Below, in pieces: positions 1-38,960 of a DNA stretch of 38,960 nucleotides (its first letter is position 1; each line of letters opens with the position of its first letter). Under the pieces are notes generated by a model. It had not been told where the DNA came from, did no database searches, and worked only from the letters and a program-made list of their open reading frames with translations. Source of the DNA: an uncultured Roseburia sp. (GTDB lineage: Bacteria; Bacillota; Clostridia; Lachnospirales; Lachnospiraceae); assembly GCA_947567625.1 (NCBI GenBank), contig CANONN010000032.1, positions 1-38,960 on the forward strand, read 5' to 3'. The translations under genes and the position numbers were made by a program.

Positions 1-25
1 GGTTTTACAAGACCTGCAAGTACTT

Positions 26-196
26 TTACTGATATTCAACTGTCAAACTCCCGGGCTCTTTGACTTTCCCTTGTTTTTCAAGATAAACCATCGCGTCAAG
101 CAAATCCCAGTTACATGCCTCAAGCGCCTGCTTGGCTTCCTCATATGTTACGTTTGCTCTCTGTCTTAACTTTTCAACCTTTTCTAATTGTTCCAT
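26..196 (-). CDS. short UBA-like (DUF4342-type) protein, possibly truncated
   Basis: A 56-residue protein consisting almost only of a three-helix UBA-like unit (EKVEKLRQRANVTYEEAKQA, then a leucine/alanine-rich stretch and a YLEKQGKV end). The start is placed at the ATG at 194-196 because a GAGG ribosome site lies 5 bases upstream; an in-frame ATG at 241 has no such site. As I recall, DUF4342-type proteins in clostridia usually continue after this unit with an acidic linker and membrane segments. Here the reading frame stops at TAA about ten residues after the UBA part, with a second in-frame TAA shortly after. It may be a natural short form or a truncated gene. The function of the family is unknown. 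Confidence 0.6.
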   Translation of the reverse strand: MEQLEKVEKLRQRANVTYEEAKQALEACNWDLLDAMVYLEKQGKVKEPGSLTVEYQ

Positions 197-321
197 AATA
201 TCCTCGCTTTCCTTCAAAATGAATTTGTTTTCTCTTGACATTGTCTAATTTACCAAGGTTTTCTTAATCCATCTTTGAAGTCGAATTAAAATCAGATTAA
301 AAAGATTTTTCTTAAATTAGA

Positions 322-349
322 TTGCATTTTCAGACAGCCGTGCTATAAT
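322..349 (+). promoter_or_regulatory. sigma-A promoter of tRNA-Val
   Basis: TTGCAT (322-327), a 16-base spacer and TATAAT (344-349) lie 10 bases before the tRNA. The position and near-consensus boxes fit a stable-RNA promoter. Confidence 0.7.
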
Positions 350-358
350 AAGAGTTAT

Positions 359-432
359 GGAAGCATAGCTCAGCCGGGATGAGCGTTCGCCTCACACGCG
401 AGAGGTCATGGGTTCGAGCCCCATTGCTTCCA
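359..432 (+). tRNA. tRNA-Val (anticodon CAC)
   Basis: A complete cloverleaf can be folded by eye. The acceptor stem is GGAAGCA/TGCTTCC with discriminator A, and the D stem is GCTC/GAGC. The anticodon stem TTCGC/GCGAG closes a 7-base loop CTCACAC with anticodon CAC, reading GUG. The T arm is ATGGG-TTCGAGC-CCCAT. The CCA end is not encoded. It lies next to the tailocin operon, but no second copy of its 3' end was found on the far side of the island. Confidence 0.95.
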
Positions 433-445
433 TTTTTCTATTTTA

Positions 446-497
446 AGCTGAAAACCATTGATTTTCCAGTAAAACCAATGGTTTTCGGCTCTTTTTA
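446..497 (+). terminator. rho-independent terminator after tRNA-Val, perhaps bidirectional
   Basis: A 15-base stem (446-460 with 476-490, one G-U pair) with a 15-base loop is followed by CTTTTTAT. On the minus strand the same stem is followed only by a weak TTAAAAT run, but it is the only strong hairpin downstream of the tailocin amidase. The 120 bases between it and the amidase stop hold nothing else I can identify. Confidence 0.8.
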
Positions 498-618
498 TGT
501 CAAAATTTATTAATTGTTTTTATACTGCATTAACTAAATTCATAACATTTTTTGTCATGAATTTTGTCATGATAACTCTGATTATTGCCGGAGTACTTAG
601 TAGTAACGTTACCGACTG

Positions 619-1344
619 CTATGCCTTTACAATAATAGCATCAAATCCCCCCGCTTGCAACCTTTTCTGCATAGCGGCAGCGTTGCTTCTGACAGAGTAA
701 GCCCCTACCTGCACACGATAAATTTCTTTTTTATCGCCTGTCGCCGTCTCTGCGCCGGAAGTCGCCGCCTCCTTGTCCTGCGTCTCTTCTGCCGGCCAAC
801 TGACTTTCATTCCCGTGATACCGTAGACAATCGCCTCCGCCATCTTCTGTGCATCGTAAAGCTGCACGTCGTCCTTATCGTCCACAAAGCAGCACTCGAT
901 CAGCATGGCCGGAGCTTTCGTCCTGCGCAGGAAGTAAAGGCTCGTATTCGCCTTAATTCCGCGGTTTTTAAAGCCGAGTGAGGAAATGCTTGCACACACC
1001 CTTTCTGCGGCCGGCTTGGCCGCTCCTGCGGTGTTATAGACTAATACCTCTGTCCCGGTTGTTCTGCCATTTCCCGCCAAATCCCCGGCTCCGGCGTTAA
1101 AGTGGATGGATACGTCCAGGTCTACCGTATGTGCATTGCAGGCGGCCACGATCTTAGACAACACGTCCGCCTGGCTGCTGCCGTTCTCACAGGTACAGTC
1201 ATAGACAGTATGTCCCATCTGCCGAAGTTCCCTGATAACCTCATCTTTTACTTTTCTTGCTTCCGTGGATTCCTGAATGAATCCGATTGCCCCGCAGGCT
1301 GGCTTTCCGTCCGGGTTATGCCCGGCATGTACGTTGATTCTCAT
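619..1344 (-). CDS. N-acetylmuramoyl-L-alanine amidase with SPOR domain (tailocin endolysin)
   Basis: A 241-residue Amidase_3 enzyme that cuts the amide bond between MurNAc and the stem peptide; here probably the endolysin that frees tail particles from the producer. The zinc-site motifs are visible: H9 in VHAGHN, E25 or E28, H81 in SIHFNA, and the catalytic E150 in MLIECCFVDD. A linker rich in Ala, Thr and Glu (about 180-204) leads to a C-terminal SPOR peptidoglycan-binding domain (about 205-241, YRVQVGAYSVRSNA). There is no signal peptide, so export must rely on the holin encoded just upstream, whose stop overlaps this start by 4 bases (ATGA). It is the last gene of the operon. Host amidases also have this fold; the position in the operon decides the role. 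Confidence 0.9.
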   Translation of the reverse strand: MRINVHAGHNPDGKPACGAIGFIQESTEARKVKDEVIRELRQMGHTVYDCTCENGSSQADVLSKIVAACNAHTVDLDVSIHFNAGAGDLAGNGRTTGTEVLVYNTAGAAKPAAERVCASISSLGFKNRGIKANTSLYFLRRTKAPAMLIECCFVDDKDDVQLYDAQKMAEAIVYGITGMKVSWPAEETQDKEAATSGAETATGDKKEIYRVQVGAYSVRSNAAAMQKRLQAGGFDAIIVKA

Positions 1345-1820
1345 ATTAAATTATCCTCTGTTTCTTTATCCTCTTCCAACATCTCTGTCATCTCGTCTAC
1401 CTGTGTCCTGATATGCTTTACCAGCGGCAAAAGAAACGCCGGGATGTTTACGCCAATATCAATCATGTTCTCAAGGATACTAATCAGCTCATTGCAGATA
1501 ATCCAAACTGCCACGATACAAGCGATCAGGAATGTAAAAGGCAGCGCAATCCCAAATGTCGCAGACGCATATTTTAAAAGCTGGTCCATAATCGCTCCCA
1601 CGACTACCAAAAGCCACATGGTGACCTTCTTGCAGATTCCACGCATACTTTTATACGAATTTATCGCGCCCTTGCGGTTTGGCGCCGCCATAAGTCCGGT
1701 TATGTAATCAATGATATTGCAAATTACCATCAGCAGCACCGGAACGTACAAAATGCCTAGTACCGACGACAGGAAGCCCGTAATTCCTGTGATGATTGCC
1801 TGAATAGATTTATTGTTCAT
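1341..1820 (-). CDS. phage holin (TcdE/Cph1-type family)
   Basis: A 159-residue membrane protein with the usual form of the Gram-positive toxin-secretion/phage-lysis holins. It has an N-terminal hydrophobic segment (about 8-40) ending in the family-typical DYITGLMAA, a basic loop (NRKGAINSYKSMRGICKK), two or more further membrane segments (about 67-85 and 93-115), and an acidic cytoplasmic tail (EMLEEDKETED). Holins of this family open the membrane so that the amidase reaches the wall. A GAGG ribosome site lies 9 bases before the ATG. It follows the fibre gene after a 36-base gap and is translationally coupled to the amidase. Confidence 0.85.
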   Translation of the reverse strand: MNNKSIQAIITGITGFLSSVLGILYVPVLLMVICNIIDYITGLMAAPNRKGAINSYKSMRGICKKVTMWLLVVVGAIMDQLLKYASATFGIALPFTFLIACIVAVWIICNELISILENMIDIGVNIPAFLLPLVKHIRTQVDEMTEMLEEDKETEDNLI

Positions 1821-1856
1821 CTGTTTGGCCTCACTTTCTCATATTCAATGTATCTG

Positions 1857-3971
1857 TTATTTCATATAGATTCTAATATGGCTTTCATCCAACCGCTCCA
1901 TAACGTAGAATCCATCATCCGCCGCCGTAGCAATGCCGCCGTCTGTCGGCACACAAAACCCGTCTGGCTGGCAGGTGCCGTCATCACGGACGACAAGCTT
2001 ACCATGCGTGCCTACTGCGTCCCATTCCGGTCGGTCTGCACGTTTGATATACTGTTTCGTCTCGTCATAGACTGGATTTAATATCCGATCCTTTACGACG
2101 GTTCCATCTTCCTGCTCTACGTCTTCCCATATATCGCGTCCATAAATATCTTTTTGGTATTTATGCAGCCACTCTTTCTGGTCGCTGTCCCCGACTATAG
2201 ACGGTGTGGCCGATACAACACCTACTTTCACAAGGTTATCTCCCTTTTTAGCGATTCTAATATTTTTGCCGACGAATGTGACAAAACAACCTACTCTGTC
2301 TTCTTCGTCTGAATTACCGTCTGCCCATTCCCAATATTCGGCGTAGTCACCTCCAAGAGAAGCAAAATTGCCCGCTTGAACTTCACTTTCCATGATACGC
2401 ACCATACCTCTTTTTACTTTGTCCCAATAAGAGTAAAATTCATGCGAACATGAACCGCCATTCGTCACATATAACATCAGACCCTCATCAATCTGGCTTG
2501 CTGTTATAATCCCATCACGCACTTTTAGTGGATTAACGAACGTACCTTCTGGTTTTAATTCGTCCTCTCTTGCACTCCCACTACAATCAAACGATACGCC
2601 AGAAGCTGCTTCAAATATTATGTTCTTTTCTGCTGTAGTAACATCAGCAAATAAAGCCCCCCCTAATATAACAATATCTCCTTCCAATATTCCGCCATTT
2701 TTAGGAAAATATGTATCTGCAATCACCTTACCATTTCCGTCTTTCACCGCCGAATTAACATTAAAGTTCCCTGGGCTCCACACATAGTTATCTGTTCCTG
2801 TACCTGTATTACTTCCCCAAACATAAAGAGGCTGTCCCGCCTGCCCGCTGTAATGGAATGTCATAGGATGCTTATTATCTCCCCCGCATCCTATACTCGT
2901 TGCGCAACCGTCCAGTCTTGCCCGGATTGGTGACGTAGACACCAGTTCTCCATTTTCGCAATACAATCTTGCGTCAAAATCTGCCTGCGACCCTGCATCA
3001 TGGAAATCTATGTACTTACCAATCTCCATCAGTCCACCGCCGTCTGTAGCCGACTGGATTACCGGTATCCCAGGGCCTCCGAGATAATTGCTTAAATCCG
3101 TCTGGGCAAGCAACCGATTCCACTCAGACCACACGTCATTGATGTAATTCCTTACATAAGTATCAACAGCTACGCCGTTTCCACGGTGGCTTACTGCGAT
3201 CTGGACTGTATTGGTACCCCCTACATTTAATACCAACAAATTAAAGTAAAAATGATATGGTTTCGTCCCGCTCGCGGTCGGAGCTATCCAGTAAAAACCA
3301 TTTTGGCATCCGCTCGTTAATGTATCAATATCGCCCTGAAAAGTCCCCCTTGATTGGCCGTACTGATCCAGAAAATTGGTAAGCCATCCTTCGTAACCCT
3401 GCGATTTTAGATAAACATTTCCGTCTGTCGCAAACACTCCGCCGCCGGAACCGTTTAGATTCCCGGTAATAGTATCTCCGTTTTTTGAAACCGTTTCCTG
3501 TCGCAGCGTCTCTATTTGTTCTTCATACTCGTCATAAGCAACATATAAAATATTTGGTGATGACACCGTAATATTCGACACATCCGATATGAGCAATGAA
3601 AGCCTTATTCTTTTATGCGTGCGCTCGAGCCCAGTGCTGCCCACCATATACTGCGCATCATCCCCGCAATTATCGTAGACATACAATACATCCCCCTCAA
3701 CAGTGGACACAATCACCCCTATCTCCCTGAAATAATAATCATAATCCACCTTGGGAAAATCCGCCGTTATCACACATTCTCCGTCCGTGATATCAATCTT
3801 TAAATCCGTAAGCTCATACAACTGGTGCACCAAGCCCTTTACGGTGCCAAAATTCGTTGGGGCATGACCGTCCCCAACTACTACAGACTTAATATTCATT
3901 TGATTGGACAACTGCGCCTGATTCAGCGCATCCCGCCCGGAAACTGTTAATGTCAGTCCTGCCCATGCCAT
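1857..3971 (-). CDS. tail fibre with C-terminal Peptidase_G2 self-cleaving chaperone domain
   Basis: A 704-residue fibre, the likely receptor-binding protein of the tailocin. Residues 1-155 are a phage tail-collar/gpH-type N-terminus (MAWAGLTLTVSGRDALNQAQ, YYFREIGVIV) that docks on the baseplate. The middle (about 160-500) is glycine- and asparagine-rich beta sequence with no family I recognise, as expected for the variable tip. Residues from about 510 to 704 match Peptidase_G2 (GGDYAEYWEWADGN, EDRVG, GVVSATPSIVGDS), a domain that helps the trimer fold and then cuts itself off, so the mature fibre should end near residue 500-520. A strong GGAGGGGG ribosome site precedes the ATG. The central part looks more AT-rich than the baseplate genes, which suggests exchange by transfer. 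No separate fibre chaperone gene follows. Confidence 0.85.
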   Translation of the reverse strand: MAWAGLTLTVSGRDALNQAQLSNQMNIKSVVVGDGHAPTNFGTVKGLVHQLYELTDLKIDITDGECVITADFPKVDYDYYFREIGVIVSTVEGDVLYVYDNCGDDAQYMVGSTGLERTHKRIRLSLLISDVSNITVSSPNILYVAYDEYEEQIETLRQETVSKNGDTITGNLNGSGGGVFATDGNVYLKSQGYEGWLTNFLDQYGQSRGTFQGDIDTLTSGCQNGFYWIAPTASGTKPYHFYFNLLVLNVGGTNTVQIAVSHRGNGVAVDTYVRNYINDVWSEWNRLLAQTDLSNYLGGPGIPVIQSATDGGGLMEIGKYIDFHDAGSQADFDARLYCENGELVSTSPIRARLDGCATSIGCGGDNKHPMTFHYSGQAGQPLYVWGSNTGTGTDNYVWSPGNFNVNSAVKDGNGKVIADTYFPKNGGILEGDIVILGGALFADVTTAEKNIIFEAASGVSFDCSGSAREDELKPEGTFVNPLKVRDGIITASQIDEGLMLYVTNGGSCSHEFYSYWDKVKRGMVRIMESEVQAGNFASLGGDYAEYWEWADGNSDEEDRVGCFVTFVGKNIRIAKKGDNLVKVGVVSATPSIVGDSDQKEWLHKYQKDIYGRDIWEDVEQEDGTVVKDRILNPVYDETKQYIKRADRPEWDAVGTHGKLVVRDDGTCQPDGFCVPTDGGIATAADDGFYVMERLDESHIRIYMK

Positions 3972-3975
3972 ACTT

Positions 3976-4518
3976 CTACCCCCTCCTTTGTTTTAATTCA
4001 ATAATATCCGCTTCACTAAAAAACGCGCCACAATAGATTTTCCCCGCATGCGTACCCTCATAAACGATATGTGTCGCAATATTCACCGGGACCATGACAG
4101 ACAAAAGATATTCTAATTCCTCAGTCTGGCTGTCATCCATAGAATATACCGTTAGTACCAGATCATAGCTGTCTGGTCTGAGCCAAACAAAAAAATGATG
4201 CCCGCCTCCAAACAATTCCGAAAGTTTCCTTTCTAACGCACGCATAGTATATGGGAGCCTGTCTTTCCACCTATTTTGCACCCTCGCACGCCTCGATTCG
4301 AGGGAGGCGTCCTCTGATGGGTATATGCCCAGTAATTTTTCACGCCTCGCTATGCCGTATTCATCCGCGGTGGATATAAAATGGTTGTGCAAAACTTCGT
4401 CCACCGCCTCCCACGCTTTGCTAAATTCCGGGTCCTCCGCCCGAAGCGCTGCAACCGGTTCTTTATATTCCTTTATAAACGGCGGCAAATAGGAAACCAG
4501 GTCAACCTCTCTTTTCAT
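3976..4518 (-). CDS. xkdU: XkdU-like baseplate protein (DUF2313)
   Basis: A 180-residue DUF2313/YmfQ-family protein. The N-terminus (VDLVSYLPPFIKEYKE) and the central block ESRRARVQNRWKDRLPYT followed by LERKLSELFG are typical. In PBSX and Mu-like phages this protein lies between baseplate J and the fibre and is thought to link the baseplate to fibres, as T4 gp48/Mu gp48-type proteins do. Its ATG overlaps the baseplate J stop (ATGA), and it is followed 4 bases later by the fibre gene. Confidence 0.85.
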   Translation of the reverse strand: MKREVDLVSYLPPFIKEYKEPVAALRAEDPEFSKAWEAVDEVLHNHFISTADEYGIARREKLLGIYPSEDASLESRRARVQNRWKDRLPYTMRALERKLSELFGGGHHFFVWLRPDSYDLVLTVYSMDDSQTEELEYLLSVMVPVNIATHIVYEGTHAGKIYCGAFFSEADIIELKQRRG

Positions 4519-5717
4519 GCAGACACACCTCCCAGCACCGGGATTTCATATGGTCCCAAAATCAGGTTCGCGGCGTTTTCATTCAAACGGGTATCTGCAA
4601 TATCCGCTACGCCTTTTACCGACAATATCCGGGTTTCCATCTGACTTAGCCGGACCACTATAGAAGCGCTCTGTGCCCATCCTTTTCTAAGCTCCAACAA
4701 ATACGCGCTTACGGCCTCCTGAATGGGCGCCCTTAGATTGCCCCAGCTATACCCCTCATCAAATGTCAGGGTGGTCCTGATATTTATTTCACGCGGAACC
4801 GCACTTTTCACATTGACAACATGCCCGATCGGGGCAAGCCCATACCCTTCGCCGGCATGTTCCCCCGGGTCTATGGCAGATTGCACCTTATCCAGCAATG
4901 CATTGCCTGCTTCCCCAAAATCTAACGAATTTACGATTGTCACCATGACAGTACCGCCTACCGTCAATTTCTTTTCCCGCGCGGCCGTATAGACAGCGGA
5001 AAGCCACGACGCAGCCTCTGCATCCAGCCCAGCAATAATAGAATCATACCATTCCGTAACTTTCGCGCCAGGCATTAATTGGGCGGGGCTGATATCCCCA
5101 TTCCACACCCTTGTAACTTTACAATCGCCAACGCCGTCCATCTTTCTGATTTTGGACAAATAATCCGCCCGGTTCCCGCCGAAAGACTGCTCTTTAAAAC
5201 TGTCAAGATAGCGCTGCCGGAATACTTCGGTATCTTCCTCGTCCTCCCCCGGTATCAATACTTCCGTAAGCTGCGCTGACTGCAGACCGCTGATGTAATC
5301 CATCGGTATCATATCCCCAAGATACTGGTTGCCGACGGCCCCGGCTGTTTCACTCTGCACCTGGTACTGCCCGGGACTAATCTGCTCCAGCACCACATAA
5401 TTCCTATCGCCGATATTGAAACGTTTTCCAGCGACATCAATGTCTGCCGGGACAAACTCACCTTTTAAAATGGCCTTTGTCGCGGGTTCCGGGGACAATC
5501 CCCTGTCTTTTGCAATCAACACCAGAAATTCCCTTGCGGCGGTGTCACCGTATGAATTTTTTATCAGGTATTCCAGCTCGATATATAGAATTTGAAACTC
5601 AATTGCGGTGGGTGAATGGGTGTCCCACAGAACCGAACCCTCCCGTTTGTCGAATTTGTCAGGCACACGGGCAAGCATCCTGTCACGGATTGCTTCGTAT
5701 GTATTCTGTTCATACAT
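4515..5717 (-). CDS. xkdT: baseplate J/gp47-family wedge protein
   Basis: A 400-residue baseplate J-like protein, the wedge subunit that triggers sheath contraction. Family hallmarks are the N-terminal block (REGSVLWDTHSPTAIEFQI), the central ETAGAVGNQYLGDM segment, and EVFRQRYLDSFKEQSFGGNRADY before a C-terminal half with repeated beta units. The start is taken as ATG at 5715-5717, with an AGAGGTGA ribosome site; an in-frame TTG one codon earlier is less likely. Its start overlaps the end of xkdS and its end overlaps xkdU by 4 bases, so translation is coupled through the baseplate block. Confidence 0.9.
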   Translation of the reverse strand: MYEQNTYEAIRDRMLARVPDKFDKREGSVLWDTHSPTAIEFQILYIELEYLIKNSYGDTAAREFLVLIAKDRGLSPEPATKAILKGEFVPADIDVAGKRFNIGDRNYVVLEQISPGQYQVQSETAGAVGNQYLGDMIPMDYISGLQSAQLTEVLIPGEDEEDTEVFRQRYLDSFKEQSFGGNRADYLSKIRKMDGVGDCKVTRVWNGDISPAQLMPGAKVTEWYDSIIAGLDAEAASWLSAVYTAAREKKLTVGGTVMVTIVNSLDFGEAGNALLDKVQSAIDPGEHAGEGYGLAPIGHVVNVKSAVPREINIRTTLTFDEGYSWGNLRAPIQEAVSAYLLELRKGWAQSASIVVRLSQMETRILSVKGVADIADTRLNENAANLILGPYEIPVLGGVSA

Positions 5718-6121
5718 CAAAAATTCACCTCTCTTTCTGCCCGCACATCCCCAAAAATGGTATGCGCGGTAAATGACGCGCGGACAATGCCCTTTTGCGG
5801 GAATGTAAACTCGAACCCGTCAACGGCCTTTATCCTTTGATCCCAAAGCAGCGCTTCCGAAATCCTCCGTTCCAGCTCCGGCTGAACATAACTAACCGGC
5901 TCGCCGAAAAGGTCCAGAAGCTCAATCCCGTAATTCCAACTGTACATGGCATACTGATACCGCTCTGTCATAAGGATTTTATAGACCGCCTGCTTTACCG
6001 CCTCCAGTCCGTCCGCATAGCCGCGGACCGCATTGTCCTCCATCTGCATCTTATATGTTAGGCTTGGCTGTTCCTTTATTTCAAAATCCTGGGTTAAAAA
6101 CCCGGCTGTCGACGGAATCAT
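5717..6121 (-). CDS. xkdS: XkdS-like baseplate protein (DUF2634)
   Basis: A 134-residue DUF2634 protein, equivalent to T4 gp25, which initiates the sheath at the baseplate. The middle block (VKQAVYKILMTERYQYAMYS, then a WNYGIELLDLFGEP stretch) is the conserved gp25-like core holding the YPMY/YS-type signature region. Its start overlaps the xkdR stop (ATGA). Together with baseplate J downstream it forms the conserved sheath-contraction pair of all contractile injection systems. Confidence 0.85.
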   Translation of the reverse strand: MIPSTAGFLTQDFEIKEQPSLTYKMQMEDNAVRGYADGLEAVKQAVYKILMTERYQYAMYSWNYGIELLDLFGEPVSYVQPELERRISEALLWDQRIKAVDGFEFTFPQKGIVRASFTAHTIFGDVRAEREVNF

Positions 6122-6555
6122 GTGCCAATCCGATCCAGCACAACAAACTTTTGGCCCCCCTGCTGCCTGATCAGGAGAACCGCGTCACCGGCAGCCAAGC
6201 CATTGTGTACGGTGATTTGCTTTTCCCCCGTTATGTTGTGCGTATGCGCAAGATTTTTTTCGCCTGTAACCAAATCCAGGCTATCCCCGGCATGGTCGTT
6301 TCCTTTTACGGTATGGCTGTGGGCGCCGAGTTCTTTTTCGGTCTGCCAGCCGACCGTGACCGTGGTCTGAAAATCTGTCACATTTCTCGATAAGATCAGC
6401 TGCATCTCGCCGAGTATCATCTTTTGTTCCACATTGATTTTTAAGGGCGCCGCGCTCACCACTTCCCCAAAATAGACATGGACGGGCTTTGCCGCCTCTA
6501 CCGCTTCCAGCGAAGATTTTTTCAATGTTTCAACCAGTCCGTTTGCATCAGGCAA
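6118..6555 (-). CDS. xkdR: XkdR-like protein (DUF2577), probable spike/hub OB-fold component
   Basis: A small DUF2577 protein of about 145 residues. The most plausible start is the TTG at 6553-6555, which has GAGGGGG eight bases upstream. A GTG at 6564 overlaps that ribosome site and would add three residues. Both starts lie inside the end of xkdQ, so the genes overlap. The beta-rich core (VHVYFGEVVSAAPLKINVEQ) fits the OB-fold region of spike proteins. Two histidine pairs (AHSHTV and LAHTHNI) with a nearby DHAGD could bind a metal ion, as spike tips do; that point is inference. The C-terminus (LAAGDAVLLIRQQGGQKFVV) is the usual family end. Confidence 0.8.
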   Translation of the reverse strand: MPDANGLVETLKKSSLEAVEAAKPVHVYFGEVVSAAPLKINVEQKMILGEMQLILSRNVTDFQTTVTVGWQTEKELGAHSHTVKGNDHAGDSLDLVTGEKNLAHTHNITGEKQITVHNGLAAGDAVLLIRQQGGQKFVVLDRIGT

Positions 6556-7528
6556 TAAATTCACCCCCTCGTAATGTTAAATCCATCCAATGTTCATTTT
6601 CTTTGTAGGTATGCTTGCATGTTTCCACAAGCATCCAGTTTTTCACTTTTACGTCCCCAAGGTCCAGGCAGACCACAATCATAGAGCCTGCCCTGACACG
6701 GTTGTCCCCAAAAGCGTTTGTTATTCTCAGATTTCTGGTTTTTTTGTTATAGAGCTCCAGCAGCGCATTTACCTTGGCAGACCCGTTTTCCCCCTTCTGC
6801 AGCGTATCAAAATACTGCAGGATACCCCATTGATTGATATGGGAGGAATCCTGCGCAATATAAACTTCCCTGCGTCCCGTCTCCTCGTTGTCATAGGTCA
6901 GCTTTATTTTGTTGTATGTGTTGTCATCAATGGATGAGGTATAGTCAAAGTTTTCGCCCGTCTCCTCATCCACCATCAGGTAAGCCCCCGGCACGCCGAC
7001 ATACATGGAGGACAGGTTCTTTAACGTCAGTCTGCCAAAATCATCATACAGAACATACATTTCGCCCCTGTTTGTCAGTGTCAGGTCCAGGGCATTTGCA
7101 ATCATGTCAAAAAGAGACGTGTTTTCCTCAACCCTGGACCCGATCACATACCCCGTATCTTCCAGCTCGCCGACATTCAGCGCATAATCGTCCGCTATCA
7201 TTCTTATAAACTGCGCCGCGGTCTTCCCCTCATACACCTTGGTATCCTTATTTTTCAAATACCGCAGCTGGTCATAGGCGGTGACTGTGATGATCTGGTC
7301 TTTGGAACGCTGCTGCTTAAAGACAAACCCGAAAAAAATATTTTCACCGTCGACCCGCATCCTCACCGGACTGCCCTCTGAAAAATCAAGGATATCGTCC
7401 CGCAGGACTTTAAAAACCAGCTTTCCGGGCGTATTCTTACGCTCGGTGGACCACTCAATCCCCTCCTGGACAACCGGCTGAAACACTTTTGTGCCCAGCT
7501 CGTTTCCAACCAATAATTCTACATTCAT
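6548..7528 (-). CDS. xkdQ: XkdQ/YqbQ-like tail hub protein
   Basis: A 326-residue XkdQ/YqbQ protein, the central hub under the tube (T4 gp27/Mu gp44 fold class). It starts with the typical VELLVGNELGTKVFQPVVQE and carries a conserved middle (KTAAQFIRMIADDYALNVGE) and the end block (GDVKVKNWMLVETCKHTYKE, then HWMDLTLRGGEFI). Some members are annotated as hydrolases, but I see no catalytic motif here and read it as structural. A GGAAGGTGA ribosome site precedes the ATG. It lies directly after the LysM hub protein. Confidence 0.85.
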   Translation of the reverse strand: MNVELLVGNELGTKVFQPVVQEGIEWSTERKNTPGKLVFKVLRDDILDFSEGSPVRMRVDGENIFFGFVFKQQRSKDQIITVTAYDQLRYLKNKDTKVYEGKTAAQFIRMIADDYALNVGELEDTGYVIGSRVEENTSLFDMIANALDLTLTNRGEMYVLYDDFGRLTLKNLSSMYVGVPGAYLMVDEETGENFDYTSSIDDNTYNKIKLTYDNEETGRREVYIAQDSSHINQWGILQYFDTLQKGENGSAKVNALLELYNKKTRNLRITNAFGDNRVRAGSMIVVCLDLGDVKVKNWMLVETCKHTYKENEHWMDLTLRGGEFIA

Positions 7529-7539
7529 AAATCACCTTC

Positions 7540-8229
7540 CTATACCGCCGGAATCGTCAATACCTGTCCCGGATAAATCAAGTTGGGATTGCCGCCGATC
7601 ACGCCGGCGTTTGCTTGATAGATCACCATGTACTTGGAACCGTCCCCATAAAAACGCTTTGCAATCCCCCAAAGGCTGTCCCCGCTTACCACCGTATAGC
7701 TTTGCGCCGACGCGGGAGCCGGCGCATTGCCGGTCTCGCGCGTCGATTCCACACTCGCCTGGGGCTTCCCGGCCACGATTTGTACATCTGCCGTTTTGGT
7801 CCCATAATCACGCCATTCTTTTAAGCTGATTTTGACCTGAAAATCCAGCCCTTCCTTGGCGTCTTCCGTAATCCTGTAGTCTTCTAACGTCACTGTCATA
7901 TGTGTGTCCACCGGTTTTTTTACCCCAGGACAATCCCTGTAAATAGCAAATTGGAACGGCTTTCGACTGTCTTTGAGTTCCTCAAATACCTTCTTATAGT
8001 AACCGGCGTCTTTAAATTTAGGCTCATAAGTAGCGTATGGGTACTTGATCTGCGGTATTTCGCACTCAAATTCGATCTCTGTCAGCCCCTTGTTTTTGAG
8101 GATATTGACCTCACCGTCATTGATCAGGTTTACTGTTTTGTTGTTACCGTTTATTTTGGCCTGTATTTTCCCTGGAGGGACAGGCAATAAGCACTTTCCC
8201 AGATACACACGGTATCCATTCTCTGACAT
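7540..8229 (-). CDS. xkdP: XkdP-like LysM baseplate protein
   Basis: A 229-residue protein with an N-terminal structural part (about 1-150) and a C-terminal LysM domain (about 176-229: [34 protein letters not shown]) joined by an Ala/Pro/Thr linker. It is the XkdP/T4 gp53-like protein that helps hold the hub to the first sheath disc; the LysM probably recognises glycan or assists assembly. The ATG follows the tape-measure TAA directly, and a GGAAGGGGTG ribosome site lies inside the end of the tape measure gene. Confidence 0.9.
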
Positions 8230-10881
8230 TTATGCATGCACCCCTTCCGTCATACTGTCAACCGCTTCATTTACCGAATCAGTCAGTTTTATTAGAAACC
8301 TATCGATATCATCGCCGTTGTTAATATTGTTCTGCATACCGGACATATCTACCTTGATTTCAGCAGTCGTATATCGGTTGATAACTTCCTGCTCCGCTAT
8401 GTCGCGAAGGTATTTCAATTCCTCCCCGGTAATATCCATCGAATCTTTAATGGCACTGGTATTGTCTGCGATATTGCCAATATTCTCGCCAAGGCCGGAA
8501 TCATCCAGGGCGCCGTTCAAACCTTCCAGATAATCATCCTGGTTTGACTGATCATCGTCTGACTGATCATCCGTTTTGAACAAATCGGACAGGCTGAAAT
8601 TACTGGCTGCATCTTCTATCCCCTCTCCAAAAGAATAGCCCGCATCCCAAGCCTTGTCGTAATCAATGAACTCCTTTTGTTTCATATATTCAATCCATTC
8701 GGATTCATCTTTCACGTCCTGCCTTGCCTTCTCCAACATCGCATAAAAATTATCCAGACTCCCTGTAATATCAACGCTTACGCCTGGAATTTTATTCAAT
8801 AGCGTTTCGATGCCGCTTGCCAGGTTCCGAATATATCCGGCCACAATGATACACATATCCAAAAATGCAATTTTGATTGCGGCAATTGGATCATTGAACG
8901 CGTTACCAAAAAAATTCACAAATGTCGCGATCAAATTCCATACCGGGATGATAACTTTATTGGAAATATACGCTCCCAATAATGCAAAATATCCCATGAT
9001 AATTCCGGTCGCAGATACGGAAGTTCCAGCTATTTTATTCAATGCCGCTACTGCCACATAAAACAGGGCAATCAAGACGATAATAAGTAAAATAATCCAT
9101 GTAAGGGGGCAAGCCAACAAAGCGGCGTTTAGCCCACACTGCGCTGTCGTCTCTGCCACGGTGGCGTCAGTTGCCAACATTTGTGCAGCTGTTTTTACGG
9201 CCTCTGATATTGCTTGGATACCGTTAATCACCGCAACGATTCCCGCCACAACTAAATAAGCGCCTAAAGCCGCCACAATCCCATAAACAATAGGACTGAT
9301 AACCGACCAATTATCAGCGATAAAACCGCCGATCATCGCCGCCGCATCAAAAACATCCAACAGGATAGATGCGAGAATTGCTATCGCCATAATAACACCA
9401 TCCACCAAGGTCTGAAATTCTTCGCTATTGACGACTTCATTAATTTTTTGCAGAATAGGTTCAAATGCCTTCAGTGCAGTATTCTTGATTGACTGAACAG
9501 ACTGTCCGAAGGTCATCGGCATACTCTCGAATTTTGCATTCGTTTCATCGGCGGCATAGAACATTGAATTTTTGATTACCTCGGCAGTAATGACACCTTC
9601 CGAAGCAAGGTCTTTGATGTTACTTGCATCTATCCCCTGCACTTCCTGCAAATATCGTTGCATATCCTGAACAATCGCCGGTGTGTTCTCCATGATCACA
9701 CTCAGATCTTCCCCCTGCAGCCCGCCTGCCGCCATCGACTGCGTAATCTGCTGCATGACGGAATTCATACCCTGCTCAGAGGTTCCGGCATTTACAAACT
9801 GCTTATTTAAAAGTTCGGTAAAGCCTATCAATTCATCGTTGGAGCGAAACGCCTGCGGAGCCTGTATGCCCAAGGTGGAAACTGCGTCAATCGTCGCCGT
9901 ATACGATCCCCTTGCGGCCTGCGCAGAAGCAAATATCTTATCTTGCAGCTCCTCTACGCTTCCACCATCGTCGACAATTAAATCAAGCCGGGCCCTTGTC
10001 TGCACCATGCTATCTGATAATTCCAGAACTTTCGCCACTGATTCAGGCGTTATAAGGTCGGCGGCAAACTGCTTTATGGTCCCCAGCAGCGTACCGGCAT
10101 GTGAAACGCCCCCCTGAATATCCTGTTTGAATCTTCCCTGCTCGTCAACATTATCCCTAATGTAGCGTTCGGTTCCGCTGACCGTCTGTGATAATCTCAA
10201 ATAAGCCTCATTAGCAGCGGAAACATCCATATCCCTGACTGCCTGGTTCATCCTCTCCTGCTCCCGTACCGCCTGATTAAGCTGCGTCCGCAGCTGTTCT
10301 AATTCCATATTCGCCGTATCGGTCCCCATGTTCAGCGGATTGCTTTCTATTGCCAAAATCCGTTGCTGGATTCCCTGTAAGCGGTTCTGCATATTGCCCA
10401 TATCCACTAACATCTCCGGCGGAAATATATCCGTCTGGGACGCCCGGGCTGCTATCTGCGCCTGTGTGGCGCGCAGAGTATATAACATATTATTTGCGCT
10501 TTGAACTTCCTGTTCAAACCGGTTTATTCCCGATCCGGTAAACACTTCCAATCCATCCGTATGCCACTGGACCGGGACTTCGATTGGTCCGGGCGGTTCC
10601 ACCGGTACCGAAACCGGTTCCCCGCTTTCCCCCGCCACAGCGGGCGGCACAAGATCGGGCGCCGCCTGCTGATCTAAGGCTTCATTCATCGCATTGGCCG
10701 CAGCCGCTGTCTGGTTGATTTCCTCCCTGGCCGCTTCCATACTGCTGGTATCAATGCCCGCGTTCATGCTCTCCTGCATATCATACATGGCGGAAACCGC
10801 CAGGCCGACAGAGCAGATGATATTGTTGATTACCGCGCTGAATTGATCGTTTAGTTGGATTACCATCTGAATCGACGACAT
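8230..10881 (-). CDS. tail tape measure protein
   Basis: The longest tail gene sets tube length. The start is taken at the internal ATG at 10879-10881 (MSSIQMVIQLNDQ), preceded by AGGTGA with good spacing, giving 883 residues. An ATG 13 codons upstream lies inside the frameshifted chaperone extension and is unlikely. Residues about 130-230 are glutamine-rich coiled coil. Residues about 310-440 hold the tape-measure core (GFTELLNKQFVNAGTSEQGM, GLQGEDLSVIMENTPAIVQD), and hydrophobic segments (about 480-680) resemble membrane spans, as in other tape measures. By the usual rule of about 0.15 nm per residue the tail would be roughly 130 nm (inference). Confidence 0.92.
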   Translation of the reverse strand: MSSIQMVIQLNDQFSAVINNIICSVGLAVSAMYDMQESMNAGIDTSSMEAAREEINQTAAAANAMNEALDQQAAPDLVPPAVAGESGEPVSVPVEPPGPIEVPVQWHTDGLEVFTGSGINRFEQEVQSANNMLYTLRATQAQIAARASQTDIFPPEMLVDMGNMQNRLQGIQQRILAIESNPLNMGTDTANMELEQLRTQLNQAVREQERMNQAVRDMDVSAANEAYLRLSQTVSGTERYIRDNVDEQGRFKQDIQGGVSHAGTLLGTIKQFAADLITPESVAKVLELSDSMVQTRARLDLIVDDGGSVEELQDKIFASAQAARGSYTATIDAVSTLGIQAPQAFRSNDELIGFTELLNKQFVNAGTSEQGMNSVMQQITQSMAAGGLQGEDLSVIMENTPAIVQDMQRYLQEVQGIDASNIKDLASEGVITAEVIKNSMFYAADETNAKFESMPMTFGQSVQSIKNTALKAFEPILQKINEVVNSEEFQTLVDGVIMAIAILASILLDVFDAAAMIGGFIADNWSVISPIVYGIVAALGAYLVVAGIVAVINGIQAISEAVKTAAQMLATDATVAETTAQCGLNAALLACPLTWIILLIIVLIALFYVAVAALNKIAGTSVSATGIIMGYFALLGAYISNKVIIPVWNLIATFVNFFGNAFNDPIAAIKIAFLDMCIIVAGYIRNLASGIETLLNKIPGVSVDITGSLDNFYAMLEKARQDVKDESEWIEYMKQKEFIDYDKAWDAGYSFGEGIEDAASNFSLSDLFKTDDQSDDDQSNQDDYLEGLNGALDDSGLGENIGNIADNTSAIKDSMDITGEELKYLRDIAEQEVINRYTTAEIKVDMSGMQNNINNGDDIDRFLIKLTDSVNEAVDSMTEGVHA

Positions 10882-10897
10882 ACTATCACCTGCCTTC

Positions 10898-11517
10898 CTA
10901 TCGTTTCTTCCTGGCTCCATGTTTCATTTTTTCTTGGTTTTTCTTATCGTTTTCCGCCTTGATTTTGATTGCCGCGATGACAAACGCTTTTTCCTGTTCG
11001 TCCATTTTCAGGAAAACAGAAGGCAGAATATGTAGCTTGTGAAGGGCATAGTAGGCAAAATTTGCCTCGCCATCCCCCCCGTTAATTAGTTTTTTGCCGC
11101 TTCCACCTTATCGTCAAGGCTCTGGGTAAATCCCTGGTATTTTTGCATCCAAACTGTGAATTCCTGGTACTCGCCGGCATTATCCACCATGGCATACAAA
11201 AGGTCTTCCGGGGTTTTCACCCCGTAGGAATCCTGCAGTTTTGCATCATACAAATCCGGGTATACCGTCGACGCCACGATCATCTTTGCAACATAATCCG
11301 CGGCTTTCACTTTCGGCCGAAAGAGGTTGGGCTTTCCCTTGACCTGTACCTCGATGGTGCAGGAATCCCGCAGCTCTTCATTTTCTTTCGAGGTAATCGG
11401 CCGAAATTCCCATTCCAGTGGTTTCCCATTCTCATCCTGCAAGGTAACCGTCGGCGCATACTTCCCGTTCGGTTTCTTCACTTTGTTTGCTTTCATAAAT
11501 CTGCTGAATTCTGACAT
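10898..11517 (-). CDS. tape-measure chaperone, -1 frameshift product (XkdN plus extension)
   Basis: The long form of the tape-measure chaperone, like lambda gpGT. XkdN ends GCA AAA AAC TAA, and AAAAAAC at 11095-11089 is a classic -1 slippery heptamer directly before the stop. A slip gives CTA ATT AAC GGG and an open frame of 63 more codons to the TAG at 10898-10900, for a product of 206 residues. The extension is clearly protein-like (FAYYALHKLHILPSVFLKMD, EQEKAFVIAAIKIKAENDKK) and ends strongly basic. It has no start codon of its own near its beginning, so gene callers miss it. Its 3' end stops 16 bases before the preferred tape-measure start. The rate of slipping cannot be read from sequence. 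Confidence 0.82.
11086..11517 (-). CDS. xkdN: XkdN-like tape-measure chaperone (short form)
   Basis: A 143-residue phage_TAC_3/XkdN-family protein, the short form of the chaperone that keeps the tape measure soluble while the tube polymerises on it. The core (WEFRPITSKENEELRDSCTI, KVKAADYVAKMIVASTVYP, YGVKTPEDLLYAMVDNAGEY) is characteristic. AGGAGA lies upstream of the ATG, 20 bases after the tube gene. It ends AAKN with the slippery site over the last two codons. Confidence 0.88.
   Translation of the reverse strand: MSEFSRFMKANKVKKPNGKYAPTVTLQDENGKPLEWEFRPITSKENEELRDSCTIEVQVKGKPNLFRPKVKAADYVAKMIVASTVYPDLYDAKLQDSYGVKTPEDLLYAMVDNAGEYQEFTVWMQKYQGFTQSLDDKVEAAKN
11089..11095 (-). promoter_or_regulatory. 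-1 frameshift slippery site
   Basis: A-AAA-AAC in the xkdN frame, with TAA as the next codon. A run of seven G (11074-11080) lies just downstream in the transcript and may take part in a stimulating structure. Confidence 0.8.
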
Positions 11518-11537
11518 TTTTTTCTCTCCTTTTCTTC

Positions 11538-12020
11538 TTAATTTGCTACAAACCCATCGAGTTCACGGAAGCCTTCCGGCATATCCCACTCTTCAAATGT
11601 GCCGGAAAGCTCCTCCTCCAACAGCTCTTCTCCTGCCTGGAACTTTGCAAGTGTGAACGTATCACAGAGGCATCCCCTGTGGATAATCGTCTGTCTTCCG
11701 GCATCGCTGGTGGGGTCTTCGTTGCTGACCTGTATCTCAAAATACGTCATTTTCCCTGTTTTCTGGTACCGGTTCGCCATCTCACGGAATATCGACTGGT
11801 TATAATGCGCGGTACCGCTCCACGTCCCTTTCCCGCCGGCAGCTTTGTGCCCCATTCCGACTTTTCCCAAAATCGGAACATCTTTGATGGTTGCTTCCCA
11901 TTTGCTCTCAAAATCGGTAAGGCTCATAAAATTATACCGTCTCTTCCCGATCGTGATAAAACATTCTGCAAGGCTGCCGTATACGGCGTCCTTTGCGTTC
12001 ATCGTTACATTCTGGCTCAT
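11538..12020 (-). CDS. xkdM: tail tube protein (XkdM-like)
   Basis: A 160-residue XkdM-family inner tube protein. It has the family pattern MNAKDAVYGSLAECFITIGK, then NFMSLTDFESKWEATIKDVP, a glycine-rich loop (GHKAAGGKGTWSGTAHY) and the ending SGTFEEWDMPEGFRELDGF. It stacks as hexameric rings inside the sheath and is driven into the target cell on contraction. The order sheath-tube-chaperone-tape measure and the AGAGGTGA ribosome site are standard for contractile tails. Confidence 0.92.
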   Translation of the reverse strand: MSQNVTMNAKDAVYGSLAECFITIGKRRYNFMSLTDFESKWEATIKDVPILGKVGMGHKAAGGKGTWSGTAHYNQSIFREMANRYQKTGKMTYFEIQVSNEDPTSDAGRQTIIHRGCLCDTFTLAKFQAGEELLEEELSGTFEEWDMPEGFRELDGFVAN

Positions 12021-12037
12021 TCCTCTTCACCTCTTTC

Positions 12038-13345
12038 CTATGATACTGTGACTGTCATGTACAATTTGCCCATTGCGTTTACTACCGTTACAACGTCCCG
12101 GACAACCACCGCCTTCTTGGTGTTTCCCGGTTCCACCGTCACTTCACTGTCGGAAAAATCTTCAATTGCCCGGATTCTTTCCAACTCCCTGTGATGCGCT
12201 ACAATGTCCGACCAGAGAGAAATTCTCCCGGCTGCGTCATTGGGGACAGCGCCCATGTACTTTGTGCAGAACAGCACCGCGATATCATTGCCGATCTGGT
12301 CAATCACACGGACCGTCTGGTTATCCTTAAAAATATCGCCCTGGGTATCGCTCACCGTCACCATGGTATTGATATCTTCGAGCACCCTGATATCCGCATT
12401 GACGCGGTGCAATACAAACTCGCCGCTCTTTACAGACTGTTCCAGCTCGCTCTGCTTATAATTCGCCTCGACCGCAAAGGAACCGTCATACAATTTATTC
12501 TGGCAGGATTTATTGACCTCGCATCCCGCCTGCGCGCCGGTCACCCAATAGACAAGGCTCGCTTCGCTGGCCCCCTCGTCCAGCGTTTTATTTTTGACGC
12601 TGATAACGCCCATAGAGTCAACCGCCGCCCGGTACAGCACCACCTGGAACTTGATGCCCATTTCATCCCGCATCCGCTTATTGAAAGCGGCATACAGCTT
12701 CTTGGTCGTATCATCCGTCACAACGGCTCCCATGGCGTTATAGGTATACGGTTCTATCTTGTCCAAATAAGCCTGATGCGCATTTCCGTCAACCGTCCCG
12801 TTTGTACCGCCCGTCAGAGGGGATGCCGCCATAACCGTAAGCTCGGTATCCGCCTTAAAAGTCACATAGTCATTTGCCACCAGCTCCGCCGCGCCCGCAA
12901 CCGTCTGTAAATCCACCCTGGCTGTCCCAAGGTAAGTCGATACGTCAAACCGTGTCGCGTCATCTGCGTTCGCCCCAACGGCAACTTTCAGGTCATTCCC
13001 GCGGATACCGCTATAGAGGGCCGTTGCCAGCTCATTTGCCGCCTGCTTGCCGCCTCCGTTCAAACGGTAGGCGTAGAGTGTTCTCGCCCCCATAAATAAA
13101 TCCCTGAGCCCTTTGAGTTTGGGGCTGTCAAACGCATAGCCAAAAAGCTTCAGACTGTTCTTTTGGAAGTCCTCGCTCGACACTTCAAAGACTTCCTCCT
13201 CCCTGCCCCAGTCCAGTTCCAATGGCATCGTCGCAATCCCCCTGTCAGACAAGGATGCAGAAGCGGATGCCGCCGATACAAAATTGATATACGCGCCCGG
13301 AAGCGCCTTATTTTCCGCAGTAAAACTGCCGCCGCCTAAAGACAT
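12038..13345 (-). CDS. xkdK: contractile tail sheath protein (XkdK-like)
   Basis: A 435-residue XkdK-family sheath. The N-terminal handshake arm (GGGSFTAENKALPGAYINFV, RGIATMPLELDWG), the inserted outer domain (about 90-190) and the conserved C-terminal part (VLEDINTMVT, DIFKDNQTVRVIDQIGNDIA, LWSDIVAHHRELE) are all present. The gene looks intact, so a contractile tail is expected. This is what separates the island from F-type tailocins, which have no sheath. GGAAGGTGA precedes the ATG, and the gap to the upstream YqzN/YkzM-type gene is one base. Confidence 0.95.
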   Translation of the reverse strand: MSLGGGSFTAENKALPGAYINFVSAASASASLSDRGIATMPLELDWGREEEVFEVSSEDFQKNSLKLFGYAFDSPKLKGLRDLFMGARTLYAYRLNGGGKQAANELATALYSGIRGNDLKVAVGANADDATRFDVSTYLGTARVDLQTVAGAAELVANDYVTFKADTELTVMAASPLTGGTNGTVDGNAHQAYLDKIEPYTYNAMGAVVTDDTTKKLYAAFNKRMRDEMGIKFQVVLYRAAVDSMGVISVKNKTLDEGASEASLVYWVTGAQAGCEVNKSCQNKLYDGSFAVEANYKQSELEQSVKSGEFVLHRVNADIRVLEDINTMVTVSDTQGDIFKDNQTVRVIDQIGNDIAVLFCTKYMGAVPNDAAGRISLWSDIVAHHRELERIRAIEDFSDSEVTVEPGNTKKAVVVRDVVTVVNAMGKLYMTVTVS

Positions 13346-13346
13346 A

Positions 13347-13562
13347 TTATTTCACCTTCCCTTTCTTATATTTTTCAATCATGCTGTCAACTGTTTCAAA
13401 GGTATAGCTTGTCCCCTCCTCCAGAAGGGCGCTTACCAGATCTCTTTCCTTACGGTACTTTTCAGAAGCCGTGATCTGCTCTTTGCTAAAAAGCCTCTTT
13501 TTCGTTTTACCGTCTGCATCTGTGTGGTTTTCCTGCTTTCTTTCTGCCGCCACCTCATTCAC
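13347..13562 (-). CDS. YqzN/YkzM-domain small protein upstream of sheath
   Basis: A 71-residue charged protein: a disordered N-terminus (about 1-22) and a helical unit (KEQITASEKYRKERDLVSAL, TFETVDSMIEKYKKGKVK). The unit matches the YqzN/YkzM domain found just before the sheath gene in PBSX and skin-element phages. Role unknown; position suggests a helper of sheath or tail-end assembly. It overlaps the end of the tail terminator gene by 8 bases and precedes the sheath by one base. Confidence 0.7.
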   Translation of the reverse strand: MNEVAAERKQENHTDADGKTKKRLFSKEQITASEKYRKERDLVSALLEEGTSYTFETVDSMIEKYKKGKVK

Positions 13563-13989
13563 CTTCTTTCATTTTAATACTTGATTCCATCTCATCCATG
13601 GGCGTCTGATCTTTTGGCCTATAAACAAAACCGTCATAGTTCACAAAGAAATCCAAAACACCCTCTTTCTTTTCATACCTCATCTTTGTCCCCCGAATTG
13701 GCCTATCTTCACCGTCTGTTCTGACATATTCCAGGCTCCGCCACATCCGTTCCGCCACACTGTTACATTCCCGTTGCATTTCCTCTGTTTTGGGAAAATA
13801 CCGGATGCGAAACTGTGACTTTCGGGCATAGCGATTTCCAAGAAACCGTTCGCAGGATGAATTTTGGCAAGAGATCAAAAAACAAGGTTTTTGCAAATCC
13901 TGCCCCCCGTCTTCCATATAGATGTTACAGATATTGCCAAATTCATCATTCAGAGCAGCACTGATTGCCTCGATTATGGAATTTATCAT
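13555..13989 (-). CDS. phage tail terminator-like protein (DUF6838 type)
   Basis: About 144 residues, starting MINSIIEAISAALNDEFG. The start chosen is the ATG at 13987-13989: it has GGAGGG nine bases upstream and overlaps the stop of the preceding tiny ORF (ATGA). An in-frame ATG at 13998 sits directly against GGAGGG and is too close. The body (CFLISCQNSSCERFLGNRYA, QFRIRYFPKTEEMQRECN, MRYEKKEGVLDFFVNYD) fits the small tail terminator/completion proteins that cap the tube and sheath at the head-proximal end. In a headless particle this is where the tail is closed off. It is the first full-size gene of the operon. Confidence 0.75.
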   Translation of the reverse strand: MINSIIEAISAALNDEFGNICNIYMEDGGQDLQKPCFLISCQNSSCERFLGNRYARKSQFRIRYFPKTEEMQRECNSVAERMWRSLEYVRTDGEDRPIRGTKMRYEKKEGVLDFFVNYDGFVYRPKDQTPMDEMESSIKMKEGE

Positions 13990-14072
13990 TTCAGGCATCC
14001 CTCCAAATTCGTTTTAATCTTGTTTTCCGCTATATAGACTTTAAATCTTTTCTCTGTTTTCCTGCATCTCAT
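13986..14072 (-). CDS. 28-residue leader ORF, translationally coupled to tail terminator
   Basis: ATG at 14070-14072 and TGA at 13986-13988 give a 28-residue basic peptide (MRCRKTEKRFKVYIAENK, ending LEGCLK). Its TGA overlaps the ATG of the tail terminator as ATGA, the same coupling seen at four other junctions of this operon, and a GGATGG motif lies upstream. It is too short to assign. It may be a real tail-associated peptide or a leader that sets translation of the operon. Confidence 0.45.
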   Translation of the reverse strand: MRCRKTEKRFKVYIAENKIKTNLEGCLK

Positions 14073-14160
14073 TACCATCCTTTCCTCATTATTAAGCTCT
14101 TTTATTATCTGGAAATGAATAGAGCTTTTTTAAGTTACTTGGTAAAATTCCGTCTCGTTT

Positions 14161-14176
14161 TTACGAGCACTCGTAA
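14161..14176. promoter_or_regulatory. operator O1 (perfect palindrome)
   Basis: TTACGAGCACTCGTAA: perfect 7-base arms around CA. It lies just after the tail promoter -10 box, over the expected first transcribed bases (about +5 to +20), where a bound repressor would block transcription. Confidence 0.8.
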
Positions 14177-14187
14177 CTTATGTTTGC

Positions 14188-14216
14188 ATTATATACGAGC
14201 AATCGTGCGATGTCAA
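14188..14216 (-). promoter_or_regulatory. tailocin operon promoter (full sigma-A consensus)
   Basis: On the minus strand TTGACA (14216-14211), 17 bases, TATAAT (14193-14188): both boxes and the spacing are at consensus. Transcription should start near 14181, leaving a leader of about 110 bases before the 28-residue ORF. Such a strong promoter needs tight repression, which the O1 and O2 positions can give. Confidence 0.9.
14193..14208. promoter_or_regulatory. operator O2 (degenerate, inside tail promoter spacer)
   Basis: ATACGAGCAATCGTGC matches 12 of 16 positions of O1 and starts exactly 32 bp from it. It fills the spacer between the -35 and -10 boxes of the tail promoter. Confidence 0.7.
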
Positions 14217-14224
14217 CTCTTTTT

Positions 14225-14240
14225 TTACGAGTTCTTGTAA
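14225..14240. promoter_or_regulatory. operator O3 (near-perfect palindrome)
   Basis: TTACGAGTTCTTGTAA: arms as in O1 with one change, starting exactly 32 bp from O2. It lies 8 bp behind the tail -35 box and 7 bp behind the repressor -35 box, so it may tune both promoters. Confidence 0.75.
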
Positions 14241-14247
14241 TTTTTTA

Positions 14248-14276
14248 TTGATTTGCCCGCAGTTCCATGGTAAAAT
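14248..14276 (+). promoter_or_regulatory. repressor promoter
   Basis: TTGATT (14248-14253), 17 bases, TAAAAT (14271-14276). The repressor start codon is 22 bases further on, after AGGAGG (14287-14292). Confidence 0.75.
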
Positions 14277-14298
14277 TAGTGCAACGAGGAGGTGGATT

Positions 14299-15063
14299 AT
14301 GGATTTTTTAGAAAAATTGGATTTTCTCATGGATAAGTTCGGTCTTACCAAAACATCCTTATCGAAAAAAAGCGACATACCCTATACCACGATTGACGCA
14401 TGGTATAAAAAGGGATATGAAGGATTAAAACTCACTACCTTAAGAAAACTGGCGCAATATTTCAATACAACCTTAGATTACTGGTTTTTAGATGAAGTGA
14501 CCGACCCCAATTATGGAAAGACATCTGGTTTCAAAGTAGAATATAACGAAATGGAGCACATCAAAAAATACCGGTTTATCTCCTCTCATTCCCCGGACGC
14601 GGCAAGTGTAGTCGATCTGGTACTTAATCGGGAATATACTATCGTGCAGCAGATGCAGGGAAAAGAGAAACGAATCAAAGAGCTGGAAAAGGAACTGATT
14701 CCAAAACGCATACTTGCCTATTACGGCAAGATTGCCGCCGCCGGAACCAGTGTCGAATTTTCAGATATGATTGCAGGAACACAAGAATATCTTCTGACTT
14801 CTGAGAGCGAACGCGCTGATTATACGATAGGCGTTAATGGTGATTCCATGGAACCGACTTACAGCGACGGGGATATTGTATATGTAAAAAAAGAAACCCA
14901 TTTGACTACGGGTGATATTGGCATTTTTCAGAAACATAACGGGATTTATATAAAAGAAGTGGGAGAAAATGTTCTCTTATCTCATAATCCTAAATACAAG
15001 CCCATAAAAAATGACGGGGATATCATCTGCTTAGGAAAAGTATTAGGGAAAGTTGAGGAATGA
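14299..15063 (+). CDS. LexA/CI-like self-cleaving repressor (HTH + S24 peptidase)
   Basis: The start is ATG at 14299-14301, with AGGAGG six bases upstream; the longer frame from 14248 has no ribosome site. Of 254 residues, 1-65 are an HTH_XRE DNA-binding domain (GLTKTSLSKKSDIPYTTIDA, LRKLAQYFNTTLDYW). Residues about 75-140 are a linker with coiled coil, and residues 140-254 are an S24/LexA peptidase. Self-cleavage parts are all visible: an Ala-Gly bond in KIAAAGTS (A148-G149), nucleophile S183 in NGDSMEPTYSDGD, and general base K219 in GIYIKEV. It is divergent from the tail operon and very probably binds the three palindromes between them. DNA damage with active RecA should make it cut itself and release the operon (known for the family, inferred here). 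Confidence 0.92.
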   Translation: MDFLEKLDFLMDKFGLTKTSLSKKSDIPYTTIDAWYKKGYEGLKLTTLRKLAQYFNTTLDYWFLDEVTDPNYGKTSGFKVEYNEMEHIKKYRFISSHSPDAASVVDLVLNREYTIVQQMQGKEKRIKELEKELIPKRILAYYGKIAAAGTSVEFSDMIAGTQEYLLTSESERADYTIGVNGDSMEPTYSDGDIVYVKKETHLTTGDIGIFQKHNGIYIKEVGENVLLSHNPKYKPIKNDGDIICLGKVLGKVEE

Positions 15064-15120
15064 ACCGGGCGGATTTGGGACTTTAACTCATTAGAGACGT
15101 ACACCGCCAGGCGCACAAGG

Positions 15121-15161
15121 AAACCGCCCTGGTGTTGTCGGCACCGGAGCGGTTTATTTTT
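15121..15161 (+). terminator. terminator of the repressor gene
   Basis: AAACCGCCCTGGTG pairs with CACCGGAGCGGTTT around a loop near 15135-15141, followed by ATTTTTTA. The remaining 90 bases to the metF stop hold only a 16-bp inverted repeat (CGATATG-GA-CATATCG, 15165-15180) without a T run; no att site or integrase remnant is visible. Confidence 0.8.
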
Positions 15162-15250
15162 ACTCGATATGGACATATCGCTTGGCCCGGCGATACGATA
15201 ACCGCTGGGGCAGTTAAAATATATCATTTATTGGTCGTCTCCGAAACGAG

Positions 15251-16114
15251 CTACAGGATCAGCGGCCGCAGCAAGGCCATAATATCCATCACGACATCCG
15301 GTTTATTCATCGCATAGATGTGAATATCATTCTGGCCGTTTGCCAGCAAATCCGCTATCTGTGACACCGCATACAGGATTCCCGCCTGGCGCATTGATTC
15401 TGTATTGCCCTGATAGCGCTCTAACATTCTGCGAAAATGCTCCGGCACCGCCGTGGACGAAAGCTCAATCGTCCGCTCGATCTGGGAGGCCGTCGTGATC
15501 GGCATGATGCCCGCGAGAATCGGAACGGTAATCCCTGCCCCTCTTGCCCTGTCCCTGAATTCATAAAACAGCCGATTATCATAAAATAGCTGGGAAGTAA
15601 GGAAATCGGCGCCCAGCTCCTGCTTCCGCCTTAAATACTCCAAATCTGCTTCCATGCTCGCCGCCTCCGGGTGTCCCGTGGGATAACAGGCCGCACCGAT
15701 ACAAAAATCCCCTTTAGACTTGATATAGGCAATCAGATCAGTGGCATGGGAAAAATTCTCCGGCAGCACAAAATCGCCGTCCGCGGGGAGATCTCCGCGC
15801 AGCGCCAGGATGTTCTCGATCTTTTTCTCCTGAAGCTGCCCGATCACTTCATCAATCTTTCCCCGGCCGGCCGATACGCACGTCAGGTGCGCCAGCGCCG
15901 GGATTCCCTGACGTCCGATCTCTTCGGCGACCGACACGGTAAAATCACTGGCCCCGCCACCCGCGCCGTAAGTCACACTCATAAAATCCGGCCCGAGCGC
16001 TGCCATACGCCTTGCCGTCTGCTTTGTCTTTTCCAATCCCTCCCATTTTTTCGGAGGGAACATCTCAAAAGAAATCACCACTTTATTCTGTCTTAAAATG
16101 TCTGCAATTTTCAT
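15251..16114 (-). CDS. metF: 5,10-methylenetetrahydrofolate reductase
   Basis: A 287-residue FAD-dependent MetF that reduces methylene-THF to methyl-THF for methionine synthesis. It is a complete TIM barrel of normal length. Signature residues are E17 in ISFEMFPPK, the MSVTYGAGGG block (about 45-54), D108 in ILALRGDLP, and the FLTSQLFYDN and PILAGIMPI barrel strands. AAAGG precedes the ATG. It is the first non-tailocin gene to the right of the island and lies about 100 bases after the phosphofructokinase gene on the same strand. No metV-type zinc partner gene is next to it, so an acetogenic methyl-branch role is not supported here. Confidence 0.95.
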   Translation of the reverse strand: MKIADILRQNKVVISFEMFPPKKWEGLEKTKQTARRMAALGPDFMSVTYGAGGGASDFTVSVAEEIGRQGIPALAHLTCVSAGRGKIDEVIGQLQEKKIENILALRGDLPADGDFVLPENFSHATDLIAYIKSKGDFCIGAACYPTGHPEAASMEADLEYLRRKQELGADFLTSQLFYDNRLFYEFRDRARGAGITVPILAGIMPITTASQIERTIELSSTAVPEHFRRMLERYQGNTESMRQAGILYAVSQIADLLANGQNDIHIYAMNKPDVVMDIMALLRPLIL

Positions 16115-16137
16115 AATATCCTTTCACCGACGCACAA

Positions 16138-16156
16138 AGCGGCCAAAGTGGCCGCT
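16138..16156 (-). terminator. hairpin between phosphofructokinase gene and metF
   Basis: AGCGGCCA-CTT-TGGCCGCT on the minus strand, a perfect 8-bp GC-rich stem, followed by the short run TTTGTG. It is probably a weak or partial terminator, so metF may also be read from upstream. Confidence 0.5.
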
Positions 16157-16213
16157 CTGCAACATCATTTGCCGTATGGAAAGAAAGAAACTGTAAGTTT
16201 CCTCTCAGCAAGT

Positions 16214-17437
16214 CTAAAAGTTCACATTTAAATGTCTCGGCAGGCCATCCACCATAATCGGTGAGAGCTCCGCCTGAATCAGCGGGCGGATATAGTGAAT
16301 CAGCTCGTCGGTCACATAATCGTCGTCGGTAATCCACTCCAACGGTACTTTCTTCTCCACATTTGCGATATCGTGCACATCATGTGTCTCGGTGATACAC
16401 ATGTACGGGTCGTCAGAAATTCTCTTCAATACAACCACTCTGCCGCTCTCGCCCTCAAAGGCCGCCTTGACCGCGGCGCCGCCCACATTGAACGCCTCGG
16501 TGATATCGGTACGAGAAGTCATATGCGCCGCGCAGCGCTGCATGGTGGACAGCTCCACTGCACGCGTCTTGATGCCAAGCTCCGCGCCGATCTTGTTGGC
16601 GAGAAACTTCGCGGAACCGGCCAGCTGTTTGTGGCCGAACGCGTCCACAAATTCCACATGATCGGAAAGCTCAAACACATATCTGCCGTCCTCCACCTTG
16701 ATACCCTCGGAGACAGCGATCACCATCGAACGGCCGGCAACGCTGATCTTGCGCACACGCGCCATAAATCTATCAATATCAAACACTTTTTCGGGAAGAT
16801 AGATCATATCTACGCCCTCGCAGTCCTCGCCCTTGGCAAGCGCCGCGGATGCGGTCAGCCATCCGGCATTACGCCCCATGATCTCCACGATCGTGATCGT
16901 CGGATAATCATAAACCAGGCCGTCGCGGATGATCTCTTTCACCGTGGCCGCTATGTACTTCGCCGCGCTGCCAAAGCCCGGCGTATGGTCGGTCACTGCC
17001 AGGTCATTGTCGATGGTCTTTGGCACACCCATAAAACTGATATCGCTGTGTACCATAGCCGCGTAATCCGATAACTGCTTGATGGTGTCCATGGAGTCAT
17101 TGCCGCCGATATAGAAGAAATACTTGACGCCGAGCACATCGAGCTTGGCAAAAATCTTCTGATACGTCTCCTCGTTGCCCTCGATCTCCGGCAATTTGTA
17201 GCGGCAGGAACCCAGATAGGAGGACGGCGTTCTCTTGAGCAGATCAATATCAATATCGGTCTTGATTTTCTCTCCCAGATCGACATACTGATCATCCAGC
17301 AGTCCCTTAATCCCGTGCAGCATGCCGTATATCTTTTTCGCCCCCCTGTCTTTGGCCGTCTTAAACACCCCCAAAAGACTGGAATTGATTACCGATGTCG
17401 GTCCTCCCGACTGCCCCACAATTACATTTCCTGTCAT
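16214..17437 (-). CDS. pfp: pyrophosphate-type 6-phosphofructokinase
   Basis: A 407-residue group-II phosphofructokinase that phosphorylates fructose 6-phosphate in glycolysis. GQSGGPTSVINSS at the N-terminus binds the phosphoryl donor. The donor-site motif is GGNDS (D114 where ATP enzymes have Gly), and the catalytic loop is PKTIDND (K140, where ATP enzymes have Gly; D143 is the base). D114 together with K140 is the known mark of PPi-dependent enzymes, so PPi is the likely donor and the reaction reversible. Substrate motifs EIMGRNAGW and the C-terminal half look complete. AGGAAGG lies upstream of the ATG; no clear promoter was found in the 184-base gap to trmO. It is well conserved, and only donor choice is inferred. 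Confidence 0.9.
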   Translation of the reverse strand: MTGNVIVGQSGGPTSVINSSLLGVFKTAKDRGAKKIYGMLHGIKGLLDDQYVDLGEKIKTDIDIDLLKRTPSSYLGSCRYKLPEIEGNEETYQKIFAKLDVLGVKYFFYIGGNDSMDTIKQLSDYAAMVHSDISFMGVPKTIDNDLAVTDHTPGFGSAAKYIAATVKEIIRDGLVYDYPTITIVEIMGRNAGWLTASAALAKGEDCEGVDMIYLPEKVFDIDRFMARVRKISVAGRSMVIAVSEGIKVEDGRYVFELSDHVEFVDAFGHKQLAGSAKFLANKIGAELGIKTRAVELSTMQRCAAHMTSRTDITEAFNVGGAAVKAAFEGESGRVVVLKRISDDPYMCITETHDVHDIANVEKKVPLEWITDDDYVTDELIHYIRPLIQAELSPIMVDGLPRHLNVNF

Positions 17438-17621
17438 AGCACAATACCTTCCTTTCTCCTTTTTATAATATCACATCATGCCCTTCTTTGATATTCCCTT
17501 CACTCTAATTCAGACATTACTAAAATCCCGCTTAGGTTCAGGCAATCCATACTTCACGTTCCAAACAAGCTTACAAATTGCAACCTGCAAGTCTCGGCAT
17601 TACCCAATAAACAGTGTATTT

Positions 17622-18332
17622 TTAATCTTGTTTTAATTTTACAACCTCCGTTACATGCACAACATCGTCTTTCACATAAAAGTGCACGTCATAGCCGGCA
17701 AACGACACCCCGTACTGTCTCGCGGCGTCATTGTGATAGGAGGGGCGCGGGTCCTGCTCCAACACTTTTACAACCGCTTTTTGCTTTTCCCTGGGAAAGA
17801 TCTGTAACAGCTCCTCTGGAAAATCCACGCGAAGCGCATAATCTTCCACCCCCGCCGCAAAACCGCCCACCGCGTCCGCATGGCAGTCACAGTAGGGCAG
17901 ATACGGCTTAATATCATAGATCGGCGTGCCATCCCGCATATCTGCCCCCGCGACATACAGAATCGGCCCTTCCCCGGTCTGTGTAATCCCCTCCAGCTTT
18001 ACAGAGGAGAGACCGATACCGTTTGGCCGAAACGGCGAGCGGGTGGCAAAAACCCCCATATGCGTGTTGCCGCCCAGACGGGGCGGCTTCACCGTGGCAG
18101 ACCAATGTTTTCTCTTTTCCATGTCAAACTGCCAGAGCAGCCAGATATAATTAAAACCCTCCAGCCCCTTTACAATCTCCGGTGCGCGGTATTCCGGCGC
18201 AAACACAATGCGCCCCGTAAGCTCCGGCACCAGACCGCTCTGGCGCGGAATCCCAAACTTCTCCGGAAAATCCGTATAAATATGAGCAATAATCTTGATC
18301 TCGCTCCCTGCCTTTCCGTTGTGCCGCAGCAC
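17622..18332 (-). CDS. trmO: tRNA (t6A37) N6-methyltransferase TrmO
   Basis: A 236-residue TrmO/TsaA (UPF0066) beta-barrel protein that methylates t6A37 in tRNA-Thr with S-adenosylmethionine. Core motifs are TDFPEKFGIPRQSGL, EYRAPEIVKGLEGFNYIWLL, and the SAM-site block MGVFATRSPFRPNGIGLSSV. The C-terminal extension (PSYHNDAARQYGVSFAGYDV) is typical of clostridial members. The only available start is a GTG at 18330-18332: a TAA lies two codons upstream, and the next methionine is far inside the domain. That GTG lies within the last copy of the secA-derived repeat array and lacks a good ribosome site. The original start region may have been replaced by the repeats. Confidence 0.9.
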   Translation of the reverse strand: MLRHNGKAGSEIKIIAHIYTDFPEKFGIPRQSGLVPELTGRIVFAPEYRAPEIVKGLEGFNYIWLLWQFDMEKRKHWSATVKPPRLGGNTHMGVFATRSPFRPNGIGLSSVKLEGITQTGEGPILYVAGADMRDGTPIYDIKPYLPYCDCHADAVGGFAAGVEDYALRVDFPEELLQIFPREKQKAVVKVLEQDPRPSYHNDAARQYGVSFAGYDVHFYVKDDVVHVTEVVKLKQD

Positions 18333-18524
18333 TGCTTATACTTTCTGACGCTACGCCATCCTGCCGCAGCATTGCTTGTACTTTCCTGACGCTATGCCAT
18401 CCTGCCGCGGCACTGCTTTACTTTTCTGACGCTTTGCCATCCTGCCCGCAGCACTGCTTGTACTTTCTGACGCTACGCCATCCTGCCGCAGCACTGTTTA
18501 TACTTTTTGCCGCTGCCGCACGGA
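18323..18524. repeat. five tandem 40-41 bp copies of the secA 3' end
   Basis: Copies start at 18323, 18363, 18404, 18444 and 18485 with lengths 40, 41, 40 and 41, plus the parental copy. Each reads like GCCGCAGCACTGCTTGTACT then TTCTGACGCTACGCCATCCT on the plus strand. The copy at 18485 is coding: it specifies the last residues of SecA (KKYKQCCGR). The other four lie beyond the secA stop and fill the gap to trmO, giving trmO its GTG start. They differ from each other at a few positions, so they are not very recent. Confidence 0.9.
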
Positions 18525-21043
18525 CAGGGGTCGTTTGGATAAACCTTGGCCTCCGCGCGCCGCTTCGGCGCCCTTGCCGCGGTCTCATCCTTGTTGGTTC
18601 CCGTCACCTTCGCCACCTGCTCACGCTCGACCTTCTGTTCGATCTTGACATGGTACAGCAACCGTATGGTATCCTCCTGAATATTCGCAGTCATCTCGTC
18701 AAACATATCGAAGCCGGACATCTTATATTCCACCAGCGGGTCGCGCTGGCCGTATGCCTGCAGGCCAATTCCCTGGCGAAGCTGTTCCATATCGTCGATA
18801 TGATCCATCCACTTGCGGTCGATCACCTTTAAGAGCACCACGCGCTCCAGCTCCCGGAACTGCTCGGGCTCCTGAAACTCTGTCTCTTTGGCCTCGTAAA
18901 TCTTGACCGCGCGCTCTTTTAACATGTGCTTCAACTCTTTGTTGTTGTGAACCGTCTCGATATCCTCCGGCGTGATCGGCTCCATCGGAATCATAGAAGT
19001 TAAAAGTTGATTTAATTCATTGAGATTCCACTCTTCTTTTGGGATATCCGACGAGAGGCAAGTGTCCACGCAGCTCTCCACGCGGTCGGTGATCATCTTA
19101 AATACCGCATCGCGCATGTTCTCTCCGTTGAGAACGCGCAGGCGCTCTTTATAGATGATCTCTCTCTGGTCATTCATCACCTGGTCATATTCTAAGAGAT
19201 TCTTGCGGATGCCAAAGTTATTGCTCTCGATCTTCTTCTGCGCTTTTTCGATCGCGGAGGTGAGCATCTTGTGCTGAATCTGCTCATTCTCCGGCACGCC
19301 GAGCGTATTAAAAATGCTCATGAGTTTCTCGGAACCAAACAGGCGCATCAAATCGTCCTCGAGTGAGATAAAGAACTGTGACTCACCCGGGTCTCCCTGA
19401 CGCCCGGAACGTCCGCGCAGCTGATTGTCAATACGCCTCGACTCGTGGCGCTCCGTGCCGATAATCTTGAGTCCCCCGGCCGCCTTGGCCTCATCGTCGA
19501 GCTTGATATCCGTACCGCGCCCGGCCATGTTGGTGGCAATCGTCACCGCGCCGTGCGCGCCCGCGCCGGCCACAATCTCCGCCTCCATCTCATGAAACTT
19601 GGCATTCAGCACCGTGTGCGGGATGCCCGCCCGCTTCAACAGGCCGCTGATTAACTCGGAAGTCTCGATGGTGATCGTGCCCACTAACACCGGCTGCCCC
19701 TTCTCGTGGGCCTCCTGCACCGACTCCACAACGGCGTTAAACTTTTCTTTCTTTGTCTTATAGACCACATCCTGCATGTCGATACGCGCAACCGGACGGT
19801 TGGTCGGAATCTCGATGACGTCCATACCGTAGATATCGCGGAACTCTTTCTCCTCCGTCAGCGCCGTACCGGTCATGCCGGCCTTCTTTTCAAATTTATT
19901 AAAGAAATTCTGGAACGTGATCGTAGCCAGCGTCTTGCTCTCGCGCTTTACTTTCACATGCTCCTTGGCCTCGATCGCCTGATGCAGGCCGTCGGAATAA
20001 CGGCGCCCCGGCATAATACGCCCGGTAAACTCATCGACGATCATGACCTGATCGTCCGTCACCACATAATCCTGATCGCGGAACATCAGATTGTGCGCGC
20101 GCAGCGCCAGTATCACGTTGTGCTGAATCTCAAGATTTTCGGCGTCGGCAAGGTTTTCGATCTTAAAAAACTGCTCGACCTTCTTCACGCCGTCCTGCGT
20201 CAGGCTCACCACCTTGTCCTTCTCGTTGACGATAAAATCTCCGGTCTCCTCCTGCTCTACCCCCATGATGGCATCCATTTTGGAGTACTCGGGTATATCC
20301 TCGCCGCGCTTCATCTGGGTAGCCAGAATATCGCACGCCTCGTACAGCCTCGTCGACTTGCCGCTCTGCCCGGAAATAATAAGCGGCGTCCGCGCCTCGT
20401 CGATTAACACAGAGTCCACCTCGTCGATGATGGCATAATGGAGGGAGCGCTGCACTAACTGTTCCTTATAGATCACCATATTGTCGCGCAGATAATCAAA
20501 GCCCAACTCATTGTTAGTGACATAAGTAATATCACAGTTATACGCCTCTCTGCGCTCGTCGTTGTTCATGGAATTTAACACGACGCCGACTTTTAAGCCC
20601 AAAAATTCGTGCACCTGTCCCATCCACTCCGCGTCACGCTTTGCCAGATAGTCATTGACGGTGACGATGCAGACGCCTTTTTCTTCCAGCGCATTAAGAT
20701 AGGCAGGCAAAGTGGAAACCAGCGTCTTACCTTCACCGGTGCGCATCTCGGCGATACGCCCCTGATGCAGAATAATCCCGCCGATGATCTGCACCCGGTA
20801 GTGCTCCATCCCCAGGACACGCCTTGCCGCCTCGCGGACCGTAGCAAATGCCTCGGGCAGAAGATCATCCAGCGTCTCGCCCTTGCCAAGACGGTCTTTA
20901 AACTCTTTCGTCTTCGCTTTCAGCTCCTCGTCCGGCATCTTACCCATGGCCTCACGGTAAGACTCCACTTTATCTACCAGCGGTTTGATACGCTTTAACT
21001 CGCGCTCGCTGTGGGTTCCAAAAATCTTCGTTATTGCACTCAT
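18473..21043 (-). CDS. secA: preprotein translocase ATPase SecA
   Basis: An 856-residue motor ATPase that drives proteins through SecYEG. The start is ATG at 21041-21043, with AGGAG six bases upstream; the longer frame from 21073 has no such site. Features are Walker A in [12 protein letters not shown] (about 99-109), helicase [25 protein letters not shown] as Walker B, the preprotein cross-linking region, helicase VI motifs [12 protein letters not shown] and [13 protein letters not shown], the helical scaffold, and a C-terminal zinc SEC-C motif ([14 protein letters not shown]). The last residues RMA and the stop lie where the tandem repeats begin. Length and motifs are normal for the housekeeping copy. 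Confidence 0.97.
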
Positions 21044-21111
21044 GTAATCTCCTATTCCTGTCCGGGAAAACAATCCTTCTTCATATTACAGTATTCCCGC
21101 ATATTATTTTA

Positions 21112-21140
21112 ATTGTACCACTTTCCTGCCATTATCACAA
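21112..21140 (-). promoter_or_regulatory. sigma-A promoter of secA
   Basis: TTGTGA (21140-21135), 17 bases, TACAAT (21117-21112) on the minus strand, about 70 bases before the secA start. Confidence 0.65.
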
Positions 21141-21244
21141 TATAACGGTTCTGAACTGATTGTAAAATTTTTGTAAACAGCTGCCATATGCGTCAAAAGG
21201 TCGCACAAAAATCCCGAACAATCCTTAAATTTACGTCATATTTT

Positions 21245-23329
21245 CTAAATATCCAGCACACCAAAAATCTCTTTCAGATGATAATACCATACCGGCTGGT
21301 AGTTCTGATAATCTCCGACCACATAGGGCGAGAGAATCGTCAAAAGGCAATATATCACCGTAATACCGGCTAAAACCGCCAGAACTTTATACCAAAATAT
21401 GCCGGTACTTCCGGCGGGACATTCCGCCTGCTTGTTCGAGTGCCCGTCGAGCAACGTAAATATCACAACAAAAGACGCCAGATAGAAAAAAATCGCAAAG
21501 TCCGCCATATATCTCGTCAAAACGCCCGCCATCTGCACATCGGCGCAGGCAATGACCACACCGCCGGCCAGGCTGACGACAGCAAACAACAACGCCTTCT
21601 TCTCCCGCAGCTTCGCCCGGAAACGATATAAAAGAAAGCAGGGCCACAAAATCAGATTCGTCGCAAAGATGCCGCCTATGCCCGATTCCTGTATGGTAAT
21701 TCCCTGGTAAGCGGTATTAATCCATGTCGTCCCCAGATAGGGAAACTCGACGTCGAGCGTCGGAAGTTTAAACAAAAACGACCATAACCCGGCGATCATT
21801 CTCGCCATATGGATGCCGCGGAATCTCATATCATTCGTCGTCAGATTGTAGGCAGCGCCAAAATCAAACGGAGAGCCGAATCTCGCATAATTGTACCACA
21901 TCAGCATCAGCGCAATCACCAGATAGGGGATACAAAAGGCCGCGAGAAACAGCGCATGTTTGCCGCAACCCTTTTTCTTCCGAACATCCGCTAACATCTC
22001 TTTGAGCTTTTCTCCAAAAACCGGCAGTGCCAGAAAACTTCCCATCAAAAGCTGCGGGCGGCATCCCGCGACCAGCGCCATACAGACAGACCCCAGCAGA
22101 ACCTTCCAGATCACGCACTGCCCGTTTTCCTTCACCGAGCTCAACCACAGATACAGCCCCCACACGGTAAAGCATACTGCGGACATAATCGCCAGATTAT
22201 AGATGCAGACACGTTTTGCAAAAATCAACGTCCCGATTCCCAGCGTAAAGGTAACCAAAAACAGATAATACAGCTTTTCCGGCAGCCTGATGCAAAATCT
22301 TTTGACCAGCGCATCCAGCAGCAGATATGCGCCCACAATGAGCGGCAGCAGGAAAATTAGGTAGGCTGCGATATGCGGCAAATCCTGCCCGGTCAGCAGA
22401 AAATAGGGCAGATAGGTGAGCACAACGGGAACCACGCCAAAGTACACATACAGCTTGCCTTCAAAATAAGCATAATCCCACTGATATCCCGAAATCCCCA
22501 GTTCCGAGAGTTCCGTGCTGTCATAAGGATTATCCGCCGCCAGCAAACGCTCGTCCACTTCAATGTCCAAAGAAACCATCCCCTGCGCCAGGGCGTGCGT
22601 CAAATCCGTATATTTATCCATCGTTCGCCGCCCGTTGGCATCGTCTCCAGCCAATGTCAGCGGGAGGATAAACGCAAGGGTCAATACGCACAGTCCTACG
22701 GCAATACCTCTCTGCCGCCTTTCCCCAGACTGGCGGAATGAAAGATACGGCCGGAAAAAAAGCGCCCTGCCGATCAGATAAAGAAGATACATCAACACCA
22801 CGCGCCAGACGGAAAAGAACAGCGGGACACGGGGGTTGAGCACAAGGTCCTTCACACAGACCGTCGTATTTTCCTCCCCCGGAAACTCGATTCTCAGCGA
22901 TTTCAAGTCGCCGTAAGGGTAAAGCGAAATATAATCCAGCTTTTGCAGCCTCGAGGAGATCACACGGGACGAGGTAGAATAGTAAGCTTTTCTCCCCTCG
23001 TCGGCCATTTGAAACCGAATCTTTAGGACATCCAGCCGTTCCTCTTTGTCGGTTTCTATATTTACATAGATATTTTTAATTTCCTGGTCAATCTCTCTGA
23101 TCTCCAAAAACGAGCCCGATTCCAGATAAAAATCCTCGTCAAAGGATAACAGTTCTCCCGTCTGTGTAAACACTTCCTCCGCCTCAATTGGCTCATGGCC
23201 CAATGAAAGCCAGAAAGAACGGTTCCACAAAAAAATCTCAATCAGCATCACCAGCGCTGCCGCAATGGCATACCTTACCCAAACAGGTTTCCCCCCGACG
23301 ATCTGTTTTATGTTTTCGTTCTTCATCAT
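21245..23329 (-). CDS. polytopic membrane protein, GT-C-like glycosyltransferase
   Basis: A 694-residue integral membrane protein. One membrane span (about 18-40) is followed by an outer domain (about 45-165) rich in beta sequence and charged residues, then ten or more spans. The loop after the third span has acidic residues at the membrane surface (AGDDANGRRTMDKY, then DIEVDERLLAADNPYD), where GT-C enzymes keep their catalytic carboxylates. Its gene follows a GT2 gene by one base. Known pairs of this kind work in two steps: the GT2 loads a sugar on polyprenyl phosphate and the GT-C protein moves it to a wall polymer or protein outside the cell. The acceptor is unknown. I do not recognise the exact family. 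Confidence 0.6.
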   Translation of the reverse strand: MMKNENIKQIVGGKPVWVRYAIAAALVMLIEIFLWNRSFWLSLGHEPIEAEEVFTQTGELLSFDEDFYLESGSFLEIREIDQEIKNIYVNIETDKEERLDVLKIRFQMADEGRKAYYSTSSRVISSRLQKLDYISLYPYGDLKSLRIEFPGEENTTVCVKDLVLNPRVPLFFSVWRVVLMYLLYLIGRALFFRPYLSFRQSGERRQRGIAVGLCVLTLAFILPLTLAGDDANGRRTMDKYTDLTHALAQGMVSLDIEVDERLLAADNPYDSTELSELGISGYQWDYAYFEGKLYVYFGVVPVVLTYLPYFLLTGQDLPHIAAYLIFLLPLIVGAYLLLDALVKRFCIRLPEKLYYLFLVTFTLGIGTLIFAKRVCIYNLAIMSAVCFTVWGLYLWLSSVKENGQCVIWKVLLGSVCMALVAGCRPQLLMGSFLALPVFGEKLKEMLADVRKKKGCGKHALFLAAFCIPYLVIALMLMWYNYARFGSPFDFGAAYNLTTNDMRFRGIHMARMIAGLWSFLFKLPTLDVEFPYLGTTWINTAYQGITIQESGIGGIFATNLILWPCFLLYRFRAKLREKKALLFAVVSLAGGVVIACADVQMAGVLTRYMADFAIFFYLASFVVIFTLLDGHSNKQAECPAGSTGIFWYKVLAVLAGITVIYCLLTILSPYVVGDYQNYQPVWYYHLKEIFGVLDI

Positions 23330-23330
23330 G

Positions 23331-24278
23331 TTACCTGGCCCCCTGTCTTTGTCTCTGCAATTCCATCACCAGCATCAGCCGAAACTCAAATTCCCGGCGT
23401 TCTTTCTGGCGTATGGAGTCTAACACCATACCGTTAAAAAACGATAAAATGGCGGCGATCGCCACGAACCCGCAGACAATCAACGTCGGAAACCGCTCCA
23501 CCAGCCCCGTCCGACAGTACGGTATCCAGACGGCAGGCACAAACACCGCCAGATCGGCCAGCAGGAAGCACAGCGCCAGCATGGCAAAAAACTGCATGGG
23601 CCGATAATTGCGAAACAAATGAAAGATCGTCTTTAACACCTTGATTCCGTCGCCGAACGTGTTCAGCTTTGACTGGCTGCCGCTCGGGCGGTCACGGTAA
23701 TCGACGATCACGTTCTCCACCGCCATATTCATGGAGATCGCATGAATCGTCATCTCCGTCTCAATCTCAAAACCCTTTGAGAGTACCGGAAAGCTCTTCA
23801 CAAAGCGATAACTGAACGCCCGGTAACCGGTCATGATATCCTTGATATCGCTCTTAAAAATATGGTTGACGCAGGCACGCACAATCGAATTACCAAAATT
23901 GTGGAACGGCCGTTTATTCTCCTCAAAATAAGTGGAGGAAAGCCGATCCCCCACCACCATATCCGTTTTTTTCTCCAAAACACACGCCGCCATCTCTGCA
24001 GCCGCCTCGGCCGGATAAGTGTCGTCCCCGTCCGTCAAAATATAACACTCGGCCTCGATTTCGTGAAACATGCGCCGCACGACATTTCCCTTGCCCTGCT
24101 GATATTCATAGCACACGATGGCTCCCGCCTCTTTTGCGCATACGTCCGTGCCGTCCGTCGAATTGTTGTCATAAACATATATGTGCGCCCCCGGCAGAGC
24201 GCGTTTGAAATCCTCCACTACCTTTCGGACTGTCTTTGCCTCATTGTAGCAGGGAACCAATACCGCAATCTTATCCAT
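23331..24278 (-). CDS. family 2 glycosyltransferase, DPM1/GtrB-like, membrane-anchored
   Basis: A 315-residue enzyme. Residues 1-225 are a GT-A domain with PCYNEAKTV near the N-terminus, YDNNSTDGT for nucleotide binding, and the metal-binding DGDD (D83, D85) in ILTDGDDTYPAE. MTGYRAFSYRF and GFEIETEMTIHA are typical of the polyprenyl-phosphate transferase class. Two membrane spans follow (about 233-258 and 270-292), as in GtrB. It should make a polyprenyl-phosphate sugar on the inner face for the GT-C-like protein encoded directly after it. A GGGAG ribosome site precedes the ATG, and a sigma-A promoter lies about 65-95 bases upstream. Confidence 0.85.
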   Translation of the reverse strand: MDKIAVLVPCYNEAKTVRKVVEDFKRALPGAHIYVYDNNSTDGTDVCAKEAGAIVCYEYQQGKGNVVRRMFHEIEAECYILTDGDDTYPAEAAAEMAACVLEKKTDMVVGDRLSSTYFEENKRPFHNFGNSIVRACVNHIFKSDIKDIMTGYRAFSYRFVKSFPVLSKGFEIETEMTIHAISMNMAVENVIVDYRDRPSGSQSKLNTFGDGIKVLKTIFHLFRNYRPMQFFAMLALCFLLADLAVFVPAVWIPYCRTGLVERFPTLIVCGFVAIAAILSFFNGMVLDSIRQKERREFEFRLMLVMELQRQRQGAR

Positions 24279-24343
24279 GAAACTTCTCCCTCATCCGTAT
24301 GACAGGATATCGCATTTAATTTATATCCAATACACCATATAGG

Positions 24344-24372
24344 ATTATAGCAAATAATCGCGGCTCTGTCAT
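24344..24372 (-). promoter_or_regulatory. sigma-A promoter of the glycosyltransferase operon
   Basis: ATGACA (24372-24367), 17 bases, TATAAT (24349-24344) on the minus strand, back to back with the dpaA promoter. Confidence 0.7.
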
Positions 24373-24394
24373 CCTATTTTTGCTGCCGGAAATA

Positions 24395-24423
24395 CACCAA
24401 AAGCCTTTCTGCCCCATATAATA
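24395..24423 (+). promoter_or_regulatory. sigma-K-like promoter of dpaAB
   Basis: CACC (24395-24398), 16 bases, CATATAATA (24415-24423). This fits the mother-cell sigma-K pattern mACm-N16-CATANNNTA. Dipicolinate synthase is a sigma-K gene in Bacillus, which supports the call. Confidence 0.7.
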
Positions 24424-24445
24424 AGGTGAAGGGAGCGTAAAGCTT

Positions 24446-25273
24446 ATGGAAAAACAGACAATTCTTTTTATCAGTGATATGCGTCAGGTATATCTGGCAG
24501 AAATTTTGACGAAAAAGGGGCTGGATGTGCGCTGCCTGGATATCAGAAACAGCGATTCGGTGACAGAACAGCTGGCAAAATTAAAAGGCTTTCTCAAGGA
24601 AGCGGATCTGTTGATTCTTCCGATTCCGGTGACAAAGGTCCCGGAGAAAGAGCTTCAGAATATATTAAATAAATATTTGACAAACGAAACGCGGGTGCTC
24701 GGAGGCTGTTTTTCCAAAAATCAACTAGAGTTTTTTGAAAACAGGGGCATCCGGTATCTTGATTTTATGGAAGACGAGACGGTGACGGAGGAAAACGCCG
24801 TCGCCACGGCGGAAGGCGTCATCGCCGAGCTGGTGCGGCTGAGCCCCTACAATATCAATGAGGCAAAAATCATCGTCACAGGCTACGGCCATTGCGGCAG
24901 GGTGATCGCCAAAAAACTGCGCGCGCTCGGCGCCCGCGTCACCGTACTTGCGAGACGGCGGGATGCGCGAAAAGAGGCGAAAGAAGACGGATTTTATGCG
25001 GCGGATTTTGCCTTTGGCCCGGAGGAGGCCATGGGCGCGGCGATGTTAATCAACACGGTTCCCGCTATGGTGGTGACGCGCACGATGATAAAGGAACTCC
25101 CGCGCGATGCCTGTATCCTTGATATTGCATCGAAGCCGGGCGGAACGGATTTCGCGTGTGCGAAAGAGCTTGGCATTGAAACGGAGCTTGCGCTGGGGCT
25201 TCCGGGCAAATATTCCCCGAAAGAGAGCGCCTGTATCTTAAACCGCGCCATCGAGAGATTTGTGAACGGATAG
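24446..25273 (+). CDS. dpaA: dipicolinate synthase subunit A
   Basis: A 275-residue SpoVFA/DpaA. With subunit B it oxidises dihydrodipicolinate to dipicolinic acid in the mother cell; the acid is then packed into the spore core for heat resistance. The N-terminal part (about 1-130) is the family-specific DpaA_N domain. A Rossmann NAD(P) site follows (IIVTGYGHCGRVIAKKLRAL, about 142-161), and the late block DIASKPGGTDFACAKELGIE with ALGLPGKYSP is highly typical. GGGAG precedes the ATG. The gene lies 18 bases before dpaB on the same transcript. Confidence 0.95.
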   Translation: MEKQTILFISDMRQVYLAEILTKKGLDVRCLDIRNSDSVTEQLAKLKGFLKEADLLILPIPVTKVPEKELQNILNKYLTNETRVLGGCFSKNQLEFFENRGIRYLDFMEDETVTEENAVATAEGVIAELVRLSPYNINEAKIIVTGYGHCGRVIAKKLRALGARVTVLARRRDARKEAKEDGFYAADFAFGPEEAMGAAMLINTVPAMVVTRTMIKELPRDACILDIASKPGGTDFACAKELGIETELALGLPGKYSPKESACILNRAIERFVNG

Positions 25274-25291
25274 AAGTTGGAGGAAGTGGTT

Positions 25292-25879
25292 GTGGATTTT
25301 TCAAAATATAATATCGGATTCGGGATTACCGGATCTTTTTGTACCTTTGCAAAAGCGAGAAAGGAAGTACAGAGGCTGTGCGACATGGGAGCCAATGTAA
25401 TTCCCATTTTTTCTTATAACGCCCAGACATGCGACACCCGGTTTGGCAGCGCCAAGGAATATGTGCAGGGCATCTGCGATATGACCGGAAATGAAGGAAT
25501 CAAAAGCATCTGCGCCGCAGAACCGATCGGGCCGAACAATTTTTTGGACATCATGGTCATCGCGCCCTGCACCGGCAATACCGCCGCAAAACTTTGCAAC
25601 GGCATTACCGACACCCCGGTCCTGATGGCGACCAAAGCCCATATGCGCAACGGCAAACCTCTGGTGATCGCCATTTCAACAAACGATGCCCTGGGCGCAA
25701 GTTTTAAAAATATCGGCATGTTGATGAACATGAAAAACATTTATTTTGTGCCGTTCGGGCAGGACAACTGCAAGAGCAAGCCAAACTCCATGATTGCCAA
25801 AATGGAACTGCTACCGGAAACCATCGAGGCGGCGCTTTCCGGTAAGCAATTGCAGCCGATTTTGCAGGAGCCAGTATAA
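25292..25879 (+). CDS. dpaB: dipicolinate synthase subunit B
   Basis: A flavoprotein-fold (Dfp/Pad1-like) SpoVFB of 195 residues. The start is taken as GTG at 25292-25294, because GGAGG (25279-25283) lies eight bases upstream; a TTG at 25277 overlaps that site. Motifs are IGFGITGSFCTFAKARKEVQ, then IAPCTGNTAAKLCNGITDTP and VLMATKAHMRNGKPLVIAIS. It works as a complex with DpaA. In Bacillus these genes share an operon with an aspartokinase and other lysine-branch genes; here the aspartokinase lies 0.6 kb further on but on the other strand. Confidence 0.95.
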   Translation: MDFSKYNIGFGITGSFCTFAKARKEVQRLCDMGANVIPIFSYNAQTCDTRFGSAKEYVQGICDMTGNEGIKSICAAEPIGPNNFLDIMVIAPCTGNTAAKLCNGITDTPVLMATKAHMRNGKPLVIAISTNDALGASFKNIGMLMNMKNIYFVPFGQDNCKSKPNSMIAKMELLPETIEAALSGKQLQPILQEPV

Positions 25880-25880
25880 A

Positions 25881-25903
25881 AAAGAATCACTTCGTGATTC
25901 TTT
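25881..25903. terminator. bidirectional terminator between dpaB and the TSCPD gene
   Basis: AAAGAATCAC-TTC-GTGATTCTTT, a perfect 10-bp stem two bases after the dpaB stop. On the minus strand it is followed by a T run (GTGATTCTTTTTTATA), so it is stronger for the convergent TSCPD gene. Confidence 0.8.
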
Positions 25904-25979
25904 ATAAGTTGCTCCTCAACTTACGATTGGATGCGTCTGACGACGCTGTTTCCTACAATGTAAAAAAGAATCCTTATAT

Positions 25980-26237
25980 TTAGGCGTTAGCAGCGGCGAG
26001 GGCCTCACGGCAGGCCTTTGCCAGCTGATCGCCGCAGGAAGTTCCTTTGCCGTTGCAGGAAATCCCTCCGATTTTTTCTTCGACCTGGTCTACGGTCAGC
26101 CCCTCCACCAGTCTGGGGATCGCCTGCAGGTTGCCGTTGCAGCCCCCGGTGAACTTTACGTTATGTACGACATCGCCCTCGAGCTCTAACTCGATCAACT
26201 GGGAACAGGTTCCCTTCGTCTTATAAGTATACTTCAT
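25980..26237 (-). CDS. TSCPD domain protein (TIGR03905 type)
   Basis: An 85-residue stand-alone TSCPD domain. Cysteines are arranged as in the C-terminal domain of some ribonucleotide reductases: C11 in TKGTCSQLIELEL, C33 in FTGGCNGNLQAIPRL, then ISCNGKGTSCGDQLAKACRE. The four-cysteine pattern suggests metal or cluster binding. The family is common in anaerobic Firmicutes; its biochemical role is not known. The transcript has a leader of about 130 bases with two hairpins. Confidence 0.9.
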   Translation of the reverse strand: MKYTYKTKGTCSQLIELELEGDVVHNVKFTGGCNGNLQAIPRLVEGLTVDQVEEKIGGISCNGKGTSCGDQLAKACREALAAANA

Positions 26238-26278
26238 ATCAATACCCTTACCTTTCCTGTAACCTGCATACTATAACT

Positions 26279-26307
26279 TTTATGATTCCGCTTTGCAGAA
26301 TCATAAA
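26279..26307 (-). promoter_or_regulatory. leader hairpin of the TSCPD gene
   Basis: Perfect 10-bp stem TTTATGATTC/GAATCATAAA with a 9-base loop, preceded in the transcript by a small CCGC-AAA-GCGG hairpin. The motif GCAAAGCGG occurs in both. There is no T run, so it is not a simple terminator. Function unknown. Confidence 0.4.
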
Positions 26308-26372
26308 CGCCGCTTTGCGGTACAAAATTGACGAATAGCGCGCACTTGGCACGCATTTTTTTATTTTTATCC

Positions 26373-26401
26373 AGTATAACAGAGAAATACGCTCCTGTAT
26401 A
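26373..26401 (-). promoter_or_regulatory. possible promoter of the TSCPD gene
   Basis: TATACA (26401-26396), 17 bases, TATACT (26378-26373) on the minus strand. The -35 box is only a partial match. Confidence 0.4.
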
Positions 26402-26421
26402 GAACAAATATCTGCGCATAG

Positions 26422-26455
26422 AAAAAGGCAGACAAAGTATAAACCGTCTGCCTTT
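26422..26455 (-). terminator. terminator of the aspartate kinase gene
   Basis: AAAGGCAGAC pairs with GTCTGCCTTT around a 12-base loop, followed on the minus strand by TTTTTC. It lies 30 bases after the stop. Confidence 0.85.
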
Positions 26456-26485
26456 ATGAAAGTCTCTAAAAAAGTGATACTTGCC

Positions 26486-27805
26486 CTACAGTTGCGTCAC
26501 GACGAAAATATCGTAGATGGCGCGAATGGCGTTCTCAAAATCGTCGTTGCTGACCCCGATGATAATGTTGAGCTCCGATGAGCCCTGATCGATCATCTTG
26601 ACATTGATATTCGCGTGCGCCAGGGCGGAAAAGATTCTGCCGGCCGTCCCGCGGGTCGACTTCATGCCGCGGCCCACGACGGCGATCAGCGCAAGATTGG
26701 CCTCCAGTTCCACGCTGTCCGGCTTTGCCAGACGATGAATCGCGGAGATCACGGACTGCTCCTTGCCCTCAAATTCGGGCTGGTGCACAAATACCGTCAT
26801 CGTGTCGATGCCGGACGGCATATGCTCAAATGAGATGCCATTCTCCTCAAAGGCAGTCAGCACTTTGCGACCAAAACCGATCTCGGCATTCATCATATCC
26901 TTATCGACATTGACCGAGACAAAGCCCTTTTTGCCGGCGATACCCGTAATCGTATAGCGCGGCTGATGGCATGTGCTCTCCACAATCCATGTCCCCTCAT
27001 TTTCGGGGTCATTGGTATTGCGTATATTGATGGGAATCCCCGCTTTGCGCACCGGAAATACCGCGTCCTCGTGCAGGACGCCGGCTCCCATATAGGAGAG
27101 CTCGCGCAGCTCGCGGTAGGTGATCGTCTGAATCGGCTTCGGGTTCTCGATGATGCGGGGGTCGGCGATCAGAAAACCGGAAACGTCCGTCCAATTCTCA
27201 TAACAGGTCGCATGCACGGCCCGGGCTACGATCGAGCCAGTAATATCAGAGCCGCCCCTGGAAAATGTCTTGATCTTTCCGTCCGCTCCGGCGCCGTAAA
27301 ATCCCGGAATGACAGCGCGTTCTACTTTCCCAAGGCGTTCGCTCAGAACCTTTTGTGTCCTGTCCGCGTCAAAGCTGCCGTCCTCCGCGAAAAAAATCAC
27401 TTCCGCAGCGTCCACAAACTCGTACCCCAGGTAATTTGCCATGATGATACCGTTTAAATATTCGCCGCGGGACGCAGCATAGTCGACGCCGGCTTTATTT
27501 TTAAAATCCTCGGTTATTTTCTTGAACTCCTGCTCGAGGGACACTTTCAAGTGCAGGCCGTTGATAATGGCATCATAGCGGTCTTTGATTTTCATGAGCT
27601 GAACGCGAAAATCTTCCTCCTCTTCCACCAGCGCATAACATGCATATAACATATCCGTCACCTTGGTGTCCTTTGCATTGCGCTTGCCGGGAGCGCTCGG
27701 CACCACATAACGCCGCTCCTTATCCGCGCGTATAATTTTCCCCACTTTTGCAAACTGTTCTGCGCTCGCCAGAGAGCTTCCGCCAAATTTTACTACCTTG
27801 ATCAT
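26486..27805 (-). CDS. lysC: aspartate kinase
   Basis: A 439-residue monofunctional aspartokinase, the first step to lysine, threonine, methionine and diaminopimelate. The start is ATG at 27803-27805 (MIKVVKFGGSSLAS) with GGAG six to seven bases upstream; the longer frame from 27850 is rejected. Features are KFGGSS (6-11) for ATP, the substrate region KTFSRGGSDITGSIVARAVH, and LSYMGAGVLHEDAVFPVRKA. Two C-terminal ACT domains follow (about 295-360 and 370-439, ALIAVVGRGMKSTRG, INVKMIDQGSSELNIIIGVS) for feedback control. Its product feeds the pathway whose branch intermediate DpaAB uses, although it has its own sigma-A promoter. I see no lysine riboswitch: the leader is only about 80 bases. Confidence 0.95.
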   Translation of the reverse strand: MIKVVKFGGSSLASAEQFAKVGKIIRADKERRYVVPSAPGKRNAKDTKVTDMLYACYALVEEEEDFRVQLMKIKDRYDAIINGLHLKVSLEQEFKKITEDFKNKAGVDYAASRGEYLNGIIMANYLGYEFVDAAEVIFFAEDGSFDADRTQKVLSERLGKVERAVIPGFYGAGADGKIKTFSRGGSDITGSIVARAVHATCYENWTDVSGFLIADPRIIENPKPIQTITYRELRELSYMGAGVLHEDAVFPVRKAGIPINIRNTNDPENEGTWIVESTCHQPRYTITGIAGKKGFVSVNVDKDMMNAEIGFGRKVLTAFEENGISFEHMPSGIDTMTVFVHQPEFEGKEQSVISAIHRLAKPDSVELEANLALIAVVGRGMKSTRGTAGRIFSALAHANINVKMIDQGSSELNIIIGVSNDDFENAIRAIYDIFVVTQL

Positions 27806-27891
27806 ATTATTCTCCATTCCGAAGCGTATTCGTTGTAACGGTTCAGACAACCGACCCGTTACGTTTCGTTTTCTCTGTTTTTATCCAACCC

Positions 27892-27919
27892 ATTTTACCA
27901 CAAATATCGCATCCGTCAA
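27892..27919 (-). promoter_or_regulatory. sigma-A promoter of aspartate kinase
   Basis: TTGACG (27919-27914), 16 bases, TAAAAT (27897-27892) on the minus strand, just after the stop of the LysM gene. Confidence 0.7.
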
Positions 27920-27932
27920 ATAGTTTTTTCCG

Positions 27933-28832
27933 CTATCTCGCGAGCAGCCCTCTCACAAAATAGTCGGCCATCGAAAGCGTCTCGTTTTCCAGATCGCGGA
28001 ATACGTCGATACTTCTGTTATAATTTCCCTCCATCTGCTCCACGCTCTGTCTCCTGGTGAGATCAAGGTAGTTGAGCAGCTGATTTTCCGTATCCCGCTG
28101 TGCAAAGTAGGGATTGATTTCCGCAAACAACTGTGCGATCGCCTCCGCATTGCTGTCCGCGTCGGCGTAATCGAAACTCTCGCCCGACTTCTCGGCGCGG
28201 ATACCCGCCGCAATCAGCTCCGTCTGGCGCATCAGCATTTCCCGCAGCCTGCGCACCGCCTGCACCGGCAAAAACTCCGCAAATACATCGGTAATCTCAT
28301 CCACAGTCTCCAACATACGCTCCTCGGTCTGCGCCTCGTCCGCCGCGCCGGCCGCCACACTCATCAGATACATCCTGACCCAGTAAATCTGGGACAGCCA
28401 CGCCTGGCGCATATCCCAATACAGCTCTTCCAGTGCATTGACATTCTCGGCAGGGGTTTCCGGCTGATTCACCGGCGGCATATCCGGCCGATTCATCGGC
28501 GGCATCGGCCTGTTTGCCGGTGGCATCGGCCGATTCGCGGGCGGCATATCCGGCCGATTTATCGGCGGCATCGGCCGATTTGCCGGCGGCATATCCGGCC
28601 TGCTCACCGGCGGCATTGGCCTGTTCGCCGGCGGCATTTCGGGATTCTCCACAGACGCAAGATATTTATCGCCCGGGCAAACCTGAATCTTGGCCCCCAC
28701 GCGCAGATTATAGGGGTTGGCTGTCGGATTGCCCATGATGAGCTCCGTCACAGTCGTATCATACTGTTTGGAGAGTTTATATAGAGTATCTCCCTCTGCA
28801 ATCACATGAATAATTTTCTGTCTACATTCCAT
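27933..28832 (-). CDS. LysM protein with proline repeats, probable spore protein
   Basis: A 299-residue protein. The start is ATG at 28830-28832 with GGAAAG upstream. Residues about 7-53 are a LysM peptidoglycan-binding domain (IHVIAEGDTLYKLSKQYDTT, NPYNLRVGAKIQVCPG). Residues about 60-125 are a repeat of the form RP(D)MPPANRPMPPVN. The C-terminal part (about 130-299) is helical and charged, with no family I recognise. There is no signal peptide, as in spore proteins made in the mother cell such as SafA. A sigma-K-like promoter upstream, with the same spacing as that of dpaAB, supports a coat or cortex role. A cytoplasmic LysM protein of other function cannot be ruled out. Confidence 0.7.
   Translation of the reverse strand: MECRQKIIHVIAEGDTLYKLSKQYDTTVTELIMGNPTANPYNLRVGAKIQVCPGDKYLASVENPEMPPANRPMPPVSRPDMPPANRPMPPINRPDMPPANRPMPPANRPMPPMNRPDMPPVNQPETPAENVNALEELYWDMRQAWLSQIYWVRMYLMSVAAGAADEAQTEERMLETVDEITDVFAEFLPVQAVRRLREMLMRQTELIAAGIRAEKSGESFDYADADSNAEAIAQLFAEINPYFAQRDTENQLLNYLDLTRRQSVEQMEGNYNRSIDVFRDLENETLSMADYFVRGLLAR
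28465..28640 (-). repeat. coding tandem repeat, Pro-Pro-Asn-Arg-Pro units
   Basis: About nine units of 6-8 residues (MPPANRP, MPPINRPD and variants), encoded by near-identical stretches such as GGCCGATTTGCCGGCGGCAT on the plus strand. The high DNA similarity suggests slippage or recent expansion, so copy number probably varies between strains. Confidence 0.8.
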
Positions 28833-28920
28833 ACTTTTCTTTCCAGCGTACGTGCCCTTGTCTCGTATTTGCGCTTCCAAACATAGACACTTACGCTCTC
28901 TATTCCATTTGGTTTCAAAT

Positions 28921-28949
28921 TATCCTATGCACCGGCGGAGAAATATGTG
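28921..28949 (-). promoter_or_regulatory. sigma-K-like promoter of the LysM gene
   Basis: CACA (28949-28946), 16 bases, CATAGGATA (28929-28921) on the minus strand fits mACm-N16-CATANNNTA, about 90 bases before the start codon. Confidence 0.55.
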
Positions 28950-29076
28950 AATCTTTCCATACCGTCCGCGTCTTACAGCGTATTTTTGTGCTCGGGCAAC
29001 CGCAAAAATATATGCGAATCTCTCCATACCGTCCGCGTCATGCAGCGCATTTTTGCACACGGACAGCCGCAAAAAT
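28943..29076. repeat. pair of 67-bp imperfect direct repeats
   Basis: Two copies (28943-29009 and 29010-29076) share ATCTNTCCATACCGTCCGCG, then CAGCG, ATTTTTG and CCGCAAAAATA. They fill the gap between the LysM gene and the VanZ-like gene; the sigma-K-like -35 box lies at the edge of the first copy. No ORF or terminator is evident. Confidence 0.7.
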
Positions 29077-29079
29077 AAT

Positions 29080-29490
29080 TCACTCCTCCTCCCTATAGCG
29101 CCGTATCAGCCGCACGGCTGCTTTGTAGATCTCCCGCACAACGGCAAAAACCGCAAACATTGCCATGAAACCAAATACGCCCATCACAATATCCGCAAAT
29201 TCCATCGCCCCGGTACCGGTGACCTTCTGGCCGATCTCGATCGCAAATGTAATCACAATAATAAGCGTAAACACATAGCCCCACGCGATGACCATGATAT
29301 GGTTGTGCTTGGCCAGCCATTTAAATACCGGGTAAACTACAAATAAAAATGCCATCCCCAACACACCGATCACCAGAAAATGTAATTCTTTATCGGAAAA
29401 ATTATATTCATAGGCGTCGTTGAGCCGCAGTATGTAGCTGTGAATTTTGGCAAAAAGCCCTACGATATCGTACAAAAATTCTTTTAACAT
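29080..29490 (-). CDS. small VanZ-like membrane protein
   Basis: A 136-residue protein with four probable membrane spans. Two motifs resemble the VanZ family: DKELHFLVIGVLGM at the start of the second span (D-K-x-x-H), and AIEIGQKVTGTGAMEFADIV followed by MGVFGF (E-x-x-Q, then D-I-x-x-x-x-x-G). VanZ-like proteins are linked to low-level teicoplanin resistance or envelope functions, but most have no known role. The C-terminus is basic and cytoplasmic (RLIRRYREEE). It is transcribed from its own sigma-A promoter and has no partner gene on its strand. Confidence 0.6.
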   Translation of the reverse strand: MLKEFLYDIVGLFAKIHSYILRLNDAYEYNFSDKELHFLVIGVLGMAFLFVVYPVFKWLAKHNHIMVIAWGYVFTLIIVITFAIEIGQKVTGTGAMEFADIVMGVFGFMAMFAVFAVVREIYKAAVRLIRRYREEE

Positions 29491-29548
29491 CTTGCTATCC
29501 GCCGTGCCGGTTTATGGCACAGACACACCTTTCTCAAAAATATGTTCC

Positions 29549-29577
29549 AGTATAGCAAAAATGCTCCCACATTACAA
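29549..29577 (-). promoter_or_regulatory. sigma-A promoter of the VanZ-like gene
   Basis: TTGTAA (29577-29572), 17 bases, TATACT (29554-29549) on the minus strand. A small hairpin (GTGCC/GGCAC) lies in the leader. Confidence 0.7.
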
Positions 29578-29628
29578 CTGACCGCCAATCATTTCCACGA
29601 CAATTTGACAAAAGTCCATGGTAATCAG

Positions 29629-29669
29629 AAAAGAACGACAGCGCCAGTTGTGGCGCTGTCGTTCTTTTT
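29629..29669 (-). terminator. terminator of hcp
   Basis: A 16-bp stem (29631-29646 with 29651-29666) with a 4-base loop and T runs on both sides; strong and bidirectional in form. It lies about 20 bases after the hcp stop. Confidence 0.9.
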
Positions 29670-29686
29670 CTAAAGGAGACGATACC

Positions 29687-31360
29687 TTATATATTTTGTT
29701 TCAGGCAGCTCCTAATATCATCCTCCGCATTGCTGATGAGCCGCAAATCAAAGGTGTCTGCCAGATACTGCAACACATTCGGGCTTAAAAATGCCGGAAG
29801 TGTCGGCCCTAAATAAATGCCCTTGATCCCCAAACTAAGCAGCGCCAGTAAATCAGCAACCGCTTTCTGTTCATACCAGGATACAATCAATGACAGCGGC
29901 AGTCCATTCACATCCGTATCAAAAGCATCTGCTAAAGCCGTTGCAATCCGTATGGCGGAATACACATCATTGCATTGTCCGACATCCAAGAGTCTGGGCA
30001 GTCCCGCCACCTCTCCAAAATCCAGCTTGTTAAATCGGTATTTCCCACATGCCAGCGTTAGAATTATGCAGTCCTTGGGAACCATTTTGGCAAACTCCGT
30101 ATAATAATTGCGCCCGGGCCTCGCCCCGTCACAGCCGCCAATCAGGAAGAAATGCCGGATTTGTCCTGTCTTTACCGCCTCCACAATTTTTTCGGCATAG
30201 CTTAATGTGGCATGATGCCCGAATCCGACCAATATCTCATGGGGTTCCTGGTCTTCCGGATAACCGCCCAGCTCTATCGCCTGCTGGATGATTTCACTAA
30301 AATCCTTTTCCCCGTTTTCTTTTCTGCCGATATGTTTTACCCCTTCCCAGCCTACCACATTCGTACTATAGATCCGGTCTATATAACTCTCTCTCGGCCG
30401 CATCAGGCAGTTTGTGGTCATCAAAATACATCCCGGAAGATTGTCGAACTGTTTTTGCTGATCCTGCCACGCTCCTCCAAAATTTCCGACCAGATGAGGA
30501 TATTTTTTTAATCCCTCATATCCATGGCACGGCAGCATTTCCCCGTGCGTATAAATATTGACTCCCGTTCCTTTCGTCTGCTCCAGCAGCATTTCCAGGT
30601 CTTTGAGATCATGGCCTGAAACAACAATAAAGGGACCTTTCTTCATTTGGACATTGACCTTGTGTGGAGACGGATTTCCATAAACCTCCGTGTTGGCTTC
30701 ATCCAGCTTTTTCATGACCGCTATCGCCATTTCTCCGGTGCGCATAGTCATTCGTATCAGTTCTTCCACCGTGAGGTTATCATCTGTGAGCGCCTCCAAC
30801 GCCTCGATATAGAAATCATCTACCAGATCACTGTAATACCCCAATGCCCTCGCCTGATGCCCATAAGCGCTGATTCCTTTCAATCCATATAGAATCGTCT
30901 GTCTCAGCGAACGAATATCCGGGTCTAAGGATTTATCATACATAATTCCTGCCAGAGGCGCATCCTTTAACATCTCCGCTTTTGTTTCCGGCAGATTATA
31001 GGAAGCGTGCTGCGTTTGGTTTTTTATTTCACCCGCCGCATCCCTCAAGTTTTCTTTGATTTTCTGTGATTCCCTCAATAATTCAACGTGCACCTTTGCG
31101 TCGAAATTTACATTGGTAAGCGTAGTAAAAAGAACATTTTCGATAAAGCTCACCACATATTTATCCGCCTTCTGTCCCTTCTCCGCCAACGCTTTTCCGT
31201 AACAGCTGATGCCTTTAATCTGAAAAATCAACAAATCCTGCAGATTGGCAATTTCCGGTGTTTTCCCACATACGCCCATCTTCGTGCAGCCCTTTCCGTT
31301 CGCCGTTTGTTCACACTGGTAGCAAAACATTTCGTAACCCAAATCCATATTATTGCTCAT
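29687..31360 (-). CDS. hcp: hydroxylamine reductase (hybrid-cluster protein)
   Basis: A 557-residue Hcp, a cytoplasmic iron-sulfur enzyme that handles nitric oxide and hydroxylamine under anaerobic conditions. The N-terminal cluster motif is C13-x2-C16-x8-C25-x5-C31 (CYQCEQTANGKGC), the spacing of strict-anaerobe Hcp proteins with a [4Fe-4S] cluster. Hybrid-cluster ligand regions are visible: VVSGHDLKDLEMLL, the HGEMLPCHGY block, CILMTTNCLMRP, LACGKYRFN and LDVGQCNDVYSA. Length is normal. AGGATGG lies eight bases before the ATG. I found no convincing promoter in the 92 bases upstream, only short repeated GTATAT elements. No hcr reductase gene is adjacent. Confidence 0.95.
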   Translation of the reverse strand: MSNNMDLGYEMFCYQCEQTANGKGCTKMGVCGKTPEIANLQDLLIFQIKGISCYGKALAEKGQKADKYVVSFIENVLFTTLTNVNFDAKVHVELLRESQKIKENLRDAAGEIKNQTQHASYNLPETKAEMLKDAPLAGIMYDKSLDPDIRSLRQTILYGLKGISAYGHQARALGYYSDLVDDFYIEALEALTDDNLTVEELIRMTMRTGEMAIAVMKKLDEANTEVYGNPSPHKVNVQMKKGPFIVVSGHDLKDLEMLLEQTKGTGVNIYTHGEMLPCHGYEGLKKYPHLVGNFGGAWQDQQKQFDNLPGCILMTTNCLMRPRESYIDRIYSTNVVGWEGVKHIGRKENGEKDFSEIIQQAIELGGYPEDQEPHEILVGFGHHATLSYAEKIVEAVKTGQIRHFFLIGGCDGARPGRNYYTEFAKMVPKDCIILTLACGKYRFNKLDFGEVAGLPRLLDVGQCNDVYSAIRIATALADAFDTDVNGLPLSLIVSWYEQKAVADLLALLSLGIKGIYLGPTLPAFLSPNVLQYLADTFDLRLISNAEDDIRSCLKQNI

Positions 31361-31452
31361 AAGTTCACCATCCTAATATTATTTACGGATAGTATGAACC
31401 TATATACGGGAAATATACCAAATGCGGAAGATATGTCTGTCATATCCATGTG

Positions 31453-34400
31453 CTACTGCGCATACGCCTGCGCGATTGCAGCTCCCGCCGCCGTCCCGAC
31501 TTCATTGTATGCGTCCTGATGATAATGGTACTGGTCTTTCATGCTGTCTTTGTATTCGAGCAGGGAACCGACCGTATATACATTTTGATTCTCCGCCGCC
31601 AATTCTGCCTGCGCGTCATGTACCTTTACATACGCCTCGTCATGTGCCGCGGCGTCGGCGTCCGTGCCGTTGTAGTGGCCGGTCTGCACAATAAACATAT
31701 CGGTCACGCCTGCCTCTTTCATATACTGGAAAACGCCAAGTGTGCCGCTCTTGTAAGCATCCAGCGTCTCCGAGCCTTTAAAAACTTTATCCGCGTCCGC
31801 TTCGCCCTGCACCCAGACCATAAACACATGACCGATCTCATAGCCGTTTTTCTCCAGATAGCTCTTTGCCGCCGTAAGTCTCGCCTGCGCCTCCGCTTTC
31901 TGTGCCGCCTTGTTCCAGTAATTGAGGTCGGTGCCGCCCCTCGAGCACTGCACGCCGACAAGCGGTGTCTTTGTCTGCTGATAATAGCTTTCCATTAACG
32001 CCGAAACCATGTCTCCGCTGCGCCTGTCAATCCCGTCGCTTCCGTTGTCGTTGACCGTATCATTGTTTTCCAGCTTGCCGAACGGCCCGCTCAGGGAAAA
32101 CAGCATACCAGGCTCCGTCACGCTTCTGAATTCATAGCCGTGCCCGGCCGGACATGCGGTGGCGTCGGCATATTCCCCGCGCCCCGCCATATTCGACTGT
32201 CCCATAAAGATTGCAAGGTCAACTTTTCTTGTTGTCTTCTTTGCATTTTCAGACAAACTCTTCGCAAACAGCCATTCCACAACGCCTGTTTTTGCCGCCT
32301 GCTCTAAGATACCGCTGCCGGCGCCGTAGATTTCGCTGTACTCTGCACAGGTATCTCCCGCTGTAAGCAGCGCTTTTATCATATCTCTCGCGTTTTCCGC
32401 CTCATTGCTGCCGTTGATTGCCAGCACCGCCGCATTTGCTGCCGCAATCGCCTGGGCCTTCGTCGCATCGCCCGCCGCCGCAATCGGAACGGCCGCCGCA
32501 AACACACCGGTCCCCAGCAAATCGTAGCAGGCGCTGCCGCCCTCGCCGTATCCCGCGGCGTAGATTTTATCGGAATCCGCGCCCTCGATCTGCCCGGCTA
32601 ATTCTTTGACCGCCGCCGCCATATCTGCCCAGGTGCGATTCTGCGGACACTGCGGTGCGACAAAAATACAGTCGATGCCCGCTTCGCGGATGGCCTGATA
32701 CAGATGCTGTGCGTTGTAGAGCTGGCTCTCATTGTCTGTTCCCTTTCTGGTTTCCCCGTGGAGGAACACCACGACGGGCAGGCTGCCCTGGACGCTCTGC
32801 GGTTTTGCTATGCGGTACGGAAGCGCCGCGCCGTCATCGCCGGTATAAGTCCCCGTCTCAAAATCGGGAAAACGAGTCTGCGTATCGCCGCCCGCGCCTG
32901 CAATTTCGTATCCTTTGACCGAAAGGTTATCCAGATGGATATGTCTCTCACCGTTCGTTGCAGAGCGCACCGCTTTCATCTGTATCGCAGAGACGGTTGC
33001 GGTCTCCGCTCCGGTCAGTGCGCCGGTGAATACCGTCGAACCGATCGTCACTTTCACGGTCCGCTCGTCAAAATTAAACTCATTTATCATTTGCGTCACC
33101 GGATTATTCATAGGATTGCCGGATTTTGCCTGGATGGCAGCCGCGATCGCATCGCTGTCCCCCACGGACTGCCCCGCGATCACAAGCGTTCCGTTGGAAC
33201 CGCTCGAGCGCTTTTCAAAGCTGCAATTTACCAGGCTGGTTCCCTCATTGTCCATGATCTCATAACTAAACCGCTGGTTGCCCAACATTCCCACATAGAG
33301 GTCAAACGAAACCCTTATCGTATTGCCGGACGCCGCCGGGACAAGCGCGACGCGAAGTTCTCCCGTCTCTTTTGTGTCCGCGGGGAATTTTATATTCTGA
33401 TAGGTCTCATCCCAGACGGCGGTACCGGAAATCACCGGCACGTTGAGGCCGTCCGCCGCGGTCTGGTTGGTGTCAAAATTCCACATTTTCGTATAAATCT
33501 CCTCGGGCGAAGCGTTCGCCGCGATAAACTTTTCCGCCTCGGCAACCGAGTAAACTCTCGTCACTCCGCTCTCCTCGCCGCGCAGGGTAGCCGCCGTATC
33601 GCTCTCCGACGCCTTTTGCAGGGAAGAAAGATCATGGTATGTATAAGCGTAATCCGTCGTCTCATACCCGAGCTTCTTTAACGCCGCGCAGATGAAGGAT
33701 GCGTCGAGCAGCGCACTGTGCTGCGTCATATGCAGATTGTCGGCGACATGATAATTGTTGGCAATCCAGTTTGCATCCCCCGTCTCCGTAACTGCCTGCT
33801 GCGTATAGAGCATCGTGTACTTGTTGAGATCAAAGCAGCTCACACCGATCTCGCGCGCAAACTCTTTGAGCGCATTGGAATCGGTTTCCTTGTTGTAAGT
33901 GAAATACGTCTTATGCTGATATTTGGCGTTGTATACCGGGGTGATTAAAATCGGCGTCACGCCTTTTGATTTGGCGGCGTCGACAATCGCCTTGATATTG
34001 GCCTTGGCCGTCGCCACATCCACTTTATTGGAGCTGCTCACGGCGTCGTTGATGCCAAAATCAATGAGGATCGTATCGCCCTTTTGCATGCGCTGTGTGA
34101 CCGCCGCAAGGCACTCCGTGTTCCAGGTGCCCGCCGTCGCACTCGGCTGTCCCCAGTTTGCAATCGAATACTTATCGGACAAATATTTTTCCAGCTGCAT
34201 ACCAAAACCCGTCATCATAATCTTCTGGCTCAACAGATCATCCCCGTCCGCATTGATCGGATAGTAATGCGCCGATTCGCTGTCGCCGGCAACCCAGATC
34301 ACAGGCTTTCTGAACTTCCTTGGCACGCGCACGATCTCGACCGACGCAATGCGCTCGTTGTTACCCGACGTGTTGCCAAATGTGAGGTCCACATTGCCGT

Positions 34401-37400
34401 TTTCCACGAAGATACCGGGCGCATACATCACGGCGCTGCCGGACGGACGGTTCTGCGAGCCTGCCGAGTTGGTGTTATTGATGATCTGCACGCCTTCGCT
34501 ATAGACATCGGCGCGCGCCCCGCCGCGCCTGTAAACCGTGATATCGTAATAGCCCGCCGGCACATCCACCTTGATCGGAGCGCCCGCCACAGGCTTGCAC
34601 CCGTTCTCATTGACGCTGTACTCGGCATTTGCCAATCCGTAACCGACGGAGGCATTGTAAGAATTCTTCGCCGTCACCTTGACATACCCCTTAAGATAGG
34701 GGTCGGTCGGATTTTGCTGATTGGTAAATTCAAACCGATACGCCGGGACGATCGTAACCTTCCCGCCCGTCGTATTGTGCACAGTGCCGTCCTCTCCCGC
34801 CGTCACCGTCTCATAGCCGCCGTTTTGACGGTACATGCGGTAGGTGGCGCTGCCGTACATTGTCAGGGAGGAGACGTCCACATATTCATCCGCCGATTCC
34901 ACTTCTATAAAATCGGGCGCCGCCCCCTCCGGCAAAAGCTCCGTGAGCTCAGGGACATCATCCTGCGGCTGGCCCGTGATAAGCTGCGCCGCCTGTGCCG
35001 TGAGCGTCGGCAGCAGGTAATTGGAAAATTCCGTATAATAGTGATTGTAGTCTTTCCACATCGCCATCAGCTCGGCTGCCCTTGCATCTGCCGCCGCGCG
35101 CGCTTCGGCTTCGGATTTGCCCGCGACAATCACCATATTGTAAGCTTTTCTCACATCATTGGTCATCAGATGATCGGCAATCTTACCGATGTCGATAAAG
35201 CCCAGCACCTTTTCATCTCCGGCCGCCGTTCTCTGCGCGTAGACCTCGCGTATCGCCGCGTCATAGGCGTTGGTGCGCATTCCTTTAAACATCACGCGGT
35301 CGCTGTCATAGACCTTCCCCATGGTCGCGCCGTAGTTGCCGGTCGGCGTATAACTGCCCAAAATCACATAAGCGCCCATCGCCTCAATCGCATCGATATA
35401 ACTTTCCGTGTAACTCCTAAACTGCTGCTTTGTGGAGGCGGAATCGTTGGTTCCCATACCGCTGATGGAGACAACGTCGCCCGGCCTGATGCCGCACAAA
35501 ACATTGTTGAGAAGCCCTTCCGTGTAATACGACTTGTGCTGTCTGCCCGCCTGGCCACTGTTGTGGAACGAGCTGATCGCACCGTTTAACTCACTGTAAT
35601 TTGCCAGTGTATTATATAACGTGTACGCCCAGCTTCCGTTCTGCTGCACGGTCGAGTCGCCGATCGTCCACCACGCCGGTTTCTCGTTCGCGCTTCTCTC
35701 TGCCTTTTCAATCGCAATGGAATCCAGCTTTCCGGCCCCCGACAGGGTGATATCGAGCACGCCGTCCCCAAACACCGCCGTCTGATAAGTATCGTTCGAC
35801 AATGTGTCTTTCGTTCTCTCAAAGCCCGAGAGCGCCGCATCAATATATTCACAGCGTATCGTTCCCTGGTACGCCGCCGTCACCTTGTAGACCTCTCCCG
35901 GCGCCAGCTTGACCCGGAATCCAAAATCCGCGCCGCTCAAAACGTCCGCCGCGTCCTCTGCCGTACCCGTAACGCCATAACCGCGCCGCTCGGAATATGT
36001 GACATCCGATAAGACCTGTGTATACCCGTCTTTGGCCGCGTCCGTACCAAAGTCAAATTTCAGGCCATAGATCGTCACCCTGACGCTTCTGACCAGATCT
36101 TGTGAAAAAGCCCTGACACAGATCGTCTGCGGCTTGGCCTCCGCCGTCACGGTAATCACGCCGTCCGCCGAGACAGAGATGCCCTCCGCCGTCAGCTCTT
36201 CCGTATTATCCGCATTGTAGAGCGCATAGGAAACGGTTTTTCCCTCGATCTTGTCACCGTTGCCGTCTCTGACTTCCGCCGTATAGGGATACGTTACGCT
36301 GCCATTGGCCGGAAGCATAATCCCCGACTGCGCCGAAGTAAACGCCACATGGTTCTTGGTGCCCGTCAATCTGACTTTCGCCTGCACTGTCGTATGGTTG
36401 ATCGTCACTTTGATGGGAAGCTCCCCCGGCAGCGCGCTGCCGTCAACGGTGAGTAATGCGCTCTTGGCATCTTTAGAAGCAATCGCGACACCCTCTGCCA
36501 TCTCGTCGTCGATGACCCAAGACGCCCTGCCCAGCGCATCGCCGCCACCCGCCATCTTTGCCGAGAGAGTGAGTGTCGCCGTCTGTGTCCCGCTTTCGGG
36601 AATGGCGATCGTCTCCGGCTCCGCCGTCACAGATACCGTCGACGCGTCGACCTGTTCCGCCACGACCCTGACATTGTTGATATCGACAGGCGCCTTCGTT
36701 TTTCTCGTGCCAAGGGTAATGCGGTAGTGCGCCCCGTTCGTATAGCCGTCCTTGAAGCCCGTCACACTGCTCTCTCCCAAAGGAGCCGCCTGCGTATAAT
36801 CGCCGTCCGCGCGTTTCTCGTACACCTTGGCAAAGCAAAGCCGCGTCGTCGGGTCGGCGGTCACCTCGATATGATACCAGATACCCTGATTTGCGGCGCA
36901 CAGCTCCTGCCCGTTGAGCGAAAGCTTAGAATCGGCAAACGTCACCTCGAACGCCGGCGCAAAGTTGTCCGTAACCGAAGACGATTTCCCGTTGCCGTAG
37001 GCAATCCCCACCGTATCCATGCCAAAGCGGATATCCTGTGAAAACAGGGTCTGCCCGCTGATATCGCCTATGGTCTGATAGATATAGGAGGAATTTCCGG
37101 TTACATTTCTGGTAAGGCTCAGATACTGTCCGCTCTGAGCGTCCGAACTTACGACAATGTTGCTCTGGTCGGAGCCGTCCGCCGACCATCCGCCGGTCAG
37201 CACATCATTTTTCTGCGATGCCTGGTATCCGACGAGCGCGCCGTCATACCAGTTGTAGTCGGAAGCATACCCTGCCTTTGGCAGCATCACCGACGTATCC
37301 CTGCCGGTATCCGCAAGCAGCAGAAGCGGCTCTGACACGCTCATCGTTTTGCCGTTGTAAGTCACGGTGGCCGTGACACGCCCATAATAATTTGCCGCCG

Positions 37401-38960
37401 TATTTTTCAGTTTAAAGTTGACGCTCGTCTGCGCCTTCTCCGTCACCTCGCACAGACCGTAGCTGTCGCAATAGACATTTCCGGTCTCGCCCGTCGGCCG
37501 GCCGTCCATGATGCGGAACCCGTCGAATTTCCATTGAATCGCGTAATCTGTCACACGCTCATCCGGGTTCACGACGAAGCTGGTTCCCCGCTCACCGGTG
37601 ATACTGAGCGAAATGAGGTTATCCGCGTAGGTGTCTACATCCGGTCCCATCGTCAGCAGATGATCGGCCGGAAAGCTGTTAAATTCCACGGAGACCAGCT
37701 TTTCTTTGTATTCCTCCGATATCTGCGCTGTGATCTGCGCATCGCCCGTAACCGGTAAAGCCTCGAGCTCCGCGGTGGTTTTTATCTCGCCGTTTACATT
37801 CCAGCCAAGGAAGTATTCGCCGTACCTTGACATATCGGGAATGTAGCGCACATGTTCTCCCGTATAGACATACTGCGAAAACTCGCTGACGCCGTCGTTT
37901 AACGTCACGCGATAGAATGTCTCCGCAAGGTCGCCGGGCAGCGCCGCCATCACGCGGATATTGTCAATGCAGGTGTCCGCCCCCGTCGACGGCGAGAGCA
38001 GATGGATGCATTGAAAGCTGCTGATATCCGGCGACATATCGGTCATACCGTGATAATACGTCTTTTTCCCATCGAGTGATGTAATATATGTAATCACGGT
38101 GTGCGTGTCATAATTGCCGACCACCTTGACATGCAGCCATGGATGATCCGCGATCTCCGCCGTCGTCACAGCCGGATGCGCATAACGGTCGAGCGTCAGC
38201 CCGCTGTCGTCGATTGGATTATTGATCACATAGAGATTTTCTTGGCTCGGCCTTACCATGGTAAACGCGTATTTGGCGTTGGAATATTTACCGTGGTTTG
38301 CATAGACCGAGGATTTGCTCTCAAGCAGCTCTAAATCCGAGACATTGACATTGGAAGTCGTTCTATAGTCACATTCAAAGACAAAATTTTCTTTTACCGC
38401 GGGAATCTCCACATAACCGCTGCGGCAGGTTCCGCTTTTGCCCGACACCACGGTCTGGTATTTTCCGATTCCCGCCGTGGCATCCGATTTGATGCTCATC
38501 GTGCCGGCAGGCGAAATCCATCCGCCGTTATCCCCCAATTCATAGCTCTCAAAATCCTCTTCGTATAACAGTGTTCTCTCCGGCGTCTCCGAGTTTGTGC
38601 CCTCTGAGCTTCCCGGGTTCTCGCTGCTATCGCTCTCTGAGCTTCCCGCACTTTCGCTGTCTGTACTCTCTGAACTTCCCGGGTTCTGCGTATCTCCTGG
38701 TGTCTGCGTATTTCCTGGATTCTGCGTATCTCCTGGTGTCTGCGTATCCCCCGGTGTCTCCGTATTCCCGGGATTCTGCGTATTTCCTGGTGTCTCTGTA
38801 CTCCCTGGGTTCTGCGTTTCTCCTGGTGTCTGCGTATCCCCGGGATTCTGCGTATTTCCTGGTGTCTCTGTATTCCCCGGATTCTGCGTATTTCCTGGTG
38901 TCTGCGTATTCCCCGGATTCTGCGTATTTCCTGGTGTCTGCGTATTCCCCGGATTCTGCG
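31453..38960 (-). CDS. giant multi-module carbohydrate esterase (N-terminus beyond window)
   Basis: The frame is open to the right edge, so this is the C-terminal part (about 2,500 residues). The first in-frame start-like codon (TTG at 38538) is not a real start. In protein order: Pro/Gly/Thr repeat linker (38683-38960); two LamG-like beta modules (about 36650-38570); Ig-like modules; a galactose-binding-type domain (FDFGTDAAKDGYTQ); CE12-like SGNH module 1 (34975-35690; IGDST, GMGTND, DYNH); linker domain; SGNH module 2 (33640-34315; AGDSES, FGIND, DNLH); a beta module; an alpha/beta-hydrolase module (about 32230-32890) lacking catalytic residues; and a sialate-O-acetylesterase-like module (31453-32225; MGQSNMAGRG, VWVQGEADA, DQYH). 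It is probably secreted and deacetylates pectin, other plant polymers or host glycans. No C-terminal sorting signal is present, so anchoring would be N-terminal. Confidence 0.85.
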   Translation of the reverse strand, partial: QNPGNTQTPGNTQNPGNTQTPGNTQNPGNTETPGNTQNPGDTQTPGETQNPGSTETPGNTQNPGNTETPGDTQTPGDTQNPGNTQTPGDTQNPGSSESTDSESAGSSESDSSENPGSSEGTNSETPERTLLYEEDFESYELGDNGGWISPAGTMSIKSDATAGIGKYQTVVSGKSGTCRSGYVEIPAVKENFVFECDYRTTSNVNVSDLELLESKSSVYANHGKYSNAKYAFTMVRPSQENLYVINNPIDDSGLTLDRYAHPAVTTAEIADHPWLHVKVVGNYDTHTVITYITSLDGKKTYYHGMTDMSPDISSFQCIHLLSPSTGADTCIDNIRVMAALPGDLAETFYRVTLNDGVSEFSQYVYTGEHVRYIPDMSRYGEYFLGWNVNGEIKTTAELEALPVTGDAQITAQISEEYKEKLVSVEFNSFPADHLLTMGPDVDTYADNLISLSITGERGTSFVVNPDERVTDYAIQWKFDGFRIMDGRPTGETGNVYCDSYGLCEVTEKAQTSVNFKLKNTAANYYGRVTATVTYNGKTMSVSEPLLLLADTGRDTSVMLPKAGYASDYNWYDGALVGYQASQKNDVLTGGWSADGSDQSNIVVSSDAQSGQYLSLTRNVTGNSSYIYQTIGDISGQTLFSQDIRFGMDTVGIAYGNGKSSSVTDNFAPAFEVTFADSKLSLNGQELCAANQGIWYHIEVTADPTTRLCFAKVYEKRADGDYTQAAPLGESSVTGFKDGYTNGAHYRITLGTRKTKAPVDINNVRVVAEQVDASTVSVTAEPETIAIPESGTQTATLTLSAKMAGGGDALGRASWVIDDEMAEGVAIASKDAKSALLTVDGSALPGELPIKVTINHTTVQAKVRLTGTKNHVAFTSAQSGIMLPANGSVTYPYTAEVRDGNGDKIEGKTVSYALYNADNTEELTAEGISVSADGVITVTAEAKPQTICVRAFSQDLVRSVRVTIYGLKFDFGTDAAKDGYTQVLSDVTYSERRGYGVTGTAEDAADVLSGADFGFRVKLAPGEVYKVTAAYQGTIRCEYIDAALSGFERTKDTLSNDTYQTAVFGDGVLDITLSGAGKLDSIAIEKAERSANEKPAWWTIGDSTVQQNGSWAYTLYNTLANYSELNGAISSFHNSGQAGRQHKSYYTEGLLNNVLCGIRPGDVVSISGMGTNDSASTKQQFRSYTESYIDAIEAMGAYVILGSYTPTGNYGATMGKVYDSDRVMFKGMRTNAYDAAIREVYAQRTAAGDEKVLGFIDIGKIADHLMTNDVRKAYNMVIVAGKSEAEARAAADARAAELMAMWKDYNHYYTEFSNYLLPTLTAQAAQLITGQPQDDVPELTELLPEGAAPDFIEVESADEYVDVSSLTMYGSATYRMYRQNGGYETVTAGEDGTVHNTTGGKVTIVPAYRFEFTNQQNPTDPYLKGYVKVTAKNSYNASVGYGLANAEYSVNENGCKPVAGAPIKVDVPAGYYDITVYRRGGARADVYSEGVQIINNTNSAGSQNRPSGSAVMYAPGIFVENGNVDLTFGNTSGNNERIASVEIVRVPRKFRKPVIWVAGDSESAHYYPINADGDDLLSQKIMMTGFGMQLEKYLSDKYSIANWGQPSATAGTWNTECLAAVTQRMQKGDTILIDFGINDAVSSSNKVDVATAKANIKAIVDAAKSKGVTPILITPVYNAKYQHKTYFTYNKETDSNALKEFAREIGVSCFDLNKYTMLYTQQAVTETGDANWIANNYHVADNLHMTQHSALLDASFICAALKKLGYETTDYAYTYHDLSSLQKASESDTAATLRGEESGVTRVYSVAEAEKFIAANASPEEIYTKMWNFDTNQTAADGLNVPVISGTAVWDETYQNIKFPADTKETGELRVALVPAASGNTIRVSFDLYVGMLGNQRFSYEIMDNEGTSLVNCSFEKRSSGSNGTLVIAGQSVGDSDAIAAAIQAKSGNPMNNPVTQMINEFNFDERTVKVTIGSTVFTGALTGAETATVSAIQMKAVRSATNGERHIHLDNLSVKGYEIAGAGGDTQTRFPDFETGTYTGDDGAALPYRIAKPQSVQGSLPVVVFLHGETRKGTDNESQLYNAQHLYQAIREAGIDCIFVAPQCPQNRTWADMAAAVKELAGQIEGADSDKIYAAGYGEGGSACYDLLGTGVFAAAVPIAAAGDATKAQAIAAANAAVLAINGSNEAENARDMIKALLTAGDTCAEYSEIYGAGSGILEQAAKTGVVEWLFAKSLSENAKKTTRKVDLAIFMGQSNMAGRGEYADATACPAGHGYEFRSVTEPGMLFSLSGPFGKLENNDTVNDNGSDGIDRRSGDMVSALMESYYQQTKTPLVGVQCSRGGTDLNYWNKAAQKAEAQARLTAAKSYLEKNGYEIGHVFMVWVQGEADADKVFKGSETLDAYKSGTLGVFQYMKEAGVTDMFIVQTGHYNGTDADAAAHDEAYVKVHDAQAELAAENQNVYTVGSLLEYKDSMKDQYHYHQDAYNEVGTAAGAAIAQAYAQ
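38683..38960 (-). repeat. 18-bp coding repeats (PGNTQN/PGNTQT linker)
   Basis: About 15 units of six residues, mostly Q-(N/T)-P-G-(N/D)-T, encoded by near-identical 18-mers such as ATTCTGCGTATTTCCTGG on the plus strand. They follow a Ser/Glu-rich stretch and reach the window edge. Such a linker is flexible and possibly glycosylated. The unit number is likely variable. Confidence 0.9.

What the first reader, a model, noticed from the sequence alone, without database searches (positions are those of the whole stretch)
619..15161. Complete headless contractile tail operon: an R-type tailocin in a Lachnospiraceae-like genome
Sheath, tube, tape measure, hub, baseplate, fibre, holin, amidase and a damage-type repressor are all intact, while every head, packaging, replication and integration gene is missing and housekeeping genes sit directly outside. 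This is the defining layout of diffocin-like bacteriocins. Gut Lachnospiraceae tailocins are poorly described, and this one could be a precise killing agent against related strains. That it kills is inference.
Basis: partly seen in the sequence, partly recalled or inferred. Interest (0 to 1): 0.88.

Follow-up and report, generated by a model that had tools for sequence, protein, structure and literature searches.

The report
Headless contractile phage-tail (tailocin) locus
A gut-type bacterium carries a complete, tightly regulated set of genes for a phage tail without a head, most likely a self-sacrificing protein weapon against related bacteria, and comparison suggests that such headless tails arose many times from the same kind of virus.

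Summary
Window 619-15161 holds 15 co-directed genes for a contractile tail plus holin and amidase, under a divergent S24 repressor, with no head gene in the window.

Best reading: an R-type tailocin, laid out like diffocin but not of its lineage: the sheath is 56% identical to phage phiC2's and the hub lacks diffocin's hydrolase.

Of 63 related loci, 42 have heads and 12 are headless. Headless loci are scattered on the tail tree (one clade rejected, p 2e-12) and sit beside different host genes; one probably orthologous pair is under purifying selection. Head loss looks recurrent in gut Clostridia. Killing is inferred. New member of a known kind.

The parts
619..1344 (-). N-acetylmuramoyl-L-alanine amidase (Amidase_3) with SPOR domain: lysis
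1341..1820 (-). Holin (Phage_holin_4_1): lysis
   Evidence: two hydrophobic segments
1857..3971 (-). Tail fibre / receptor-binding protein, 704 aa; residues 1 to about 165 shared with relatives, the rest nearly unique; C-terminal self-cleaving chaperone domain (Peptidase_G2, 519-692)
3976..4518 (-). Baseplate wedge protein, Mu Gp48-like (position of diffocin Tri1, CD1372)
4515..5720 (-). Baseplate J protein (position of diffocin Tri2, CD1371)
5717..6121 (-). Sheath initiator / baseplate wedge gp25-like (position of CD1370)
6118..6564 (-). DUF2577 protein, in the position of diffocin's spike CD1369; spike role inferred from position only
   Evidence: no PDB hit
6548..7528 (-). Hub, XkdQ-like (YQBQ domain), 326 aa, no hydrolase domain
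7540..8229 (-). LysM protein, tail tube initiator
8230..10920 (-). Tape measure protein, 896 aa (883 aa from the internal ATG at MSSIQM)
11086..11517 (-). XkdN-like tail assembly chaperone
10898..11095 (-). Slippery heptamer A AAA AAC (11089-11095) and -1 frame extension of the chaperone, 63 codons
11538..12020 (-). Tail tube (XkdM-like)
12038..13345 (-). Contractile tail sheath, four Pfam sheath domains
13347..13562 (-). Small protein phrog_966, function unknown
13555..13998 (-). Tail terminator
14188..14216 (-). Promoter TTGACA-17-TATAAT (12 of 12) toward the tail operon
14161..14240 (.). Three operator-like palindromes (TACGAnnnnTCGTA) starting at 14162, 14194 and 14226
14248..14276 (+). 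Promoter-like site TTGATT-17-TAAAAT before the repressor gene (9 of 12, about as frequent as chance)
14299..15063 (+). CI/LexA-type repressor, HTH plus S24 peptidase with Ser/Lys dyad and Ala-Gly site
15121..15155 (.). Hairpin between repressor and metF, possible terminator
   Evidence: inverted repeat I9

Best explanation
An R-type (contractile) tailocin locus, a headless derivative of a phiC2-like contractile phage tail of Clostridia. The CI/LexA-type repressor sits on three 32-bp-spaced operators and shuts a consensus sigma-A promoter. After DNA damage it cleaves itself, and about 13.4 kb of tail and lysis genes are transcribed. Sheath and tube assemble on the baseplate along the tape measure, helped by the chaperone and its -1 frameshifted form; the terminator caps the tail because there is no head. 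Holin and amidase lyse the producer. Released tails bind related bacteria by the fibre, contract, pierce and depolarise them. Shown here: gene content, promoter and operator-like sequence, frameshift signal, absence of head genes at the locus. Inferred from known R-type tailocins: induction, assembly, lysis, killing.
For: 15 tail and lysis genes intact and in one direction; no hit of nine head/connector profiles in the window; gene order equal to diffocin's from sheath to Tri1; consensus promoter with a palindrome in its spacer; S24 Ser/Lys and Ala-Gly site kept; frameshift heptamer in 60 of 61 relatives; same tail behind a full head module in 42 of 63 relatives and without it in 12; headless pair L050/L060 under purifying selection, dN/dS 0.06-0.23 over 11 genes.
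Against: A prophage on contig C21 holds terminase, portal and minor-head genes of the phage type that bears this tail family, so the genome is not free of head genes. No close relative of this very locus was found, so its own maintenance by selection is untested. Its tape measure (896 aa) is still phage-length. No induction, particle or killing data exist.
Confidence: 0.82

Rival explanations
1. Decaying prophage remnant: head and early genes were deleted recently and the tail genes have merely not decayed yet; no particle is selected for.
For: Window tape measure is still phage-length. The window's nearest relatives include headed loci L075 and L067. Remnant loci such as L027 and L017 show that half-lost heads occur. 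No close relative allows dN/dS for this locus.
Against: All 15 genes open, the frameshift signal intact, a consensus promoter and an operator array in place, lysis genes kept. End branch of 0.3 changes per site without a broken gene. A related headless pair is under purifying selection.
Confidence: 0.1
2. Split phage: the head module of the C21 prophage uses tails made from this locus, so the locus is the tail half of a working or satellite-like phage.
For: C21 head genes are of the type normally found upstream of this tail; no second sheath, Baseplate_J gene or tape measure of this kind, and no Sipho_tail family, in the assembly.
Against: The C21 prophage is cut at the contig end, and its capsid, scaffold and connector are not in the assembly either, so its tail is probably unassembled too. 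The two loci have different repressors. Genome G023 shows a headed and a headless locus side by side.
Confidence: 0.04
3. Extracellular contractile injection system that delivers a protein cargo rather than a simple membrane-piercing tailocin.
For: A headless contractile tail with a LysM tube initiator.
Against: No AAA+ ATPase and no cargo-like gene among the 20 proteins scanned with Pfam; sheath, tube, chaperone and hub are of the XkdK/M/N/Q phage-tail kind and a holin-amidase cassette is included.
Confidence: 0.03

Closest known systems
Diffocin (R-type tailocin of Clostridioides difficile, CD1362-CD1372)
   Same: Headless contractile tail; same order sheath, tube, tape measure, LysM/tube tail, hub, spike position, sheath initiator, Tri2, Tri1 (PMC10996793, passages). 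Sequence relation of sheath (E 3e-8), tube (8e-6) and J (2e-15).
   Different: Sheath 435 aa against 354 aa and only remotely similar; hub without the C-terminal hydrolase domains reported for CD1368; fibre unrelated by the searches made.
C. difficile contractile phages phiC2 and PhiCD508
   Same: phiC2 sheath 56% and hub 52% identical, the highest among full-length isolate-phage hits. A hub without enzymatic domains as in PhiCD508 (PMC13324602, passages).
   Different: Complete phages with heads; the phiC2 hub region is annotated as a putative hydrolase.
Headed prophages of Lachnospiraceae and other Clostridia (for example L075, L067, L031)
   Same: Same tail genes in the same order, up to 70% identity over eight concatenated tail proteins (L075), same frameshift site.
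   Different: They carry TerS, TerL, SPP1-type portal, Mu-F protein, scaffold, capsid and connectors upstream.
R-type tailocin prophages of solvent-producing Clostridium (clostocin type)
   Same: Clostridial contractile tails that a review treats as tailocins (PMC10538166, passages).
   Different: The review reports prophages of about 38-46 kb that keep the full structural set, capsid included. This locus is about 14.5 kb and lacks it.

Membership tests
R-type tailocin | Sheath, tube, tape measure, hub, baseplate and fibre genes, all open | tested here: met
R-type tailocin | No head, terminase or portal gene at the locus | tested here: met
R-type tailocin | No matching head module elsewhere in the genome | tested here: inconclusive
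   C21 prophage with TerS, TerL, portal and minor head protein, cut by the contig end
R-type tailocin | Lysis cassette for release | tested here: met
   holin and amidase
R-type tailocin | Control by a DNA-damage-type repressor | tested here: met
   by sequence only: S24 domain, Ser/Lys dyad, Ala-Gly site, operator-like array; induction not tested
R-type tailocin | Headless particles that kill related strains | not testable with these tools
   needs induction, electron microscopy and spot tests
Diffocin lineage | Same order of tail genes | tested here: met
   against CD numbers in PMC10996793
Diffocin lineage | Hub with C-terminal peptidoglycan hydrolase domains | tested here: not met
   hub 326 aa, YQBQ domain at 24-320 alone (diffocin described)
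Diffocin lineage | Closest relatives are diffocin proteins | tested here: not met
   phiC2 sheath 56%, hub 52%; diffocin sheath only E 3e-8 over 215 residues
eCIS (extracellular contractile injection system) | AAA+ ATPase (hallmark recalled) and cargo genes in the cluster | tested here: not met
   none among 20 proteins scanned with Pfam
Intact prophage | Head and packaging genes at the locus | tested here: not met
Intact prophage | Integrase and replication genes, attachment repeats | tested here: not met
   none among the ORFs of 619-15161 scanned; no exact repeat of 9 nt or more between 300-640 and 15031-15300

The most novel reading that the evidence does not exclude
Headless contractile tails in gut Clostridia are an evolutionary series rather than one inherited weapon: one family of SPP1-head, contractile-tail prophages has been decapitated some eight to ten times or more at different chromosomal sites, survivors are kept by selection, and head loss tends to be followed by a shorter tape measure (median 767 aa in 15 headless against 899 aa in 28 headed loci). 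The window would be an early stage that still has a phage-length tail. This runs against the published generalisation that tailocin prophages of Gram-positive bacteria keep their capsid genes (PMC10538166).
Probability: 0.45. Interest if true: 0.62.

Novelty: new member of a known kind. Interest (0 to 1): 0.42.

Why it matters
R-type tailocins are narrow-spectrum killers. A review names diffocin as the only widely recognised Gram-positive R-type tailocin (PMC10538166, passages), and my searches of the held library listed no paper on tailocins of Lachnospiraceae. A clean headless locus with readable control elements, together with headed and headless relatives, some in cultured organisms, makes it testable how a phage becomes a bacterial weapon: which genes go first, whether tails shorten afterwards, and how often it happened.

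Tried and rejected
Empty-site comparison: metF was searched in 63 genomes of the genus (55 with a match). 29 relatives' loci with flanks of up to 1.5 kb were examined and none showed pfkA, the UBA-like ORF or another window gene beside metF, so the insertion site could not be compared. Attachment repeat: no exact direct repeat of 9 nt or more between 300-640 and 15031-15300. LexA-type box GAAC-N4-6-GTTC: none in 13901-15300.

Idea, from the diffocin/phage review, that headless tails have more transmembrane helices in the tape measure: no difference (p 0.15, 0.70, 0.15 at three cut-offs). Tape-measure length: Mann-Whitney p 0.0006 (15 headless, 28 headed; p 0.004 with 12 strict headless), but tree-independent pairs are only consistent in direction (8 pairs, median p 0.125). 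It was noticed after the fact and the window does not follow it.

Clade of window, L016, L021 and L080 (all headless): neither supported nor rejected (p 0.16). DUF2577 protein as a spike through PDB: no hit. Repressor in PDB: no hit. Operator-like matches with up to two mismatches in the whole window equal chance (24 against 24.07); only the exact matches and their clustering count. Other dN/dS pairs: L020/L021 0 to 0.42 (five genes, few changes), L073/L074 mostly saturated, L086/L087 (headed against headless in one genome) 0.14 and 0.11 for two genes. No structure prediction was run.

Full report
OBSERVATION. The window is the whole of contig C32 (38,960 bases) of a 3.42-Mb, 110-contig genome, 93% complete. 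Between tRNA-Val (358-433) and metF (15251-16114) lie 15 minus-strand genes and one divergent plus-strand gene. Pfam and PHROGs assign, in order of transcription: tail terminator, a small phrog_966 protein, sheath, tube, XkdN-like chaperone, tape measure, LysM tube initiator, XkdQ-like hub, DUF2577 protein, sheath initiator, Baseplate J, Gp48-like wedge, fibre with a Peptidase_G2 domain, holin, and amidase with a SPOR domain. The divergent gene is an HTH plus S24-peptidase repressor. Nine head/connector profiles built from related phages have no hit at E 0.1 in six frames of the window; four tail profiles and a repressor profile hit.

The gap of about 300 bp between tail terminator and repressor holds a 12-of-12 sigma-A-type promoter on the minus strand, TTGACA-17-TATAAT (14216 to 14188), pointed at the tail operon. 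The next best match in the scanned 1-15400 scores 10 of 12. Three palindromes of the form TACGAnnnnTCGTA (0, 1 and 1 mismatches) start at 14162, 14194 and 14226, exactly 32 bp apart; the middle one lies in the spacer of that promoter. In 5,000 first-order resamples of the gap none had three such sites (up to 2 mismatches) within 80 bp; in 300 resamples of the whole window 3 had. The repressor keeps the S24 serine and lysine and the glycine of the Ala-Gly cleavage site (S184, K220, G150 in the numbering, one less from the ATG at 14299), invariant in the five repressors aligned, two of which are near copies. Self-cleavage after DNA damage is inferred from the known behaviour of CI/LexA proteins.

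The chaperone gene ends ...GCA AAA AAC TAA. The heptamer A AAA AAC (11089-11095) is a classic -1 slippery site, and the -1 frame runs on for 63 codons to a stop at 10898-10900. Of 63 named loci 61 could be examined; 60 have A AAA AAC, all in the same phase, and all 61 have a slippery-type site with a -1 extension of 57-72 aa. This is the tail-chaperone frameshift known from long-tailed phages (recalled), kept in this headless locus.

FIBRE AND HUB. Among the loci held (L001-L203), the N-terminal part of the fibre matches in 10 (two of them pieces of one contig), none beyond residue 177; one further contig (G061, held twice) matches residues 351-408. By the same search the hub matches in 95 loci and the sheath in 159. 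The C-terminal domain matches the chaperone domains of a phi29-type pre-neck appendage protein and of tailspike Dpo31 in the PDB. This is the pattern of a receptor-binding protein with a kept anchor and a variable tip. The hub is 326 aa and shows the YQBQ domain alone. Diffocin's hub has extra enzymatic domains, the C. difficile phage PhiCD508 has none (PMC13324602, passages). So this tail would pierce mechanically, like PhiCD508 (inference).

REST OF THE GENOME. One sheath, one Baseplate_J gene and one tape measure of this kind are in the assembly, all in the window. A terminase search found a prophage at the end of contig C21: a repressor, early genes, TerS, TerL, SPP1-type portal and a Mu-F-like minor head protein cut at the contig edge. 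Its TerL is 89-91% identical to those of six loci and 98% to a contig-cut copy (L031) that stand upstream of this tail family; its Mu-F-like protein is 83% identical to that of L075, the window tail's nearest relative. A capsid (one query protein), the HK97-gp10-like connector, the scaffold and the Sipho_tail families were not found in the assembly. The likeliest reading is that the rest of that prophage is unassembled.

RELATIVES. The sheath found 63 loci in named records, one genome per species, by title mostly Lachnospiraceae and other Clostridia. With head profiles, 42 of 63 have at least two head genes (in one, L038, they are fragmentary), 12 have none (11 of these have a repressor near the tail start), 6 were classed as remnants and 3 are undetermined at contig ends. 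Of the 6, L025 and L029 are contig-cut with part of a capsid gene; L017 (connectors, an integrase gene where the head genes would be), L027 (terminase fragments), L051 (a scaffold-like fragment) and L074 (one connector) look like steps of head loss. The profiles were made from these loci, so an unrelated head type would be missed; 20 selected flanking ORFs of twelve headless or remnant loci were scanned with Pfam, five had no family, and none was a head gene. Neighbours differ: riboflavin synthesis (L073), S-layer protein (L074), carbohydrate kinase (L076), topoisomerase (L051), ABC transporter (L016), M60 peptidase (L054), GH88 hydrolase (L087). In IMG/VR, of the 80 best sheath loci kept of 100, 39 are headed, 13 have one head gene, 5 have at least 2.5 kb upstream with a repressor and no head gene, 3 have connectors only, and 20 are too short to tell. 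In the window's genus 9 of 63 genomes have a sheath match, 5 at 50% identity or more: G000, G061 and G021 headless, G004 cut just upstream of the sheath, G023 with one headed and one headless locus at contig ends. In the family sample 18 of 150 match, 7 at 50% or more, the window's genome included.

TREE. Eight tail proteins were concatenated for 52 rows; 15 rows with under half of the window's columns were dropped and three duplicates were left out beforehand. The headless label (15 rows) needs 10 changes, at least 9 forced by well-supported branches; with strict labels (12 headless of 40 rows) it needs 8. That is fewer than for shuffled labels (mean 13.4; 10 of 500 shuffles as low), so some headless loci do share a head loss. 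Holding all 15 as one clade is rejected, p-AU 2e-12. Head loss is thus recurrent unless heads were regained by recombination; the remnants favour loss. The window lies near headed L075 and L067 and headless L016, L021 and L080; whether it shares a head loss with those three is open (p 0.16). Module exchange between phages could distort a concatenated tree.

SELECTION. L050 and L060 are headless loci of two species with the same neighbours (lipoprotein, IrrE-like peptidase, repressor, small gene), so head loss probably predates their split. Over 11 tail genes dN/dS is 0.06-0.23 at dS 0.29-0.85. L082/L084 give 0.01-0.20 over nine genes, but L084 is cut upstream. Other pairs were uninformative (Tried and rejected). 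So headless tails of this family can be kept by selection; for the window no close relative exists to test it. A post-hoc lead: headless loci have shorter tape measures (median 767 against 899 aa, 15 and 28 loci, p 0.0006), consistent in direction but not significant in tree-independent pairs; the window (896 aa) is an exception.

COMPARISON WITH THE KNOWN. Gene order equals diffocin's from sheath to Tri1 (PMC10996793, passages), but sheath and hub are nearest to phages such as phiC2 (56% and 52%), while diffocin's sheath is remote. A review of solvent-producing clostridia says that R-type tailocin prophages of Gram-positive species have kept the full set of structural genes, capsid included (PMC10538166, passages); diffocin and the headless loci here are counterexamples. 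In the held library, 'tailocin' with 'Lachnospiraceae' gave 3 papers, none on tailocins of that family by title or abstract start (listing); 'contractile injection system', 'Lachnospiraceae' and 'phage tail' together gave none; 'tailocin', 'gut' and 'Clostridia' gave 14, of which I read passages of one. Subscription papers are not covered.

VERDICT. A complete and by sequence functional R-type tailocin locus of a lineage separate from diffocin: a new member of a known kind. The wider pattern, repeated decapitation of one phage family in gut Clostridia, is the more interesting result.

Noticed in passing
G000 contig C21:32000-53679 (L078, L079): A second, separate prophage in the same genome with repressor, TerS, TerL, SPP1-type portal and Mu-F-like protein, cut by the contig end.
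   Followed up: partly
L021:1-9400 (Lachnospiraceae bacterium COE1): Directly upstream of the headless contractile operon lies the end of a second, siphophage-type tail operon (Sipho_tail, Prophage_tail, GH25 lysozyme, holin): possibly an F-type and an R-type tail side by side, as in Pseudomonas pyocins (recalled).
   Followed up: no
L085, L086, L087 (genome G023): One genome holds a headed and a headless locus whose sheath starts are 97% identical over 124 residues; both break off inside the sheath gene, as if a shared tail part was collapsed in assembly.
   Followed up: partly
L050:804-1910 and L060:475-1713: A surface lipoprotein gene (Lipoprotein_Ltp in L050) beside the repressor of two headless loci; such lipoproteins are known from phage exclusion (recalled) and could give self-immunity.
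   Followed up: no
L017:3364-4686: A phage integrase gene stands between repressor and connector genes, where other loci carry the head module.
   Followed up: no
L031:3013-5655: The Mu-F-like head protein of a headed relative carries an ADP-ribosyltransferase exoenzyme domain at its C-terminus.
   Followed up: no
L026 and L028 (CAMRSM010000009.1): Two headed loci with the same gene string on one contig, about 38 kb apart: tandem prophages or an assembly duplication.
   Followed up: no
window 31453-38958: A very large ORF (over 2,360 aa) with a low-complexity N-terminal repeat runs off the contig end; it reads like a surface-exposed esterase-type protein (recalled, not searched).
   Followed up: no
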